From an uncultured Lachnospiraceae bacterium (GTDB lineage Bacteria > Bacillota > Clostridia > Lachnospirales > Lachnospiraceae): DNA of 64,000 nt. The stretch covers positions 16,899-80,898 of the forward strand of contig CADCII010000009.1 of assembly GCA_902801515.1 (NCBI GenBank). Direction: 5' to 3'. A model generated the notes under the pieces. That model was given only the letters and a program-made list of their open reading frames with translations, was not told the origin of the DNA and searched no databases. Below are positions 1 through 64,000 of the stretch, one piece after another (within the stretch, counting starts at the first letter, position 1; each line of letters starts with the position of its first letter). Position numbers and translations under genes: made by a program.

Positions 1-20
1 ATCTTCTCGGACATAATAAA

Positions 21-75
21 AAGACCTGATATGTTCTTCCGGCATCGCCGGCACGTATCAGGTCTTCGTTTTTAT
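21..75. terminator. Bidirectional intrinsic terminator
   Basis: An 11-bp perfect stem (21-31 with 56-66) encloses an inner CCGGC/GCCGG stem (39-43 with 47-51). A T-rich run follows on the plus strand (CGTTTTTATTT), and on the minus strand the stem is followed by TTTTATTAT. It lies just downstream of the minus-strand gene ending at 109, so it probably ends that transcript and possibly one arriving from the left. Confidence 0.8.
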
Positions 76-108
76 TTAAAAAGGGGAGCCTGCCGGAATG
101 TGCGGCAG

Positions 109-477
109 TTATCCCGGGAAAACATTGGTTGCAGGCTTGCCGGAAATCGCTGTATGAATTCCCCAGGCGATGCCGTCCGCAACCGCCTCCGTATGATTCC
201 GGATATTCATAAAAGCCTTTTTCAGCACAGAGGCAGCGCGGGACACGCGAAAAAGCCGCTGCAGATCATAGTCAAAAGGCTCTGCTTTCACAGGATGATC
301 CCGGAAATCTTCATCGGACACATTCATATCAAGGTACTGAAGAAACACTTTCGCGCGCGCGGAACCAAGCTCAGCTGCCTTCACAAAACAGCTTCGCGCC
401 TGAGCATCCATGCCGGCATCCATTAAACGCATTCCTTCAGTTTCGTAGTATTCCATCCCTTTCATTGCCGTATTCAT
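109..477 (-). CDS. Small Sel1/TPR-like hypothetical protein
   Basis: This 122-residue protein has no signal peptide or membrane segment. Residues about 15-50 read like a Sel1/TPR helical repeat, with a DAGMDAQARSCFVKAAELGS-type spacing of small and aromatic residues, which suggests a protein-binding scaffold. The start is supported by GGGGAGG nine bases upstream of the ATG. The gene stands alone between a terminator and a 240-base gap. The opposite strand carries a similar-sized open frame, but it lacks a ribosome site. The molecular role is unknown. Confidence 0.6.
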   Translation of the reverse strand: MNTAMKGMEYYETEGMRLMDAGMDAQARSCFVKAAELGSARAKVFLQYLDMNVSDEDFRDHPVKAEPFDYDLQRLFRVSRAASVLKKAFMNIRNHTEAVADGIAWGIHTAISGKPATNVFPG

Positions 478-681
478 ATATAAGAACCTCCCCTTGGTTC
501 AGAGCCCGTATCTATGATCCGCATAACTCATGTCCGAATTATAGGAATCAAATATGTCTGAACCGTGTTTGAAACCTTAGCCTGAGATTAAGATTTGTTT
601 AAATTCCTCAAAGTAATCTGCTATATTCTAAATGCATATACGTACAGGCACGGGGCAATCCACGTGCAGCTGAGCGAATGG

Positions 682-707
682 TTGAACAAGTGACAGGCAC
701 TTGTGCA
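682..707. repeat. Dispersed palindromic repeat, copy 1
   Basis: A unit of about 26 bases with core AAGTGACAGGCACTT, in which ACAAGTG and CACTTGT pair around an ACAGG loop. It overlaps the leader of the oxidoreductase gene starting at 718. Related copies lie at 1226-1279, 31565-31622 and 32339-32395. Confidence 0.8.
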
Positions 708-717
708 GGAGGGTGTT

Positions 718-1185
718 ATGTTTCGTGAGATGAGAAGAAAGAAGCAGCAGGCGGAAGAGGCGGAGTGCCTGGAGATTCTGCGGACAGCGAAGAGAGGTGT
801 CCTGGCGGTGCTGGGGGATGATGATTATCCTTATGCGGTGCCTCTGGATTTTGTGTATGAAGATGGCTGCCTGTATTTTCACTGTGCAGTGGAGGGCCAT
901 AAGCTGGATGCAGTCAGAAAGCATGAGAAGGCGTCTTTCTGTGTGCTGAGCGAGCCGGTTCCGGAGGAGAATGACTGGTGGTTTCATGTGACCAGCGTGA
1001 TTGCCTTCGGAAGGATTAGTGAGGTGAAGGATCCCGCAGAGCATGACCGGTGCCTGCGGCTGCTTGCCCGAAAGTATATGCCTGTGGATCTGATCGAGGG
1101 TGATATGCAGAAGAATGCACGCCACGCTGCAGTGCTGGCGCTTCATATCGAGCACATGACCGGCAAGCATGTGAGGGAAAAGTGA
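718..1185 (+). CDS. Pyridoxamine 5'-phosphate oxidase-family (NimA-like) flavoprotein
   Basis: The 155-residue product resembles the PPOX/flavin-reductase-like split-barrel family that includes NimA-type 5-nitroimidazole reductases. Visible family features are RGVLAVLGDDDYPYAVPLDF near the N-terminus, YFHCAVEGHKLDAVRKH, and the SVIAFGRISEV strand. Such proteins bind FMN or a related cofactor and reduce small substrates in the cytoplasm; the substrate cannot be read from the sequence. AGGAGG lies five bases before the ATG at 718, so I prefer it to the GTG at 703. Palindromic repeats sit immediately before and after the gene. A role in nitroimidazole detoxification is only a family-based possibility. 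Confidence 0.8.
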   Translation: MFREMRRKKQQAEEAECLEILRTAKRGVLAVLGDDDYPYAVPLDFVYEDGCLYFHCAVEGHKLDAVRKHEKASFCVLSEPVPEENDWWFHVTSVIAFGRISEVKDPAEHDRCLRLLARKYMPVDLIEGDMQKNARHAAVLALHIEHMTGKHVREK

Positions 1186-1225
1186 ATCCCGGGCCGCGCG
1201 GGCGGGAAGATGTGAACGAGCGGCT

Positions 1226-1279
1226 GTGAACAAGTGACAGGCACTTGTGCAAGCGAACGAGTGACAGGCACTTGTTCAA
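1226..1279. repeat. Dispersed palindromic repeat, two tandem units
   Basis: Two 27-base units lie head to tail (1226-1252 and 1253-1279). Both contain GTGACAGGCACTTGT, and each can fold on itself. They fill most of the gap between the oxidoreductase and amidase genes. No T-run follows, so this is not a classical terminator. Confidence 0.85.
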
Positions 1280-1304
1280 GTAATCATGTATGGAGGACTG
1301 GACT

Positions 1305-2093
1305 ATGAGAGTTCTGGCGGTTCAGAAGAAAACGCTTGGCACCCCTGCGGAGAATCTGGAGCGGGTGAGGCGGATGCTGGAGGATGCTGCCGCGCCGGAT
1401 GTGATTGTTCTTCCTGAGATTTTTACCTGCCCGTATGACAACAGTTGTTTTCCTGTGTTTGCGCAGGAGGAGGGCGGAGAGGTCTGCAGAGAGCTTTCGA
1501 AGATCGCCGGGGAGCACCATGCCTGGCTGGTCGGAGGATCGGTTCCTGAGAGGGAAGGTGACAGGATATACAATACTTCTTATGTTTATGACCGGGAAGG
1601 CTGCCTGATCACAAAGCACAGAAAGATCCATCTGTTTGATATTGATGTTCCGGGAGGACAGTATTTTAAAGAATCGGATGTGCTGTCTCCGGGAGAGCAG
1701 GTCACGGTTTTTGACACGGAGTTTGGGAAAATGGGCGTGTGTATCTGTTTTGATATCCGTTTTCCGGAGCTGTTCCTTGAGATGAGAAAAATGGGCGTGA
1801 CGATGGTGTTTGTGCCGGCTGCATTTAATATGACAACAGGACCTGCCCACTGGGAGGTCCTGTTCAGAAGCCGTGCGATGGATCAGCAGATCTATATGCT
1901 GGGCTGCTCTCCTGCGCGTGACGAAACGGCCTCTTATGTTGCCTACGGTCACAGTATCCTGACGGATCCCTGGGGCAGGGTCGTCAGAGAACTGGACGAA
2001 AAGGAAGGGCTGTTATCGATGGAGGTCGATCTGTCCTATGCAAAGACAGTCCGTCAGCAGATCCCGCTGGGCAGTCCGGCGGATCGTATGTGA
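1305..2093 (+). CDS. Carbon-nitrogen hydrolase, omega-amidase-like
   Basis: The 262-residue protein belongs to the nitrilase superfamily. The catalytic triad is visible: Glu in VLPEIFTCPYDN, Lys in KHRKIHLFDID, and Cys in GVCICFDIRFPE. The FDIRFPEL and DPWGRVV segments are typical of the Nit2/omega-amidase branch, which hydrolyses alpha-ketoglutaramate and alpha-ketosuccinamate to the keto acid and ammonia. GGAGG at 1292-1296 is correctly spaced for the ATG at 1305, giving a slightly shorter protein than the ATG at 1290. It ends four bases from the convergent serine dehydratase gene; both are linked to amino-acid nitrogen handling, though an operon is impossible in this orientation. Confidence 0.88.
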   Translation: MRVLAVQKKTLGTPAENLERVRRMLEDAAAPDVIVLPEIFTCPYDNSCFPVFAQEEGGEVCRELSKIAGEHHAWLVGGSVPEREGDRIYNTSYVYDREGCLITKHRKIHLFDIDVPGGQYFKESDVLSPGEQVTVFDTEFGKMGVCICFDIRFPELFLEMRKMGVTMVFVPAAFNMTTGPAHWEVLFRSRAMDQQIYMLGCSPARDETASYVAYGHSILTDPWGRVVRELDEKEGLLSMEVDLSYAKTVRQQIPLGSPADRM

Positions 2094-2097
2094 TTCT

Positions 2098-3312
2098 TCA
2101 GATCGTATTTCTGCGTCCGTACATCTTGGCAAGTCCGCCCTCTGAAGTTTCCAGGAAGCGTTTGTTCATGCTGACGCCGGTCTCATACATGGTCCGCACT
2201 GCTATGTCAAATGAAATCCTCTGGGTATCTGAGAGGAAGAAGGACAGGTTGCAGGCATTCATGGCCCTGGTTGCGGCAACGGCATTGCGCTCGATGCAGG
2301 GAACCTGTACAAGTCCCAGGATCGGATCGCAGGTCAGGCCGAGGTGATGTTCCAGCGCGATCTCGGCAGCATACTGGATCTGGTTGGTGGAGAGCCCGTA
2401 CAGATAATCAAGGCCTCCCGCAGCCATGGAACAGGCGGAGCCGATCTCTGCCTGGCATCCGCATTCGGCGCCGGAGACGGAGGCTTTCTGCTTGATCAGG
2501 TTTCCGATCAGGCCCGCGACTTCAAGTCCTGAGATCATCTGCTCGTCCGTCAGGCCGCGGTGATCCTGGACATATTTGAATACGGCCGGAACCACTCCGC
2601 AGGAGCCGCAGGTCGGAGCCGTGACTACCGTACCGCAGTCCGCATTCTGTTCGCTGGTGGCAAACGCATAGGCGGAGATCAGCCGGGTCTCACTGACCTG
2701 GGGGTGGTCATGTTCCATCCTGAAATCATACAGTTTCTTGGCTTTGCGCTCTACTTTCAGCGGTCCGGGAAGCAGGCCTTCTGTCTCCAGTCCTTCCTGG
2801 ATCGTTTTTTTCATCTGCTCCCAGACCATTCCGAGATAATCTCTGATCTGCGGGCCTTCGGTAAGTTCTACGTACTCCGCCAGGTCCAGGGTACGGAACT
2901 GGCAGAATTCCATTACTTCCGCAAATGAATTTTCGGGATATACATCTTCGCTCTGCTCTGATTCTCTTCCCGGAATCTGAATATCGCCGCCGCCGACGGA
3001 CAGCGCACGCATTGTATCAAAGACCTGGCTGTCTTTCAGAGCGATGAAGTCCATTGTATTGGGGTGGGTGACGTCTGCCGGCATTTCTTTGCAGAAGATC
3101 ACTTCTGTGGGGACGGGGGCAAGGGTCTCATAGAGAACACGGTCTGTTCCATGTCCCTTTCCTGTCTTGCAGAGGGATCCATACAGTTTGACCTGGTAAG
3201 CATCCGCGTCCGGATGCTCTTTTTTAAAGATCTGAGCTGCTCTTTCGGGGCCCATGGTATGGGAACTGGAAGGCCCGCGTCCGATCTTGAAGACTTCTTT
3301 GACAGATTTCAT
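2098..3312 (-). CDS. sdaA: L-serine dehydratase, single-chain, iron-sulfur type
   Basis: The 404-residue enzyme converts L-serine to pyruvate and ammonia using a [4Fe-4S] cluster rather than PLP. The beta-domain signature is present near the N-terminus (IGRGPSSSHTMGPERAA). The alpha domain carries the TAPTCGSCGVVPAV segment and cysteines in ECGCQAEIGSACSMAAGG that match the cluster site. Both domains are fused in one chain, unlike the split SdaAA/SdaAB enzymes of many Firmicutes. GGGAGG eight bases before the ATG at 3312 fixes the start; the in-frame TTG further out is unlikely. The gene is monocistronic and convergent with the amidase gene. Confidence 0.93.
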   Translation of the reverse strand: MKSVKEVFKIGRGPSSSHTMGPERAAQIFKKEHPDADAYQVKLYGSLCKTGKGHGTDRVLYETLAPVPTEVIFCKEMPADVTHPNTMDFIALKDSQVFDTMRALSVGGGDIQIPGRESEQSEDVYPENSFAEVMEFCQFRTLDLAEYVELTEGPQIRDYLGMVWEQMKKTIQEGLETEGLLPGPLKVERKAKKLYDFRMEHDHPQVSETRLISAYAFATSEQNADCGTVVTAPTCGSCGVVPAVFKYVQDHRGLTDEQMISGLEVAGLIGNLIKQKASVSGAECGCQAEIGSACSMAAGGLDYLYGLSTNQIQYAAEIALEHHLGLTCDPILGLVQVPCIERNAVAATRAMNACNLSFFLSDTQRISFDIAVRTMYETGVSMNKRFLETSEGGLAKMYGRRNTI

Positions 3313-3378
3313 ATTCTTTACCTCCCTGTGCAAGTGCGGCAGTTTTTTTCATTATAGAGCCAGATGGACCGGTTCACA

Positions 3379-3406
3379 ATGATGTAAGGTTCAAAACCCG
3401 GAAGCG
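3379..3406. repeat. Short repeat related to 7963-8029
   Basis: The stretch begins ATGATGTAAGGTTCAAAA and continues CCCGGAAGCG. It matches, with a few changes, the start of the palindromic element at 7963 (ATGATGTAAAGGTCAAAAG). It sits in the 200-base gap before the gene at 3513. With two copies, this is only a tentative repeat family. Confidence 0.45.
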
Positions 3407-3453
3407 TTTTGCATGTTCCGGGCGGGATTCGTCTGGTACAGCGGGAAAAACTC

Positions 3454-3462
3454 TGGTATGAT
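3454..3462 (+). promoter_or_regulatory. Possible extended -10 promoter
   Basis: TGGTATGAT is an extended -10 element about 50 bases before the gene at 3513. No convincing -35 is present. Confidence 0.35.
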
Positions 3463-3512
3463 ATTCACCGTAAATACTGACTGGCGGGCATACGTGGAAA
3501 CGGGGATCCTGG

Positions 3513-4349
3513 ATGAACATTTTGCTGAAGAACCCAATGCGGCAGGGAAATGAGAAAACGGAACGGATAAAGAAGACGGCAGGACTGATCCTGTTGTTTA
3601 TTTCCGTCTGGATCCTGACGAAAGCAGCGATCTCGAGAAATACGTATACACCTTATGTGCCAAAAGAGCCGCCGGTGATCCTGCTCTATGGAGAGGTTCC
3701 CGGTGTGGAAGCTTTCTATGAGAAAGAATATGAACTGTGGGAAGAGCATTATTCAGCGGAGGGACTGAGGGATCTGTTTCTGGAGCTTCCGTATTATGAT
3801 GCGCAGTGGCTGAATCTGTGGATGAAGTCGGGCGAGGATGCGATCCTTCAGCAGTGGTATGATGACATGGAGGGCGAGCGCGCTCATGTGGAGCCGATCC
3901 TGGATTTTTTCAGGGCGGTCAGAGAGAACTGCCCTGAAACAGTCTTTCACGGAACGGATATCGGTTTGCGGTATGAGACGTCCGGCAGCAGGTATCTGAA
4001 TTATCTGGAAGAGATGGGACAGACCGGATCAGAGCAGTACCGTCTGGCACAGGCGTGTATCGACCAGGGAAAAACATATGAAGAAAATAAAAATGCCGCC
4101 TGGCGTGAAGATGTGATGACGCAGAATTTTATCCAGGCATATGATGCAGCCGGCAGCGAAAAAGTCGTGGGCATCTATGGGGATGCGCACTGTGATCCGC
4201 GCAGGAAGGCCGGGAAGAATGAAAAAGGCTGCATGGCCAGGCAGCTGCAGGATGCCTGTGGCGATGTCATCAGTTATGAAGCAATCGAATCCATGGTGAA
4301 GATCGAGAGTGACAAGATGCTGGAGAAGCAGCCATCCGGTAAAAAATGA
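3513..4349 (+). CDS. Membrane-anchored protein, possible EreA/TIKI-superfamily fold
   Basis: The 278-residue protein has a basic N-terminus and one membrane segment at about residues 22-41 (AGLILLFISVWILTKAA), then an extracytoplasmic domain. Segments such as LLYGEVPGVEAFYEKE, RDLFLELPYYDAQWLNLW and a late VVGIYGDAHCDPR resemble the erythromycin esterase/ChaN/TIKI-like fold, where a late GDAH histidine is conserved. That assignment rests on motif memory only. Substrate and activity are unknown. The ATG at 3513 follows a GGGGA stretch at moderate spacing. The gene is followed after 41 bases by a transporter gene in the same direction. Confidence 0.5.
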   Translation: MNILLKNPMRQGNEKTERIKKTAGLILLFISVWILTKAAISRNTYTPYVPKEPPVILLYGEVPGVEAFYEKEYELWEEHYSAEGLRDLFLELPYYDAQWLNLWMKSGEDAILQQWYDDMEGERAHVEPILDFFRAVRENCPETVFHGTDIGLRYETSGSRYLNYLEEMGQTGSEQYRLAQACIDQGKTYEENKNAAWREDVMTQNFIQAYDAAGSEKVVGIYGDAHCDPRRKAGKNEKGCMARQLQDACGDVISYEAIESMVKIESDKMLEKQPSGKK

Positions 4350-4390
4350 GAGAATAAAAAGAACAGTACAGACACAGACAAAAGACAGAA

Positions 4391-5350
4391 GTGGCGGGCA
4401 AAAGCACAGTGAAAACAGGGACAGTCGCTGCAGAGCGAAGTTACGGATATATACCGGTTGCGATTTTATGCAACATTTTGTGGGGGAGTGCGATTCCCTT
4501 TATCAATATCGGTTACAGACTGTTTGGGATCGGGGCCGGAGAGAGCGGCTCACAGATTCTGTTCGCTGGCTGCCGTTTCTTTCTTGCGGGATGGATCACG
4601 GTGCTCATCCGCTCGCTTGCGCTGAAGCGTGCAGCTCTGCCGCAGAGGAAGAACCTGCCGTCTGTCCTGAAGCTTGCCGCCGCACAGACGATCGGTCAGT
4701 ATGTGCTGTTCTACATCGGGGTGGCACACACGGTCAGCGTGAAGGCTTCGATCATTACCGGCCTGGGAGCTTTCGTATCCATCCTGATCGCCAGCTATGT
4801 ATTTCATTATGAGACCATGGACAGAACCAAATGGATCGGAGGCATCCTCGGAATTCTGGGTGTCGTGGTGATGAACTGGCGCCCTGAGGGTTTTGGGGGA
4901 GGAATCACAATGGCCGGCGAAGGCGCTCTGCTGCTGTCTATGATCAGCTGCGCACTGAGTGCGGGACTGATCAAGCGGTACTCTCAGACGGAGGATCCGG
5001 TAACGCTGAACGGATGGCAGTTCATAGCGGGCGGCGCGGTGATGATCCTGCTGGGGCTTCTGCTCGGCGGCCGTCTGCATCCGCAGGGCGGCAGGGCTCT
5101 CCTGGTGCTGCTGTATCTGGCCTGCCTGTCGGCGGCAGCATACTCACTGTGGGCGATGCTGCTGAAGTCCTGTCCGATCTCAAAGATCGCCGTCTTCATG
5201 TTCCTGCAGCCTCTGTTCGGAGTGATCCTGGGGATCGTGCTGGTGAGGCAGAAGATGGACATTCCTCCTGTACAGTATCTGGCAGCGCTGGTTCTGGTCT
5301 GTGCCTGCATCGTTGTGATCCAGTACAAGCCGGAGGAAAAGCGTACATAA
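4391..5350 (+). CDS. EamA/DMT-family transporter
   Basis: The 319-residue protein has about ten hydrophobic helices arranged as two EamA repeats, starting with the typical AILCNILWGSAIPFINIGY. The first repeat ends near GVVVMNWRP and the second near LVCACIVVIQYKP. Members export or import small metabolites across the cytoplasmic membrane; the substrate is unknown. The start is a GTG with no clear ribosome site, and an in-frame stop lies 45 bases upstream, so an alternative internal start remains possible. It is co-directional with the acyltransferase block but separated from it by 95 bases. Confidence 0.82.
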   Translation: MAGKSTVKTGTVAAERSYGYIPVAILCNILWGSAIPFINIGYRLFGIGAGESGSQILFAGCRFFLAGWITVLIRSLALKRAALPQRKNLPSVLKLAAAQTIGQYVLFYIGVAHTVSVKASIITGLGAFVSILIASYVFHYETMDRTKWIGGILGILGVVVMNWRPEGFGGGITMAGEGALLLSMISCALSAGLIKRYSQTEDPVTLNGWQFIAGGAVMILLGLLLGGRLHPQGGRALLVLLYLACLSAAAYSLWAMLLKSCPISKIAVFMFLQPLFGVILGIVLVRQKMDIPPVQYLAALVLVCACIVVIQYKPEEKRT

Positions 5351-5444
5351 CCGGGTGTTTTATTGATTTCCCCGGGAAAAGGATGTACGATACGGTGTGA
5401 TTTTTGCACTTCGTATCGGATGATAGAAACAAGGAGTGAATGAC

Positions 5445-6983
5445 ATGTTCTCTCTGTCATCTTACTTTTCCGTAGAATATATGTTGATCCTGCTGCCGCT
5501 GAGCGTGGGACTGTATCTGATCCTTCCGCAGAAACTGCGGCGCATAAGCCTGCTTCTGTGCAGTTATGCATTTTTCTGGGCAGTCAGCGGAAAGCTGATC
5601 CTGTACCTGCTGATCTCAACACTGATGGTATATCTCTTCGGGCTGTGGCTCGGAAGGATTCAGGACGAGCTGGCGCAGGCGCTTGCTGTCTGTGAAAAAG
5701 GCGGGAAAAAGGCAGTCAGAGCACAGTATCAGGCAAGACTTCTCCGGGTTTGTGTGCTGGGGGTCCTGCTTCACGTCGGAATCCTCCTCGGGGTGAAATA
5801 TACCCCGTTTTTTTCCGATAACCTGAACGTGCTGCTGCGAATGCTCCATATACCGGTCGTACTGAAACGACCGGTGTTTGCCATCCCCATCGGAATCTCT
5901 TTTTACACGATGCAGGCAGCCTCCTATGTCCTGGATGTCTACAGGGGGAAGATCCGTGCAGACCGTAATCTTCTGCGTATCGCACTGTTCATGAGTTTCT
6001 TCCCGCAGATCATGGAGGGACCGATCTGCCGGTATTCCGACACTGCCACGCAGCTGTGGGAAGCGCCGCGCATCCGGTTTGAGAACCTCACCGCAGGGAT
6101 CGAGAGGATCCTGTGGGGACTCATGAAGAAGACGGTTGTTGCCGACCGCCTGAACCTTCTGATTGAAAATGTGTTCTCCGGGTATGAGGCATATGATGGT
6201 TTTGTCATCGCCCTGGCAGCCGTATGCTATACGGTGCAGCTGTATATGGACTTTTCCGGCACCATGGATGTGGTGATCGGAACGGGACAGATCTTCGGGA
6301 TCACGATGCCGGAAAACTTTAAGAGGCCGTTTTTCTCAAAGACAATATCGGAGTTCTGGACCAGATGGCATATCACACTGGGTACGTGGTTCAAGGATTA
6401 TCTGTTTTATCCGCTCTCTGTCTCCAGACCGATGAAGAAACTCACATCCAGAGCAAGAAAGCGCTTCGGGAATCATTACGGACCACTCTTTTCGGGGGCG
6501 ATCGCGCTGCTGTGTGTATGGCTGTGCAATGGTCTGTGGCACGGGGCCGGCTGGCATTATATTGTCTTCGGCTTGTATCATTTTGTACTGATTCTGACCG
6601 GGAACCTGATCGCTCCACTCAGCATAGCACTGGCGGAAAAACTGCATATCCGCAGGGATCATTTCCTCTACCGCACACTGCAGGGAATCCGTACCTTCGT
6701 GCTTGTATGCATCGGAGAACTGATATTCCGCGCGCTCTCCCTGGGACAGGCTGCGGGCATGCTGAAGAAGATAGGAACACAGTTCACAACGGCTGTGCTC
6801 AGGGACGGGTCGCTGTTTACGATGGGAATGGACCGGCAGGACTACATCATAGTGTTTGTGACCCTCGTCATCGTGCTGATCGTCGGGATCGTGCAGGAGC
6901 GCCGGTCAACCCGATCTATGCGGGATTCTGAGGACCTGGTCAGGGTGACTGTTATTGACGACAGGAAGAGGCGGTGGAAGTGA
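5445..6983 (+). CDS. MBOAT-family membrane O-acyltransferase (DltB/AlgI-like)
   Basis: This 512-residue multi-pass protein is a membrane-bound O-acyltransferase of the DltB/AlgI branch. Diagnostic segments include IGISFYTMQAASYVLDVYRG, MSFFPQIMEGPICRY, QLYMDFSGTMDVVIG, FWTRWHITLGTWFKDYLFYP, and NGLWHGAGWHY, whose His (residue about 366) is the expected catalytic histidine. The family moves acyl groups through the membrane onto extracytoplasmic polymers or proteins. AAGGAG eight bases before the ATG at 5445 sets the start. The next gene, an SGNH-like partner, overlaps it by ten bases, as in DltB/DltD and AlgI/AlgJ pairs. No acyl carrier protein is encoded here; one lies at 38486. Confidence 0.9.
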   Translation: MFSLSSYFSVEYMLILLPLSVGLYLILPQKLRRISLLLCSYAFFWAVSGKLILYLLISTLMVYLFGLWLGRIQDELAQALAVCEKGGKKAVRAQYQARLLRVCVLGVLLHVGILLGVKYTPFFSDNLNVLLRMLHIPVVLKRPVFAIPIGISFYTMQAASYVLDVYRGKIRADRNLLRIALFMSFFPQIMEGPICRYSDTATQLWEAPRIRFENLTAGIERILWGLMKKTVVADRLNLLIENVFSGYEAYDGFVIALAAVCYTVQLYMDFSGTMDVVIGTGQIFGITMPENFKRPFFSKTISEFWTRWHITLGTWFKDYLFYPLSVSRPMKKLTSRARKRFGNHYGPLFSGAIALLCVWLCNGLWHGAGWHYIVFGLYHFVLILTGNLIAPLSIALAEKLHIRRDHFLYRTLQGIRTFVLVCIGELIFRALSLGQAAGMLKKIGTQFTTAVLRDGSLFTMGMDRQDYIIVFVTLVIVLIVGIVQERRSTRSMRDSEDLVRVTVIDDRKRRWK

Positions 6984-7954
6984 CAGACAGAAAGAGAATA
7001 TATATCAGGAGATCTTTTTTCGCAGTCCTCTTTTTTCTGGGACTGGCGGTTCTCCTTACTGTAGTTTCATTTATCTTCGTTCCGAAGGACAATACAGAGG
7101 AAGCCGGGATGGAGGAAGTGTTTGCCAACGGCATTCTGGGAGAACCGGAGGATACGATCGATGTCCTGGTGGCGGGGGACAGTTACTCCTATACAGCTAC
7201 GATACCGCCGCAGATCTGGAAAGAGGCAGGGATCACGTCCTATGCTAGCGGGACCAATGACCAGTCTCTGGATTATACGCTGGTCATGCTGAAGCGCGCT
7301 TTCCGCACGCAGAATCCGAAGGTCGTGCTGCTGGAGGCAAGTCCCATTTTCCGGGAGATCACACCTTTTGGCCGTCTGACAGCAGAGCTGTCATCTGTAT
7401 TTTCGGTATTCCACTATCATGACAGATGGAAGTCGCTCAGAAGGAAAGATTTTACACACCGGCCTGAGTATACATTGACAAAGGATTACAAGGGGTATAA
7501 GTATTTTACAAAGATTGTACCGGCGCCGGATGCCGATAATATGGCAAAAACAGATGACGCAGAACCGATCCCTGAATCGAGCCGGTATTATATGAAAAAG
7601 ATCCTGAAGTTCTGTCAGGATCATGGTGCGGTTTTGGTGCTGATGAGTGCGCCGAACCGGACATACTGGAATTACAGCCGGCATAACGGCATAAGCGCCC
7701 TGGCCGAAGAACTCGGCTGCGACTATATTGACGCAAACCTTGCCGACGAAGAGATCGGGATCGACTGGGAACACGACACCTGTGACGGCGGAGACCATCT
7801 GAACCATGCAGGGTCCGTCAAGGCAACTCAGTTTGTGACCGGGTATCTGACTTCACTGGGGATCCTGGAGGATCACAGGGGGGATCCGAAGTATTCGCAC
7901 TGGGACAAAGCGCTGAAGAAATACGAGAAACAGGTCCGGAAAGAGGACATCTGA
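6974..7954 (+). CDS. Membrane-anchored SGNH/DltD-AlgX-like acyltransferase partner
   Basis: The 326-residue protein has one N-terminal membrane anchor (residues about 14-36) and an extracytoplasmic SGNH-type domain. The nucleophile motif is VLVAGDSYSYTA (Ser about 70), and the late DGGDHLNHAG motif provides the likely Asp-His pair (274/275 or nearby 278). VVLLEASPIFRE matches the block seen in DltD/AlgJ/DHHW proteins. Such proteins complete acyl transfer started by the MBOAT protein. The GTG start overlaps the end of the MBOAT gene, implying translational coupling. The acceptor polymer is unknown. Confidence 0.8.
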   Translation: MEVTDRKRIYIRRSFFAVLFFLGLAVLLTVVSFIFVPKDNTEEAGMEEVFANGILGEPEDTIDVLVAGDSYSYTATIPPQIWKEAGITSYASGTNDQSLDYTLVMLKRAFRTQNPKVVLLEASPIFREITPFGRLTAELSSVFSVFHYHDRWKSLRRKDFTHRPEYTLTKDYKGYKYFTKIVPAPDADNMAKTDDAEPIPESSRYYMKKILKFCQDHGAVLVLMSAPNRTYWNYSRHNGISALAEELGCDYIDANLADEEIGIDWEHDTCDGGDHLNHAGSVKATQFVTGYLTSLGILEDHRGDPKYSHWDKALKKYEKQVRKEDI

Positions 7955-7962
7955 GATATAAT

Positions 7963-8029
7963 ATGATGTAAAGGTCAAAAGCCCTGAAGCCGAGGCAAGC
8001 TTGCTTGCCAGAGGCGATCCGTACATCAT
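7963..8029. repeat. Palindromic intergenic element
   Basis: ATGATGTA (7963-7970) is inverted as TACATCAT (8022-8029), enclosing a second perfect pair GGCAAGC/GCTTGCC (7994-8000 with 8003-8009). It fills most of the gap between the SGNH and beta-propeller genes. No T-run follows, so a processing or REP-like element is more likely than a terminator. Confidence 0.6.
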
Positions 8030-8056
8030 AGTTGGGGGCAACAGGAAGGAATCATC

Positions 8057-10156
8057 ATGGCAGAGGATAGAAGCAGAAGATCTTCATCAGACGGAGAGGT
8101 GCGCCGCAGCGCGGGAACCTACCGTGCATCAGGAACGGGAAGTGCCGGCCGTACAGGAACGTACCGCAGGACGACCGCCGGAAGTGGGGAGCCCCGCCGC
8201 TCTGCAGCCGCCGGAAGCGGGGAGACCCGCCGCACTGTGACCGCCGGAAGAGAAGGTGCCCGCCGCACTGCGGCCGCCGGAAGCGGGGGAACCCGCCGCC
8301 CGGCAGGGAACAGTTCGTCCGCACACCATACAAAGGGAACCGTTCGTACGGGAAGCGGAGGCGCCCGCCGCTCAGCGACAGGAGCAACCCGCCGTACTGC
8401 TGCAGGCAGAAGCGCCGCCAGGCGCAGAAGACAGCAGCAGAATCTTAACACGATTCTCCTGCTTGGCGGATTTGCCGTGCTGCTGATCACAGCAGTCGTT
8501 CTCGTGATCATGGTGCTGCGCCAGGGACGCGATGAAGAGGTTCAGGAACCTGCACCTGCAGTTCCGATCCTGACGGAAGCGCAGGAGACAGAGCCGGAGA
8601 CTTTCCCCGAGGCACAGGAGGAAGTGGAGACGGCGCCTTCATTTTCACCGCACAGTACAGACGCGACGCTGCCCTCCAACCTGATCAGTTTTACCAATAT
8701 CCGGATCAATGATACAGACCTGGATTCTGTTTCTTCATACCAGCCGGCCGGGCAGATCGAATTCGGAATGCCCGGGGACTATACCGATGTGGAAGGGATC
8801 ATTACTTTCAGGGGAAGCAACTTCCGTGACAGGCCTGCATACGGCTATGCGAATATGAGGGAGCATGCCTTCGGGGATTCATGGACCAAGAGCAGCAGTT
8901 CTCTCGGACAGTGGTCCGGAAGCGGTTGGACCGGACAGCCTCTGATGATGAAGTGGCCTGCCGAAGTCAAAGCCCACATGAACATGTATGACTGGGCAAA
9001 GACGAAGGATGACCTGGTTGAGGTCATCTACGCCACGATGGACGGCAATATCTATTTCCTGGATCTGGAGACCGGGCAGGAGACCCGTGATCCCATGGTG
9101 CTTGGATTCACTTTCAAAGGAGCAGGTGCCCTGGATCCGAGGGGATATCCGATCATGTATCTCGGAGCCGGGATCAACAGCCCCATGTACGGGACAGCGA
9201 AGGCATTTATCATCAATCTGCTGGACTGCTCAGTCATGTACACCTTCGGATGCGGAGACCCGTTCTCCCTTCGCGGCGCACTGAGTTTCTTTGACTCCTC
9301 CGCGCTGGTGGATGCCGAGACCGATACGCTGATCTATCCCGGAGAGAACGGGATCCTGTACCTGATCAAACTGAACACGAACTATAACGAACAGGCAGGC
9401 ACTCTCTCGATCGCGCCTGACACTGTGGTAAAATGGAGATACAACGGCACCCGTTCCAACGCCACTACTTACTGGTGGGGCATGGAGGACAGCGCCTGTG
9501 TCTACGGCGGATACATGTTTATCGCCGACAATGGCGGCAACCTGATGTGCCTTGACCTGAACACCCTGGAACTGGTATGGGTCCAGGATGTCCTGGATGA
9601 CACCAATGATACACCGGTGCTGTCGGTCGAAGACGGGCATCTGTATCTGTATGTCAGTACGTCATTCCATCTCGGGTGGCGAAGTTCCAGTGTGGCGGAG
9701 ATCCCCATCTGGAAGATCGACGCGGAGACCGGAGAGATCATCTGGAGCACGCCGTATAACTGTACCACTATGGACGGCGTATCCGGAGGCGTCCAGTCGA
9801 CGATCGCTCTGGGCAAACATGATCTGTCCGACTATATCTATGCTACCGTTTCCATGACGGATTCTGTCAGCACAGGCGTGCTGTCATGCATTAACAAAAA
9901 GACCGGAGAGGTCGTCTGGGAGCACAAAGCCTACTATGCGTGGTCCTCTCCTGTATGTGTCTACAATACCGACGGAAGCGGTGTTGTGATCTACTGTACT
10001 TCGCAGGGTGAAGTGTTTATGCTGGACGGGCTGACAGGCAAAGTCCTGTCACAGATGCAGATGAACGGAAATGTAGAAGCATCCCCGGCCGTCTATAATG
10101 ACCGTCTTGTTGTAGGAACAAGAAACTGTATGATCTACGGAGTGCAGCTGAAATAA
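8057..10156 (+). CDS. Membrane-anchored PQQ-like beta-propeller with Arg-rich repeat tail
   Basis: The 699-residue protein has three parts. Residues about 1-125 are a very basic, low-complexity cytoplasmic tail built from repeats of 10-14 residues of the type AAAGSGETRRT. Residues about 130-155 form a membrane helix (ILLLGGFAVLLITAVVLVIMV). After an acidic Pro/Glu linker comes an extracytoplasmic BamB-like propeller with blades such as GNIYFLDLETGQE, GNLMCLDLNTLELVW, WKIDAETGEIIWS and GEVFMLDGLTGKVLS. BamB-type propellers scaffold envelope complexes or sense ligands. AGGAAGGA precedes the ATG. Position between the acyltransferase pair and the exporter suggests a surface sensor or assembly factor for this locus, which is inference. 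Confidence 0.8.
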   Translation: MAEDRSRRSSSDGEVRRSAGTYRASGTGSAGRTGTYRRTTAGSGEPRRSAAAGSGETRRTVTAGREGARRTAAAGSGGTRRPAGNSSSAHHTKGTVRTGSGGARRSATGATRRTAAGRSAARRRRQQQNLNTILLLGGFAVLLITAVVLVIMVLRQGRDEEVQEPAPAVPILTEAQETEPETFPEAQEEVETAPSFSPHSTDATLPSNLISFTNIRINDTDLDSVSSYQPAGQIEFGMPGDYTDVEGIITFRGSNFRDRPAYGYANMREHAFGDSWTKSSSSLGQWSGSGWTGQPLMMKWPAEVKAHMNMYDWAKTKDDLVEVIYATMDGNIYFLDLETGQETRDPMVLGFTFKGAGALDPRGYPIMYLGAGINSPMYGTAKAFIINLLDCSVMYTFGCGDPFSLRGALSFFDSSALVDAETDTLIYPGENGILYLIKLNTNYNEQAGTLSIAPDTVVKWRYNGTRSNATTYWWGMEDSACVYGGYMFIADNGGNLMCLDLNTLELVWVQDVLDDTNDTPVLSVEDGHLYLYVSTSFHLGWRSSSVAEIPIWKIDAETGEIIWSTPYNCTTMDGVSGGVQSTIALGKHDLSDYIYATVSMTDSVSTGVLSCINKKTGEVVWEHKAYYAWSSPVCVYNTDGSGVVIYCTSQGEVFMLDGLTGKVLSQMQMNGNVEASPAVYNDRLVVGTRNCMIYGVQLK

Positions 10157-10213
10157 CAGCAGACCGGCCGACCGGCAGCAATTGCCTTCAGGCGTTTGCA
10201 AGAGGAAGAAAAC

Positions 10214-12001
10214 ATGGACAGATCAGTAAATAGAAGTACCATATCACGCCAGATAACCAGGCCAATGGTTCTGTTTATCATGGTTTTATTGCTGATCAAT
10301 GCCTTTTTCCTGTTCTTCTTTTCACTCCATGAGGCCCTTCTGGACCGGTTTAACAGAGCAAGCGAGCTGGGAGAGACAGCAGCAAGAGAGATAGAAGAGT
10401 ATAAGAGTCTTTCATTTCTTCTTCCATACTGGCAGGAGCATTACGACAGTATGGATCTGATCTATGATGATCCTGAGCTGTTTGAAGAAAAAGAGAGATT
10501 TCTCTCCATGCAGATCACAGATGAGATGGAACTGCGTCTTGTGACCAGCGAGGAAGTGTACGCTCTGGATGAAGAGGGGCAGAAGCTTTTTGCCGAGATC
10601 TGTTACAGCAGGATGTGTGAAACGTTCGATTTTCTGAAACAGATCTATCATCCTATCTACCTCACCTTTTTCACAAAGCAGGATGACGGGATATTCTTCT
10701 ATATAACAGGAACCATGGAAAATGAGTTCCATATCAGCGAGGGCGGAAATCTGTTTGAACTCGGAAGTGTCGGAGAGTACAAAAAAGGGGTATATCCGAT
10801 CCTGGACGAGATCCTTCAGACCGGGCAGCCGTCGTCAGACCTTGAGCTGTCCCTGGAAAAAGGCGCGGACAATTCTCTGGTTCATTATTTCTATCCTGTC
10901 TACAGCAGAGGGGAGCTTGCCGGCGCAGTCGGTGTGTCTGTCCCCTGGAAAAACCTGATCACGAGTTTTATCGGTCCGGCTGTCGGAATCCTGGCAGCTT
11001 CTCTGATCCTGCTTGTGCTGGTCATGATGCGATTCGGAGCACTGATAAGGAAGCTTGTGATCATTCCGGTGCTGCAGGAATGCGAGATCATCGAGAATTA
11101 TAAGCAGAATAAAGACCAGCAGGAAGCCATAAGGGCTCTGGAAGCGATCAACTGCGGAAATGAGGTAGAGCTGATCGCCGATAACATGTCAGAGATGGTA
11201 CAGGAGATCGGCCGCTATGTGAAAGAGATAACAGTCAACACAACAGAGAAGGAGCGTCTGAATACAGAGCTCGAACTGGCGGCACGGATCCAGGCGGATA
11301 TGATCCCTGATAAATTCCCGGCCTTTCCTGACCGGAGTGATTTTGATGTCTATGCCAGTATGACTCCTGCCAAAGAGGTGGGAGGAGACTTCTATAATTT
11401 CTTCCTGACGGATGAAAACCATCTGTGCCTGATTATCGCAGATGTGTCCGGCAAGGGGATCCCTGCCGCGCTGTTCATGATGATGGTTACAACTGTAATG
11501 CATTACTGCGCGCGCGGAGGCATGACGCCGGCAAAAATCCTTCGTGTTGTAAATGACCAGCTGTGCGAGACGAACCGGGAAAAGATGTTTGTCACCGCAT
11601 GGATGGGCATCCTTAACCTGAAGACGGGGCATATGAATGCGGCAAACGCCGGGCATGAATATCCGATACTCAGTATGCCCGGAGAGTCTTTTGAGGTCCT
11701 TAAGGACAAGCATTCCTTCGTTCTGGGAGGTATCAGCGATATAGAGTACAAAGAATATGAACTGCAGCTGAAACCCGGATCCAGACTGTTCCTGTATACT
11801 GACGGCGTTCCGGAAGCGACAAACGCAGCGGATGAGATGTTCGGGGTGCAGCGCACGCTGGAAGCTCTCAATTCTGTGCCCGATGGTACGCCGCGCCAGC
11901 TTCTGGAGAGAGTCGAAACGGCTGTCAGGGAGTTTGTACAGGGCGCGCCTCAGTTTGATGACCTGACGATGCTGTGTATCGAGTATATTGGACAGGAATG
12001 A
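10214..12001 (+). CDS. Membrane-bound SpoIIE-type PP2C phosphatase with sensor domain
   Basis: The 595-residue protein has an N-terminal membrane helix (about residues 15-40), a 210-residue extracytoplasmic domain, a second helix (FIGPAVGILAASLILLVLVMM), a HAMP-like linker, and a C-terminal SpoIIE/RsbU PP2C domain. Metal-binding aspartates are visible in VGGDFYNF, IADVSGKGIPAA, YTDGVPEA and FDDLTM. This class dephosphorylates STAS-type antagonists to release sigma factors; the likely partner is the STAS protein at 19061, with the kinase at 19426 as counterpart. The ATG at 10214 has AGAGGAAG upstream and is preferred to TTG at 10196. It sits directly before the exporter genes. Confidence 0.9.
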   Translation: MDRSVNRSTISRQITRPMVLFIMVLLLINAFFLFFFSLHEALLDRFNRASELGETAAREIEEYKSLSFLLPYWQEHYDSMDLIYDDPELFEEKERFLSMQITDEMELRLVTSEEVYALDEEGQKLFAEICYSRMCETFDFLKQIYHPIYLTFFTKQDDGIFFYITGTMENEFHISEGGNLFELGSVGEYKKGVYPILDEILQTGQPSSDLELSLEKGADNSLVHYFYPVYSRGELAGAVGVSVPWKNLITSFIGPAVGILAASLILLVLVMMRFGALIRKLVIIPVLQECEIIENYKQNKDQQEAIRALEAINCGNEVELIADNMSEMVQEIGRYVKEITVNTTEKERLNTELELAARIQADMIPDKFPAFPDRSDFDVYASMTPAKEVGGDFYNFFLTDENHLCLIIADVSGKGIPAALFMMMVTTVMHYCARGGMTPAKILRVVNDQLCETNREKMFVTAWMGILNLKTGHMNAANAGHEYPILSMPGESFEVLKDKHSFVLGGISDIEYKEYELQLKPGSRLFLYTDGVPEATNAADEMFGVQRTLEALNSVPDGTPRQLLERVETAVREFVQGAPQFDDLTMLCIEYIGQE

Positions 12002-12055
12002 CACCAGCCGATGTCTGACGCGGAAAGAGCAGCCGGTGAAGAGAGGAGACCGCAG

Positions 12056-12547
12056 TTGGCGAATTCAGAGAAAGAAAATAAGATATTCAGAGATAAATCC
12101 ATGGAACAGCTCTCCACCCCTGAACAGCTCACGGGTTACCTGCATGTGACAGGCCCCGGAGTCTGGTTTGTACTGGGAGGGCTGATCATTCTTCTGTCAG
12201 GTCTGCTTGTCTGGGGGATATTCGGAAGACTCGTCTCAACCATAACGGTCCCTGCGAAGGCCGAGAACAGCAAAGTAAGCTGTTATATTCTGAAGGATGA
12301 CTTTGAACTGCCGGATGGAGAGATCACGATCACGATCGGAGATGTTGAAATGAAAGCAGATCCTGCGAAAGCGGAAGAAATTACGCTGGATGCTTCATAC
12401 GATCCGGAACTGTACAGCACAGGATATCTCAGCGCGGGCAAGAATGTGATCATCCTGCACTGCGAAACAACACTGCAGGACGGATTCTACAACGCAGAGG
12501 TCGTGACGGATGAACTCAAGCCGATCTCACTGCTGTTTTCCAAATAA
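12056..12547 (+). CDS. NHLP-type secretion membrane-fusion subunit, minimal form
   Basis: The short protein carries the N-terminal signature of NHLP/HlyD secretion subunits: MEQLSTPEQLTGYLHVTGPG followed by a membrane helix (WFVLGGLIILLSGLLVWGIFG). After the helix only about 100 residues remain, predicted as beta-rich, with no coiled-coil hairpin. Typical NHLP membrane-fusion proteins are about twice as long or more, so this one is reduced. AGAGGAG lies seven bases before a TTG at 12056; the ATG at 12011 is in frame but poorly placed relative to a ribosome site. It is followed 46 bases later by the first exporter ABC gene. Confidence 0.75.
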   Translation: MANSEKENKIFRDKSMEQLSTPEQLTGYLHVTGPGVWFVLGGLIILLSGLLVWGIFGRLVSTITVPAKAENSKVSCYILKDDFELPDGEITITIGDVEMKADPAKAEEITLDASYDPELYSTGYLSAGKNVIILHCETTLQDGFYNAEVVTDELKPISLLFSK

Positions 12548-12553
12548 ATGATG

Positions 12554-12568
12554 CGGGGACTGTCCCCG
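12554..12568. repeat. GGGGAC/GTCCCC palindrome
   Basis: CGGGGAC and GTCCCCG pair around a single T, in the gap between the membrane-fusion and peptidase-exporter genes. This sequence type is a common REP-like palindrome core. There is no T-run. Confidence 0.5.
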
Positions 12569-12593
12569 AAGTCACAGATACAGAGGACTGTGC

Positions 12594-14786
12594 ATGAAGA
12601 TAAAGAGCGCGACAATAAATAAGCCGGTGAAGGGCGGCGTTGCCAGAGTACCGGTGGTCATGCAGCTGGAGGCGCTGGAATGCGGCGCTGCGTGCCTGAC
12701 CATGGTGCTTGCATATTACGGGAAATGGGTTCCCCTGGAGCAGGTCCGCAGGGACTGCGGCGTATCCAGGGACGGTTCGAATGCCCGGAATATCATACTG
12801 GCGGCAAAAGGCTACGGACTGGAGCCCTCCGCGTATAAAGCAGAGCCGGCCGCGCTGAAGGAGCACGGGTCATTTCCATGTATCGTACACTGGGAATTCA
12901 ATCACTTTGTTGTGCTGGACGGTTTCCGCGCAGGAAAGGTATACCTGAATGACCCGGCGCGCGGCAAACTGACCATCACGGAAGAGGAGTTTGACCGGGG
13001 CTTTACAGGCGTTGTGATCATGCTGGAGCCCGGAGAAGCCTTTGAGCCTTCCGGAGAGCGCAGGAGCACACTGGATTTTGCCAGGAAACGCCTCAGAGGA
13101 GCCGGGAGCGCAGCGCTGTTTGTCATGCTGGTCTCCCTGATCGCCTCTTTGTTCCAGCTGATCGAACCTGCGACCACCAGGATCTTCATGGACAAGCTGC
13201 TGCCCGGGCGCAATAAAGACTGGATCATACCCTTCCTTGCAGTAATGGTTGTCCTTGCAGTCATTCAGCTGATCCTTGCCTGGATCAAAGCCGTCTATAT
13301 GCTGCGTATCCAGGGAAAGATGGCTGTCATCGGCAATATGACATTCATGTGGAAGCTTCTTCGCCTCCCCATCGACTTCTTTGCCCAGAGGATGTCCGGA
13401 GATATCCTGCAGCGCCAGGGAACCAACGCCACCATTGCAAGTACGCTGGTCAATACTTTCGCGCCGCTGATGCTCAATACGGGAATGATGGTCGTGTATT
13501 TTGTGCTGATGGTCCGCCAGAGCCTTCTGCTGACACTGGTCGGCGTCAGCTGCATGGCGGTCAATATGATCAATTCCTTTGTCCTCTCTTCCAAAAGAGT
13601 CAACATCACGCGCGTGCAGCAGCGTGACAGCGGAAGGCTGACGGGCATGACCATGAACGGAATCCGTATGGTGGAGACGATCAAGGCCAGCGGGTCCGAG
13701 AACGGATATTTCCGCAGCTGGTCCGGACTGCAGGCAGCGGTCAATGAGCAGTCTGTCAATTACGAGAGACTGAATATTGCCTTCAGTCTGTTCAGCTCGA
13801 TCCTGTCAGAGGCGGCTGATGTTGTGATCATGATCCTGGGTGTCTGGCTGACGATCCAGGGGAAATTCACAGTTGGTATGATCATGGCGTTCCAGTACTT
13901 TCTGAACGCGTTCATTACCCCGGTGACCAGCCTGGTATCCGCGGGGCAGATGCTCCAGGAGATGCGCACCAACATGGAGCGTGTGGAAGATGTAATGGAA
14001 TATCCGGACGCGCCGTCCATGGAGTACAAGGCGCAGGACGATGAAGCAGATATCAGCTATACGAAACTGTCCGGAAATATCGAACTGAAAAATGTGACCT
14101 TCGGATACGCATCGCTGAAGCCGCCCCTGATCGAGAATTTCAGCATGAGCGTGAAACCGGGAAGCCGGATCGCGTTTGTGGGAGCGTCGGGCTGCGGCAA
14201 GTCAACCATCGCGAAACTGATCTCCGGACTCTATGAACCATGGAGCGGAGAGATCCTGTTTGACGGAAAGAAAATCAGCCAGATCGACCGCAATGTATTT
14301 ACCGGATCTCTGGCTGTCGTAGACCAGGATATCATTCTGTTTGAAGACACGATCGCGGACAACATCCGCATGTGGGACCATACGATCGAAGATTACGAGG
14401 TCATACTGGCTGCAAGAGACGCCCAGATCCATGATGATATCATGCAGCGTGAAGGCGGTTATGAGAGCCGTCTGACGGAGGGCGGAAATGACATGTCCGG
14501 CGGGCAGCGCCAGAGACTGGAGCTTGCCAGAGTCCTTGCGCAGGATCCGACTATCATCATCCTGGACGAGGCAACGTCTGCGCTGGATGCCAAGACTGAA
14601 TACAATGCGATCAAGGCGATCACGGACAGAGGAATCACCTGTATCGTCGTCGCACACCGGCTGTCCACCATCAGAGACTGTGACGAGATCATCGTTCTCG
14701 ATCACGGCAGGGTGGCGGAGAGAGGAACGCACGAGGAACTGTACGCGATGGGAGGCCTGTACGCATCCCTGGTAACGAGCGGGTGA
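12594..14786 (+). CDS. NHLP-type peptide exporter with C39 peptidase, permease and ATPase
   Basis: The 730-residue protein fuses three parts. Residues 1-150 form a C39 double-glycine leader peptidase: the catalytic set is visible as Gln24, Cys30 in ECGAACL, His104 in NHFVVLDG and Asp120 in NDPA. Six membrane helices follow. The ABC domain has Walker A GASGCGKS (about 530), signature MSGGQ (634-638) and Walker B LDEATSALD (Asp658/Glu659). All catalytic residues look intact, so it should cleave and export peptides with GG-type leaders. It pairs with the next ABC gene, 34 bases downstream. No leader peptide of the NHLP or nitrile-hydratase type was found nearby. Confidence 0.92.
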   Translation: MKIKSATINKPVKGGVARVPVVMQLEALECGAACLTMVLAYYGKWVPLEQVRRDCGVSRDGSNARNIILAAKGYGLEPSAYKAEPAALKEHGSFPCIVHWEFNHFVVLDGFRAGKVYLNDPARGKLTITEEEFDRGFTGVVIMLEPGEAFEPSGERRSTLDFARKRLRGAGSAALFVMLVSLIASLFQLIEPATTRIFMDKLLPGRNKDWIIPFLAVMVVLAVIQLILAWIKAVYMLRIQGKMAVIGNMTFMWKLLRLPIDFFAQRMSGDILQRQGTNATIASTLVNTFAPLMLNTGMMVVYFVLMVRQSLLLTLVGVSCMAVNMINSFVLSSKRVNITRVQQRDSGRLTGMTMNGIRMVETIKASGSENGYFRSWSGLQAAVNEQSVNYERLNIAFSLFSSILSEAADVVIMILGVWLTIQGKFTVGMIMAFQYFLNAFITPVTSLVSAGQMLQEMRTNMERVEDVMEYPDAPSMEYKAQDDEADISYTKLSGNIELKNVTFGYASLKPPLIENFSMSVKPGSRIAFVGASGCGKSTIAKLISGLYEPWSGEILFDGKKISQIDRNVFTGSLAVVDQDIILFEDTIADNIRMWDHTIEDYEVILAARDAQIHDDIMQREGGYESRLTEGGNDMSGGQRQRLELARVLAQDPTIIILDEATSALDAKTEYNAIKAITDRGITCIVVAHRLSTIRDCDEIIVLDHGRVAERGTHEELYAMGGLYASLVTSG

Positions 14787-14820
14787 TCATGGAAGACAGA
14801 AGAGCTGGAGGAGAAGATCT

Positions 14821-16992
14821 GTGAGCTGGTTTGATGAACAGATCCGGCAGAGGAAGGCTGAAGACGATCAGGTTTTCAGGGAAGCCCTGTTAGATGCGGC
14901 AGGATCCGTCATGGGTGAAGCATTGTTCACCAGGGACGATCGTGCCCTGACAGGCGGAGCCCTGGAAAGGATACTTCGCTTCTACCATCTTAAATATATT
15001 GAGGCCCCGGAATCCATTAAGACGCTGGACGGACAGCTGGAATACATTCTGCATCCCAGGGGAATGATGTACCGGGAGATAAAACTGAAGGACGGCTGGC
15101 ACGAAGACGCCACAGGAGCGTTCCTCGGTTTTCTGGAAGAGAATAATACGCCCGTTGCTATGATACCGACAGGGCTTCGGGGATACAGATGCTATGATCC
15201 GTCCACTGACCAGTCCTGGAAAGTGACGAAGAAAAACGCCGTGCGCCTGAAGAAGGACGCATACTGTTTCTACCGTCCGTTCCCGCAGAAAGCATTGGAT
15301 ATTCCGGAACTGTTCAAGTATATTATCAGTTCCATGCGGCCGATGGATTTCCTGCTGGTTTTCGCGGTCACGCTGATAACGACACTGGTCGGCAAACTTA
15401 TCCCGAAGCTTACAAATATGCTGTATGGTTCGGTGCTGGAGCACAAGAGTGTTTCGGTCCTGATGGCCATGGCGGTATTCATGATCTGCGTCAAGGTCAG
15501 CCAGCTGACCATCTCGACAGGATCGCAGCTGATCAGCAGCTGTGTACAGACAAGGCTGGACCTGAACATTGAGTCTGCGGCCATGATGAGAGTCCTCTCC
15601 ATGCCGCCGTACTTCTTCAGGGAATACAGTTCCGGTGATCTTTCTTCCAGGATGCAGTCAGTGAGTTCTCTGTGTTCGGCGCTTGTGAGCGCAGTACTGT
15701 CCTCCGGCCTTACCTCGCTGGTGTCGCTGCTCTATGTGACGGACATCTTCCGGTACGCTCCGGTGCTGGTCGTTCCTTCGCTGGCGATCATAGGCCTGAC
15801 GATCGGAATGTCGGTCCTGAATCTGATCCTTGAGACCTCAAGGCAGAAGAAGATCATGGAGCAGGATGCGAAGACAATGGGTCTCTCATATGCTCTTGTG
15901 AACGGAATACAGAAGATTCGGCTGGCGGGCGCAGAGAAGAGATCCTTTGCGCACTGGGCGAATTCCTATAACCGTTCCGCGCAGCTTCAGTATAATCCGC
16001 CGATGATCCTGAAGATCAATTCGGTCATCAATGAGGCGATCCGCCTGGGCGGGATGATCACCCTGTACGCCATCGCGCTTGCGGGGGCGGTCACTATGAA
16101 GGACTATATGTCATTTAACGCAGCCTACGGCATGGTCATGGGCGCGTTCTCCTCGCTGGTCGGAGTGATCATGGTATTTGCCCGGATCAAACCGGTCCTT
16201 GATATGGCTTCGCCGATCCTGAAGACGGTTCCGGAGACAAGTGATCAGGGGCAGGTCCTGACCAGTCTCAAGGGAAATATCGAAATGAACAATGTGACCT
16301 TCCGGTATGTCAAGGACGGTCCCAAGATCATTGACAACATGTCGATGAAGATCAGGGCGGGAGAGTATGTCGCCATCGTCGGTCCGTCCGGCTGCGGAAA
16401 GTCTACACTGATGAGACTTCTGCTGGGCTTTGAGAAACCTGAACAGGGCGGTATCTTCTATGACGGCAGGAACCTGAAAAAGATCAACCTGCAGTCTCTG
16501 CGCCGCCGGATCGGAACGGTCATGCAGCAGGGCGGCCTGTTCAACGACAGCATCTATGCAAATATTGCCATCTCGGCGCCTTCACTGAGCATGAAGGAAG
16601 CGTGGGAGGCGGCGGAGATTGCCTGTATAGCGGACGATATCAGAGAGATGCCCATGGGTATGCATACGATGATCTCAGAAGGACAGGGCGGAATCTCCGG
16701 AGGACAGAAACAGAGGCTTATGATCGCACGCGCCATTGCGCCGAAGCCGTCGATCCTGATATTTGACGAAGCGACCTCAGCCCTGGATAATATAGCGCAG
16801 AAGAAAGTAACGCAAGCGCTGGACCGCCTGAACTGCACCCGGATCGTTATCGCGCACAGACTGTCGACGATCCGCAGCTGCGGCAGAATCCTGTATCTGG
16901 GAGACGGAAAAGTCCTGGAAGAGGGAACCTACGAAGAACTGATGGAAAAGAAAGGCCTGTTTGCCGAGATGGTGGAAAGGCAGCAGATATGA
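14821..16992 (+). CDS. NHLP-type exporter second ABC subunit
   Basis: The 723-residue protein has an N-terminal region of about 170 residues that is not a C39 peptidase (no CG motif), then six membrane helices and an ABC domain with GPSGCGKS (about 521), ISGGQ (625-629) and FDEATSALD. This architecture matches the second subunit of NHLP export systems, which probably forms a heterodimer with the peptidase-bearing subunit. GGAGGAG precedes the GTG start. The following sigma-factor gene starts only 13 bases later, so both are likely on one transcript. Confidence 0.9.
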   Translation: MSWFDEQIRQRKAEDDQVFREALLDAAGSVMGEALFTRDDRALTGGALERILRFYHLKYIEAPESIKTLDGQLEYILHPRGMMYREIKLKDGWHEDATGAFLGFLEENNTPVAMIPTGLRGYRCYDPSTDQSWKVTKKNAVRLKKDAYCFYRPFPQKALDIPELFKYIISSMRPMDFLLVFAVTLITTLVGKLIPKLTNMLYGSVLEHKSVSVLMAMAVFMICVKVSQLTISTGSQLISSCVQTRLDLNIESAAMMRVLSMPPYFFREYSSGDLSSRMQSVSSLCSALVSAVLSSGLTSLVSLLYVTDIFRYAPVLVVPSLAIIGLTIGMSVLNLILETSRQKKIMEQDAKTMGLSYALVNGIQKIRLAGAEKRSFAHWANSYNRSAQLQYNPPMILKINSVINEAIRLGGMITLYAIALAGAVTMKDYMSFNAAYGMVMGAFSSLVGVIMVFARIKPVLDMASPILKTVPETSDQGQVLTSLKGNIEMNNVTFRYVKDGPKIIDNMSMKIRAGEYVAIVGPSGCGKSTLMRLLLGFEKPEQGGIFYDGRNLKKINLQSLRRRIGTVMQQGGLFNDSIYANIAISAPSLSMKEAWEAAEIACIADDIREMPMGMHTMISEGQGGISGGQKQRLMIARAIAPKPSILIFDEATSALDNIAQKKVTQALDRLNCTRIVIAHRLSTIRSCGRILYLGDGKVLEEGTYEELMEKKGLFAEMVERQQI

Positions 16993-17005
16993 GGATATTG
17001 ACAAT

Positions 17006-17527
17006 ATGAGCACAGCAGCTGTTAAAGAACCTTTTGAGATCGTGTATGAGAAGTACTTCTCGGATATCTATAATTTCATTTACGGTCAGATCCTTCACCG
17101 GGAACGGGCGGAGGACCTGGTCAGCGACATCTTTGTCAAGGCGATGACCAATTATGAACGCTTTGACCCTTCGCGAGCTTCCGTGAGGACGTGGCTGACG
17201 AATATCGCCCGCAACACGCTGATCGACGATTACCGCAAGAACAGTATCCGGAAGAGCGTTTCTCTGGACGATGAAGATAATTATACAGAGCCGTCCTATG
17301 AGGATGAGTATAAGATCCTGAAGGAAGATGACGAAAGAGAAGTGTACCGGATCCTGTCGCTGCTCTCTGAATCAGAGAGAGAACTTGCCGGTATGATCTA
17401 TTTCCAGAACATGAAAAATAATGAGATTGGTGAGATCCTGGGCATCAATGCCAAAGCAGTCAGTGAGAGAAGACGCAGACTGCTGGCAAAGTGCAGAAAG
17501 CTTGCAGGAGATTTTACTCTGTACTGA
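17006..17527 (+). CDS. ECF-like sigma-70 family factor
   Basis: The 173-residue protein has sigma region 2 (YEKYFSDIYNFIYGQILHRE through RASVRTWLTNIARNTLIDDY) and region 4 (LSESERELAGMIYFQNMKNN followed by the EIGEILGINAKAVSERRRRL helix-turn-helix). There is no region 1 or 3, as in ECF factors. It probably directs RNA polymerase to promoters of this locus or of surface genes. The ATG at 17006 has a modest GAGG upstream. Its 3' end overlaps the convergent condensation-domain gene by 14 bases. No transmembrane anti-sigma factor is adjacent; control may come from the PP2C/STAS/HATPase set, which is inference. Confidence 0.88.
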   Translation: MSTAAVKEPFEIVYEKYFSDIYNFIYGQILHRERAEDLVSDIFVKAMTNYERFDPSRASVRTWLTNIARNTLIDDYRKNSIRKSVSLDDEDNYTEPSYEDEYKILKEDDEREVYRILSLLSESERELAGMIYFQNMKNNEIGEILGINAKAVSERRRRLLAKCRKLAGDFTLY

Positions 17528-18845
17528 TCTTTTCCCGTATGTCCGATACATCCATATCGGATGTATCGGACAGCAGTTCGTCAAGCGCATGGAGATACAG
17601 ACGGAGCAGTCTCTCCATATTCTCCGGGAAATAGCGGGTTCCCTGGTATGTAACTTTCATGAGCAGCGGCTGGTCGGCGCCGGCTTCCATAATGATGATC
17701 TGGACAAGGCAGAGCATTCCTTCCATTGAGTCCAGCCAGACGGTAAGATCACTGCCCTCCGGCAGATTGCCGGGATCATCGTCGCCGGGAAGATAACAGA
17801 TCTTCATGCATTCGTTAACTGTGGGAGACATATTGCGCAGCGCATAGGAGTATTCGCTGTAACGATGCCCCAGTTCATACTGCCGGCGGGCTTCGCCGAG
17901 AATCTGCTCGCGTGTTGTGAGAGCGCTGAAGTTCATGGCTGCCGGGATTCCCGCTATCATGAGACCGGCCAGATCTTTTTTCCACGCTTCCCGCCTTCCG
18001 TAGTAGACCCATTCTATCTCCACTTTCGGGTCATGATTATAACGGCTCAGCGCAAGCAGTCCCGCAGTGGTCAGTGCCATGCCGAACGGGATATCAAGGC
18101 GTTTGGCCGCATTCTTATAATAGCTCAGGGAATGAGCGGCCGGGAGAAAATACGTGCCGTTCTCGTTCTCACTGGAGTCCATATCCGGTTTCGGAAATCT
18201 GGAACAGGTGCCGGGATACAGACGGGCAAGCTCGCGAAGATCTTCAGCCGCACTGGCAGATTTCATTTTCCTGGCATATTCGTCCAGATACAGGTAATAA
18301 TGGTCCGGGAAAGGCTCCCTGTTTTGCATGACGTCAAAGATCTGACGGTAGACGAACATGCACATGCCTTTATCTGAGATGGTATGATGAAAATCTGTCA
18401 GCAGGTATATGTTTTCGGGCGTAACCAGGATCTTGTGTCTCCAGAGCAGGGAATCGATCAGATGGTAAGGCTTTATAAAGATGTCCTTCCTGTATGCCAG
18501 GGCGTATTCTTCCGTGCAGTGAAGGATCTCTATGTCCGGAACAAGCTGCGGGCAGCAGCGCTGCACCAGGCTTCCGTCATCACTGAAAGTGAATACGGTT
18601 GAGAAGACTGCGTAATGATGGAATACCCGGTCCACTGCATCCTTCAGGGCCTGAACATCGACAGTTCCTGCGGGGATCCTGCAGAACATGGTGATATTCA
18701 TGATATCTTTATTCGGAGAATAAAGCTGGTAATCCAGGAAAAAACGCTGGTAGGGAAGCAGAGGCTGGTCTTTGGATCTGGCCTTCCTGCTCAGGAATGT
18801 GTCCGGAAGCTCCGGCTGAAGATGATTATATTCATTTATATTCAT
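17514..18845 (-). CDS. Stand-alone condensation-domain-like protein
   Basis: The 443-residue protein resembles an isolated nonribosomal-peptide condensation or CoA-dependent acyltransferase domain. The N-terminal half has LLPYQRFFLDYQLYS and the active-site-like DFHHTISDKGMCMFVYRQI, matching HHxxxD. The C-terminal half has GMALTTAGLLALSRYNH. Such domains join an acyl or aminoacyl group carried on a carrier protein to an amine or hydroxyl. No adenylation or carrier domain is present here; the nearest carrier protein is at 38486. GAGGGA precedes the start. It runs opposite to the exporter block but shares the divergent promoter region with the STAS gene. Confidence 0.75.
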   Translation of the reverse strand: MNINEYNHLQPELPDTFLSRKARSKDQPLLPYQRFFLDYQLYSPNKDIMNITMFCRIPAGTVDVQALKDAVDRVFHHYAVFSTVFTFSDDGSLVQRCCPQLVPDIEILHCTEEYALAYRKDIFIKPYHLIDSLLWRHKILVTPENIYLLTDFHHTISDKGMCMFVYRQIFDVMQNREPFPDHYYLYLDEYARKMKSASAAEDLRELARLYPGTCSRFPKPDMDSSENENGTYFLPAAHSLSYYKNAAKRLDIPFGMALTTAGLLALSRYNHDPKVEIEWVYYGRREAWKKDLAGLMIAGIPAAMNFSALTTREQILGEARRQYELGHRYSEYSYALRNMSPTVNECMKICYLPGDDDPGNLPEGSDLTVWLDSMEGMLCLVQIIIMEAGADQPLLMKVTYQGTRYFPENMERLLRLYLHALDELLSDTSDMDVSDIREKISTE

Positions 18846-18973
18846 TATTCAGTCCCTCGCATACTGGCTTATGTCTGTTTCGTGATGTGTCGGTATACCA
18901 CCGCCCGGGCAAAAAGTTCTTTTGATCCTGGCATGAGTATATATAAAAATGACACGAAATAGCAATGTTAAAA

Positions 18974-19002
18974 TTGTTTGACAGCCGCTCTTATGGTATA
19001 GT
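18974..19002 (+). promoter_or_regulatory. Probable sigma-A promoter of the STAS/HATPase genes
   Basis: TTGTTT (18974-18979) and TATAGT (18997-19002) are separated by 17 bases, about 60 bases before the STAS start. A nearby TTGACA at 18978 is offset and less well spaced. Confidence 0.5.
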
Positions 19003-19028
19003 ATTTATCGGACATGTATGTTAATAGG

Positions 19029-19042
19029 CGGCGGCGCCGCCG
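19029..19042. promoter_or_regulatory. GC-rich perfect palindrome in STAS leader
   Basis: CGGCGGC followed directly by GCCGCCG forms a 14-base perfect dyad between the promoter and the AAGGAGG ribosome site. It could be an operator or a loop-less structure; nothing shows which. Confidence 0.45.
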
Positions 19043-19060
19043 TTTGAAGGAGGAATAAAC

Positions 19061-19360
19061 ATGTTAAACATTAATAAGACGACAGAAAACGGAACCTGCA
19101 CAGTTGCTCTTGAAGGCAGACTGGATACCATTACTTCACCGGAACTGGAAACCGAACTGAAGTCGTCTCTCGACGGAGTGACTGAACTGATCATGGATTT
19201 TGAGAAACTGGAGTATATCTCTTCCGCAGGCCTGCGTGTTCTGCTGTCCGCTCAGAAGACCATGAACAATCAGGGATCCATGAAAGTCATCCATGTTAAT
19301 GATACAGTTATGGAGATCTTCGAAGTAACGGGATTTGTTGATGTGCTGACCATCGAGTAA
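19061..19360 (+). CDS. STAS-domain anti-sigma factor antagonist
   Basis: The 99-residue protein is a complete STAS domain of the RsbV/SpoIIAA type. The phosphorylation loop reads DFEKLEYISSAGLRVLL, with Ser54/Ser55 as the expected phosphate acceptor. In the partner-switch model, the unphosphorylated form binds the HATPase kinase, which frees the kinase's other target, and a PP2C phosphatase resets it. AAGGAGG precedes the ATG. The kinase gene follows after 65 bases and a matching phosphatase is encoded at 10214, so all three parts of the switch lie within 10 kb. Confidence 0.92.
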   Translation: MLNINKTTENGTCTVALEGRLDTITSPELETELKSSLDGVTELIMDFEKLEYISSAGLRVLLSAQKTMNNQGSMKVIHVNDTVMEIFEVTGFVDVLTIE

Positions 19361-19425
19361 TCAGGGAGAATCTTGCCGCACTGATCGGATTCAGGAGTTA
19401 TTGAGTATGCAGAAGGAGGCAGGCC

Positions 19426-19833
19426 ATGCAGGATGAATTGGTAATTGAGGCTGCAGTGGAAAAACTCCCTGAGGTTATTGGGTTTATCGAGAGCCATCTT
19501 GAAGAGGCTGGCTGCAGTATGAAGGCTCAGATGCAGATCTGTATTGCTGTGGAAGAAGTCTTTGTCAATATTGCGAATTATGCCTATGCCCCTGATAAAG
19601 GGAATGCAACGATTCGCATAGAGGTCCCTGATGAGCCGGTAGCTATCGTCACGTTCATGGATCATGGCGTGCCCTTTGATCCGCTCTCAAAAGCGGATCC
19701 GGACATCGGTCTTCCTGCCGCGCAGCGCAGGATCGGAGGCCTGGGGATCTTCATGACCAAGAAGACGATGGATAATGTTGAATATGAATACAAGGACGGG
19801 CAGAATATACTGAGGCTTAAGAAGAATCTGTAA
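19426..19833 (+). CDS. HATPase-type anti-sigma regulatory kinase (RsbW-like)
   Basis: The 135-residue protein is a GHKL ATPase domain without a histidine-kinase dimerisation region. The N box is AVEEVFVNIANYAY, the G1 box DHGVPFDPL, and the G2 box RRIGGLGIFMTKKTMD. RsbW-like proteins phosphorylate a STAS partner and sequester a sigma factor or another target. AGGAGG precedes the ATG. An intrinsic terminator ends the STAS/HATPase unit. Whether it holds the ECF factor at 17006 or a different target cannot be told from sequence. Confidence 0.9.
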   Translation: MQDELVIEAAVEKLPEVIGFIESHLEEAGCSMKAQMQICIAVEEVFVNIANYAYAPDKGNATIRIEVPDEPVAIVTFMDHGVPFDPLSKADPDIGLPAAQRRIGGLGIFMTKKTMDNVEYEYKDGQNILRLKKNL

Positions 19834-19882
19834 GAAAGCCGACGTATTGCACGGCCGGTCCTGAAAACCTTATGGCGGGCAT

Positions 19883-19919
19883 AACCTGCCGGCGTCAAAA
19901 AAGTGCCGGCAGGTTTTTT
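19883..19919 (+). terminator. Intrinsic terminator after the HATPase gene
   Basis: AACCTGCCGGC (19883-19893) pairs with GCCGGCAGGTT (19905-19915) and is followed by TTTT. Confidence 0.9.
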
Positions 19920-19982
19920 CATTTCACAGGAAACGTCTCAGGATTTTCTGTGAGAGAGTAAGCTGAGAAAGGAGCCTTGATC

Positions 19983-20165
19983 ATGGGAGAAGTTGATCCG
20001 AAACTGCTTGAGATGGCAGAAGTGTTCCATATTCCGAAGAAGGCAAGGATGAAATATATCATCCTTCCAGCGAAGATGCCGGGACTGTCCAGACTGTTTG
20101 GCAAAAAGAACGCGGCAGATACCTCCGCGGCGAAAAAGGGCAGGAAGGGAGGAGCACACCGATGA
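19983..20165 (+). CDS. 60-residue basic peptide coupled to ABC ATPase
   Basis: A short protein starts at the ATG at 19983 with GAAAGGAG at correct spacing. It begins acidic (MGEVDPKLLEMAEVFHIPKK), passes through an amphipathic basic stretch (ARMKYIILPAKMPGLSRLFG), and ends in a Lys/Gly-rich tail. There is no signal peptide and no clear double-glycine cleavage site, so it does not look like a normal C39 substrate. Its stop codon overlaps the start of the ABC ATPase gene (ATGA), implying coupled translation. It could be a small partner of the ATPase, or an unusual export substrate. No known family was recognised. Confidence 0.6.
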   Translation: MGEVDPKLLEMAEVFHIPKKARMKYIILPAKMPGLSRLFGKKNAADTSAAKKGRKGGAHR

Positions 20166-20740
20166 CGATACAGCTGCAGGATATATGTAAGTCCGTAGCA
20201 GGCAAAGCGGTCCTCAAGGATATCAACTGGGAGATCGGATCGGAAGACTGCTGGCTTCTCGCAGGTCCTTCGGGCAGCGGCAAGACCATGCTTCTTCGCC
20301 TCATCCTGGGCCTGGAAAAACCGGACAGCGGGTCCGTGAATCTGCTGGGAGACTATAAATACGCCAGCGTGAACGCCGGCGTTGTGTTCCAGGAAGACCG
20401 CCTGTGCGAACAGTTTTCCGCGCTTGAGAATGTCGCCATGGTAAATGAGCGCCTGTCGGAGATGGTCGCCGGAGAAGAACTGAGCAAGTTTCTGCCGCAG
20501 GAGCGGCTGACCGTTCCGGTGTGTGAACTCGATCCGGTTGAGCGCAGGCTGGTCGTCATGATCAGGGCGTGCATCATACCGTCGGACATTCTGCTTCTGG
20601 ACGAACCGTTCCGCGGGATGGACAGCGGTCTGCGGGACAAAGTGATTGCCTACATCCGTGACAAAGCAGGTCACAAAGGGATCGTATTTGTGCAGCAGGA
20701 CGACTCCGGCCTGGAATTCTGCCGGAAGTTCGTACTGTAA
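20162..20740 (+). CDS. Orphan ABC ATPase with degenerate signature motif
   Basis: The 192-residue protein is a short ABC ATPase. Walker A is intact (GPSGSGKT), the Q-loop region reads VVFQEDRL as in SsuB/TauB-like importers, and Walker B is DILLLDEPF. The LSGGQ signature is replaced by CELDPVERRL, and the H-loop histidine position reads FVQQDDSG, so normal ATP hydrolysis is doubtful. No permease gene is adjacent. It is translationally coupled to the 60-residue peptide gene. It may act as a regulatory or structural ATP-binding protein; that is inference. Confidence 0.8.
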   Translation: MTIQLQDICKSVAGKAVLKDINWEIGSEDCWLLAGPSGSGKTMLLRLILGLEKPDSGSVNLLGDYKYASVNAGVVFQEDRLCEQFSALENVAMVNERLSEMVAGEELSKFLPQERLTVPVCELDPVERRLVVMIRACIIPSDILLLDEPFRGMDSGLRDKVIAYIRDKAGHKGIVFVQQDDSGLEFCRKFVL

Positions 20741-20770
20741 GTGAGTTTGTGCAATACGGACACTCTTTCA

Positions 20771-21694
20771 TCACTTTTTTGCCAGAGAATCGATTACATC
20801 CCAGCTCAGTTTTGCAGTGGATGCACCCAGAGACAGAGTGCTCCAGGAAGAAGCGCGGCAGGAGAGCCTGCAGGCTTCCTCTACGGAATATCCCTTCAGC
20901 ATGGAAGCGATAAAGCAGGCTACGAAGCAGTCTCCCGCGCCGGTAGTATCCAGCGGATCCACCTTCATGGCCGGGATCTGCCCGCGGAATTCAGGGCTGT
21001 CCACGAAGACACCGTCGCCGCCGCATTTGATGATCGCCGTTCCGACACCCAGATTACGGAGCGCTGCCGCGGTGTCTTCCGGCGTATCGGTTCCCATCAG
21101 TGATGCAGCTTCATAGTAGCTTGGAAGGAAGTAATCGATCTGCGGGAACAGGTGCGAGATCCCTTTCAGGCCGACGCCGAATTTATCCCAGATCGTATCT
21201 GCAAACACAAGGATGCCCTGCTGTCTTGCATTTTTCAGGTATTCGTCCAGTCCGTCCCTCTCCAGGTGATCCAGCCCGAACAGGCTCGCCAGGGAGATTG
21301 CCTTCAGTCCATCCGGAAGAGGACTTGGCAGATCTTCCATATGAAGGAGACGCTCCGCGCCGGTTGCGGAGAAGATACGGCGTTCTCCGGCGTCGTCGAT
21401 GATCACCAGAGAGGTACCGGTGCGGCTGTCCTTGCGGATGCAGACCTGCGAGGTGTCGATCCCCTGCTGTTTCAGCGCGCCGACGAGCATCTCGCCGGTA
21501 CTGTCGGGCCCGATGCAGATATTCAGGCCGGGCTCCATGTCCAGTTTATTCAGATAGATACACTGATTCACAGCGTCTCCGCCCAGCTGGATGGAGATCT
21601 CGTCAATACTTTGTTTTTCCTGCCAGACCGAATTCTGGCTGATGGGCCTTGCGGATATATCCATAACGGCGAGTCCGATACACAGAACCTTCAT
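20771..21694 (-). CDS. PfkB-family carbohydrate kinase (kinase 1)
   Basis: The 307-residue protein is a ribokinase/PfkB sugar or nucleoside kinase. The N-terminal signature is IQLGGDAVNQCIYLNKL and the C-terminal catalytic motif is DTTGAGDCFVACFIASML, with the Asp of GAGD as the base. The phosphate acceptor is not predictable. AGGAGG six bases before the ATG at 21694 sets the start; the longer in-frame extension is not supported. It is divergent from a second PfkB gene across a 220-base shared promoter region. Confidence 0.88.
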   Translation of the reverse strand: MKVLCIGLAVMDISARPISQNSVWQEKQSIDEISIQLGGDAVNQCIYLNKLDMEPGLNICIGPDSTGEMLVGALKQQGIDTSQVCIRKDSRTGTSLVIIDDAGERRIFSATGAERLLHMEDLPSPLPDGLKAISLASLFGLDHLERDGLDEYLKNARQQGILVFADTIWDKFGVGLKGISHLFPQIDYFLPSYYEAASLMGTDTPEDTAAALRNLGVGTAIIKCGGDGVFVDSPEFRGQIPAMKVDPLDTTGAGDCFVACFIASMLKGYSVEEACRLSCRASSWSTLSLGASTAKLSWDVIDSLAKK

Positions 21695-21849
21695 AGGGAA
21701 CCTCCTGTCAGCTGCAGATCTGTTTCTTCCGGTTGTCTTCGGGACACTGCGTCCCGTCCTTCCTCTATTCTGCTCCAAAACTTGTTGTTTGCCAAATAAA
21801 AAATACTGCTTTCTGAGAATATTTCATTTCCAGTACGGATTTAATCCAC

Positions 21850-21879
21850 TTGCATACTTCCGTGCGCACAGGGTATAGT
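21850..21879 (+). promoter_or_regulatory. Probable promoter of PfkB kinase 2
   Basis: TTGCAT and TATAGT are separated by 18 bases, about 35 bases before the gene at 21915. Confidence 0.5.
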
Positions 21880-21914
21880 CAGATTAACAGACCTGATTAT
21901 GGAGGGGACATGTT

Positions 21915-22856
21915 ATGGCGAAAAAAACAGGCATTGTAGTTATGGGAGCAGCATTTGTCGATATCAAAGGTTATCCGATCGCGCAGTATATCCCGTCCGG
22001 AAGGAACGCCGGGCGTGTGGTGCAGGTACACGGCGGGGTCGCGCGCAATGTGGCGGAGGATATCGCCAATGTGGAGCTTGAGCCTACTTTTGTCAGCCTT
22101 GTGGATGAGAGCGGCATCGGGACCGACGTCATAGAGAAATTAAATCATCACAAGGTAAACACTGAGTATATGAGACGGACGGAAGACGGGCTGGGAACCT
22201 GGCTTGCGCTGTTTGACAACAACGGAGATGTGGTCGGGTCGATCTCCAAGAGGCCGGACCTGAGTGAGATCGGTGCGATCCTGGATGAGAAGGGTGACGA
22301 GATCATTGCAGGTTCAGACAGTGTGATCGTTGAGATTGATATGGAGCCTTCGATCCTCAAGAAGGCGTTCAGCCTGGCGGAGAAGTACGGCAAGACCATC
22401 TATGCTGTTGTCTCCAACATGTCCATCGCGATGGAGAGAAGGGATCTTCTGAAGAAGACCGGGTGCATTGTATGCAATGAGCAGGAGGCAGGGATCCTGT
22501 TTTCGGATGACTTTGAGCAGATGGATCCGGCGCAGCTGCAGGAGATACTGGCCCGCCGGATCGAGCAGGCCCAGATCCCGAGAATGATCATAACTCTGGG
22601 CGACAGAGGCGCGGTCTATGCCCAGCAGGGCGGCGATGCCGGATTCTGCCCTGCCCAGAAAACGGAAGTGATCGATACCACGGGGGCCGGCGACGCGTTT
22701 TTTGCAGGAGTCGCAATAGGCCTGACCTATGGAAAGACTCTGCGGGAATCCTGTGAGATCGGGACAAGGCTGGCAGCTTCCGTCATTGCCACCAAGGAAA
22801 GTGTATGCCCGAGGTTCCTGCCGGAAGAATTTGATCTGCATGTCTCCGGGAGATGA
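21915..22856 (+). CDS. PfkB-family kinase (kinase 2), pseudouridine-kinase-like
   Basis: The 313-residue protein has the PfkB N-terminal pattern (GIVVMGAAFVDIKGYP, HGGVARNVAEDIA) and the C-terminal DTTGAGDAFFAGVAIGLTYG catalytic motif. The VHGGVARNVAEDI form is common in bacterial pseudouridine kinases, but the substrate is not certain. It is followed 16 bases later by the small metallopeptidase gene, so the two are probably cotranscribed. Confidence 0.85.
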   Translation: MAKKTGIVVMGAAFVDIKGYPIAQYIPSGRNAGRVVQVHGGVARNVAEDIANVELEPTFVSLVDESGIGTDVIEKLNHHKVNTEYMRRTEDGLGTWLALFDNNGDVVGSISKRPDLSEIGAILDEKGDEIIAGSDSVIVEIDMEPSILKKAFSLAEKYGKTIYAVVSNMSIAMERRDLLKKTGCIVCNEQEAGILFSDDFEQMDPAQLQEILARRIEQAQIPRMIITLGDRGAVYAQQGGDAGFCPAQKTEVIDTTGAGDAFFAGVAIGLTYGKTLRESCEIGTRLAASVIATKESVCPRFLPEEFDLHVSGR

Positions 22857-22872
22857 GTCCGGGAGCAGTAAT

Positions 22873-23250
22873 ATGATGACATTTGAGCGTTTTGAAGAAC
22901 TGACTTATGAGCTCGCCTCTCAGCTGCCGGAAGAATTCTTCCGCAAACTGGACGGGGGAGTCATGGCAAGGGAGGGAGTCGTTATCCATCCCGCTGCAAA
23001 AGAGAACGACCTGCTGGTCATGGGAGAATATCACAGGACGCCTCACCTGGGCCGTTTTGTCGTGCTGTACTACGGATCATTCATGCAGGCATACGGATAC
23101 CTTGATGAAGAGGGCATTAAAAAAGAGATGTGGAGAGTGCTGCGGCATGAATTTCTCCACCATCTCGAGTCTCTGGCCGGCGAGAATTCGCTGGAGATCG
23201 AAGATGCAGTCCGGATCGCAGCATACCGGAGGGCACATTCTGAGGGTTGA
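22873..23250 (+). CDS. Small zincin-like metallopeptidase
   Basis: The 125-residue protein carries the HExxH zinc site as RHEFLHHLE near residue 90. The preceding GYLDEEGIKKEMWRVLRHE fits the minimal metallopeptidase family found widely in Clostridia and Actinobacteria. GGAG seven bases before the first of two ATGs supports the start. The target is unknown. It lies in a short co-directional set with the PfkB kinase and a nuclease gene. Confidence 0.8.
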   Translation: MMTFERFEELTYELASQLPEEFFRKLDGGVMAREGVVIHPAAKENDLLVMGEYHRTPHLGRFVVLYYGSFMQAYGYLDEEGIKKEMWRVLRHEFLHHLESLAGENSLEIEDAVRIAAYRRAHSEG

Positions 23251-23286
23251 AAATAAAAGCAGTGACGGGGTGAGCCGGGCTAAGAC

Positions 23287-24135
23287 ATGACAGACAGCAG
23301 GAAGAATTATACAAAGAGACGGCGGTACGGATACCGGCGCAGGAGAAGCGCTGCAGGATACCTGGGACGTATCGCGGCGCTTGCGCTGTTTGTCCTGCTT
23401 GCCTTCCGCTATAAGGACGCCGACCGTATTCTGAGACAGTTTCTCAGAGGACCGTCCGCCATAGAGACAAACCCTGCGGGCGACTCATTTTCAGCAGGGA
23501 TGGCTGATTCTGATCCGGGATCGATCCCTGAATATGAAGGCACTCTGTGTGTGGAGCTGAATGACAATATACCCTGTTTCACAACTTATGACCGCGATCA
23601 TATGGAAGGGGAGCACTACAGTGAACTCGATTCACTTGGCAGGTGCCGTGCGGCGTGGGCGAAGCTTGACAACAGTATGAGGCCGGCTGCGGAGAGGGAG
23701 AATATCGATATGGTACATCCTTCCGGTTGGAGACAGGAAATGTACCCTGGCATCATCCCTTTTGATCCGCCGTTTCTGTATCAGAGATGCCATCTGATCG
23801 CATATTCACTGACCGGCCAGAATGCGAATGAGAAGAACCTGATCACGGGAACCTGCAGCCTGAACATGGATGGCATGCGGCCTTATGAGGTACAGCTCGT
23901 GAAGTATCTGGACTCATGCGACGACCACGTGCTCTACAGGGTGACGCCCTTCTACAGGGGCAGGGAACTGGTGCCGAGGGGCGTAGAGATGGAGGCCTGG
24001 TCGATGGAGGATGAAGGGACTGGCGTCTGTTTTCATGTGTTTGTCCACAATGTGCAGCCGGGAATTGTGATCGATTATCTGACAGGAATGAACTGGGCGG
24101 ACATGTCGGGAGGAAATGAACTTGGAGATATTTGA
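23287..24135 (+). CDS. Membrane-anchored DNA/RNA non-specific endonuclease (EndA-like)
   Basis: The 282-residue protein has an extremely basic N-terminus (RKNYTKRRRYGYRRRRS), one membrane helix (residues about 25-40), and an extracytoplasmic nuclease domain. The beta-beta-alpha-metal motif appears as FLYQRCHLIAYSLTGQNANE, corresponding to DRGH in EndA, followed by NLITGT and the MDGMRPYE segment. Family members degrade extracellular DNA or act in DNA uptake. The Asp-Arg-Gly of the classical motif is replaced by Gln-Arg-Cys, which is typical of the Streptococcus/Clostridia branch as I recall. The gene overlaps the Nudix gene by 20 bases. Confidence 0.83.
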   Translation: MTDSRKNYTKRRRYGYRRRRSAAGYLGRIAALALFVLLAFRYKDADRILRQFLRGPSAIETNPAGDSFSAGMADSDPGSIPEYEGTLCVELNDNIPCFTTYDRDHMEGEHYSELDSLGRCRAAWAKLDNSMRPAAERENIDMVHPSGWRQEMYPGIIPFDPPFLYQRCHLIAYSLTGQNANEKNLITGTCSLNMDGMRPYEVQLVKYLDSCDDHVLYRVTPFYRGRELVPRGVEMEAWSMEDEGTGVCFHVFVHNVQPGIVIDYLTGMNWADMSGGNELGDI

Positions 24136-24676
24136 CATAGTAGATGCAGAAGGCAGCCCCACCGGACAGACTGTAGACCGTGAGACGGCCCACCGGGAAG
24201 GAATCCGCCACCGGACTGCGCATATCTGGGTGATCCGGGAGAGGGACGGAAGGTATCAGGTCCTGCTGCAGAAGCGCTCGATGAACAAGGATTCATTTCC
24301 CGGACGTTATGACACCTCTTCTGCCGGCCATATCCAGGCAGGCGACGGCATCCTGGAATCGGCTCTTCGCGAACTGGGAGAAGAGCTTGGGATCCATGCC
24401 GCGCCTGAGGAACTGGAGAAAGCGGGACGTTTTGCCATAGCCTATGAGAAGGAATTCCACAACAGGATGTTCCGCGACAATGAGATCGCTTTTGTGTATG
24501 TCCTTCGCAGGGAAGTGGATGAGAAGAGCCTTGTGCTTCAGACGGAAGAAGTAGAGGCGGTGGAATGGTTTGACCTGGAAGAGACCTGGCGGGAGTGCCT
24601 CAGGCACAATCAGAAGTTCTGCGTGCCTCTTCCCGGCCTGGAAGTCCTGAGGACATATCTTGGCCTGCAGGGGTGA
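24116..24676 (+). CDS. Nudix hydrolase
   Basis: The 186-residue protein has the full Nudix box GHIQAGDGILESALRELGEE plus LGI, matching GX5EX7REUXEEXGU. The N-terminal EIFDIVDAEGSPTGQTVDR resembles the IDI/YfcD-type branch acting on nucleoside diphosphate derivatives or isoprenoid-like substrates. GGGAGG lies only two bases before the ATG at 24116 but eight before a TTG at 24122, so initiation may occur at the TTG. The gene overlaps the end of the nuclease gene. Confidence 0.87.
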   Translation: MNLEIFDIVDAEGSPTGQTVDRETAHREGIRHRTAHIWVIRERDGRYQVLLQKRSMNKDSFPGRYDTSSAGHIQAGDGILESALRELGEELGIHAAPEELEKAGRFAIAYEKEFHNRMFRDNEIAFVYVLRREVDEKSLVLQTEEVEAVEWFDLEETWRECLRHNQKFCVPLPGLEVLRTYLGLQG

Positions 24677-24683
24677 GAATGGT

Positions 24684-24712
24684 TTGGCGGAGGCGCTTCG
24701 CCATGTTATAAT
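24684..24712 (+). promoter_or_regulatory. Probable promoter of the hydrogenase gene
   Basis: TTGGCG and TATAAT are spaced by 17 bases, and TGT precedes TATAAT, giving an extended -10. The region overlaps a short GC-rich hairpin (24686-24702) that may end the Nudix transcript. Confidence 0.5.
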
Positions 24713-24760
24713 TTTGTCGTACTTAATTTATTAATATCAGACTGAATATGGGAGAGCAGT

Positions 24761-26287
24761 ATGAGAGGAATCAGCACAGATATCAACACGATCCGGCAGA
24801 ATGTCTTTTCAGAGATAGCAAAGCTGTCTTATGAATATGACAGCAGCGATACGGATTTCTTCAAGAAGATGGAGCACATTCCGTACCGCATCATTCCGGG
24901 TGAGGAGTCGACTTACAGAGACAGTGTCTTCCTCGAGAGGGCGATCGTCAATGAGAGGATGCGTCTTGCCATGGGCCTGCCGGTCCGCAAGGCAAATGAA
25001 CACGCGCCTGTTTCGGACGGTGCGAAGGATTGTATCATCCCGGAGAAGTACTATGAGCCGCCTCTTGTCAACATCATCAAGTTCGCGTGCCATAAGTGCC
25101 CCGACAATGTGGTGCATGTGACTGACGCCTGCCAGGGGTGCCTGTCTCATCCGTGCCAGATCGTATGCCCGAAGGAGGCGATCTCCTTCAAAGACGGCAA
25201 GTCGGTCATTGACCAGAGTGAATGCATAAAATGCGGCAAATGCATCGAGGCGTGTCCCTATCACGCTATCCTGCGCCAGGAGCGGCCGTGTGTGAAGGCG
25301 TGCGGCGCCGGAGCCATCAAATCGGATGAGTACGGACGCGCCGAGATTGATCAGGAGAAATGTGTTTCCTGCGGAATGTGCCTTGCCAACTGCCCGTTCG
25401 GCGCGATTGCCGATAAGGCGCAGATTTTCCAGGTCATCCAGGCCATGAAGGAAGGTGTGCCGGTCTATGCCGCCATGGCTCCTGCGATCACCGGACAGTT
25501 CGGGCCGGAGTGCACTCCGCATAAGATCCGCTCCGCCATGAAGGCGATCGGATTCCATGACGCGGTGGAAGTTGCCATCGGCGCAGATCTCTGCGCACTG
25601 CAGGAGGCCAGGGACTTCGTGGAGGAAGTGCCGTCAAAGCTTCCCTGGATGGGTACGTCCTGCTGTCCGGCATGGTCTTCATTTGCCAAGAAACTGCTTC
25701 CGGACAAGGCTGAATGCATCTCCATGGCGCTTACACCTATGGTCCTTACCGCCCGCCTCCTGAAGAAGGAGCATCCGGGGTGCAAGGTCGTATTCATCGG
25801 GCCGTGTGTCGCGAAGAAGCTGGAGGCAAGCCGCCGCAGTGTCCGCTCGGAAGTGGATTTCGTGCTGACATTCGAAGAAGTGCTGGGCATGCTCCAGGCA
25901 AAGGAAGTAGATTTTGCGCAGCTGGCGGATACCGATCCTATGGAAGGAGCAAGCGGAGACGGACGCGCATTTGCAATAAGCGGATGCGTGGCAAACGCTG
26001 TTGTCAATGTAATAAAGGAAAAGTATCCTGAGCGCGGTGACGTGAAAGTTGTTGCGGCTGACGGGCTTGCCGAGTGCAAAAAGATGCTCATGACCGCGAA
26101 AGCGGGCAAGTACAACGGATATCTGCTGGAGGGCATGGCGTGTCCGGGCGGATGCGTCGCCGGTGCGGGAACGGTCCAGCCGATCAAAAAAACGGCTGCC
26201 GCGATCAGTAAGCACCAGAAGGCATCGAGCAACCAGCACGCCTATGAGAGCGACTACAGGGAAGTACTTGCCGATCTGGAGAACTGA
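24761..26287 (+). CDS. Monomeric [FeFe] hydrogenase, group B-like
   Basis: The 508-residue protein has an N-terminal extension, several [4Fe-4S] sites (CHKCPDNV, CIKCGKCIEACP, CVSCGMCLANCP), and an H-cluster domain. H-cluster motifs are L1 TSCCPAW, L2 GPCVAKKLEA (instead of the MPCxxKxxE of group A) and L3 EGMACPGGCVAGAG. TSCCP in L1 marks group B. Members produce or sense H2 in fermenting Clostridia, with ferredoxin as the likely partner. No hydEFG maturation genes are in the window. An extended -10 promoter lies upstream. Confidence 0.9.
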   Translation: MRGISTDINTIRQNVFSEIAKLSYEYDSSDTDFFKKMEHIPYRIIPGEESTYRDSVFLERAIVNERMRLAMGLPVRKANEHAPVSDGAKDCIIPEKYYEPPLVNIIKFACHKCPDNVVHVTDACQGCLSHPCQIVCPKEAISFKDGKSVIDQSECIKCGKCIEACPYHAILRQERPCVKACGAGAIKSDEYGRAEIDQEKCVSCGMCLANCPFGAIADKAQIFQVIQAMKEGVPVYAAMAPAITGQFGPECTPHKIRSAMKAIGFHDAVEVAIGADLCALQEARDFVEEVPSKLPWMGTSCCPAWSSFAKKLLPDKAECISMALTPMVLTARLLKKEHPGCKVVFIGPCVAKKLEASRRSVRSEVDFVLTFEEVLGMLQAKEVDFAQLADTDPMEGASGDGRAFAISGCVANAVVNVIKEKYPERGDVKVVAADGLAECKKMLMTAKAGKYNGYLLEGMACPGGCVAGAGTVQPIKKTAAAISKHQKASSNQHAYESDYREVLADLEN

Positions 26288-26327
26288 TATAAGAAACTAT
26301 GCTCAGCGGCAGAAAGTGAGGCGCAGT

Positions 26328-27527
26328 ATGGCTGAGAGCAGGATAATCACAGCAGGCTATATTTCAATCGATGTTACTCCGGCATTTCCCGCAGAACACT
26401 ATCAGGGAAGGACCCTGGAGGACGTGATCAGGCCGGGCAAACTCAGGGAAGTCGGCCGCGCTGAGACTTCACCAGGAGGCTGTGTGTCCAACACGGGCCT
26501 GGCTCTCCATGTGCTGGGAGCAGAGGTCTCACTGGTTGCGAAGGTCGGAGATGATTCCTTCGGACGTATGATCCGGGATGCCTATGAAAAGCGCGGGGCT
26601 CCTGTTGATTTTATCGTATCGAAAGATGTCGAAACGTCGTATACGATCGTCATATCGGTCCCCGGAAATGACCGCTGCTTCCTGGTTGACGCAGGAGCGA
26701 ATGATCATTTCTATCCGGAGGACCTGAATATGGAAGAAGCTGCAGGGGCGCAGTATTTTCATTTCGGATATCCGGCACTGATGCGTTCATTTTACCAGGA
26801 CGGAGGCGTCAGGCTTGCGAAGATGTACCGGTCCATGCAGGAGACGGGGCTGATCACCAGCCTGGATACCGCGATGCCCGACGCAGGTTCGGAGTCGGGA
26901 AAGGCAGACTGGGAAGGTCTGCTTGCAAAGACCCTGCCCTATGTCGACTTCTTTGTACCCAGCATCGAGGAACTCGGCTTCATGCTGGACAGGGAACGCT
27001 ATGAATACTGGCAGGAGAAAGCGGCCAGGACCGGAGAGGATATCTGCATGACACTGTCACTGGAGGAGGATGTCCGTCCGCTGGCAGGGAAGGCTCTGGA
27101 AATGGGCTGCGGGAGCGTGCTTCTCAAATGCGGCGCCGCCGGCATGTATTTCCTTTCTTCCTCAGAGGAGCATATGGTATCCATCGGCGACAGATTCCGT
27201 GAACATGCAGGAAAGTGCAGGCCGGAACTGGCAGAAGCGAAGGATGGCGTATACACCGGTATCGGCTGGGGAGACAGGGATTTCTTCCAGGACAGCTACA
27301 AACCGGACCGTATCCTGTCGGGAACCGGCGCCGGGGACACTGCGATCGCAGGCTTTCTGTACGCGCTCAGCCACGGGATGGATCCTCAGACCTGCCTGAA
27401 GGTGGCGGCCGGATGCGGATCCATGTGCATCACGCAGTATGATACTCTGTCCGGACTTCTTCCGATCCCGGAACTGATAAAGCGCATAAACTCCGGATGG
27501 GAACTGCAGCATTTCATTAAAGACTGA
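26328..27527 (+). CDS. PfkB-family kinase (kinase 3)
   Basis: The 399-residue protein is a larger PfkB kinase: an early TSPGGCVSNTGLALHVLGAE and a late LSGTGAGDTAIAGFLYAL catalytic motif. It is about 80 residues longer than kinases 1 and 2, partly through an insertion before the catalytic motif. The ATG at 26328 has GTGAGG upstream. The gene starts 40 bases after the hydrogenase gene and may share its transcript, though a functional link is not evident. The sugar substrate is unknown. Confidence 0.85.
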   Translation: MAESRIITAGYISIDVTPAFPAEHYQGRTLEDVIRPGKLREVGRAETSPGGCVSNTGLALHVLGAEVSLVAKVGDDSFGRMIRDAYEKRGAPVDFIVSKDVETSYTIVISVPGNDRCFLVDAGANDHFYPEDLNMEEAAGAQYFHFGYPALMRSFYQDGGVRLAKMYRSMQETGLITSLDTAMPDAGSESGKADWEGLLAKTLPYVDFFVPSIEELGFMLDRERYEYWQEKAARTGEDICMTLSLEEDVRPLAGKALEMGCGSVLLKCGAAGMYFLSSSEEHMVSIGDRFREHAGKCRPELAEAKDGVYTGIGWGDRDFFQDSYKPDRILSGTGAGDTAIAGFLYALSHGMDPQTCLKVAAGCGSMCITQYDTLSGLLPIPELIKRINSGWELQHFIKD

Positions 27528-27587
27528 ACAGACTGAAAAGATCGAGCAGACCGGGGTTTTATTTGGAACGATACAGCAATGTGCAGA

Positions 27588-27617
27588 GACGGCATCCGGG
27601 GCAGGATGCCGTCTTTT
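27588..27617 (+). terminator. Intrinsic terminator after kinase 3
   Basis: GACGGCATCC (27588-27597) pairs with GGATGCCGTC (27604-27613), followed by TTTT. Confidence 0.88.
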
Positions 27618-27720
27618 CGCAGGAGACGCTCAGCCGCCGGATTTTATTTTATAATGATCTCTGAGGCGCAGACGGAAACAGCGCTTTGGCACAGACCGCG
27701 CCGGGACGTGAGGGTATTAA

Positions 27721-29562
27721 ATGAATCGTCTGAATCTGGAACATATAGGAAAAACATACGGAACCAAAGATCTGTTCCATGACGTGACACTGGGGATCGA
27801 GACTGGAGACAGGATCGGCCTGATCGGCGTCAACGGGACAGGCAAGTCTACACTGCTGAAGATTGTCGCCGGAATCGTTGAGCCGGATGAAGGCCGGATC
27901 ATCGCCGGAAGAGATGTCACCATCGCTTACCTTGGCCAGAATCCGGAGTTTCCGGAGAATACGACCGTTCTGGACGCAGTTATGCCCGGAAGGACCCCCG
28001 GGTCAGAAGAAGAGGCACAGGCACGCTCCATGCTGAACCGTCTGGAGATGACGGACCACAGTGCCCGGATGGATGAGCTCTCAGGCGGACAGCGCAAGCG
28101 GGTGGCTCTGGTTCAGACACTGCTCTCGGGAGCGGAACTTCTGATCCTGGACGAGCCCACCAATCATCTGGACCAGGAGATGATCCTGTGGCTGGAGGAC
28201 TATCTCCTGCGGTTCAAGGGGGAACTGCTCCTGGTCACCCACGACCGGTATTTTCTGGACCGGGTCACCACAAAGATTGCGGAACTGGACAGGGGAGACC
28301 TGTATGCATACGAGGGGAATTACGAGACCTACCTGGAGAAGAAGGCGGAGCGGCTGGCGCTGGAGGCAAGTACACAGCATAAAAGAGAGAATCTGATGCG
28401 GACGGAACTTGCGTGGATCCGGCGCGGGGCGCAGGCAAGAACGACCAAGCAGCAGGCGAGGATCCACCGGTTTGAGGATCTTCAGGAAGCTTCCCGCGAG
28501 GCAAGAAGAAGGCTGGAGCAGAGTACGCTGACCATGAGTTCTGTGACCACCCGTCTGGGAAAAAAGACTCTGGAACTTGATCATATCTGCAAGGCGTACG
28601 GAGAGAAAGTCCTGATCGATGATTTCAGCTATATCTTTCTGCGGGATGACCGGATCGGGATCATTGGGCCCAACGGCTGCGGCAAATCGACGCTGATGAA
28701 TATCATTGCCGGAATTCTTAAACCTGACAGCGGGGACGTGACCTCCGGTGATACCGTGCGGATCGGTTATTTCCGCCAGGAGAGCGATGTCCCGGATGAG
28801 ACACAGACGGTCCTTGAATATGTGAAGAATACCGGTGAGTATGTCAGGACGACGGACGGCCTGATCACTGCGTCCCAGATGTGCGAGAAGTTCCTGTTTG
28901 ACCCGAGGATGCAGTGGGCGAAGATCAGTGCACTCTCCGGCGGTGAGCGGCGCAGGCTCTGTCTTCTGTCTGTCCTGATGTCGCAGCCCAATGTGCTCCT
29001 GCTGGATGAGCCGACGAATGATCTGGATATCGAGACTCTGGAGATCTTTGAAGACTACCTGGATCATTTTCTGGGAATCGTGGTTACCGTATCCCACGAC
29101 CGTTATTTCCTCGACCGTATCGTGAACCGCATCTTTGCTTTCGGGGAAGGCGGCGAACTGAAACAGTACGAAGGCGGGTTTACGGACTATTATGAGAAGA
29201 AGCGGGAAGAGACTGTAGAGTCAGCGGAGGAGGGCAGCAGAAGCCATCTGGCAGGCTCTGCCCAGACGTCATCCCGCAACCTTGCGGCAGCCGAGCTGTA
29301 CGCGCAGTCAAAGAGCTCGTCCCGCAAGAGAAAGATGTCCTACAAAGAGCAGCAGGAATACGAGCATATTGATGAAGAGATCGCTGCGCTGGAGACGAAG
29401 ATAGAAGAGCTGGATGCACAGATCCTGGAATGCGCCACACAGTATACAAAGCTGGAGGAGCTGACGCGGCAGAAAGAAGAGGTTAAGGTGCTGCTGTCAG
29501 CAAAAGAAGACCGCTGGCTGGAGCTGAATGAACTTGCGGAGGAGATCGCGGCACAGACATGA
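27721..29562 (+). CDS. ABC-F family ATPase (ribosome-associated, Uup/EttA-like)
   Basis: The 613-residue protein has two ABC domains without membrane segments. Walker A motifs are GVNGTGKST and GPNGCGKST; signatures are LSGGQRKRV and LSGGERRRL; Walker B regions are LLILDEPTNHLD and VLLLDEPTNDLD. A charged interdomain linker (residues about 210-270, with RRGAQARTTKQQARIHRF) and a C-terminal coiled coil complete the ABC-F plan. Family members act on the ribosome or on DNA intermediates, and some give antibiotic protection. The linker reads closer to Uup than to resistance-type ABC-F proteins, which is tentative. Its stop overlaps the next start. Confidence 0.9.
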   Translation: MNRLNLEHIGKTYGTKDLFHDVTLGIETGDRIGLIGVNGTGKSTLLKIVAGIVEPDEGRIIAGRDVTIAYLGQNPEFPENTTVLDAVMPGRTPGSEEEAQARSMLNRLEMTDHSARMDELSGGQRKRVALVQTLLSGAELLILDEPTNHLDQEMILWLEDYLLRFKGELLLVTHDRYFLDRVTTKIAELDRGDLYAYEGNYETYLEKKAERLALEASTQHKRENLMRTELAWIRRGAQARTTKQQARIHRFEDLQEASREARRRLEQSTLTMSSVTTRLGKKTLELDHICKAYGEKVLIDDFSYIFLRDDRIGIIGPNGCGKSTLMNIIAGILKPDSGDVTSGDTVRIGYFRQESDVPDETQTVLEYVKNTGEYVRTTDGLITASQMCEKFLFDPRMQWAKISALSGGERRRLCLLSVLMSQPNVLLLDEPTNDLDIETLEIFEDYLDHFLGIVVTVSHDRYFLDRIVNRIFAFGEGGELKQYEGGFTDYYEKKREETVESAEEGSRSHLAGSAQTSSRNLAAAELYAQSKSSSRKRKMSYKEQQEYEHIDEEIAALETKIEELDAQILECATQYTKLEELTRQKEEVKVLLSAKEDRWLELNELAEEIAAQT

Positions 29563-30506
29563 CGAAGATAGATCTTATCACCGGATTTCTCGGATCCGGA
29601 AAGACAACATTTCTGAAAAGGTATGCAGGCTGGCTTCTGGACCAGGGGCTGAAGACAGGTATAATTGAAAATGACTTCGGCGCTGTGAATGTGGATATGC
29701 TGCTGCTTCAGGACCTGGAGGCGCAGGGCGCGGCTACGGAGATGGTGGCTGCCGCGGACCTTGACTGTTACCGCAGGCGGTTCAAGACAAAGCTCATCGC
29801 TCTGGGCATGCAGGGTCTTGACCGGGTGCTGGTTGAACCGTCCGGGATCTATGACCCGGAGGAGTTTTTTGACGTGCTGTATGAAGATCCCCTCAGCCGC
29901 TGGTATGAGATCGGGAGTGTGATCGCCATCGCGGACGCGAAACTGGAGGATGGTCTGTCGAGGGATGCGGATTATCTGCTGGTCTCGCAGCTGGCAGACG
30001 CCGGGAAGGTTGTACTGTCAAGGGTCCAGGAGGCATCACCGGAACAGATCGGGAATACCATAGAGCATATCAACCGCGCGATGGAGCAGTTTGGATGCAG
30101 CAGAAGATTTGGGGAAGATATAATCGCGAAGGACTGGGAAGACCTGACGGATGAAGACTTCAGGGATCTGACACAGTGCGGCTGCCGGATGGAAGAACAC
30201 ATTAAGCTGCAGGCAGTGAGGGAAGGGGGATTCAGTTCCCTGTATTATATGAACCTGGACCTGACGCCTCAGATGCTGCAGGAGACAGTACAGAAACTGT
30301 TCAGCGACCCGCTGTGCGGGAAGGTCTTCCGCGTCAAAGGATTCGTCCCGCAGGACGGGGAATGGCTAGAGATCAACGCGACACGGGACGGGATACGGAC
30401 ACAGCATATCGGCAGGGGACAGAATGTAGTGATCCTGGTCGGTGAAGATATGAAGAAAGACCGGATTGATCTTTATTTTCATCAGACAGAAAGCAGAGGA
30501 GAGTAA
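29559..30506 (+). CDS. CobW/COG0523-like GTPase lacking the CxCC motif
   Basis: The 315-residue protein has the CobW P-loop (GFLGSGKTT) near residue 10 and conserved IENDFGAVNVD and VLVEPSGIYDPEEFFD segments. The CxCC metal-binding motif expected shortly after the P-loop region is absent; the equivalent stretch reads AAADLDCYRRRF. The C-terminal domain is present. Family members are metal chaperones for zinc, nickel or cobalt, but without CxCC the metal role is uncertain. The ATG overlaps the ABC-F stop, so translation is probably coupled. Confidence 0.82.
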   Translation: MTKIDLITGFLGSGKTTFLKRYAGWLLDQGLKTGIIENDFGAVNVDMLLLQDLEAQGAATEMVAAADLDCYRRRFKTKLIALGMQGLDRVLVEPSGIYDPEEFFDVLYEDPLSRWYEIGSVIAIADAKLEDGLSRDADYLLVSQLADAGKVVLSRVQEASPEQIGNTIEHINRAMEQFGCSRRFGEDIIAKDWEDLTDEDFRDLTQCGCRMEEHIKLQAVREGGFSSLYYMNLDLTPQMLQETVQKLFSDPLCGKVFRVKGFVPQDGEWLEINATRDGIRTQHIGRGQNVVILVGEDMKKDRIDLYFHQTESRGE

Positions 30507-30510
30507 TATT

Positions 30511-31083
30511 ATGAAAACAACACTTTATGACAGCGCGCCGGAGAAGGCAAATGACAGACCGGATCTTCCGGAAGGGCGTCCGGACCAGGAGATGCGCACT
30601 TACAGATTCCTGGCCAAAGCCGGAATAACCTTCAAGCGGGCAGACCACGACCGCGCCGAGACGATGGAAGACTGCCAGCAGATCGAAAAGGTCCTGAAAG
30701 CACCCATCTGCAAGAATCTGTTCCTGTGCAACCGGCAGAAGACGAACTTCTACCTCCTGCTCATGCCCGGGGACAAGCCGTTTAAAACGAAAGAGATCAC
30801 GAAACAGATCGGATCGGCAAGACTTTCATTTGGCCCGGAAGAATATATGTGGGAGTATATGAACTGCCGCCAGGGAAGCGCCAGTGTGCTCGGACTGATG
30901 AACGACACAGACAAACATGTGCGTCTGCTGATAGATGAAGATCTTAAGAAGAACCCGTATATCGGGGCGCATCCGTGCAACAACACCTCCACACTGAAGC
31001 TCCACACTTCCGACATCTTTGGAAAGTTCCTGGAGAAGGTCGGACACGAGGCAACGTACGTAAAACTGAAAGGCGAGGCCTGA
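30511..31083 (+). CDS. YbaK/ProX-type aminoacyl-tRNA deacylase
   Basis: The 190-residue protein resembles the YbaK/ProX/INS editing domain that removes alanine or cysteine from mischarged tRNA(Pro). Matching segments are [34 protein letters not shown] and the late [19 protein letters not shown] nine bases before the ATG at 30511 sets the start; the upstream in-frame extension overlaps the GTPase gene and is not used. It is followed by dtd, another tRNA-editing gene. Confidence 0.88.
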
Positions 31084-31108
31084 GGGACGGCTTCTGCAGA
31101 GGAGAGAT

Positions 31109-31561
31109 ATGAGATTTGTAGTACAGAGAGTATCTGAAGCAGCAGTGACTATCGACGGAAGGACGGCAGGGCAGATAGGGAAGGGCTTCCTGGTCCTGAT
31201 CGGAGTGTGCGACAGCGACACCAGAGAAACGGCGGACCTGTTCGTCCGCAAACTGCTGGGGCTTCGCATCTTTGAAGATGCACAGGGAAAAACCAACCTG
31301 TCGCTGAAAGATGTCGGGGGAGAACTCCTCCTGGTCTCCCAGTTTACACTGTATGCAAACTGTCGCAAAGGCAACCGCCCAAGCTTCACAGACGCAGGAA
31401 AACCGGACCACGCAGAGGCATTGTATGAATACATCGTCGAAGAATGCCGCCGCGCCGGCTACAGTGTCCAGACCGGAGAGTTCGGGGCAGAGATGAAAGT
31501 CTCCCTGGTCAACGACGGCCCGTTCACCATCCTGCTCGACGAACACCTGCTGAAGAGCTGA
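31109..31561 (+). CDS. dtd: D-aminoacyl-tRNA deacylase
   Basis: The 150-residue protein is a full-length Dtd. It has both active-site motifs, [18 protein letters not shown] and [12 protein letters not shown], and the N-terminal [17 protein letters not shown]. The enzyme hydrolyses D-amino acids, and glycine on tRNA(Ala), from tRNA. It sits 25 bases after the YbaK-like gene, so two trans-editing enzymes appear to be coexpressed. A perfect 27-bp inverted repeat begins right after its stop codon. Confidence 0.95.
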
Positions 31562-31564
31562 GTA

Positions 31565-31622
31565 TGAACAAGTGCCTGTCACTCGTGCAAGCGACCTTGC
31601 ACGAGTGACAGGCACTTGTTCA
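31565..31622. repeat. Perfect 27-bp inverted repeat, dispersed family
   Basis: Arms 31565-31591 and 31596-31622 are perfect complements with a four-base loop (CGAC). Each arm contains the same GTGACAGGCACTTGTTCA-type core as the repeats near 0.7 and 1.2 kb. The element lies four bases after dtd and 42 before the phosphatase gene. No T-run follows. Confidence 0.92.
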
Positions 31623-31664
31623 ACGGATACTTGCCCGGTGGTGATGCCCGGGATCGGAGGAAAT

Positions 31665-32318
31665 ATGAAGAAATATAAAGCAGTACTGTTTGACCTTGAC
31701 GGTACGATCAATGATTCCGGGCCGGGGATCATGAATTCCTGCCGGTATGCGCTGGAGAAGATGGGCTGTGAGCAGCTTCCGGAGGAGACAATGCGCCGTT
31801 TTGTCGGGCCTTCGCTGCTGTATTCTTTCCAGACCTTCTGCGGGATGAGCGAAGAGGAGGCAGAGCGTGCGATCGTTCTGTACAGAGAGTGTTACAACGC
31901 AGGAGAGGCATACAACCTGACGGTCTATGACGGAATGCGGCAGCTGCTTGAGGCTCTTGGAGAAAATGGAATACTCTGTGCAGTCGTTACTTCCAAACCG
32001 CAGGTGATGGCAGAGAAGATCCTGGAACATTTTGATCTGCGCAGATTTTTTGCATGCGTTGCGGGGCCGGATCCCAGCGACGGATCCAACCGGAAAAGTG
32101 CCCTGATCGAGAGGGCGCTGAAGGAACTTAGGGTTGAAAACAGGGATGCCGTGATGGTGGGAGATACCCGGTTTGACATCATAGGAGCCGTGCAGGCAGG
32201 GTGTGATTCCATCGGAGTGACCTATGGGTACGGAACCGAGGAAGAATTGAAGGAGAACGGAGCGACATACCTTGCGGACAGCACGGCAGAGATTGGAAAA
32301 GTCACGGGCGTTTTCTGA
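31665..32318 (+). CDS. HAD-superfamily hydrolase, phosphoglycolate phosphatase-like
   Basis: The 217-residue protein has the HAD-IA motifs: I as FDLDGTINDSG, II as VVTSKPQ, the Lys of EKIL, and IV as VMVGDTRFDIIGA. The four-helix cap fits the Gph/PpaX type, which removes phosphate from 2-phosphoglycolate or pyrophosphate-like substrates; the exact substrate is unclear. CGGAGG at correct distance supports the ATG at 31665, well inside a longer open frame. Perfect palindromic repeats lie immediately before and after the gene. Confidence 0.88.
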   Translation: MKKYKAVLFDLDGTINDSGPGIMNSCRYALEKMGCEQLPEETMRRFVGPSLLYSFQTFCGMSEEEAERAIVLYRECYNAGEAYNLTVYDGMRQLLEALGENGILCAVVTSKPQVMAEKILEHFDLRRFFACVAGPDPSDGSNRKSALIERALKELRVENRDAVMVGDTRFDIIGAVQAGCDSIGVTYGYGTEEELKENGATYLADSTAEIGKVTGVF

Positions 32319-32338
32319 GCATGAATAAGCGCCTATGA

Positions 32339-32395
32339 TGAACAAGTGCCTGTCACTCGTGCAATGTTCTTGCACGAGTGACAGGCACTTGTTCA
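32339..32395. repeat. Perfect 26-bp inverted repeat, dispersed family
   Basis: Arms 32339-32364 and 32370-32395 pair perfectly around a five-base loop (TGTTC). The arms are nearly identical to those at 31565-31622. It separates the convergent phosphatase and DUF3592 genes and could serve both as a structured 3' end, though it lacks a T-run. Confidence 0.92.
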
Positions 32396-32400
32396 CAATG

Positions 32401-32919
32401 TCAGTGGATTATGATGTCGTCGGTCAGGCCGCTGGTGTCTACATAATAGTGGTCCATGTTCTGCGGATCTATATAGACGCGGATGTCGGTATCTTTGGCG
32501 TCGATCGGATAGAACATGAGGTTTTCGCTCTTGAAGATATGTGTCTTTCCGGTCGTCGGGTCTTTGTAATGACATTCCAGGATGAACGGAGACCGGCCGT
32601 TGATCCGGACGTTTTCGTTGGGATGGATGTCACGAATCCTGGCAGTGACATAGAAACCGTTTTTTACCAGCTGCTCGTTGCGTGAGCGACGGCGGTAGCG
32701 GATCACAAAACATAATATGCCGACTATGAGGAAGACGATCCCCAGTCCCATGAAAATGAACGGCAGCAGGCGGACGTCAGGATCTGCGTACTGACCGTAA
32801 CCTTCTACGTGAAGAAAGGCCAGTGTGGCGACCAGGACGGCGGACCCGCCGAAGATCACAAACACAAGTCCGACTATAAAAAGAGGGCCTGGTTCAATAT
32901 TGCGTCTTTTCTTTTCCAT
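32401..32919 (-). CDS. DUF3592-like membrane protein
   Basis: The protein has two membrane helices (LFIVGLVFVIFGGSAVLVAT and FIFMGLGIVFLIVGILCFVI) and a soluble beta-rich domain (residues about 85-170) resembling DUF3592, with ILECHYKDPTTGKTHIF and a closing YYVDTS. Function is unknown. GAGGAGG lies one base before an ATG at 32931 and 13 before the ATG at 32919; neither spacing is ideal, so the start is uncertain. An extended -10 element lies upstream on the minus strand. Confidence 0.7.
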   Translation of the reverse strand: MEKKRRNIEPGPLFIVGLVFVIFGGSAVLVATLAFLHVEGYGQYADPDVRLLPFIFMGLGIVFLIVGILCFVIRYRRRSRNEQLVKNGFYVTARIRDIHPNENVRINGRSPFILECHYKDPTTGKTHIFKSENLMFYPIDAKDTDIRVYIDPQNMDHYYVDTSGLTDDIIIH

Positions 32920-32979
32920 ATGAGTGATCATCCCTCCTCTGACCCGGCATGAAACACGGGCAGTAAATATTCAAGTCTG

Positions 32980-32988
32980 ATTATAACA
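32980..32988 (-). promoter_or_regulatory. Extended -10 promoter of the DUF3592-like gene
   Basis: Read on the minus strand the site is TGTTATAAT, a near-ideal extended -10, about 60 bases before the gene. No good -35 is visible. Confidence 0.5.
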
Positions 32989-33047
32989 GATTTGAGAGAA
33001 TTATAACGCTGCCGGACACAGACAGGACACTATGTTTTTAAAAAATG

Positions 33048-33076
33048 TTTACAGATTGATTAATTAAAGGTATAAT
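33048..33076 (+). promoter_or_regulatory. Strong sigma-A promoter of murA with long leader
   Basis: TTTACA (33048-33053) and TATAAT (33071-33076) are spaced by 17 bases. Transcription from here would leave a leader of about 175 bases before murA. The 326-base gap 32932-33257 holds this promoter, the opposing DUF3592 promoter and the leader; no further gene is seen. Confidence 0.75.
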
Positions 33077-33257
33077 GTGGGCGACGAGCATCTTCAGCTT
33101 GTCTTTTTGCTTACGCTTTAAGGGAAGTGTGAGCAGAGTTTTTCCGCTTCTGCATCCGTTTGGAAATATGGCAGGGCGGTTACAGGGGGAGACGCTGACC
33201 GGTGAATTAAGGGATTATCCGGACGGCGGAATAATTAGTAACTGAAGAGGAAGAAGT

Positions 33258-34550
33258 ATGGAACAATATATAATCAGAGGCGGCACTGCGCTGAACGGTG
33301 AAGTAGAGATCGGCGGCGCCAAGAATGCCGCGCTCGGTATTCTTGCCGCAGCGATCATGACAGATGAAGAGGTTCTGATCGAGAATCTTCCGGACGTCAG
33401 AGATGTCAATGTCATGCTTGAGGCTATGATCCAGATCGGCGTGAAGGTCGACCGCAGAGACAGACACAGCGTTGTTCTGTGCGGAGCAGACATAGGCGAT
33501 GTGAATATCGAGTACGAATACATCAAAAAGATCCGCGCAAGTTACTATCTTCTCGGCGCATTGCTTGGCAAATACAAGAAAGCGGAAGTTCCGCTTCCCG
33601 GCGGATGCAATATCGGTTCCAGACCGATCGACCTGCATCTGAAGGGCTTCAAGGCGCTGGGTGCAAAGGTCACGATCCAGAACGGAAGCATCTGTGCTGA
33701 CGCGCAGATTCTGAAGGGCCGCCACATCTTCCTGGATACTGTATCTGTAGGCGCCACTATCAATATCATGATGGCGGCCTCTATGGCAGAGGGAAGAACC
33801 GTTATTGAGAACTGTGCCAAGGAACCCCACGTTGTCGACGTGGCCAACTTCCTGAACAGCATGGGCGCCAACATCAAGGGCGCAGGTACGGACGTGATCC
33901 GTATCGTCGGCGTGGAGAAACTGCACGCGACGGAGTACTCTATCATTCCGGACCAGATCGAGGCAGGAACCTATATGTTCGCGGCGGCATGTACCGGCGG
34001 CGACGTTCTTGTCAAGAATGTCATTCCCAAGCATCTTGAGGCTACGATCTCGAAGCTTCTTGAGATCGGCTGCGATATTGAGGAATATGACACGGCAGTT
34101 CGCGTAAAAGCACCCGCGAGACTTTCCTGCGCAAATGTGAAGACGCTCCCGTATCCCGGATACCCGACAGATATGCAGCCCCAGATCGGAGTCGCGCTGT
34201 CCATGGCCGAGGGAACGAGCATCGTGACGGAGAGCATCTTCGAGAACCGGTTCAAATATCTGGATGAGCTGGCACGCATGGGCGCAGTCTCCAAGGTAGA
34301 AGGCAATACAGCTGTGATCTCCGGAGTGGAAAAACTCACCGGAGCCCGCGTCAGCGCGCCTGACCTGAGAGCCGGTGCGGCACTTGTGATCGCTGGACTT
34401 GCGGCGGAAGGCATCACCATGATCGATGATATCATCTATATCCAGAGAGGATATGAGAACTTCGATCAGAAGCTGAGAGGACTCGGGGCGAAGATCGAGT
34501 GCGTCAATTCTGAGCGGGAAGCACGCAAGTTTGTACTCATGGTCGGATAA
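33258..34550 (+). CDS. murA: UDP-N-acetylglucosamine 1-carboxyvinyltransferase
   Basis: The 430-residue protein catalyses the first committed step of peptidoglycan synthesis, moving enolpyruvate from PEP to UDP-GlcNAc. Key features are IGGAKNAALGILAAA near the N-terminus and PLPGGCNIGSRPIDLH with Cys117, the residue alkylated by fosfomycin; its presence predicts sensitivity rather than the Asp-type resistance. EYSIIPDQIEAGTYM and the late DLRAGAALVIAGLAAEG also match. GAGGAAG precedes the ATG. A strong promoter and a terminator make it monocistronic. Confidence 0.95.
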   Translation: MEQYIIRGGTALNGEVEIGGAKNAALGILAAAIMTDEEVLIENLPDVRDVNVMLEAMIQIGVKVDRRDRHSVVLCGADIGDVNIEYEYIKKIRASYYLLGALLGKYKKAEVPLPGGCNIGSRPIDLHLKGFKALGAKVTIQNGSICADAQILKGRHIFLDTVSVGATINIMMAASMAEGRTVIENCAKEPHVVDVANFLNSMGANIKGAGTDVIRIVGVEKLHATEYSIIPDQIEAGTYMFAAACTGGDVLVKNVIPKHLEATISKLLEIGCDIEEYDTAVRVKAPARLSCANVKTLPYPGYPTDMQPQIGVALSMAEGTSIVTESIFENRFKYLDELARMGAVSKVEGNTAVISGVEKLTGARVSAPDLRAGAALVIAGLAAEGITMIDDIIYIQRGYENFDQKLRGLGAKIECVNSEREARKFVLMVG

Positions 34551-34589
34551 GCAGGCCGAAATGATATTTATTTTATAATTGCATGACAT

Positions 34590-34624
34590 AATTCGGGCGC
34601 TCTTGGTAGCGCTCGAATTCATTT
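34590..34624 (+). terminator. Probable terminator after murA
   Basis: A 12-bp stem (34590-34601 with 34608-34619, one G-T pair) is followed by CATTTT. The T-run is short. Confidence 0.6.
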
Positions 34625-34758
34625 TCTGATAGAATATCAGCAATTCTGCCAGACCGGCTCAGGGCCGGGTCCGGAAAATGCCGGCGCAGGCAGACAGGTA
34701 TTGGTTGTTCCTGCCTCAGGCGGGATTCACAGCACTTTGTGCAGATGGGGAAATGAGT

Positions 34759-35670
34759 ATGGGAAAGAGTGTCGCGATCCTTACTGACAGCAACAGCGGG
34801 ATCACGCAGAATTGCGCAAAGGCGCTGGGAATATCTGTGCTGCCGATGCCGTTTTATATTAACGACAAATTGTTCTATGAAGACATCACCCTCACCCAGG
34901 AGGAGTTTTACAGACACCTTGAGGATGATGCTGAGATCCACACATCCATGCCCGTCGTCGGAGAGGTCCTGGACCGCTGGGACAGTCTTCTGAAGGACTA
35001 TGATGAAGTGGTATATATCCCGATGTCCAGCGGACTGTCTAGTTCCTGCGCCACAGCGAAGACTCTGGCGGAGGATTATGACGGACGGGTACAGGTCGTG
35101 GACAACCAGAGGATCTCTGTCACACAGAGACAGTCGGTCCTTGACGCGGTCAGGCTTGCGGAGCTGGGCTATGACGCAGCCGGGATCAAAGAGTACCTGG
35201 AGAAAACAAAATTCGATTCGTCCATCTACATCTATGTACCGACTCTGAAATATCTCAAGAAGGGCGGAAGAGTGACACCTGCAGCCGCCGCGCTGGGAAC
35301 GCTGCTGCGCATTAAACCCGTCCTGCAGATCCAGGGAGAGAAACTGGACGCATTTGCCAAGTGCAGGACCATGAAAGCGTCAAAGACAACGATGCTGAAG
35401 GCGATCGAGGACGATATCCGTGACCGCTTTGCTCTTGAGGGTGAGCCGGACAAATACTGGATCTCCGGCGCCTATTCGGGAGCGCGGGATGAAGAAGTAG
35501 AGCAGTGGGTGTCTGAGATTCAGGAAGTTTATCCTGGCAAACAGATCATTATGCAGCCGCTGTCGTTGTCGGTATCCTGCCACATCGGACCGGGGGCGCT
35601 GGCCGTTACGGTCTCGAAGAAACTGCCTGAGAATCCGGATGAGGCGGCATGCCGTCCGGACGTACAGTAA
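34759..35670 (+). CDS. DegV-family fatty-acid-binding protein
   Basis: The roughly 303-residue protein has the DegV pattern: VAILTDSNSGIT at the N-terminus, TSMPVVGEVLDRWDSLL, YIPMSSGLSSSCATAK, and the later KYLKKGGRVTPAAAALGTLL. DegV (FakB) proteins bind a fatty acid and, in Firmicutes, present it to the FakA kinase for phosphorylation; no fakA is in the window. GATGGGG eight bases upstream favours the second of two close ATGs (34759) over 34753. Confidence 0.87.
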   Translation: MGKSVAILTDSNSGITQNCAKALGISVLPMPFYINDKLFYEDITLTQEEFYRHLEDDAEIHTSMPVVGEVLDRWDSLLKDYDEVVYIPMSSGLSSSCATAKTLAEDYDGRVQVVDNQRISVTQRQSVLDAVRLAELGYDAAGIKEYLEKTKFDSSIYIYVPTLKYLKKGGRVTPAAAALGTLLRIKPVLQIQGEKLDAFAKCRTMKASKTTMLKAIEDDIRDRFALEGEPDKYWISGAYSGARDEEVEQWVSEIQEVYPGKQIIMQPLSLSVSCHIGPGALAVTVSKKLPENPDEAACRPDVQ

Positions 35671-35725
35671 TAATTAAGAGCAGATCATCAGAAGGTTGAA
35701 TGAGCTGCAAAGGGGGTGTAGCAAT

Positions 35726-36304
35726 ATGGGAGAAGTGCTGAAAGAAGTTTCCATTTCCAGTATTCTGATTGCGATCGTAGGCCTTGTCCTGCTGATCATG
35801 CCGAACCTTACCAACAGGATCATCGTGTACGGCATCGGAGCGGTTCTGGTGATATACGGGGTCGGACGGGTTTTCCGCTATATCAGGCGAAACGCGGACG
35901 ACGGCATGATGGAGCACGACCTGTCCATCGGACTGGTCTGCATAGTCTCCGGACTGTTCATGATCCTGTACTCCGGAGTGGTGATCAGTGTTCTTCCCTT
36001 CCTGTTCGGACTTGCGCTGATCTTCGGAGGCGTCATGTCAGTGCAGACAGCGTTCGACGTGAGACGGTTCCACGGACCCAGATGGACACTGCATCTGATC
36101 ATCGGGATCGCGTTTGTATTTGCGGGGGTTGAAGCGATACGCAATCCGTTCGGGACAGCCTCGCTCCTGACACGCTTTGTGGGACTGTGCTTCCTGCTCC
36201 TGGGAATCTACACATATATTGAAAATAAAAAAGTCACAGAACTTCGCCGCGAGTTCAGGGGAACCCCGGACATTATCGACGAAGAAGATATAAAGAAAGG
36301 ATGA
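35726..36304 (+). CDS. DUF308/HdeD-like membrane protein
   Basis: The 192-residue protein has about six hydrophobic helices in three pairs (for example SISSILIAIVGLVLLIMP and LSIGLVCIVSGLFMILYSG) and a charged C-terminal tail. This pattern fits the HdeD/DUF308 family; HdeD is linked to acid stress in enterobacteria, but the role here is unknown. AGGGGG precedes the ATG at 35726. It ends four bases before metG, so the two are probably cotranscribed. Confidence 0.78.
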   Translation: MGEVLKEVSISSILIAIVGLVLLIMPNLTNRIIVYGIGAVLVIYGVGRVFRYIRRNADDGMMEHDLSIGLVCIVSGLFMILYSGVVISVLPFLFGLALIFGGVMSVQTAFDVRRFHGPRWTLHLIIGIAFVFAGVEAIRNPFGTASLLTRFVGLCFLLLGIYTYIENKKVTELRREFRGTPDIIDEEDIKKG

Positions 36305-36308
36305 CAGC

Positions 36309-38342
36309 ATGGCAAATAAAGGACCTTATTATATAACTACAGCAATCGCCTATGCATCAGGCAAGCCGCATATCGGCAACACATATGAAGCGGTTCTTGC
36401 GGACGCGATCGCGCGCTACAAGAGAGTCGAGGGATATGACGTTGTGTTCCAGACCGGAACCGACGAGCATGGCCAGAAAAATGAGATCAAGGCTGCGGAG
36501 GCAGGAATGACTCCCCAGGCTTTTGTCGATATGAACGCCGGTGAGATCAAACGCATCTGGGATCTGATGAACACCAGCTATGACCGCTTTGTCCGTACTT
36601 CAGACCCGGAGCATAAGAGAAAGGTCCAGAAGATCTTCAAAAAGCTCTACGACCAGGGAGACATCTACAAGGGAGCCTATGAAGGCTGGTACTGCACGCC
36701 CTGCGAATCCTTCTGGACAGAGTCCCAGCTGGTTGACGGCAACTGTCCGGACTGCGGACGCCCGGTCACCAAGGCAAAGGAAGAAGCTTATTTCTTCAAA
36801 ATGAGCAAATATGCCGACCGCCTGATCGAGTATATCAACACCCACCCGGAATTTATCCAGCCTGTTGCCCGCAAGAATGAGATGATGAATAACTTCCTCC
36901 TTCCGGGTCTGCAGGATCTGTGCGTCTCAAGGACTTCATTTACCTGGGGCGTTCAGGTTGATTTTGATCCGAAACACGTCGTTTATGTGTGGCTGGATGC
37001 GCTCAGCAACTATACCACTTTTGCCGGCTATGATCCGGACGGATCCACGGATGATTATAAGAAGTACTGGCCGGCAGATCTTCATCTGATCGGCAAGGAC
37101 ATCATCCGCTTCCATACCATCTACTGGCCGATCTTCCTGATGGCGCTGGGCGAACCGCTGCCGAAGCAGGTATTCGGACATCCGTGGCTGCTGATGGGCG
37201 ACGGCAAGATGTCCAAGTCCAAGGGAAATGTCCTCTACGCGGATGAGATGTCTGAAATCTTCGGTGTGGACGCGGTGCGCTATTTCGTACTGCACGAGAT
37301 GCCTTTTGAAAATGACGGCGTCCTGACCTGGGACCTGTGTGTTGAGCGTTTCAATTCAGACCTTGCGAACACGCTGGGCAATCTGGTGAACCGCACGATC
37401 TCCATGACCAATAAATATTTTGGCGGAGAGGTCCGGGCGACAGGCGTTACTGATCTGGAGGTAGCTCCGTCGGGCGTTGTCTCCGAGGGACAGACCGGAA
37501 GCATCGATGAAGACCTGAAGAAGGTCGTTCTTGAGACGCCGGTGAAGGTGACGGAGAAGATGGATCATCTTCGCGTAGCGGACGCGATCAGCGAGACATT
37601 TGCCCTCTTCAAGAGATGCAATAAATACATCGACGAGACTGCTCCGTGGATCCTTGCAAAAGGTGAGGATCAGCAGACGAAGGACCGCCTGAGCCAGGTG
37701 CTCTACAACCTGGTGGAAGCGATCGCAGTGGGCGCCGAGCTGCTCGAATCCTTTATGCCGGATACGGCAGGAAAGATCCTTGCACAGCTGAACGCTGAAA
37801 AGCGCGGCCTGGACAACATGACCACTTTCGGACAGTATCCGTCCGGACAGAAGGTTACAGATGCTCCGCAGATCCTCTTCCAGAGGCTGAAACCGGAAGA
37901 TGTGGAGGCGGAGATCGCGAAACTGCAGCAGGCTAAGGCAGCAGCGGCAGGCGCGGCTGAAGAAGAGAAGGCTGACGAGGCTGCAGACGCAGACTGCATG
38001 GATGTGGAGAAGAAGGAAGAAGTTACGATCGATGACTTCGCGAAGCTCCAGATCCAGGTCGGCGAAGTTGTCAGCTGCGAAGCTGTGAAGAAGTCGAAGA
38101 AGCTTCTCTGCAGCCAGGTGAAGATCGGATCCGAAACACGCCAGATCCTGTCCGGGATCAAGCAGTGGTACACACCGGAAGAGATGGTCGGGAAGAAGGT
38201 TCTGGTTATCACAAACCTGAAGCCGGCAAAACTCGCCGGTCTGGAGAGTCAGGGCATGATCCTCTGCGCAGAAGATGACCAGGGGCGTCTGAGCCTGGTA
38301 AGGCCGGAGGGAGAGGTATCCTGCGGAGCCGAGGTGCGCTGA
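36309..38342 (+). CDS. metG: Methionyl-tRNA synthetase
   Basis: The 677-residue enzyme charges tRNA(Met). Motifs are the HIGN form of HIGH in SGKPHIGNTYEAV (near residue 20), a zinc-knuckle pair in CTPCESFW and CPDCGRP, and KMSKSKGN at residues 300-307. The C-terminal 110 residues (from about DFAKLQIQVGEVVSCEAV) form the EMAP/Trbp111-like tRNA-binding and dimerisation domain. A linker rich in Ala, Glu and Lys precedes it. No T-box is seen because the gene follows the DUF308 gene by only four bases. Confidence 0.96.
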   Translation: MANKGPYYITTAIAYASGKPHIGNTYEAVLADAIARYKRVEGYDVVFQTGTDEHGQKNEIKAAEAGMTPQAFVDMNAGEIKRIWDLMNTSYDRFVRTSDPEHKRKVQKIFKKLYDQGDIYKGAYEGWYCTPCESFWTESQLVDGNCPDCGRPVTKAKEEAYFFKMSKYADRLIEYINTHPEFIQPVARKNEMMNNFLLPGLQDLCVSRTSFTWGVQVDFDPKHVVYVWLDALSNYTTFAGYDPDGSTDDYKKYWPADLHLIGKDIIRFHTIYWPIFLMALGEPLPKQVFGHPWLLMGDGKMSKSKGNVLYADEMSEIFGVDAVRYFVLHEMPFENDGVLTWDLCVERFNSDLANTLGNLVNRTISMTNKYFGGEVRATGVTDLEVAPSGVVSEGQTGSIDEDLKKVVLETPVKVTEKMDHLRVADAISETFALFKRCNKYIDETAPWILAKGEDQQTKDRLSQVLYNLVEAIAVGAELLESFMPDTAGKILAQLNAEKRGLDNMTTFGQYPSGQKVTDAPQILFQRLKPEDVEAEIAKLQQAKAAAAGAAEEEKADEAADADCMDVEKKEEVTIDDFAKLQIQVGEVVSCEAVKKSKKLLCSQVKIGSETRQILSGIKQWYTPEEMVGKKVLVITNLKPAKLAGLESQGMILCAEDDQGRLSLVRPEGEVSCGAEVR

Positions 38343-38372
38343 CGCAGAATGTTAAACAGGGATAAATTGTTA

Positions 38373-38405
38373 AGCGGGCATCCGGAATCGGAGCCCGCTT
38401 TTTTA
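38373..38405 (+). terminator. Intrinsic terminator after metG
   Basis: AGCGGGC (38373-38379) pairs with GCCCGCT (38393-38399), extended by TCCG/CGGA, then TTTTTT. Confidence 0.92.
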
Positions 38406-38485
38406 AACCCGTTTATGCATGGTAATTCTTATCGCGAGATATTATGGATGTTCTTTGTTTCAGGCACCATCAGGCTGCAGAACAA

Positions 38486-38719
38486 TCATTTTTTCGCCGC
38501 TTTCAGACGGGTGATCATATCCCACATGGCCTGGACTGAATTGAAGTTTTCCGGGCGGATCTCGCCGGCGGACAGCCGGATCCCGTAGGTTTCGCTGATC
38601 TCAGAGACGATCGCCAGGATATCGAACGACGTAAGCAGTTTGTCCCCCATCAGGTTTTTTTCGGAAGTAAAATCAATGTCCGGACGGATATCGTCCAGAA
38701 TCTCCAACAGTGTCTGCAT
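38486..38719 (-). CDS. Acyl carrier protein-like (DltC-type)
   Basis: The 77-residue acidic helical protein has the carrier-protein layout. The phosphopantetheine region reads GDKLLTSFDILAIVSEIS, with Ser in TSFDIL at the place of the usual DS(L/F) serine; Thr replaces the usual Asp. AGGAGG before the ATG is strong. It is the last gene of the minus-strand operon with an SGNH protein and an MBOAT acyltransferase, as in dlt loci, but no adenylating enzyme (DltA-like) is present. It may supply acyl groups to either MBOAT protein in the window. Confidence 0.8.
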   Translation of the reverse strand: MQTLLEILDDIRPDIDFTSEKNLMGDKLLTSFDILAIVSEISETYGIRLSAGEIRPENFNSVQAMWDMITRLKAAKK

Positions 38720-38798
38720 CTCTCTGTCCTCCTGTTCTTTTTTTTATTGTCCGCAGTACAGACGCCATGCCTGTCTGAAGCTTCCGGACACTTTCGGT

Positions 38799-39788
38799 TC
38801 AAGATCCCTGCGCCGGATCGGCACGTTCAAGCTGCTCTGCCAGCACAGCGGAAAAGGCTCTTGCAGCGGCATCATTCATATGCCCGTCCATATCCGTAAA
38901 CGCTGAGATGTCATGCGTAAACAGATTGAAATGCTCCGCGTCATTGAAATTGATCCAGGGAACCCGCTCCTCCTCGAAGAATGCTCCCAGATATTCCCAG
39001 AATTCCCGGTAGTCCTGCGCTGATGCCTGCAGGTTTGGCTGCGGGATCGGTGTGGTCACGGCGCACAGCCGGATACCTTCTTTCCGGCACAGGGACACCA
39101 GTCTCCTGAGCTGTTCCATATTCTCTGGAACGATTCGGGAGACACTGGCCGGTGTCAGATCCTGCGTGGTAAAGGCGGAAGTGTTCACCGGATAGCGGGC
39201 AATAAAACCGGAATCATGGTATTCCTGGGACGCGGTCCGGAACCTGTCGATGCTGTAGTCTTTGTTCCATTTTGCCCGGACGGTTTCCGGCAGGTTTGCA
39301 AGCTCATAAGACAGCGGATATTCATACCAGGGGAAGAACAGTGTCCGGAAGTTGCATTTTAATACAGAATGAACGAAATAAGACAGCTTTGCAAGACCGG
39401 CAGGGAACTCATGATAGAAGAGCAGATAATTGTTGCCCTCCTCCTTTTCCCTGACCAGGTAGCCGGGGGAGATCTCATAGATGACCCGCTCCGGTTTATG
39501 TCCCGTCTCGATCATCAGTCTGAGCAAATAGTAGCAGTCCTGCGGATACTCACTGCCCACGCACAGATTGTGCCCGGTCCGACTGTTCACCTTCCCGGCG
39601 GATTCCGGATCGATATTGATCTTCCCATGGGAAGTGCCCATATAGATATCATCAAATGTCTGTGTCGTGACTGCATGAATGTCATTTCGCATAAATGTGC
39701 ACGGATAGAGTGCGTAATCCATTGCAACCAGTATGAACGCCGTCAGAACACAGAATACCATCAGTCGGATCCATTTAAAACTGCGCAT
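38799..39788 (-). CDS. Membrane-anchored SGNH/DltD-like acyltransferase partner 2
   Basis: The 329-residue protein has an N-terminal membrane helix (residues about 7-25) and an extracytoplasmic domain with the nucleophile-like motif YMGTSHGKINIDPE (Ser about 53) and a late FTDMDGHMNDAAARAFS Asp-His pair. VIYEISPGYL corresponds to the LLEASP block of the first-locus protein. The start at 39788 lies 14 bases inside the upstream MBOAT gene, implying coupling. It probably finishes acyl transfer with that MBOAT protein. The acceptor is unknown. Confidence 0.8.
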   Translation of the reverse strand: MRSFKWIRLMVFCVLTAFILVAMDYALYPCTFMRNDIHAVTTQTFDDIYMGTSHGKINIDPESAGKVNSRTGHNLCVGSEYPQDCYYLLRLMIETGHKPERVIYEISPGYLVREKEEGNNYLLFYHEFPAGLAKLSYFVHSVLKCNFRTLFFPWYEYPLSYELANLPETVRAKWNKDYSIDRFRTASQEYHDSGFIARYPVNTSAFTTQDLTPASVSRIVPENMEQLRRLVSLCRKEGIRLCAVTTPIPQPNLQASAQDYREFWEYLGAFFEEERVPWINFNDAEHFNLFTHDISAFTDMDGHMNDAAARAFSAVLAEQLERADPAQGS

Positions 39789-41292
39789 AGATGAACCCCC
39801 GCGGCGCGGCGCTGCACCCGAATAAACCGATTCCTGCAAACAGTGCAAGGAAGACCCCAAAGACGACCGGAGACGGCAGCGTGTCTGAGAGCTTATGCCT
39901 CACATCGATCCCTTTCTCTTCCAGGATCCCGACGCCCACCATCACGATACAGCCTGCCATGATCGTCAGCAGTGCCCAAGGCACGTACGCGGTTCCCAGG
40001 CTGCCTGCCGGGATCTGCATCAGCAGGGATGGCTGGAAATGCGTAAAAGACTGACGGATCATGTAGAACGCCTGTGTGAGTGTATCTGAGCGATCGAAGA
40101 ACCACCGCAGATTCACAAGAATAAATGTGCGTATGATGGTGAACAGATGGTACCAGGTCTCCTTCCCTGAGATATGGAGGGCCTTCTTCATATTCCGGTA
40201 TGTTCCGTCCATCAGTTCACTGAAGGCAATGATGCCGCCGTTCAGAAGACCATATACCACATACTTCCAGCTGGCACCGTGCCAGATACCAACAAGGAAG
40301 AATACGATCAGATCTGCCAGAGCGATCGGAACAACGCGGCCCTGCTTCCTGCCGAATTTCTTTCTGCACCACCCGGAGAAACGTATCATCGCCCCGGACA
40401 GCGAAACCGGATAGAACACATAGTTCATCATCCATTCGCCAAGGGTAATATGCCAGCGCTTCCAGAAATCCGCCATGGAAACGGCAAGATAAGGTCTTCG
40501 GAAGTTCTCATCCAGCGTGATCCCGAACAGGGAGGCGATTCCGGTCACAACATCCATTGCACCTGAAAAGTCCGCATAAAGCTGGATGCCGTAGAAGAGC
40601 AGCGCGATCAGTCCCAGTCCGCCGAAACGGTCGAGATCTCCCCAGATCGCATCGGCAAATACGCCCGCCCAGTCTGCGATGATAATCTTCTTCGCATATC
40701 CCCACAGGATCCGTTCCAGACCTCGCGTGAAGCTCCGCATGTCAAATGTATGCGGTTGCGTCAGCTGCGGCATCAGCCTTCCGAAATTACCGATCGGTCC
40801 CTGCAGAAGCTGGGGAAAGAAAGATACAAAGAGTGCGTACTGAAAGGGATTCTTCTGCGCTTCGGCCTTCTTCCAGTAGACATCCAGCAGATATCCGGAT
40901 GACTGAAAGGTATAAAAAGAGATCCCCAACGGAAGAAGGATCTGAAGTCCGGATGGCGGCAGCGAAAACAGCCGGCAGACATTATCCGCGATAAAGCCGG
41001 CGTATTTTACAGCGCCAAGCATGCCAAGATTGCAGATCAGTCCCGCAGTGAGGACCAGCTTTTGTAAATATGCCGGGGCATCTTTCTCCTGCAGCCTGCT
41101 GATCCACAATGCAGACAGCCAGGTCACGCATATGGAATACAGAAGAAACAGGAAGTAACGGGCATTTCCCGACAGATAATACAGACAGCTGAAAAGCAGC
41201 AGAACGATCCATTTCACCCTGGCAGGCACCAGATAATACGCAAGAACGGCTGCCAGAGTGAACAGAAAAAATGCATTTGAAACCAGCGACAT
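39775..41292 (-). CDS. MBOAT-family membrane O-acyltransferase 2
   Basis: The 505-residue multi-pass protein is a second DltB/AlgI-type acyltransferase. Matching segments are LGISFYTFQSSGYLLDVYW, FVSFFPQLLQGPIGNFG, IQLYADFSGAMDVVTG, FWKRWHITLGEW (His281) and GIWHGASWKYVVYG with the expected catalytic His338. It parallels the protein at 5445 in length and layout but is clearly diverged. It lies between a secreted-protein gene and the SGNH partner, inside a seven-gene operon with its own acyl carrier protein. Confidence 0.9.
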   Translation of the reverse strand: MSLVSNAFFLFTLAAVLAYYLVPARVKWIVLLLFSCLYYLSGNARYFLFLLYSICVTWLSALWISRLQEKDAPAYLQKLVLTAGLICNLGMLGAVKYAGFIADNVCRLFSLPPSGLQILLPLGISFYTFQSSGYLLDVYWKKAEAQKNPFQYALFVSFFPQLLQGPIGNFGRLMPQLTQPHTFDMRSFTRGLERILWGYAKKIIIADWAGVFADAIWGDLDRFGGLGLIALLFYGIQLYADFSGAMDVVTGIASLFGITLDENFRRPYLAVSMADFWKRWHITLGEWMMNYVFYPVSLSGAMIRFSGWCRKKFGRKQGRVVPIALADLIVFFLVGIWHGASWKYVVYGLLNGGIIAFSELMDGTYRNMKKALHISGKETWYHLFTIIRTFILVNLRWFFDRSDTLTQAFYMIRQSFTHFQPSLLMQIPAGSLGTAYVPWALLTIMAGCIVMVGVGILEEKGIDVRHKLSDTLPSPVVFGVFLALFAGIGLFGCSAAPRGFIYAQF

Positions 41293-41317
41293 GGTTTTCT
41301 CCGTAAAGAGGTTTTGA

Positions 41318-42001
41318 TCAGAACATCAGTCCGTTATCAAGGCACTGCTGCGGCTCCGGCGCAGGTGCAGGCGCGGGCGCAGGCGCTTCCGCATCCTGGG
41401 AACTGTCGGCATTCCCGGATGGTGCCTGTCCGGTCCTGGACCGGTAATCGGCGATCATGCCTTCCTCACCGCTCCGGGCGATATTCTTCTCACTCTGCAG
41501 CGAATCTGTCTCACTGTCCAGGCTGAGGCTCACAAAGCGCACATACACGATCCCGGACTCCTCATCCGTCAGGATGGTCAGCTCCTGCGCATCTCCAAAG
41601 GGAAGTGTGTGCAGAACTGCGGTGCCCTCATCTGCGAATGTCAGCTGTATGTCGTATACGGGAGGAACAAAATTCAGAATCTCCGCCGGCTCACACCACA
41701 GTATTCCCTCTTCATGCTCCTGAAGCATCGTATCGTCCGGCAGGAGATTATCCGAGTATTCCCCGTAGGAGGCACGAAGCGCAATGCCTGTGATCGCTCT
41801 GCCGCTCTCATTTATCAGCCTGACTTCGTAGTCGGAATCACTGTGCTTCTCCCCGATCCGGATCATCTCTTCCGCCGCCTGTGATTCTGTCTCCATGACC
41901 GGATCCTCCTGCGAAGCGTATGCCTGCAGCATAGTGCCTGAAGCAAGAGCCGCAGCCAGGATTCCTGCTGTTACAATCCGATTCCACATTATTCTGCGCA
42001 T
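41318..42001 (-). CDS. Secreted protein with Ala-Pro linker and Cys-containing tail
   Basis: The 227-residue protein has a signal peptide ending near LQAYASQED (cleavage after AYA). The mature part has a beta-rich domain (residues about 40-165, with NESGRAITGIALRASYGEYS). It ends in an acidic linker, an Ala-Pro repeat and the tail PEPQQCLDNGLMF; the tail Cys is one of only two in the mature protein. AAGGAG precedes the ATG. It sits directly upstream of the MBOAT/SGNH/ACP genes and downstream of transglutaminase-like genes, so the tail could be a modification or anchoring site. No known family was recognised. Confidence 0.75.
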   Translation of the reverse strand: MRRIMWNRIVTAGILAAALASGTMLQAYASQEDPVMETESQAAEEMIRIGEKHSDSDYEVRLINESGRAITGIALRASYGEYSDNLLPDDTMLQEHEEGILWCEPAEILNFVPPVYDIQLTFADEGTAVLHTLPFGDAQELTILTDEESGIVYVRFVSLSLDSETDSLQSEKNIARSGEEGMIADYRSRTGQAPSGNADSSQDAEAPAPAPAPAPEPQQCLDNGLMF

Positions 42002-42016
42002 GCTGTCTCCTTCTGA

Positions 42017-42727
42017 TCATTTCATATATTTATAGGTTCCGGGTGTTCCATAGCGGAACTTGAATCCGCAGTATTTCCCCTGCCTGACCCATCCGGAAGC
42101 TGTTCGGACCGTCTTGCCCGCATAGGCGCGGTTCAGATCGGGGTCGAAATAAAACAGCTTCTTCTTGAACTTGATGGTGACCCATGCGTGGGATTTGAGA
42201 TTGCTCATACTGCCGTTTGGAACATGTCCTTGAACCACCTTTGGGGAATACCCCAGCACCTTTGCCATCCAGTAAAATGTATAGGCTGCCGTGTTGCAGT
42301 CACCGGAGCCGGTGGAGAAGCCGTACTTCCCGTAATACTTCGCGGCCTTGCTTCCGCGCGATCCGTTCGTATTGCTGCGGTATCTCAGGCCGGCAGACCA
42401 CTTGAACGCCTTCTTCAGATTCTTGACAGATTTCTTTCCCCCGGCTTTCAGTTTCACCAGACGCTTTGCCGCCATTGCCTTCACGCCCTTGAGTTTTGTG
42501 GCAGTGCCCTGTTTATCGATCGAATAGTACGCCGTCTTCCCGTTCACCTTGCACTTATATGCCGGAACGTTCACCACGAGGGTCCCTGCTGCGGTATAGA
42601 TATGCAGCTTTCCTTTTTCCGTGACAAGACCGGTTTTTTTTGCCTCAGCCGCAGACACAGGCGGGGCGAGAAACACCGTCATCACCAGTAATGCCGCAAG
42701 GATGCGGATCCATCCCGTTTTCTTCAT
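42017..42727 (-). CDS. Secreted transglutaminase-like protein 1
   Basis: The 236-residue protein has a signal peptide (residues 1-27, ending VSAAEA), a basic beta-rich segment, and a C-terminal transglutaminase/papain-like domain. The Cys is in STGSGDCNTAAYTFYWMAKV, the His in KSHAWVTIKF, and the Asp in LFYFDPDLN, so the Cys-His-Asp triad is complete. Such domains cross-link or cleave surface proteins. It is in the middle of the operon that leads to the acyltransferase genes. Confidence 0.82.
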   Translation of the reverse strand: MKKTGWIRILAALLVMTVFLAPPVSAAEAKKTGLVTEKGKLHIYTAAGTLVVNVPAYKCKVNGKTAYYSIDKQGTATKLKGVKAMAAKRLVKLKAGGKKSVKNLKKAFKWSAGLRYRSNTNGSRGSKAAKYYGKYGFSTGSGDCNTAAYTFYWMAKVLGYSPKVVQGHVPNGSMSNLKSHAWVTIKFKKKLFYFDPDLNRAYAGKTVRTASGWVRQGKYCGFKFRYGTPGTYKYMK

Positions 42728-42737
42728 TGTCTGCCTC

Positions 42738-43376
42738 CTAGATTGAGAAATAATTGTTCAGCATATATGCTTTAGTCTTGTCATTCCGGACCAGCTGGAC
42801 CTCGAAATGTTCATAAACCAGTGAGAGATCCGTAAACGGATCCACTGCGTTCCATCCGCTGCAGCTGTTTCCCTCTGTGACCTTTTTTGGCCGTCCAAGC
42901 TTTGCGATCACCCTGCTGTACATATCCGTACTGATCTTCCCCTTTGGAAGGGCGGCTCTGAGTGCCTTTGTCTTTTTGTCACTGTAGACACCCTTCTTTT
43001 CAAACACATAGATCCTGGAAGAACCGTCCACATAGATGCCAGGCGCGACCGCATGGCTGTAATTGTCGAACCCGTATTTCTTCTTGCCGATCTTGAACAA
43101 CTTTACATTATAGGCATTCAGAAAGAGGCTCTTCGCACGGTATGCCGCTCCGTTTTTTCCGAAATAAAAACGGTACTTCACTCCTTTCACGGAGACCTTC
43201 TTCCATTTATTTTTGATCTTCGAACCCTTTTTATAGTAATAGTACTTCTTGCCCGACTTCACGAGCCCCTTCCTGGAAGCGGCCCAGGTCTGTGCTGCAG
43301 GAAGTGCCGGAACGACTGCTGCCTGCAGCGTCAGCGCGAGCATCAGCGCCAGGCAGATCTTGCGAAACTTCTTCAT
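42738..43376 (-). CDS. Secreted protein with glucan-binding-like repeat
   Basis: The 212-residue protein has a signal peptide (about residues 1-33) and then lysine/tyrosine-rich segments such as KSGKKYYYYKKGSKIKNKW and YRFYFGKNGAAYRAKS, which resemble choline/glucan-binding repeats in degenerate form. The C-terminal 100 residues hold GKISTDMYSRVIAKLGRPKK and a LVYEHFEVQLVRN strand typical of small lipoprotein-like folds. No catalytic motif is visible. It lies 10 bases upstream of the first transglutaminase-like gene, and shares the operon. Confidence 0.7.
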   Translation of the reverse strand: MKKFRKICLALMLALTLQAAVVPALPAAQTWAASRKGLVKSGKKYYYYKKGSKIKNKWKKVSVKGVKYRFYFGKNGAAYRAKSLFLNAYNVKLFKIGKKKYGFDNYSHAVAPGIYVDGSSRIYVFEKKGVYSDKKTKALRAALPKGKISTDMYSRVIAKLGRPKKVTEGNSCSGWNAVDPFTDLSLVYEHFEVQLVRNDKTKAYMLNNYFSI

Positions 43377-43406
43377 GTGTACCCCCTTTATTCTGATCGG
43401 TCTGCG

Positions 43407-44228
43407 TCAACTGATCTTAACCGCATAGCGCTCATTCGTTGCCCAGGCAGGGCGGCCTTCCGAACCGCTCTGACCCCTGCTGGCTCCGTAACACTTGGCA
43501 GAGCCGATCACGCGCGCCCAGTTGGGATCATAATATCTGCCCTCGATCCGGCACCAGCCGTGCCCGCCCGAGGAGCACGCATAGACTTTTTTATAGCCCG
43601 CCGCATTGGCCAGGTAGGCGAAGACAGCACCATAGCTGTAGCAGTCCCCGCTTCCGGCATTGATCATACGCTCCGCATAGCGGACATCCCATCCGCTGCC
43701 TCCTGAGAACCCACCGACATTCCTCGGCGCATAATGCTTCTTCGTATATTCAAATGCTTTGCGAAGTTTGGTTTTTCTGGCAAGCCCCGGACGCGCTATG
43801 GAATCCAGAATCTTCTGGCACCGCACCATCAGCCTGATCTTTCTTTTATTGGAATGCGTCACTTTGGCACTGCCGTTCTTGTTCAGCCTGATCCCATTGA
43901 CCTTCCTGCTGACGATCAGGTATCCATTCTGTCCGTTGGCTGGCTGGAAGAAATAATACTTCTTCCCGACCTTGCGCCAGCCGGTCCGCTGCACTCCTTT
44001 TGAATCCAGATAGTAGGTATATTTTCCGATCTTCTGGATTCCATGCAGGCGCTTGCCTTTGGCGTTGTAATAATAGTATTTATCCTTCTTATTGACCCAC
44101 TTACCCTTATTGGCTTCCGCATGGGAACGCACCGGAAGCAGCATGCAGATAAACAGTGCCATCAAAAGGACCAGACAGATCCTCCTGTGCCTGATCGGAT
44201 GTTCCGATCTCCATACATGTTCTCTCAT
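43407..44228 (-). CDS. Secreted transglutaminase-like protein 2 with YYYY-type repeats
   Basis: The 273-residue protein is the first gene of the operon. It has a signal peptide (VLLMALFICMLLPVRSHAEA), two glucan-binding-like repeats (KDKYYYYNAKGKRLHG and YTYYLDSKGVQRTGWRKV), and a transglutaminase-like domain with Cys in GSGDCYSYGAVFAYLAN, His in SSGGHGWCRIEG and Asp in YYDPNW. AGGGGGG before the ATG at 44228 supports the start. The repeats probably hold it at the cell wall. Confidence 0.82.
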   Translation of the reverse strand: MREHVWRSEHPIRHRRICLVLLMALFICMLLPVRSHAEANKGKWVNKKDKYYYYNAKGKRLHGIQKIGKYTYYLDSKGVQRTGWRKVGKKYYFFQPANGQNGYLIVSRKVNGIRLNKNGSAKVTHSNKRKIRLMVRCQKILDSIARPGLARKTKLRKAFEYTKKHYAPRNVGGFSGGSGWDVRYAERMINAGSGDCYSYGAVFAYLANAAGYKKVYACSSGGHGWCRIEGRYYDPNWARVIGSAKCYGASRGQSGSEGRPAWATNERYAVKIS

Positions 44229-44265
44229 ATACCCCCCTTGCTGCCGGAATACTGTGACTTGTTTA

Positions 44266-44294
44266 ATTATATCATTAAACGCTGGCACTGTCAC
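44266..44294 (-). promoter_or_regulatory. Strong promoter of the minus-strand acyl/transglutaminase operon
   Basis: On the minus strand GTGACA (44294-44289) and TATAAT (44271-44266) are spaced by 17 bases. TATAAT lies inside a perfect palindrome GTTTAAT/ATTAAAC (44261-44267 with 44274-44280), a plausible operator. Confidence 0.7.
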
Positions 44295-44461
44295 CGAAAA
44301 CCATGGTGCAGGTATCTTAAGGCTGCAGAAAAATCACTTGTAAACGGTGTTTACGGATCCTATAATGTTCATAGCAAAAACAAAGTTCTTTTCTCAGATG
44401 TCTTTCATTTCTAAAATATCTGATTTCTTATCTGAACTGGTTCCCGCTCTTCATTCGGTGA

Positions 44462-44557
44462 TGCATTCTTCATAATGTTCTGCGGGAGTTTCTGACACAG
44501 CATCAGAAGGAGAAGACAGAGCTGCTTCTGGATGGATATGATGAGGAAAAGGAATGA
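44462..44557 (+). pseudogene. Possible coding remnant in the 375-base gap
   Basis: The gap 44229-44603 holds the minus-strand promoter and, from about 44462, a start-less frame encoding HNVLREFLTQHQKEKTELLL plus DGYDEEKE before a stop. It looks like the charged C-terminal tail of a lost protein. No family can be named, and chance cannot be excluded. Confidence 0.3.
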
Positions 44558-44603
44558 AGAGTTCTGAAGTTATACAGAGAGAAGACAGAGCAGGGATAAT
44601 CGG

Positions 44604-45545
44604 ATGAACCAGATACCGATCTGTGATACACATGCACACTATGACGACGACGCATTTGATTTAGACAGGGATATTCTGCTTGACGAAGGCCTGAAAGAAG
44701 GCGGAGTAGAATTCGCAGTCAATGTCGGTGCGTCCATGAAAGGCGCGGACGAGTCTGCAGATATGGCCCAGAAGTATGAGATCATCTACGCCGGCTGCGG
44801 GATCCATCCGGATGATGTGGGCGTTTTCGAGCATGCGGGATATGTGCCGGAGAAAGAGCTTTGGAAAAGTTCTGGGATGAGAACAGGGAATTCCGGGGAT
44901 ACAGCGGCCGGGCAGATGCAGGAGGATCCAGACGAGATCGAAAGACTGCGAAGACGTCATCTGGAGTGGGCGAGATTCTCTGATTCGGATGAAGCCATGA
45001 GCCATCTGAAGAAGCTTTGCCAGAGTCCGAAGGTTGTCTGTGTCGGAGAGATCGGCCTTGACTATCACTGGATGGTGGAAGAAAAAGAGGTCCAGAAACG
45101 CTGGTTCCGCGAGCAGATGCACCTGGCTTACGAACTGGGGCTTCCCATCAATGTCCACAGCAGGAACGCCGCGAAGGACACTTTCGATATGATCCGGGAG
45201 AACTATGACGCCGGGCAGTGCACCGGAGGCATTATCCACTGTTATTCCGGAAGCCGCGAGCTGGCACGGGAATATGTGAAGATGGGATATCATATCGGGA
45301 TCGGAGGAGTGATCACATTTAAGAATTCCAAGACCCTGAAGAGGGTTGTGGAAGATACCCCCATCGAATATCTGGTCACAGAAACAGACTGTCCCTATCT
45401 TTCGCCGGAGCCGAACCGGGGAAAGAGAAATGATTCCCGCAATATTTATTTTGTGATTGAAAAGATCGCGGAGCTGAAGCAGACAGATCTGCAGGAATGC
45501 GCAAAGATCCTTCTGGACAATGCACGCGCGGTATACAGGATATAA
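44604..45545 (+). CDS. TatD-family metal-dependent DNase with insertion
   Basis: The 313-residue protein has TatD metal ligands: DTHAHYDDDAF near the N-terminus, GEIGLDYHW, PINVHSRNA, IIHCYSG and the late VTETDCPYL. Compared with the usual 255-265 residues, it has about 50 extra residues between the GIHPDD and VGEIGLDYH blocks, a charged stretch from FEHAGYVPEKELW to EAMSHLKKL. The family removes 3' ends of DNA or acts on tRNA. It is followed two bases later by ksgA, a common pairing in Firmicutes. Confidence 0.9.
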   Translation: MNQIPICDTHAHYDDDAFDLDRDILLDEGLKEGGVEFAVNVGASMKGADESADMAQKYEIIYAGCGIHPDDVGVFEHAGYVPEKELWKSSGMRTGNSGDTAAGQMQEDPDEIERLRRRHLEWARFSDSDEAMSHLKKLCQSPKVVCVGEIGLDYHWMVEEKEVQKRWFREQMHLAYELGLPINVHSRNAAKDTFDMIRENYDAGQCTGGIIHCYSGSRELAREYVKMGYHIGIGGVITFKNSKTLKRVVEDTPIEYLVTETDCPYLSPEPNRGKRNDSRNIYFVIEKIAELKQTDLQECAKILLDNARAVYRI

Positions 45546-45547
45546 AA

Positions 45548-46450
45548 ATGACTAAATTATCGAACGCGAAAAATACAATTGCTGTTGTATCGCAGCATGA
45601 TTTTGACTTCCGCAAGCGTTTCGGACAGAATTTCCTTATAGACGAGGGAGTGATCCTGCGCGCGCTTGAAGCTGCGGGTGTAAATAAAAACGACGTTATC
45701 TTCGAAATCGGCCCCGGCATCGGGACACTGACACAGTACCTGTGTGAGGCGGCGTACCGGGTAGCTGCAATAGAGATCGACAGGAAACTGATCCCGATCC
45801 TGGAAGAGACGCTGAAAGAATATGATAACGTGCGGATCATCAACCAGGATGTCCTGAAGACGGATCTTCTGGAGCTTGCTGCGGAATACGAAGCGGGAAG
45901 AGAGGACAGACCGTCCGCAAAACACGCCCTTAAGATCGTGGCGAACCTGCCGTATTACATCACAACTCCGATCCTGATGGGACTGTTCCGGCAGAAGGTC
46001 CCCGCACAGTCGGTCACCGTCATGGTGCAGAAGGAAGTCGCGGACAGGATGACGGCGCAGCCGGGCGGCAAGGATTACGGATCGCTGTCGATCGCGGTTC
46101 AGTACTATTCCAGGCCGAGGATCGTCGAGATTGTTCCGCCGGAGAGTTTTGTCCCCAGGCCGAAGGTGACCAGCGCGGTCGTGACAATGGATCTGTACGA
46201 AGAGCCGCCAGTGAAGCCTGTGGATGATAACCTGTTTATCGCCATAACCAGGGCCGCCTTTGAGCAGCGCAGAAAAACTCTGGTCAATGCGCTCGGCAGC
46301 AATTCTTCCGTCCCGTATGGCAAAGACAGTATACGGGAGGCGCTGGAGAAGATGGGCCTTAGTCCATCCGTTCGCGGGGAGGCATTGTCGCCCGAAGAAT
46401 TTATCCGGCTCTCCGACTTGCTGAAGAGCTCAGAATCAAAGACAGAGTAA
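45548..46450 (+). CDS. ksgA: 16S rRNA adenine dimethyltransferase
   Basis: The 300-residue protein dimethylates A1518 and A1519 of 16S rRNA. Motifs are FRKRFGQNFLID, the SAM-binding EIGPGIGTLTQYL, and the catalytic VANLPYYITTPILM (NLPY). The ATG at 45548 is preferred over in-frame starts within tatD. A C-terminal helical domain with RRKTLVNALGS is complete. Confidence 0.95.
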   Translation: MTKLSNAKNTIAVVSQHDFDFRKRFGQNFLIDEGVILRALEAAGVNKNDVIFEIGPGIGTLTQYLCEAAYRVAAIEIDRKLIPILEETLKEYDNVRIINQDVLKTDLLELAAEYEAGREDRPSAKHALKIVANLPYYITTPILMGLFRQKVPAQSVTVMVQKEVADRMTAQPGGKDYGSLSIAVQYYSRPRIVEIVPPESFVPRPKVTSAVVTMDLYEEPPVKPVDDNLFIAITRAAFEQRRKTLVNALGSNSSVPYGKDSIREALEKMGLSPSVRGEALSPEEFIRLSDLLKSSESKTE

Positions 46451-46472
46451 AGAAGTTAATACTCACTATTCA

Positions 46473-47273
46473 TTACAAACCTTCTGAAGGAGTATCTTCA
46501 ACCGGAGTGCCGCTCGCTTCTGCAGCCGGCTCCTCCTCTGTCTCAGGTTTGGGCGGCGCCGGTGCATAGCCAATATTGGAGAGGTCTGCCTCCTCATCCA
46601 CTGCAAACTCGTGGTCAGGAGTGGCTTCCTCAGCGGTCTCCTCCGGCATCAGTTTTTTGAAGACCGGATACATCAGCTCCACATTGATCATCGCGTTGAT
46701 CGAGATGCCAAGCAGGAACCAGAACAGGATCAGGTTCCAGAAGATCATGACATTGGTCTGAGACACAGATAAACCGACCATCAGTGCGGCAACCGCCGCG
46801 ATCGCGATGGAACGGGGGCCGTTTCCGAAGATCAGCAGGCCTGCGTTCATGAAGGTGTTTTTAGTCGAGTTGTAGAATCTGGACAGCAGGGCAAATGAAT
46901 ATACGGTGATCAGGAACCAGAAGATCAGTCCGACCAGTATGACCGCACGGATGACAGTCCCCGACGTTCCCGGGACAGTGCGGAATATCAGGAATTCAAA
47001 GCCCAGGACCACGAACAGGATCAGCAGAAGCAGCCACATGATCGTTGCCTGCTTGAAATTCTCTTTAAAAGACTTGAAGAACCTCTTAGCCAGGTATCCC
47101 TCTTCCTGGTCCTTCATTTTGAAGAAGCAGTAATAGAGCGCTGTAATGGACGCCCCGGTAGTGAAGATGGGAATGCTGCACAGAATGAACAGCAGGTTGA
47201 GTACCAGCAGGTCTGCAACCCTGCTCAGGAACCGCATTACAGGGTTGTCCAGATCAAATAAACCTCTTAACAT
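46473..47273 (-). CDS. DUF624 (YesL-like) membrane protein
   Basis: The 266-residue protein has five or six membrane helices in the first 200 residues, with LNLLFILCSIPIFTTGASIT, the hallmark of DUF624/YesL. The C-terminus is an acidic, Pro/Glu-rich tail of 60 residues. YesL proteins are often near carbohydrate-uptake genes, but the role is unknown. Its start overlaps the end of the hydrolase gene by seven bases, so the two are coupled. Confidence 0.85.
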   Translation of the reverse strand: MLRGLFDLDNPVMRFLSRVADLLVLNLLFILCSIPIFTTGASITALYYCFFKMKDQEEGYLAKRFFKSFKENFKQATIMWLLLLILFVVLGFEFLIFRTVPGTSGTVIRAVILVGLIFWFLITVYSFALLSRFYNSTKNTFMNAGLLIFGNGPRSIAIAAVAALMVGLSVSQTNVMIFWNLILFWFLLGISINAMINVELMYPVFKKLMPEETAEEATPDHEFAVDEEADLSNIGYAPAPPKPETEEEPAAEASGTPVEDTPSEGL

Positions 47274-48253
47274 AATAACCCCTCCAGGAAATGAAGGACG
47301 TCGGCGTAGACCGTTTCCTTATCCAGTTCGTTCAGCACTTCGTGCCTGTCCTCCTCGTAGATCTTCAGTTCTGTATCCTGAAGCCCCAGCGATTTGAACT
47401 GGGCAGCGACTTTTCTGGGGCCGTCGCCGTTATTGCCCACAGGATCCTTGGCCCCTGCAATAAAGAGGACCGGAAGGTTTTTGGGCATATGCTCCAGGTT
47501 TGCGTTGGAAGTCAGGTACCGGAGCGTTTCAAACAGCGTATAGAAACCATTGCAGGTAAACACGAATTGTGTGCGCCTGTCGCTGACATAGGCATCGACC
47601 ACCGACTCATCTCTGGTCAGCCAGTCGACCTTCGTCCTGGCTGGCTCAAACTGTTTGTTCAGAGCCCCGAGCGCCAGGTTGTTCAGGAACGGACTGCGGT
47701 AGAACCAGCCTTTTCTGCCGGCGATAAACTTTGACAGAAACATACCGGCAGCAGTTTCCAGAGCCGGGTGGAACGCAGTCCCGCTGATCACAGCGCCGGA
47801 CAGCGAAGCACCCCTCAGACACAGGAACTGTCTTGCAAGGAAGGAACCCATGGAATGTCCCAGAAGGAAATACGGAAGATCCGGGTACAGATCCTGCGTG
47901 AGCATCTGCAGGGCACGAATGGCACGAATCAGATTCTTATTTCCGCTTGTCTCGCCCGCAGGGTTGGTAGAATTGCCCTCCGAATAGTCATTATCCCCGA
48001 AATAACCGAAATAATTCTCATTTCCGTCCCGGATCGAGCCTCCATGTCCAGGCAGGTCGCATCCGGTTACGATAAATCCGTGTGCAGCCATGAAAGTGGC
48101 AAAATCATCATACCGGTCAATAAATTCCTGCATACCGTGTATGATCTGCAGGACTCCCACCGGAGAGACTCCTTCGTCCGGAACCCATCTCAGAGCCCGG
48201 ATCTGTGTTTTACTGTCCCCTGAAGGGTATGTAAATTCTGTTTTTACTGCCAT
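47267..48253 (-). CDS. Alpha/beta hydrolase, monoacylglycerol lipase-like
   Basis: The 328-residue protein is a serine hydrolase of the lysophospholipase/monoacylglycerol lipase type. The nucleophile elbow is LLGHSMGSFLARQF, the acid is in FIAGAKDPVG and the His in YEEDRHEVLNE. GGAGG precedes the ATG. A GC-rich hairpin sits just upstream of the ribosome site (48270-48288). It is cotranscribed with the DUF624 gene. Confidence 0.88.
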   Translation of the reverse strand: MAVKTEFTYPSGDSKTQIRALRWVPDEGVSPVGVLQIIHGMQEFIDRYDDFATFMAAHGFIVTGCDLPGHGGSIRDGNENYFGYFGDNDYSEGNSTNPAGETSGNKNLIRAIRALQMLTQDLYPDLPYFLLGHSMGSFLARQFLCLRGASLSGAVISGTAFHPALETAAGMFLSKFIAGRKGWFYRSPFLNNLALGALNKQFEPARTKVDWLTRDESVVDAYVSDRRTQFVFTCNGFYTLFETLRYLTSNANLEHMPKNLPVLFIAGAKDPVGNNGDGPRKVAAQFKSLGLQDTELKIYEEDRHEVLNELDKETVYADVLHFLEGLLC

Positions 48254-48269
48254 ATAGTAGCCTCCTGAA

Positions 48270-48288
48270 ACTCCCGCTTCGCGGGAGT
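48270..48288 (-). promoter_or_regulatory. Leader hairpin of the hydrolase gene
   Basis: ACTCCCGC pairs with GCGGGAGT around a three-base loop, just upstream of the GGAGG ribosome site on the minus strand. It could affect mRNA stability or translation. There is no T-run. Confidence 0.45.
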
Positions 48289-48360
48289 ACTTTGTGTAAT
48301 CATATCACATAATCACGGATAGTTTCCCTTAATAAGGCGGTTTTTTCGTGATTTCTCAAA

Positions 48361-48390
48361 TTGACACATGTATCGGCAAACACATATAAT
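48361..48390 (+). promoter_or_regulatory. Consensus promoter of ileS
   Basis: Perfect TTGACA and TATAAT hexamers are spaced by 18 bases, about 76 bases before ileS. The leader is too short for a T-box. Confidence 0.8.
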
Positions 48391-48466
48391 GTCCCATGAT
48401 ACTGTCTCAATCTATGCAATCATGCCGGGCTGCTGACGAGAAAGGCGCCCGCGGAGGTAAACGAAG

Positions 48467-51400
48467 ATGCGATACACAAAGGTAAACACAGACCTGAACT
48501 TCGTCGAGCGTGAGAAAGATGTCAATAAGTTCTGGAAGGAAAATGACATCTTCCGCAAGAGTATGAAGATCCGTGAAGGAGCTCCGTACTACACATTTTA
48601 CGACGGACCGCCGACCGCTAACGGAAAGCCGCATATCGGCCATGTCCTGACGAGAGTCATCAAGGATATGATTCCGCGCTACCATACGATGAAGGGTGAG
48701 TATGTCCCCCGCAAGGCTGGCTGGGACACCCACGGACTTCCGGTGGAGCTGGGCGTTGAGAAGGAACTGGGTCTGAACGGAAAAGAGCAGATCGAAGCTT
48801 ACGGCATGGAGCCGTTTATCCAGAAATGCAAAGAATCCGTCTGGCAGTATAAGGGCATGTGGGAGGATTTCTCCGACACGGTCGGTTTCTGGGCAGACAT
48901 GGATGATCCGTATGTCACCTATTATGATGATTTCATTGAATCTGAATGGTGGGCACTGAAGGAGATCTGGGACAAGAAGCTGCTCTACAAAGGATTCAAG
49001 GTCGTCCCCTACTGCCCGCGCTGCGGCACCCCGCTGAGCGCCCAGGAAGTTGCCCAGGGCTACAGACTGGTCAAGGAGCGCTCCGCGATCGTCCGCTTCA
49101 AGGCAACGGATGAAGAGGATCTTTACTATCTGGCATGGACCACGACTCCGTGGACTCTTCCGAGCAATGTCGCGCTGTGCGTAAATCCTTCCGAAACCTA
49201 TGTCAAGGTTAAGGCTGCGGATGGATATACCTATATCCTTGCCCAGGCACTTGCAGACAAGGTCCTCGGCAAACTGGCCGATAAGGAAACTGCAGCGGAA
49301 GTCAGCAAGGCTTACCACGACAAGATTGCTGCCGCGGTAGCGGAGGGCGGAGATCCGAAGAGCGTCGAGTTTGACGCGGACTCTTACGACAGGAACGGTA
49401 TTCCGGAAGGCAAGGCATATGAAGTGCTTGAGACCTATATCGGAACCGACCTGGAGAGACGTCCCTACGAACCGCTGTTTGAAGCAGCAGGAAAAGCAGC
49501 AGCGAAGCAGCATAAGACCGGTCATTTTGTGACCTGCGATGATTATGTCACGATGACTGACGGTACCGGTATCGTCCATATTGCTCCGGCATTCGGTGAA
49601 GACGACGGACGTATCGGCCGAGTCTATGACCTTCCGTTCGTACAGTTTGTTGACGGAACCGGAAACATGACTCCGGAGACGCCGTATGGAGGCATGTTCG
49701 TCAAGAAAGCGGACCCGGTCATCATCCGTGATCTGGACCGTGAGGGCAAACTGTTTGACGCGCCGAAGTTCGAGCATGAATATCCGCACTGCTGGCGCTG
49801 TGACACTCCGCTGATCTACTATGCACGTGAATCCTGGTTCATCAAGGTCACGGAAGTGCGCGATCAGCTGGTAGCGAACAACAATACTGTCAACTGGATC
49901 CCGCCAACAATCGGCTCAGGCCGTTTCGGCAACTGGCTGGAAAATGTACAGGACTGGGGTATCAGCCGCAACCGCTATTGGGGAACTCCGCTTCCGGTCT
50001 GGGAGTGTGAGGACTGCGGAAAGCAGATCTGCATCGGTTCCCGCGAAGAACTGAAGGAGATGTCCGGCAGAGAAGACGCTCTGACCGTAGAACTGCACAG
50101 GCCGTATATCGACGAGTATGTATGCACCTGTCCGGAATGCGGCAAACACAGCATGAAGAGAGTCCCCGAGGTTATCGACTGCTGGTTTGACTCCGGAGCG
50201 ATGCCGTTTGCGCAGCATCACTATCCGTTTGAGAACAAAGAAACTTTCGAGCAGCAGTTCCCGGCCGCTTTCATTTCCGAGGCAGTGGACCAGACAAGAG
50301 GATGGTTCTACTCCCTGATGGCTGAATCGACGATCCTGTTCAATAAGTCTCCGTATGAGAATGTTATTGTCCTGGGACTGGTCCTTGACGGAAACGGACA
50401 GAAGATGTCCAAGAGCAAGGGCAATGCGGTGGACCCGTTCGAAGCGCTGAAGACGCACGGAGCGGACGCGATCCGCTGGTATTTCTACAGCAACTCCGCG
50501 CCCTGGCTTCCGAACCGTTTCCACGGCAAGGCAGTGCAGGAGGGACAGAGGAAATTCCTCGGAACCCTGTGGAACACCTATGCATTTTATGTTCTTTACG
50601 CGAACATTGACGACTTTGATCCGTCGCAGTATGCCGACAGTTACAAGGAGCTCCTCGAGAAGGTCAAGGCAGGGGATGAAAATGCGCTTCCGGTCATGGA
50701 CCGCTGGCTGCTGTCCCGCATGAATACCATGATCCGCAACGCTGACACATCTCTGGCAGCTTATAAGATTCCGGAGACAGCCCGCGCGCTCGAATCATTT
50801 GTGGATGATATGTCCAACTGGTATGTGCGCAGATGCCGCGACAGGTTCTGGGCACACGGCATGGAGCAGGATAAGATCAATGCGTACATGACACTGTATG
50901 TGGCACTGAAGAATCTGTGCCTGTGTGCGGCGCCGATGATTCCGTTCATGACGGAGGAGATCTGGCAGAATATCGTGCGCGGTGCGGAGACTTCTGCAGC
51001 AGAGTCTATCCATCTGGCTGATTATCCCACAGCGGATGAGGCACTGATTAATGCGGAACTCGAGAATTCTATGGATGAGGTCCTTAATATCGTTGTCATG
51101 GGCCGTGCTGCCAGAAATGACGCGAATATCAAGAACCGTCAGCCGATCGGCCGCATGTTCGTCAAAGCGCCGCAGACTCTGAGCCAGTACTTTGCAGACA
51201 TCGTCACTGATGAGCTGAATGTGAAACAGATCGAATTCACGGATGACGTGAGGTCCTTTACCAGCTACAGCTTCAAGCCGCAGCTTCGCACTGTCGGTCC
51301 GAAGTACGGCAAACTGCTCGGCGGCATCAAGAAGTACCTTGGCGAAGTCGACGGCAATGCTGCGATGGATGAACTGAATGAGAATGGATCGATTAAGTTC

Positions 51401-51793
51401 GATGTAAATGGCGAGAGCGTGGAGCTGACAGCGGAAGATCTTCTGATCGAGACTGCACAGATGGAAGGATTCGTAAGCCAGCAGAACGGCCCGTTTACGG
51501 TAGTGCTTGACACCAACCTGACAGAGGATCTGATTGAGGAAGGTTTCGTAAGAGAACTGGTATCCAAGATCCAGACCATGAGAAAAGAAGCGGGATTTGA
51601 AGTACAGGATCACATCAGCGTGTTCCAGTCCGCCAATGACAGGATCCGCCGGATCATGGAAAAGTTCGGCAGCGATCTGAAACACGAAGTCCTTGCAGAG
51701 TCTATTTCCTATGAGACAGCAGATGAGACCGCCTACACGAAGGAATGGACCGTTAACGGTGAGAAGGTTACTCTTGCAGTAAAGAAGATCTGA
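48467..51793 (+). CDS. ileS: Isoleucyl-tRNA synthetase, type 2 (eukaryote-like)
   Basis: The 1108-residue enzyme has HIGH at residues 56-59 in DGPPTANGKPHIGHV, a large editing domain (about 190-400), and KMSKS at 646-650. The segments PRKAGWDTHGLPVELGVEKE and VVPYCPRCGTPLSAQEVAQGY are typical of type 2 IleRS, the class that includes mupirocin-tolerant enzymes; type 1 enzymes read differently there. It is longer than most IleRS through its C-terminal region. GGAGG precedes the ATG. No T-box is present. Confidence 0.94.
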   Translation: MRYTKVNTDLNFVEREKDVNKFWKENDIFRKSMKIREGAPYYTFYDGPPTANGKPHIGHVLTRVIKDMIPRYHTMKGEYVPRKAGWDTHGLPVELGVEKELGLNGKEQIEAYGMEPFIQKCKESVWQYKGMWEDFSDTVGFWADMDDPYVTYYDDFIESEWWALKEIWDKKLLYKGFKVVPYCPRCGTPLSAQEVAQGYRLVKERSAIVRFKATDEEDLYYLAWTTTPWTLPSNVALCVNPSETYVKVKAADGYTYILAQALADKVLGKLADKETAAEVSKAYHDKIAAAVAEGGDPKSVEFDADSYDRNGIPEGKAYEVLETYIGTDLERRPYEPLFEAAGKAAAKQHKTGHFVTCDDYVTMTDGTGIVHIAPAFGEDDGRIGRVYDLPFVQFVDGTGNMTPETPYGGMFVKKADPVIIRDLDREGKLFDAPKFEHEYPHCWRCDTPLIYYARESWFIKVTEVRDQLVANNNTVNWIPPTIGSGRFGNWLENVQDWGISRNRYWGTPLPVWECEDCGKQICIGSREELKEMSGREDALTVELHRPYIDEYVCTCPECGKHSMKRVPEVIDCWFDSGAMPFAQHHYPFENKETFEQQFPAAFISEAVDQTRGWFYSLMAESTILFNKSPYENVIVLGLVLDGNGQKMSKSKGNAVDPFEALKTHGADAIRWYFYSNSAPWLPNRFHGKAVQEGQRKFLGTLWNTYAFYVLYANIDDFDPSQYADSYKELLEKVKAGDENALPVMDRWLLSRMNTMIRNADTSLAAYKIPETARALESFVDDMSNWYVRRCRDRFWAHGMEQDKINAYMTLYVALKNLCLCAAPMIPFMTEEIWQNIVRGAETSAAESIHLADYPTADEALINAELENSMDEVLNIVVMGRAARNDANIKNRQPIGRMFVKAPQTLSQYFADIVTDELNVKQIEFTDDVRSFTSYSFKPQLRTVGPKYGKLLGGIKKYLGEVDGNAAMDELNENGSIKFDVNGESVELTAEDLLIETAQMEGFVSQQNGPFTVVLDTNLTEDLIEEGFVRELVSKIQTMRKEAGFEVQDHISVFQSANDRIRRIMEKFGSDLKHEVLAESISYETADETAYTKEWTVNGEKVTLAVKKI

Positions 51794-51860
51794 GTATTGC
51801 GAAGAGAATCTGAATAATGCAAAGCAGATCGAAACACTGCAAAGCAGTTCCGAACGCTGC
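51781..51860. repeat. Four degenerate 20-bp tandem repeats after ileS
   Basis: Four units of exactly 20 bases follow each other: AAAGAAGATCTGAGTATTGC, GAAGAGAATCTGAATAATGC, AAAGCAGATCGAAACACTGC and AAAGCAGTTCCGAACGCTGC. The first contains the end and stop codon of ileS, so the array looks like a local amplification of the gene's tail. Confidence 0.75.
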
Positions 51861-51881
51861 AGCAGCTCTATGGAGGTAACA

Positions 51882-54353
51882 ATGACAAAGAAAAAAGAAG
51901 TTTCCAAGTTTGATAAAAAAGTATTTCAGGAATCCGTAGAGGATAACCTGCGTTCCCTGTTTCGCAAGAAACTGAAGGATGCGAACAAGCAGGAGATCTT
52001 CCAGGCGGTATCCTATGCTGTCAAAGACGTCATCATCGATGACTGGATGGCAACCACACAGCAGCTGGAGAAAGACGATCCGAAGATCCTGTATTACATG
52101 TCCATGGAATTCCTGATGGGACGTGCCCTGGGCAACTCACTGATCAACCTGAAGGCATACAAGGAAGTCAAGGCCGCTCTGGAAGATATGGGCCTGGACA
52201 TCGATGCTGTGGAAGATCAGGAGAGAGATCCGGCTCTTGGCAACGGCGGTCTTGGAAGACTTGCCGCATGTTTCCTGGATTCTCTGGCAACACTTGGCTA
52301 TCCGGCATACGGCTGCGGTATCCGTTACCGTTTCGGTATGTTCAAGCAGAAGATCGAGAACGGTTATCAGATCGAAGCGCCGGATAACTGGCTGAAGAAC
52401 GGATATCCGTTTGAACTGAAGAGACCGGAATACGCCCGTGAAGTCAAGTTCGGCGGATATGTCCGTGTTGAGTACAATGAGAATACCCACCGCAACAAGT
52501 TTATCCAGGAGAACTACCAGTCTGTACTTGCAGTTCCTTTCGATATCCCGGTCGTCGGTTATGGCAACCATATGGTTGACACTCTCCGTGTATGGGATGC
52601 GGAAGCCATCAACGACTTCCAGCTGGATTCATTTGACAAGGGTGATTACCAGAAGGCTGTCGAGCAGGAGAACCTGGCAAGAAATATCGTCGAGGTCCTG
52701 TATCCGAACGATAACCACTATGCCGGCAAGGAGCTGCGTCTGAAGCAGCAGTATTTCTTCATCTCCGCGTCTGTGCAGGATGCGATCGATCACTATAAGA
52801 GAACGCATACCGATATCAGGAAGTTCTATGAGAAGGCAACCTTCCAGATGAATGATACCCATCCGACCGTTGCAGTCGCTGAGCTGATGAGGATCCTTCT
52901 GGATGAGGAAGGCCTTGAGTGGGATGACGCGTGGGAAGTCACCACAAAGACGGTTGCCTACACGAACCATACCATCATGGCAGAAGCTCTTGAGAAATGG
53001 CCGATCGAACTGTTCTCCAGACTGCTTCCCCGTATCTATCAGATCGTGGAAGAGATCAACCGCCGCTTCCTTCTCGAGATCGAGAAGAAGTTCCCGGGCG
53101 ATCATAACAAGATTGCCAACATGGCGATCATCTATGACGGTCAGGTCAAGATGGCGAACCTTGCGATCGTTGCCGGCTATTCCGTCAACGGCGTTGCGCA
53201 GCTGCACACAGAGATCCTCAAGGCTCAGACCCTCAGGGATTTCTATGAGATGTTCCCGCACAAGTTCAACAACAAGACCAACGGTATCACACAGCGCCGC
53301 TTCCTGCTCCACGGCAACCAGCTGCTTGCAGACTGGGTAACCGATCATATCGGCGACGAATGGGCTGTCGATCTTCCGCAGATTGCGAAGATGAAGGTCT
53401 TTGCGGACGATCCGAAGGCACAGCAGGAATTCATGAACATCAAGTATCAGAACAAGCTGCGCCTGGCGAAGTACATCAAAGAGCACAACGGAATCGACGT
53501 AGATCCGCGCTCCATCTTCGATGTACAGGTCAAGAGACTGCATGAGTACAAGAGACAGCTGATGAACATCCTTCATGTCATGTATCTGTACGACCAGCTG
53601 AAGGATCATCCGGAGATGCCGTTCTATCCGAGAACATTCATCTTCGGCGCCAAGGCTGCTGCAGGCTACCGCAGGGCAAAGATGACCATCAAGCTGATCA
53701 ATTCCGTCGCGGATGTCATCAACAATGACGCTTCCATCAACGGCAAGATCAAGGTTGTCTTTATCGAGGATTACCGTGTATCCAATGCTGAGTGGATCTT
53801 CGCGGCTGCAGACGTCTCCGAGCAGATCTCCACTGCGTCCAAGGAAGCATCCGGAACATCCAACATGAAGTTCATGCTGAACGGCGCTCCGACTCTTGGA
53901 ACCATGGACGGTGCCAATGTTGAGATCGTTGAAGAAGTCGGCGCAGAGAATGCGTTTATCTTCGGCCTGTCCTCTGAAGAGGTCATCAACTTTGAGAACA
54001 ACGGCGGCTATGATCCGAACTATTACTTCAATACCGATCAGGATATCCGCCGTGTACTGATGGAACTCATCAACGGCACATACTCCAACGGTGATATGGA
54101 GATGTTCCGTGAGATCTATGATTCTCTGCTGACCAACAAGTACGGCAATGCAGACCAGTACTTCATTCTTGCCGACTTTAAGTCCTATGACAAGGCAAGA
54201 GCAGACATCGTAGAGGCATATCAGGATGAGGCCCGCTGGGCGAAGATGGCGATCCTGAACATGGCGTCCTCCGGCAAGTTCACCTCTGACCGTACCATCC
54301 AGCAGTATGAAGATGATATCTGGCATCAGGTGCCGATGAAGGTCACGGTATAA
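51882..54353 (+). CDS. glgP: Glycogen/starch phosphorylase
   Basis: The 823-residue enzyme phosphorolyses alpha-1,4-glucan to glucose-1-phosphate. The PLP-binding region reads EASGTSNMKFMLNGA with Lys663. LGNGGLGRLAACFLDSLATL and FQMNDTHPTVAVAELMRILL also match. GGAGG precedes the ATG at 51882. It follows ileS and the 20-bp repeats and may be read from the ileS promoter as well as its own. A strong terminator ends it. No other glycogen genes are adjacent. Confidence 0.96.
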   Translation: MTKKKEVSKFDKKVFQESVEDNLRSLFRKKLKDANKQEIFQAVSYAVKDVIIDDWMATTQQLEKDDPKILYYMSMEFLMGRALGNSLINLKAYKEVKAALEDMGLDIDAVEDQERDPALGNGGLGRLAACFLDSLATLGYPAYGCGIRYRFGMFKQKIENGYQIEAPDNWLKNGYPFELKRPEYAREVKFGGYVRVEYNENTHRNKFIQENYQSVLAVPFDIPVVGYGNHMVDTLRVWDAEAINDFQLDSFDKGDYQKAVEQENLARNIVEVLYPNDNHYAGKELRLKQQYFFISASVQDAIDHYKRTHTDIRKFYEKATFQMNDTHPTVAVAELMRILLDEEGLEWDDAWEVTTKTVAYTNHTIMAEALEKWPIELFSRLLPRIYQIVEEINRRFLLEIEKKFPGDHNKIANMAIIYDGQVKMANLAIVAGYSVNGVAQLHTEILKAQTLRDFYEMFPHKFNNKTNGITQRRFLLHGNQLLADWVTDHIGDEWAVDLPQIAKMKVFADDPKAQQEFMNIKYQNKLRLAKYIKEHNGIDVDPRSIFDVQVKRLHEYKRQLMNILHVMYLYDQLKDHPEMPFYPRTFIFGAKAAAGYRRAKMTIKLINSVADVINNDASINGKIKVVFIEDYRVSNAEWIFAAADVSEQISTASKEASGTSNMKFMLNGAPTLGTMDGANVEIVEEVGAENAFIFGLSSEEVINFENNGGYDPNYYFNTDQDIRRVLMELINGTYSNGDMEMFREIYDSLLTNKYGNADQYFILADFKSYDKARADIVEAYQDEARWAKMAILNMASSGKFTSDRTIQQYEDDIWHQVPMKVTV

Positions 54354-54377
54354 TTTAAAATAAGATAAAAGTGAAAA

Positions 54378-54431
54378 GCCGCCGCATTCTCACATCACTT
54401 AACTGTGAGAATGCGGCGGCCTCTTGTTTTT
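54378..54431 (+). terminator. Strong intrinsic terminator after glgP
   Basis: A perfect 16-bp stem (54378-54393 with 54405-54420) with an 11-base loop is followed by CTCTTGTTTTT. Confidence 0.95.
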
Positions 54432-54451
54432 GCGTTTCAGGGAGTGCCTTT

Positions 54452-56176
54452 TTATGATAATTCGGTTTCCTTCTCGGTCTCAGAGGGTGCGGCGGAAGCC
54501 ACATCTTCGATCAGCTGCGCTTCCAGCGCAGCCGCTTCGTCAGGTGTCTTATTCATAGCATCCGTTATCGTCTGCCATATGGAATCCTGCTCAAACGTCA
54601 GAGCCCATATAGCGGTGCCGCCCAGATCATACTTGGATGTCAGCAGCGTCTTGCGCTGCAGGGACTGAGCGTCCTCGATCCAGATCTCGCACAGAACGCC
54701 GTCGTCAGTATACCATGATACATAGTTCTGGGCGGTCTCTGCATCCCATACAGGCGTGAGGTGCCAGGAATCGAGCGTTGCGGCTACGGAATTCATGGAC
54801 AGTTCTTCACTGTTCACATAGGTGACTCCGTCAGCGTCCGTTGAGGTATACCAGATTCTGGTATAGAACGGGACTGCGCTGATAAGCTTTTTGGCGGGGA
54901 TACCCATACTGAGCAGCTTGCTGATGGCATTCTCTTCGTAAGGAAGGGAGGCTACAGAACCTGCTGATTCAGATCCCGCATAATGCTCGTCATACCCCAT
55001 GGTGATCAGGTAATCCGCGACATGAGCGATCTCAACACGGTTCAGGTAAGCATTGAAATCATACGGCGGCACCAGGTCCACACTGAGAATCAACTTCTCT
55101 TTGCGGCATGCGATAGACATCTCTCTTACGAACTGCGTGTAGCAGAGCGCATCTGCTTCTTCCATATATTCAAAGTCGATGTTGATACCGTCCAGACCCA
55201 GATCCTTAGCGAATCCTATCAGCTGTCCGATGCATCTTCTGCGTGAAGCGGTTGAGGCGAGCATGGCAGAAGTATCCATGTCTGCGGAGAAGTCGCTGAC
55301 AAGTCCCCAGACCTGAAGCCCCTTTGCGTGAGCTTCCTTCACATACGCAGCGGATGCGATCGAATCTACGTTTCCGTCGTTGTCCGCCAGGGAGAACCAG
55401 GTCGGACTGATGGCAGTGACACCGGACATTGCGGCGGTATCATTTTCAAAGTTTTTATTTGAACTCTTGTTCCCAAGCATGTGCCATACGACCGTAACCT
55501 TCTCATCAGGAGCCTGGGACGTATAATCCTGCGGGGTAAAGCCTTCATTGAGAATATTGACTTCGGATGGCTCCGACATCCGGTTTGACTTTACATAGCC
55601 GATAAAACCGTCGATAGTCAGAACACGCATCCAGTGCGGCAGCTCTTCCAGAACCATGACCCGGTCGCCTTTGTTGAGATCGGTCAGAATCGGACTCTTG
55701 ATCCCGCCCTGGTAACGGACAGCGCAGTCCTTGGCAGCCGTCGCGACCAGAGTGTCTCCCCATTTATTTCTGAGGTATACATGCTGCGTCTCTTTCTCGA
55801 AAGAGTACGTCACGTTCGTATACTCGGAAATGAAATCCATGCTCAGGTAGAGCGCAGAGGAAGACTCATCACGCAGAAGAATGATCTCCTTGTAAGTGGC
55901 TTCCGAAGTTGGATCGCTGGTGAGCGCACCGTCGATCACAGTATAGGAAGTCGAGTTGATCGGAATCTCATACGTCTGCAGCGGAGTCGTGAAGATGACA
56001 TTATTCAGCGTCTCATCCCAGTAGAAGCGCTCATTCAGAGAACTGCGCACCAGATCATAAGGGATATACAGAGAACCGCTCTCTGCGACAAGCGCACGCT
56101 CAGGAATGTTTTCGTCCTGAAGTACGATCGCCGCTTCATTATCTGCCATCTCTCCGAAGTATTCCGTGTATGACAT
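54452..56176 (-). pseudogene. Cell-surface SH3/GH18 protein, C-terminal part of a broken gene
   Basis: The frame encodes an N-terminal DUF region, an SH3b-like domain (about 145-205) and a GH18 glycoside hydrolase domain with LDGINIDFEYM (catalytic Glu336). Homologues are membrane-anchored, and the sequence just before the ATG continues as VYLIRRYTPTTKRMSYTEYFG, the usual join between a membrane helix and the surface part. Here the helix is missing, an in-frame stop lies 14 codons upstream of the ATG, and the ATG has no ribosome site. The frame at 56206-56667 probably encodes the original N-terminus. A deletion at a palindrome (56193-56215), or an assembly error, explains this best. Confidence 0.75.
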
Positions 56177-56192
56177 TCTTTTTGTGGTAGGC

Positions 56193-56215
56193 GTATATCT
56201 GCGGATCAGATATAC
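56193..56215. repeat. Palindrome at the gene break
   Basis: GTATATCTG and CAGATATAC form a perfect 9-bp inverted repeat with a five-base loop (CGGAT). The stop codon of the upstream frame and the start of the shifted reading frame both fall in it. Confidence 0.85.
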
Positions 56216-56667
56216 TTTTTATCCGGTTTTCCGGAAGAATTCTCCGGGCCTGCGGCGGAGGAAGAACTGTCCTCTTTACTGTCCTGTGCTTTGTCTGGTG
56301 CTTTATCTGGTTTATCCTTACTCTTACTTTCCGAATCTGCGGTCTTTGGATCTGACGTTTTTGAATCTGTAACTTCCGGATCCGCATCTTCCGAACCTGC
56401 AGCATCCGGATCCGGTGTTTCTGTATCCTCGTCCTCAGATTCGGGAGCGGGGGGAATGTACGCCCTGCCATCTTTTTTGCGCTGTGCGGCAAGCTCAGCT
56501 ACAGCCCTGTCCGTCTCGGCGATAGCTTCTTCCAGCTCTTTCCTGCGGAGTGCTTCGGAGATAACATCGTCTGCCTGGAGCAGAGCGTCCTTCAGGTCGT
56601 CCGACATGAAATCATCGGAAATCCCGGTATTATTCTTACGGTTATTATCATCCTGCATATCAGGCAT
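56206..56667 (-). pseudogene. N-terminal cytoplasmic part of the broken SH3/GH18 gene
   Basis: The 153-residue frame has a helical start (DDLKDALLQADDVISEALRR with a coiled-coil-like stretch after it), then a long acidic Asp/Ser/Lys-rich tail ending GKPDKKYI. There is no membrane segment. In the intact arrangement a membrane helix would follow the KPDKK stretch and lead to the surface domains in the next frame. An alternative is that it is an independent small protein gene; the lack of a ribosome site for the downstream frame argues against that. Confidence 0.6.
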
Positions 56668-56840
56668 ATCCTTTCCTGATCTTTTTCGATATATTTCAGT
56701 CTGCTAACCGTAAGTATAGCAATTCATATATGGCAGTTCGACGCAGAAAATCTTAAGAAAGCCCGAATACTCCTGTAAGATTCCGCAGCACGGCAGGGCA
56801 GCCTGATGTGGTCTGATGTGAGGATATCCGGGCTGTTCTC

Positions 56841-57179
56841 TTACCCGCACCACCCTGGACTGCCGGGGGGATCTCCTGATGGATCCGGCATATTCCGGCA
56901 GCCAGGCAGCGGGGACGGCCGGATCTGTGCCCGGCCCGGTCCTTCGATCCGGTTAAAGTCAATCTCTGTGATCTTCTGTGAACTGCTGTTCTCAGGAATG
57001 AAGTCCATCATATAGGACACACCTTCTCTAAGGCATGTGGCTGCAACCTGTCCGGGTTCCGCCTCCTTTCCGTCCAGGCAAAGACGTATGCCGGCCCGGA
57101 CATATTCCTGCAGGAGGTCGTACATTCCCCTGCACTGTTTTCGGTGACTTCCGATCTGTTCTATCTTTCCATGCTTCAT
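56841..57179 (-). CDS. Hypothetical protein near the transposon edge
   Basis: The 112-residue product starts at an ATG with GGAAAGGA upstream. Residues about 20-75 look like real coding sequence (YDLLQEYVRAGIRLCLDGKE, then a GQVAATCLREGVSYMMDF helix). The last 35 residues turn Pro/Gly/Arg-rich and look out of frame, so the 3' end may be frameshifted or damaged. No family was recognised. It is the last gene before the region that seems to be mobile. Confidence 0.5.
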   Translation of the reverse strand: MKHGKIEQIGSHRKQCRGMYDLLQEYVRAGIRLCLDGKEAEPGQVAATCLREGVSYMMDFIPENSSSQKITEIDFNRIEGPGRAQIRPSPLPGCRNMPDPSGDPPGSPGWCG

Positions 57180-57434
57180 AGCATCAATCCTTTCCTGTCT
57201 GGCGGAGGTGCAGTGTGATGTATCGTTTCCGCCTTCAGAGACCGGAATGTTGCTGACACTGCTATTATATATGTCAGACAATTCGCGCATAAAGCACTAG
57301 TTGTGTGACATAATACAATTCGTGAAAGTGCAGAAAGAAAGACGCCGCAGAGAGGAAAACAGAAGAGGGCAGCAGGCGGAGAGCCTCTTTACAGCCAGGA
57401 GTCCGGGAGATGAGGTTGTATATCTGTTATTTAA

Positions 57435-57644
57435 TCTCCCATTTTCGATTTCAAAAGCAGGCAGTAAAATGCTAATGTTTTACCATTTGACGGGGATGAA
57501 CTGTTACTCTTTTCCCATTTCGAAATTAGAAAAGAATGTATGCAGAAGACCTGTACCAGGTAGTCTGCATACATTTTTTATGCTTCCGAATATAGAAAGA
57601 AATCAGGTATGGATGTCGTTTCCGCATATTGAAAATAAAAGCAA
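57435..57644. repeat. Possible imperfect direct repeats near the element's left side
   Basis: Four AT-rich stretches share a TTCC(C/G)-ATTT-GAAA-type pattern: 57435-57459, 57510-57536, 57583-57604 and 57620-57644. Examples are TCCCATTTCGAAATTAG and TTCCGCATATTGAAAATAA. The spacing is compatible with transposase-binding sites in a Tn7-like end, but the match is loose and promoter AT-richness is an alternative. Confidence 0.3.
57536..57579 (+). terminator. Terminator-like hairpin upstream of the nuclease gene
   Basis: ATGTATGCAGA (57536-57546) pairs with TCTGCATACAT (57564-57574), with an inner ACCTG/CAGGT stem, then TTTTTT. It lies 80 bases before the nuclease start. It could block outside transcription or act as an attenuator. 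The 480-base gap 57180-57659 otherwise holds only the repeats and the hairpin at 57622; no gene is convincing there. Confidence 0.8.
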
Positions 57645-57651
57645 TATGCGG
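57622..57651 (+). promoter_or_regulatory. Inverted repeat covering the nuclease ribosome site
   Basis: CCGCATATTG (57622-57631) and CAATATGCGG (57642-57651) are perfect complements with a 10-base loop. The second arm runs into the GGAGG ribosome site at 57650-57654, so a hairpin here would limit translation. A dimeric repressor site is an alternative. Confidence 0.7.
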
Positions 57652-57659
57652 AGGCGTAT

Positions 57660-59477
57660 ATGGAAAAGAAAAAATCGCTGGCGGAAACGCACCCTGAACT
57701 CGCAGGGCAGTGGCATCCGACGAAGAATGGAGATTTGAAGCCGGAAGATGTGACGGCTGGGAGTAATAAAAAAGTATGGTGGTTCCTGTCATACGATGTC
57801 CCGGAAGATTACCCTGTTGAACATCTGAGAGGCAAGCACTTTGATTTTGAATGGGAGTGCATTATTCAAAGCCGAACAAGAAAAGGAACGGGATGTCCCT
57901 TTTTATCCAATTATGCTGTGTTAAAAGGGTTTAATGACCTGTTGACAGTAAGACCAGATCTTGCAAAGGAATGGCATCCTACGAAGAATGGAAGTTTGAC
58001 ACCGAGTGATGTTCCTGCGGGATCACATAATAAAGCATGGTGGCTCGTACCCTATGACGACCCAAAGACAGGCAAACACTTTGATTTTGAATGGCAGGCT
58101 GAAATATGTTCGCGAATAAGCGGGATAGGATGCCCGTATTTATCCGTGCCGGCAAAAGAAGTGTGGAAGGGGTTTAACGACCTCGCAACAACTCATCCTG
58201 AAATTACAAAACACTGGCACACAAAAAAGAATGGGGATTTGACGCCGGAAAATGTGACTGCAGGTAGTATGAAGAAGGTATGGTGGCTTCTTTCATATGA
58301 CGATCCAGTTACAGGCAGGCATTTTGATTTTGAATGGCAAGATACGGTTAAGAACATAACAAAAAAAGAATGCATCTGCCCCTATTTTTCCAGTCATGCT
58401 AAGTGTTGGCCGGGATTTAATGATCTTGCAACAACTCATCCTGAACTTGCAAAACAGTGGCATCCGATAAAGAACGGAAAACTGACACCGAACGATGTAA
58501 CAGCAAACTACTGGAAAAAGGTCTGGTGGTTGCTTCCGTATGATGATCCTCATACGGGAAAGCACTTTGATTTCGAGTGGGAAGCCACGGTTTGTAACAG
58601 GACCGCAGATCACGGTTGTCCTTATCTTTCTGGACAATCCGTATGGAAGGGGTTTAATGACCTTTTAACTACACATCCTGAGGTTGCAAAAGAATGGCAT
58701 CCGACAAAGAACGGGGATTTGAAACCGGAAGATGTATCAGCAGGAAGCACGAAGAGCGTATGGTGGTATCTTCCATATAATGATCCTCATACGGGAAAAC
58801 ATTTTGATTTTGAGTGGAAAACATCATCTAATAAAAGAACAAGTGGACGTGGTTGTCCGTTTCTTACAGGCAATGCAGTGTGGAAAGGTTTTAACGATCT
58901 CAATACTTTGTATCCTGGGGTTGCGAAAGAATGGCACCCTACAAAAAACGGAAAACTGACACCAGACAATGTAACAGTTGGAAGCCCCAGAAAAACCTGG
59001 TGGTATCTCCCATATGATGATCCTAAAACAGGTAAACATTATGATTTTGAATGGAAAGCAAGTATTGTCAGCCGTGTCCATGGTGCAGGATGTCCTTATC
59101 TGTCGGAATCGCGAGGAGAGCAACATGTTATAAAATATATGTCCTCATATGATTATAAATACGTATATGAAAAAACATTCCCAGACCTGAAAGGAACTGG
59201 AGGCGGGTTCTTGTCGTATGATTTCTATATAGAAGGAACAAATATCCTGATTGAATACCACGGAAAACAGCATTATAAACCCATCGAATACTTTGGTGGT
59301 GAAAAACAGCTCAAAATACAGAAGGAGCACGACCGTCGCAAACGTGAATACGCAAAGAAGCATGGTTACAAACTCGTCGAGATATCCTATAAGCGCGACA
59401 CGTACGAGAAAGTTGCGGCGTATCTGGATGAGCACCTGCTTCCTCTTCTGACGCAGAACCCGCCTGTTCCCACATGA
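57660..59477 (+). CDS. Six treble-clef-like repeats fused to a Vsr/DUF559-like nuclease
   Basis: The 605-residue protein has six repeats of about 75-80 residues, each reading roughly HPE(L/V)AKEWHPTKNG, a VWW-LPYDDP-TGKHFDFEW strand, and R--G-GCP(Y/F)L. This matches the probable zinc-ribbon (treble-clef) family, but the first and last zinc-ligand cysteines are replaced by Leu in all six. The C-terminal 120 residues resemble a Vsr/DUF559 endonuclease: YDFYIEGTNILIEYHGKQH and a HDRRKREYAKKHGYKLVEIS helix. The gene is AT-richer than its neighbours. It may be transposon cargo, possibly a defence or DNA-targeting nuclease. Confidence 0.75.
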   Translation: MEKKKSLAETHPELAGQWHPTKNGDLKPEDVTAGSNKKVWWFLSYDVPEDYPVEHLRGKHFDFEWECIIQSRTRKGTGCPFLSNYAVLKGFNDLLTVRPDLAKEWHPTKNGSLTPSDVPAGSHNKAWWLVPYDDPKTGKHFDFEWQAEICSRISGIGCPYLSVPAKEVWKGFNDLATTHPEITKHWHTKKNGDLTPENVTAGSMKKVWWLLSYDDPVTGRHFDFEWQDTVKNITKKECICPYFSSHAKCWPGFNDLATTHPELAKQWHPIKNGKLTPNDVTANYWKKVWWLLPYDDPHTGKHFDFEWEATVCNRTADHGCPYLSGQSVWKGFNDLLTTHPEVAKEWHPTKNGDLKPEDVSAGSTKSVWWYLPYNDPHTGKHFDFEWKTSSNKRTSGRGCPFLTGNAVWKGFNDLNTLYPGVAKEWHPTKNGKLTPDNVTVGSPRKTWWYLPYDDPKTGKHYDFEWKASIVSRVHGAGCPYLSESRGEQHVIKYMSSYDYKYVYEKTFPDLKGTGGGFLSYDFYIEGTNILIEYHGKQHYKPIEYFGGEKQLKIQKEHDRRKREYAKKHGYKLVEISYKRDTYEKVAAYLDEHLLPLLTQNPPVPT

Positions 59478-59505
59478 ATTGCATTTCCATTGAGAGCACT
59501 GAATT

Positions 59506-59530
59506 AACCGGCACAATGCGTGCCGGTTTT
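59506..59530. terminator. Bidirectional terminator between nuclease and tniQ
   Basis: AACCGGCA (59506-59513) pairs with TGCCGGTT (59521-59528), flanked by TTTT on one side and AATT on the other. It serves two convergent genes. Confidence 0.8.
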
Positions 59531-59532
59531 AA

Positions 59533-61164
59533 TTATGTCTCTTCCGACGGGTTTTGTCCGGAAGTGCTTGTTTCCAGTCTGGCTTTAACTTCGGAATATG
59601 ATATGCGAGGGTGGATTCTCTTCTTACAATGAGGGCAACATAATGCCTTGTTTTTTCCCAGAAACCCCGGCACAGCTCTGAATTCCAAACCACACGTATT
59701 ACACTTAATGGTAATAGAATGGGAACTCCGTGATGCGCAGAAAAACCCTTCGCCGTACATTAAGTCTATTGCTTTACGCATTTTTTCATCGTTGCAGCTC
59801 GAGCACGACAGGTGGTACAAAATCGGAAGACCATGCACGGAGAACTCGGATCCGCAGATATTACAGCGGACGAAGAATGTTGCTGTTCCATCATTTTCTT
59901 CCATCTTCAGGAAAGAATACTGCCCGGAATACCTTTTTTCCAAAATGGCATCATAGTCGTGAGGCGACAGTCTCTTGAAGGGGTTCTCGCACACTCTCAG
60001 CATTTTACCAAACGGTTCCGAACGGGTCAGGTGTGAAACGGGATCCGAATATTCCAGACAGTATTTCCCGTTTTGCTTAAATACTTTCACGCCGTAACGT
60101 CCTCCGGCGGCGCTTACTGCAATGTGCTCCGCATAAGCGTCTGCGGTCATCCCGCGGACGGCACAGGAACAGGGAAGATTGAACCGCCTGCTGTAAGGAG
60201 TATTTACAAGGATCCGCCCGCACCCGGGGCAGATATCGGCGGAAGCGATTCCGTTTTCTTCTTTTTCGTGCTTTGAGCAGGAGGATACGGCATCGCGGAC
60301 ACCCGATGCGGTATCAAAGATCATGTGTGCGAAACGCAGCAGATCGGACAGAGGAGCAGAACCCCGCGAGGTTGCTCCCTGGTTGCGGATAATATCCGGA
60401 ACATCCGAAAGCAGAATGCCGGTCTTCCCGGCATAGTCTTTAATCATATCCTTCAAAACCTTATCCGCATTGCGGAGTTTCGCTCCGAGCGGTTCAAGCG
60501 CCGCGGAGACGGCGGCTGCCAGACCGGCAACATCGGCATTCAGGTTCAGAGAAAGAAGGTCATGGCAGAAACGCGCATAGGATATTTCCGTGTCGAAATC
60601 CGAAATGGAAGGAACGACCTGCGGCAGCATTGAAACGCTGTAATCACATATGACCTCGCTTTGGCCGCACGCGCCATCCCTTTTAGGCGGAAGAACCTTC
60701 AGAATGCATCCGTGTTTATGGCAGACCCGCACACCGGGCATCTGGTGGGAACGATACAGGGTGTGCATGCCGAACAGGAACCCGTTTTTCTTTTCTTCCT
60801 CATAACACTGAGGGCAGACGTGAAATCCGAGGAGCCTGTCATGTGAATAAAACGGATCCGCGCCGCGCGGGAGCGGAGTCCTGTAGAAGCACTGCGCGAT
60901 CACCCTCGTCTGGTTAAACCTGCTCATGAACGGAAAGAGTCCGGGAAAAACGGTGTGCGAGTAAAAGAAATTCAGTTCCGTGCCGGAGGCGGCTTCCGAC
61001 AGAAAATCGAGAAGATAATCGGAAGAGTCGCGCCTCAGGGAAAACCCGGTGAACCCGAACATGTCGTTCAGGGCGTCAACATCCAGAAGGTTCAGTTCTG
61101 CGAGCCTGTGGATATAGGAATAGAGCAGTTCGTCCTCAACGGGCGATACAACAATCGGAAGCAT
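59533..61164 (-). CDS. tniQ: TniQ/TnsD-type target-selection protein
   Basis: The 543-residue protein starts like TniQ (MLPIVVSPVEDELLYSYIHR) and has the TniQ zinc finger Cys117/Cys120 in CPQC and Cys148/Cys153 in VCHKHGC. Its length and C-terminal zinc-ribbon clusters (CPGCGR about 312, CNICG about 434 with CSSC, CNTCG about 488 with CCPHC) match TnsD, which reads the DNA target site and recruits TnsC. AAAGGAG precedes the ATG. A long hairpin folds over this ribosome site and start codon. The nearby attachment site, if any, was not identified. Confidence 0.87.
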   Translation of the reverse strand: MLPIVVSPVEDELLYSYIHRLAELNLLDVDALNDMFGFTGFSLRRDSSDYLLDFLSEAASGTELNFFYSHTVFPGLFPFMSRFNQTRVIAQCFYRTPLPRGADPFYSHDRLLGFHVCPQCYEEEKKNGFLFGMHTLYRSHQMPGVRVCHKHGCILKVLPPKRDGACGQSEVICDYSVSMLPQVVPSISDFDTEISYARFCHDLLSLNLNADVAGLAAAVSAALEPLGAKLRNADKVLKDMIKDYAGKTGILLSDVPDIIRNQGATSRGSAPLSDLLRFAHMIFDTASGVRDAVSSCSKHEKEENGIASADICPGCGRILVNTPYSRRFNLPCSCAVRGMTADAYAEHIAVSAAGGRYGVKVFKQNGKYCLEYSDPVSHLTRSEPFGKMLRVCENPFKRLSPHDYDAILEKRYSGQYSFLKMEENDGTATFFVRCNICGSEFSVHGLPILYHLSCSSCNDEKMRKAIDLMYGEGFFCASRSSHSITIKCNTCGLEFRAVPGFLGKNKALCCPHCKKRIHPRISYSEVKARLETSTSGQNPSEET

Positions 61165-61233
61165 ATAATTCTCCTTTGAAATGACTGCCCTGTCGGAACA
61201 GGGATTGTTATGGTCATTTCAAAGATGCTTCCG
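61156..61233 (-). promoter_or_regulatory. Long hairpin covering tniQ ribosome site and start
   Basis: On the minus strand a 12-bp perfect stem (61174-61185 with 61213-61224) is topped by CCCTGT/ACAGGG (61188-61193 with 61198-61203). A 9-bp outer stem (61156-61164 with 61225-61233) pairs the ATGCTTCCG start region itself. The AAAGGAG ribosome site overlaps the stem, so folded mRNA should block tniQ translation. Confidence 0.8.
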
Positions 61234-61316
61234 TGGCAATGTTTAAAAGGTCGACGCGAAGGGCAAAACAAAAAGCCGGCACACGAAGTGCCGGCCTGCC
61301 GTCGAACCGTATGCTG

Positions 61317-62981
61317 TTATCCGACCTGGTCGAGACCGAGCGCGGCGTCGATATCGGAGTCCGGCATCTTTTCGGCTTTCGATGCGGAAGCCTTCCTCTG
61401 CTTCTTCTGCGCGGACTTCTCTTTGAGCACCTCAAACACTTCCCTCGTGACGTCCATCTCGTCGCCGAGGTCGTCGGGGCCTTTTCCTTTTGTGATCCTG
61501 TTGAAGGCGCGGGTGATGACGACGGCGTTGTAGTCTTTTGTAAATATACGGATATTGCGGATCACCTTGTTTTTCAGGGCTTCGATCCTGTCAACGTCAT
61601 CCGTGACGTCCCCGCCGACGATCTCCTTCGACGCCTTCATGGACGACAGCGCCGCATCCCCGACGTCCGCGGCAAGTCCGGGATCGTCCGTCAGGAGCTT
61701 TCCGGAGAAGAGGAGGGGATCGCGGAGGTGCGGGTACTTGTCGAGGAGTTCGGAGGAATATCTTTCCGCCGTCCTGCGTACGTACAGGGCATCGATTTCG
61801 GGCTTCTGAGCCGAGAAAACGTAGTCCCTGGTCATTTTCTTATACAGTTCCTTGAAGACGCCAACAACGCCGAATGAGCACTCGTACAGGGCGTCTATGA
61901 GTTCTTCCGTACGGGCGTCGTCCGACAGGACGACCTCGGGCTCGAACCACTGGTAGTTGAAGAACCTTCTCACCATCCAGGCGAAGAACTGCCTGTCCCT
62001 GCAGCACAGGGAGAAGTCGACGGGGCGGTACCTGCGGGTCATCTGCGGGCTGTCCGTGATGTGGCTGACCGCCTTTTCGGTGCCGACCAGGATAAGACGG
62101 CATTTCGTCTGGTTCGTGATGTTCAGGAGGGCTTCGAAGGAGGACTGCCTGTTCTTCCTGAAGTTGCAGTTCTGCACTTCGTCGAGGATGATCACGCCGA
62201 TGGAGAAGGTCTCTATCAGGCTGATAATATAATGCGAAAGGGAGGGAATGCTCTTCTGTTTTTCCGCGAAGGCATAGTAAAACGGCCTGTGATTGTGAAG
62301 CGCCCTGTCTATGCCCTTCGCGATGTTGAGCAGCAGTCCCCTGAGATTGTCGTTGGTTTCGGCCTGAGCGAGGACGAATGCGATCTGGGTCACGGCGGGA
62401 GTATTGGGGAACGAATGGTGGATGACCTGCGGACAGTCCTTGATGAGATCTTCGATGGTACTTGTCTTTCCCGTTCCCGAGAACCCTATCAGGGCAAGAC
62501 TCCGGAACTCCCCGCTCGCCTGCCGCCCGTTCATGACGACGGCGCTTTCCCGCGTTTCCCCCGCCTCGACGACCGGGCAGTACTGCCCGGGGTTCTCCGC
62601 GACGGATACCATACGGAGCCTGTACCCTTCGCGGATGGAAGAGTGGAAGCTCTCCTCGATATCCTTCGAGACGGGGAGGGGCACCCTGACCATGTCGAGG
62701 TTGTCGATCAGGTCCGCCTGCGCCTCTGCGGGAAGCGATACGGTCTCGGAATGGCTGAAGCCCGGGATCCCCGTGTTGTAGGCGAGGCTGAAGGCCGTGC
62801 CTCTCCGGGGAACGGGAAGCGCTTCAATAAACGGGTTGCCCGCGTCCGAGGCAAGCGGGGCATGCGAATAGACCGCATCCACGACGGAACCCTCGCCGAG
62901 TTTCTCCGCGGAAGCGTATTTCGCGCCCGGGTCGACGGAATCGTCGATATACTGATATTTCAGGTCTCTGATACCGTTCAT
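61317..62981 (-). CDS. tnsC: TnsC-type AAA+ ATPase
   Basis: The 554-residue protein is close to TnsC in length (about 555). Walker A is GFSGTGKT (about 166-173), Walker B is VIILDEVQN (about 266), and an ILVGTEKAV sensor segment follows. An N-terminal 150-residue region could contact TnsB, and a C-terminal charged tail could contact TniQ. TnsC links target selection to the transposase. GGAG ten bases before the ATG at 62981 favours that start over one eight codons upstream. GC content is high. Confidence 0.88.
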   Translation of the reverse strand: MNGIRDLKYQYIDDSVDPGAKYASAEKLGEGSVVDAVYSHAPLASDAGNPFIEALPVPRRGTAFSLAYNTGIPGFSHSETVSLPAEAQADLIDNLDMVRVPLPVSKDIEESFHSSIREGYRLRMVSVAENPGQYCPVVEAGETRESAVVMNGRQASGEFRSLALIGFSGTGKTSTIEDLIKDCPQVIHHSFPNTPAVTQIAFVLAQAETNDNLRGLLLNIAKGIDRALHNHRPFYYAFAEKQKSIPSLSHYIISLIETFSIGVIILDEVQNCNFRKNRQSSFEALLNITNQTKCRLILVGTEKAVSHITDSPQMTRRYRPVDFSLCCRDRQFFAWMVRRFFNYQWFEPEVVLSDDARTEELIDALYECSFGVVGVFKELYKKMTRDYVFSAQKPEIDALYVRRTAERYSSELLDKYPHLRDPLLFSGKLLTDDPGLAADVGDAALSSMKASKEIVGGDVTDDVDRIEALKNKVIRNIRIFTKDYNAVVITRAFNRITKGKGPDDLGDEMDVTREVFEVLKEKSAQKKQRKASASKAEKMPDSDIDAALGLDQVG

Positions 62982-63092
62982 ATTAAGAATTCTCCATATA
63001 TTCATGTCCGTACCTGTTCTCGTTTTGTTGTTTCCATACGCCGCGGACTGCTCTGCACTTCAGGGAATGCGGAACGACCGCAGACAGGGGCA

Positions 63093-64000
63093 TCAGTACA
63101 TTCCGGGCGGAAGATCCGTGTCGGGCGGCATAACGAAGCCCGCCTTCCCTTTTCCGCCGGCGGTATTGTCCGTTGTGTCGGGGACGCCGTATACGGCGGA
63201 AGTGTCGAATGTTCCGGCGTCGTCCGCAACGGTGATTTTATCAGCGATGGCGTTGTCCTTCTGGTGTCGGAACTGTTCCGCCCTGCGGTGCGCCCCGATG
63301 TTCCTGTCGGAGGAGGGTCCGCGGTCCGCCGTGCTCTTTACGACTTCCTTATCCGCCATGTGCTTCCTCGCCGAAAGGTTCTCGTTGATCTCCCTGGAGC
63401 GGACGTCCATCGCGTTCTGTTTTTTCATGTAGTATTCGAATTCCGCCCACGTGAGGTTCCGGAAGGAAAAGGACCCCGTCTTGTGCTCGTTCAGATCCGC
63501 GCGGATCACCTCGCCGTCTTCCATGAAGAAGATACTGTTGACGGAGCGCGGGTCGTAACGGATGGTGTACGGCACGGCTTTGCGGTCGTACATGTCCTGT
63601 ATCAGACGGACGGACCGGGAAGAGATATAACGGAGTTTTTTAAACACGATGCCTTCCCTTGTTACCGAAGCGCTGCCCTCGATGAGGAGGTCGAAGTAGA
63701 ACTGGTTCTCGTTGGAGATCGTCCTCGGGGAGCCGTACTGTTTGCCGTGCTCCCACAGGTCAAGCGGGATGGCGCGGATGCCGAGGTCTATGAGCTCACG
63801 GTTATGCCCTTCGTTGTAATCCATCATGACGCTCTTGTTGTGGCGCTCGACTTCCCTTGCGATGAGGGTTGCGTACTCCTCGAGCGTCATGCGTGCTTTC
63901 CTGTGGTGGTTGCTGTCATGGTCGGTCGTGATCAGCCCGGCGTCCTTTATGACCGCTTCCTGGTGTGCGTGCAGGGAATGGTGGAATGCTTCGATGGAAC
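63093..64000 (-). CDS. tnsB: TnsB/Mu-type DDE transposase, C-terminal part
   Basis: The frame is open to the window edge, so the N-terminus and first two catalytic Asp residues are outside. The visible 300 residues start at SIEAFHHSLHAHQEAV, where the Glu is probably the last residue of the DDE triad. A Mu-transposase C-terminal barrel follows (YTIRYDPRSVNSIFFMEDGE) with an unstructured tail rich in charged residues ending PPDTDLPPGMY. The tail in TnsB contacts TnsC. The gene is upstream of tnsC in the same direction. Confidence 0.85.
   Translation of the reverse strand, partial: SIEAFHHSLHAHQEAVIKDAGLITTDHDSNHHRKARMTLEEYATLIAREVERHNKSVMMDYNEGHNRELIDLGIRAIPLDLWEHGKQYGSPRTISNENQFYFDLLIEGSASVTREGIVFKKLRYISSRSVRLIQDMYDRKAVPYTIRYDPRSVNSIFFMEDGEVIRADLNEHKTGSFSFRNLTWAEFEYYMKKQNAMDVRSREINENLSARKHMADKEVVKSTADRGPSSDRNIGAHRRAEQFRHQKDNAIADKITVADDAGTFDTSAVYGVPDTTDNTAGGKGKAGFVMPPDTDLPPGMY

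Follow-up and report, generated by a model that had tools for sequence, protein, structure and literature searches.

The stretch of DNA analysed here (the window) is 64,000 nucleotides long, comes from an uncultured Lachnospiraceae bacterium, and holds a co-directional run at 5436-17527 (+) that extends from an MBOAT acyltransferase gene through an ECF sigma factor gene. The original prediction had described this run, with a condensation-domain protein, a STAS antagonist and a HATPase kinase just beyond it. A profile search of the window found all of these parts and confirmed the run; every gene that had been listed is present. Neither a tRNA nor an Rfam match reaching the gathering score was found in the window. 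The start of the ECF sigma factor was set by comparison with its orthologues, and its open reading frame (ORF) opens at 16961.

Features of the window, with the profile scores that identify them
Feature	Position	Strand	Evidence and reading
Protein of 122 aa, 3' of the strict promoter site	109..477	-	Predicted regulon member; the site is also found at the G201 and G205 orthologues
Strict sigma-type promoter site, the single one in the window	637..664	-	CGTGGA-N16-CGTATA, PWM score 23.5
MBOAT acyltransferase	5436..6983	+	PF03062 57.5 bits, cut-off 27; looks like a neighbour, outside the system
SGNH-like protein	6974..7954	+	GDSL_2 16.6 bits, under the 32.9 cut-off (weak); looks like a neighbour
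Membrane beta-propeller, PQQ/BamB-type behind a hydrophobic segment	8057..10156	+	Probably a neighbour
Membrane sensor PP2C phosphatase, SpoIIE domain	10214..12001	+	PF07228 168 bits
Short HlyD-like subunit, 178 aa	12011..12547	+	TIGR03794 23.2 bits, positions 2-46 only
ABC1: C39 peptidase, permease and ATPase	12594..14786	+	TIGR03796 923.3 bits, cut-off 853.3
ABC2: partner permease/ATPase without peptidase	14821..16992	+	TIGR03797 711.3 bits, cut-off 709.4
ECF sigma factor	17006..17527	+	TIGR02937 97.8 bits, cut-off 42.9
Condensation-domain protein	17514..18845	-	PF00668 73 bits; probably a neighbour
STAS anti-sigma-factor antagonist	19061..19360	+	TIGR00377 71 bits, cut-off 53
HATPase kinase, candidate anti-sigma factor	19426..19833	+	PF13581 78.9 bits, cut-off 27.4

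The HlyD-like subunit, ABC1 and ABC2 are a real exporter unit. The NHLP cut-offs are passed by ABC1 and, narrowly, by ABC2, and the HlyD-like subunit falls under its own (156.2 bits), with a match that covers positions 2-46 of 421. The C39 domain of ABC1 has residues Q24, C30, H104 and D120, which are invariant across 10 aligned exporters. Among 80 related exporter loci HlyD was found in 77 by HMM, in its short form in 73 by clustering, and ABC2 was detected in 76.

The original prediction also held that acylation and export were one system, in which the MBOAT, SGNH and propeller proteins and the exporter would form one regulated unit that jointly acylates and exports a surface product. The run is co-directional, its order is kept in G201 and, over two contigs, in G205, and the propeller adjoins the exporter in G212, all of which would fit such a unit. 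A neighbourhood check largely refutes it: MBOAT, SGNH and propeller genes were each found at 1 of the 80 exporter loci, the condensation protein at 0 of 80 (with a single-sequence HMM), and none of 30 exporter loci fetched within the family had MBOAT or SGNH. Among the fetched loci of the genus, the MBOAT/SGNH pair accompanies the exporter only in the window's own genome (G000), G201 and G205, and in G201 the unrelated flanking genes EamA and PfkB are syntenic as well. The pair is also found without exporter genes in G210, G214, G212 and G069 and once more, at another site, in the own genome (6-20 kb fetched at each), and SGNH follows MBOAT at other sites as well. Rare co-occurrence of this kind had been named beforehand as the mark of chance neighbours, so the acylation half was removed: the pair look like chance neighbours of the exporter, and a joint acylation-export unit is rejected as very improbable.

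The propeller, which 17 of the 299 family genomes encode (the own genome among them), was considered as a conserved partner after the G212 arrangement and was also rejected, as 12 loci from these 17 genomes were fetched and none lay beside an exporter. Both the propeller and the condensation-domain protein are probably neighbours.

PP2C, STAS and HATPase proteins of the right families for a partner switch are all present together at the locus by profile search. Across the 80 exporter loci STAS was found at 38, PP2C at 32, HATPase at 24 and a sigma factor of the locus's ECF family at 21; in 19 control loci (315 kb around MBOAT/PQQ genes) none of these was found, nor the leader peptide gene described below. 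By this tally the exporter, the phosphorylation switch and the sigma factor, which the original prediction had grouped together, are a recurrent association, and in other genera it is tied to leader peptides. G269 carries, on one strand and in order, genes for a leader, a radical SAM protein, PP2C, STAS, sigma, HATPase, HlyD, ABC1 and ABC2.

The gene linkage suggests that the HATPase kinase may hold the ECF sigma factor. An alternative is that the switch targets the exporter or some other protein: a switch gene was found at 46 of the 80 exporter loci and 33 of those 46 have no sigma factor of the locus's ECF family, so the switch may act elsewhere. The arrangement of the genes in other genomes makes this somewhat unlikely. 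Sigma, STAS and HATPase are contiguous in G203 and G207, and the stretches fetched there lack exporter genes; the same trio is found in G212 on a 4.5-kb contig separate from the one with the exporter; and in G269 the sigma gene sits between STAS and HATPase. Eight of the 21 sigma loci have no switch gene, and 26 exporter loci have neither switch nor sigma, many of the contigs being short.

An orthologue of the sigma factor, at 70% identity or more, is found in 6 of 19 genomes of the genus (own counted), and strong leader matches are confined to the same six, in a search whose alignment included G212's own leader. The six genomes hold 60 sites of the form GTGGA-N16-CGTATA versus 5 in the other 13; for the reversed pattern, used as control, the counts are 8 and 9. 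By a lenient test 53 of the 60 sites fall between genes, versus 2 of the 5, and among the 60 there are 7 inside genes and 9 without a callable downstream gene. The promoter motif thus tracks the sigma factor across the 19 genomes, and the sigma factor is predicted to be its reader. Since the six genomes may belong to a single clade, their agreement should not be counted as six independent events. G010 has the sigma factor at 61% identity, and no comparable exporter or leader match. A second motif, TTAGCC-N16/17-CGTAT, has 20 sites in six genomes which carry a second sigma type alone and 11 in the other 13 (its reversed control has 7 in those six); that it is the promoter of the second sigma factor is suggestive only. 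Upstream of the exporter operon there is no strict promoter site in the window.

The original prediction had found no visible substrate. This holds for the window, where double-glycine-type motifs were sought among small ORFs with a regex and three matches came up (codon scores 1.6, -7.8 and -79), none convincing. It does not hold for the genome, where candidates are encoded in trans. A search of the genome with TIGR01847, a relative of the NHLP and Nif11 precursor models TIGR03793 and TIGR03798, gave nothing at E <= 1. One candidate is a 69-residue leader peptide with an export-type cleavage motif, on another contig (G000:C38); the other is a double-glycine protein, L377, of a predicted SH3-like family, on a further contig (G000:C26). 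GTGGA-N16-CGTATA precedes both genes. Passages of PMC12184118 give the PCAT leader pattern as hydrophobic at -12, acidic at -8, hydrophobic at -7 and -4, and Gly-Gly at -2/-1. The own-genome leader, LSEDDLNLVNAA, agrees with it at L-12, D-8, L-7 and V-4, but has Ala-Ala at -2/-1 in place of Gly-Gly; L377 bears Gly-Gly. L377 has no Pfam match, and the predicted structure of a relative is usable but weak (pLDDT 70, best Foldseek E 0.11). Double-glycine ORFs lie behind 4 of 54 sites that were unused in motif finding, versus 6 of 385 gene starts judged by the same test (one-sided Fisher p 0.024). The leader ORF is directly upstream of sigma on the same strand in 16 of the 21 sigma loci, at spacings from a +1 gap to overlap; three more have a leader elsewhere in the locus and two have none. 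In Mantel tests the leader was not tied more closely to sigma than to the exporter (partial r 0.40 and 0.61). The leader peptide and L377 are likely the cargo of the exporter.

It may be asked whether this is an ordinary NHLP/Nif11 bacteriocin or RiPP exporter, with the sigma factor and switch being general envelope-stress regulators that lie nearby by chance. Both ABC subunits score above the NHLP cut-offs, related loci have radical SAM genes and, by eye, Nif11-like precursors, and the predicted regulon members are mostly not export cargo. This reading is made unlikely by the fact that sigma, leader and promoter all go with one set of 6 genomes out of 19, by the leader ORF immediately before sigma at most sigma loci, and by the promoter on a double-glycine gene of the own genome.

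We favour, with a probability of about 0.66, a C39 export machine whose cargo is encoded in trans behind a promoter predicted to be read by the ECF sigma factor of the locus. The genes are linked, the sigma factor, leader and promoter have matching distributions in 19 genomes, and the promoter stands before the cargo genes. From these we infer promoter recognition by sigma, its binding by the HATPase, cleavage and export, as follows. An envelope signal would be sensed by the membrane PP2C, which would dephosphorylate STAS; STAS would then capture the HATPase, otherwise the holder of the ECF sigma factor. The freed sigma would read CGTGGA-N16-CGTATA before the leader gene, the genes of double-glycine cargo and those of envelope proteins secreted by Sec. 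ABC1 would cleave next to the Ala-Ala or Gly-Gly, on its C-terminal side, and together with ABC2 and the short HlyD it would move the cargo out to the wall. A partner-switched ECF sigma factor thus likely controls both envelope proteins and the cargo of a C39 exporter. A much less probable extension is that the leader peptide, whose gene usually abuts that of sigma, is the sigma factor's brake, holding it until the C39 exporter cuts and ejects the leader. A Gram-positive peptide exporter would then have a checkpoint like that of FlgM, in which its capacity directly gates expression of what it exports.

If the favoured reading is true, the NHLP-type exporters that Clostridia of the gut and rumen carry would gain a defined regulator, promoter and cargo. 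The cargo would be small proteins of wall-binding type, predicted to be SH3-like and LysM, not bacteriocins alone, and an orphan transporter annotation would become an experimentally tractable system.

Among titles and abstract openings in the open-access literature, no work on this gene set was found. One of the closest known systems is the NHLP/Nif11 peptide export system (TIGR03794, TIGR03796, TIGR03797), described by Haft and colleagues 2010 (PMC2887384), in whose main text the word sigma occurs 0 times. The gene set is the same, with both ABC subunits over the curated cut-offs and a leader motif of the ELSDEELxxVAGG type, whereas the window's short HlyD is below its cut-off and no convincing precursor lies beside the exporter. 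For Faecalibacterium MAM, passages of PMC12184118 and PMC8836110 propose that a double-glycine protein is delivered whole to the envelope by a PCAT (C39) exporter, as is predicted here from the genes; there mam adjoins its exporter gene, the leader motif is MMMPAN..VxGG, and those passages name no sigma factor or switch.

The order of MBOAT then SGNH-like protein resembles the DltB/DltD D-alanylation pair, but the window's MBOAT is under the TIGR04091 cut-off of DltB (168.1 vs 375 bits). FlgM/FliA is an export-coupled anti-sigma system, and it is like this one in that a small predicted-exported protein is encoded with sigma, the leader's anti-sigma role being hypothetical. In the RsbU/RsbV/RsbW (SpoIIAA/SpoIIAB) partner switch, a PP2C, a STAS antagonist and a HATPase kinase act on sigma-B or sigma-F. 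The window has the same three proteins, but its sigma factor is of the ECF type and would be under putative HATPase control, which points to ECF sigma factors as possible targets of a PP2C-STAS-HATPase switch.

Profile matches in the window bore out the gene list of the original prediction, which had joined acylation, peptide export and a phosphorylation switch in one unit. Six MBOAT matches occur in the window's own genome (G000), including the one at 5436 in the window. Another of the six lies later in the window, and one elsewhere has an SGNH partner of its own. The genome also has another exporter of this type, whose ABC1 is 58% identical and which comes with a separate HlyD and ABC2.

Features of the window and related loci, with their coordinates
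Feature	Location	Strand
MBOAT, SGNH-like, propeller, PP2C, HlyD-like, ABC1 (C39 peptidase/permease/ATPase), ABC2 (partner permease/ATPase), ECF sigma, in order	window 5436-17527	+
Condensation-domain gene	window, directly after the run	-
STAS, then HATPase	window, beyond the condensation-domain gene	
Further MBOAT match	window 39910-41274	-
122-aa protein	window 109-477	
MBOAT with SGNH partner (L151)	G000:C43:2200-3654	
Second exporter (L050)	G000:C2:50643-52799	
Leader	G000:C38:10153	
Condensation/acetyltransferase-like protein near leader	G000, L181 10476-11792	-
Sigma-type promoter match before a truncated-looking leader ORF	G396, L194 1451-1692	
Radical SAM enzyme beside leader or exporter	L255 11728-13456	-

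ABC1 was searched in 200 family genomes and passed the cut-off in 23, and 30 family loci were taken: 28 places over the cut-off, one just under it (G041) and a weaker one (G193). HlyD-ABC1-ABC2 recurs in these loci, and STAS, PP2C, HATPase and sigma do occur among them; MBOAT, SGNH, propeller and condensation genes are absent from all 30. A scan with one genome per species gave the best 80 exporter loci among the matches listed. Almost all come from MAGs of uncultured Clostridia-type bacteria of the rumen and animal guts, and related MAGs among them are not independent. HMMs seeded from loci found previously in the same analysis counted HlyD in 77 of these 80, ABC2 in 76, STAS in 38, PP2C in 32 (from four seeds only), HATPase in 24, sigma in 21, a type-II leader in 16 and a type-I leader in 5, one of which (L344) is a 17-bit match only. 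The MBOAT, SGNH and propeller HMMs, built like the condensation HMM from one sequence each, matched one locus apiece and the condensation HMM none. All absences in this tally are soft, given how the HMMs were built and the many short contigs. In 19 control loci (315 kb) picked around MBOAT or propeller genes, the same HMMs detected neither a switch gene (PP2C, STAS, HATPase) nor a sigma or leader. These MBOAT and SGNH counts speak against a single acylation-export unit. A radical SAM enzyme cluster is present in 14 of the 80 loci.

Within the genus, ABC1 was found at E <= 1e-150 in 15 of 19 genomes, and the window's full arrangement is common only to G201 and G205; in G201 it is plain synteny, because the EamA and PfkB flanks are kept too. 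In the fetched stretches of four other genomes (G210, G214, G212 and G069) and at a second place in the own genome, the MBOAT/SGNH pair has no exporter genes around it. The propeller is present in 17 of 299 family genomes, own included, and none of 12 further propeller loci fetched has an exporter beside it. The leader has a nearby protein that resembles, by eye, a condensation/acetyltransferase both in the own genome and in exporter loci L293, L308, L339 and L344.

The switch is also looser than a tight unit would be: among the best 80 loci listed, 46 have a switch gene (PP2C, STAS or HATPase), 33 of them with no sigma detected; no switch gene was detected in 8 sigma loci, and neither in 26 loci. 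In G269, leader, radical SAM, PP2C, STAS, sigma, HATPase, HlyD, ABC1 and ABC2 follow one another on one strand. The sigma, STAS and HATPase genes of G203 and G207 stand together with the leader divergent alongside, and the stretch fetched there contains no exporter gene; in G212 the trio is on a 4.5-kb contig and the exporter on a different short contig.

Small ORFs adjoining related exporters have double-glycine and Ala-Ala leaders, and an alignment of four of them, one from G212 itself, was used as the leader query. Strong matches (E below 1e-15) occur in 6 of the 19 genus genomes, including one in the own genome at E 2.6e-20. The end of this 69-aa product, LSEDDLNLVNAA-QGIWRDDEDPNLLK, agrees with exporter-substrate positions -12, -8, -7 and -4 as quoted in PMC12184118, with Ala-Ala replacing Gly-Gly. 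Among 5.8 billion proteins, the 11 relatives at E <= 0.01 all lack both a name and a Pfam domain. A broader alignment matched 11 of 397 family genomes at E <= 0.01, three of which had sequences within that alignment. In eight of the nine leader genomes at E <= 0.001, an ABC1 relative was detected at E <= 1e-120; the exception, G396, has no comparable exporter by this search. There a strong sigma-type promoter match (score 26.8) precedes a truncated-looking leader ORF, possibly a relic. In two other genera (L255 and L256) a radical SAM enzyme adjoins the leader or exporter, so the leader may there be a modified-peptide precursor. The leader's 14-residue tail may be a signal peptide or the by-product of an exported anti-sigma; a Mantel test favoured neither.

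The genomes with a sigma orthologue of at least 70% identity are G000, G201, G205, G212, G203 and G207, and the set of strong leader genomes is identical. Among 19 genomes such an exact match would have a chance of 1 in 27,132 under independence, an assumption that does not hold for these genomes. Eight more sigma matches in the genus (34-39% identity) each have a second-type leader ORF directly before them, and G010 has a sigma at 61% with no comparable exporter or leader found. Among the best 80 exporter loci listed, 16 of the 21 sigma loci have a leader ORF directly upstream, at gaps from +1 down to overlaps (four bases in five), taking the first possible codon as sigma start; in three others a leader lies elsewhere in the locus, and none was detected in L301 or L306.

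Seven of nine type-I leader genes are preceded by the motif [CT][GA]TGGA-N16-CGTATA, and the other two are second genes after a double-glycine SH3-like gene that bears the promoter. GTGGA-N16-CGTATA has 60 sites in the six sigma genomes (11, 11, 6, 7, 10 and 15) and 5 in the other 13 genus genomes, against 8 and 9 for a reversed control pattern; a lenient test places 53 of the 60 between genes, and for 51 a gene can be called within 330 bases. Sites recurring in at least two genomes precede the leader (five, plus G212 via its operon), a Bax1-I membrane protein (four), a secreted protein, the 122-aa protein, a small 73-aa group and an uncertain ORF group (three each), and a double-glycine SH3-like and a second secreted protein (two each); one pair lies inside a coding gene. 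Of the 11 own-genome sites, one falls within a large ORF, another lacks a callable gene and one is ambiguous; the others precede the leader, a double-glycine protein (L377, sequence MADFEKLNERELENAAGG...), a Bax1-I protein (PF01027, 85 bits), a TetR gene, the window's 122-aa gene and three proteins whose N-termini look Sec-like by eye. Once the six sites used for motif discovery are left out, double-glycine ORFs follow 4 of the remaining 54 sites, compared with 6 of 385 gene starts by that test (one-sided Fisher p 0.024); two of these six are the G212 cargo and leader. A TTAGCC-like/CGTAT promoter is common to the second leader type and to double-glycine SH3-like genes of sister genomes (L213, L214, L221), which may point to a second sigma specificity.

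Double-glycine ORFs in a sister genome and the 80 loci listed carry SH3_3 (PF08239, 32 bits) or LysM (PF01476, 57 bits), and two of four such proteins examined, the own-genome one included, have no Pfam match. The LysM type forms one cluster in 10 of the best 80 loci listed. The predicted model of the G212 relative shows six strands and a leader (residues 1-21) of low confidence. In Foldseek, SH3 domains make up most of its top matches, at weak E-values (0.11 upward, none at 0.001 or below), the first ten including the teichoic-acid-binding domain of the S-layer protein SlpA. In L275, L286, L332 and L337 one exporter is followed downstream by several distinct double-glycine LysM proteins, which may mean that wall-binding proteins are exported there as a set.

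Beside the observed gene linkage, distribution and promoters, a likely working order can be proposed, in which PP2C would sense a signal and the phosphorylation switch would release the ECF sigma factor. The freed sigma would recognise and bind its promoters and transcribe leader, cargo and envelope genes, and the C39 exporter would cleave and export the tagged products.

The papers listed from an open-access library include none on this combination, and the excerpted text of a rumen bacteriocin paper (PMC13289728) has no mention of sigma, ECF or Nif11. By the NHLP definitions (PMC2887384, excerpted text), the window's ABC subunits qualify as an NHLP-type exporter (ABC1 923 bits, ABC2 711.3 bits, both over the export cut-offs), whereas its HlyD-like protein is under the cut-off (23.2 vs 156.2); the short HlyD form is common in the group, as one cluster (median 156 aa) in 73 of the best 80 relatives listed. 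The system uses the parts of a partner switch, and its exporter would act in the manner of the MAM exporter that has been proposed in Faecalibacterium (PMC12184118, PMC8836110).
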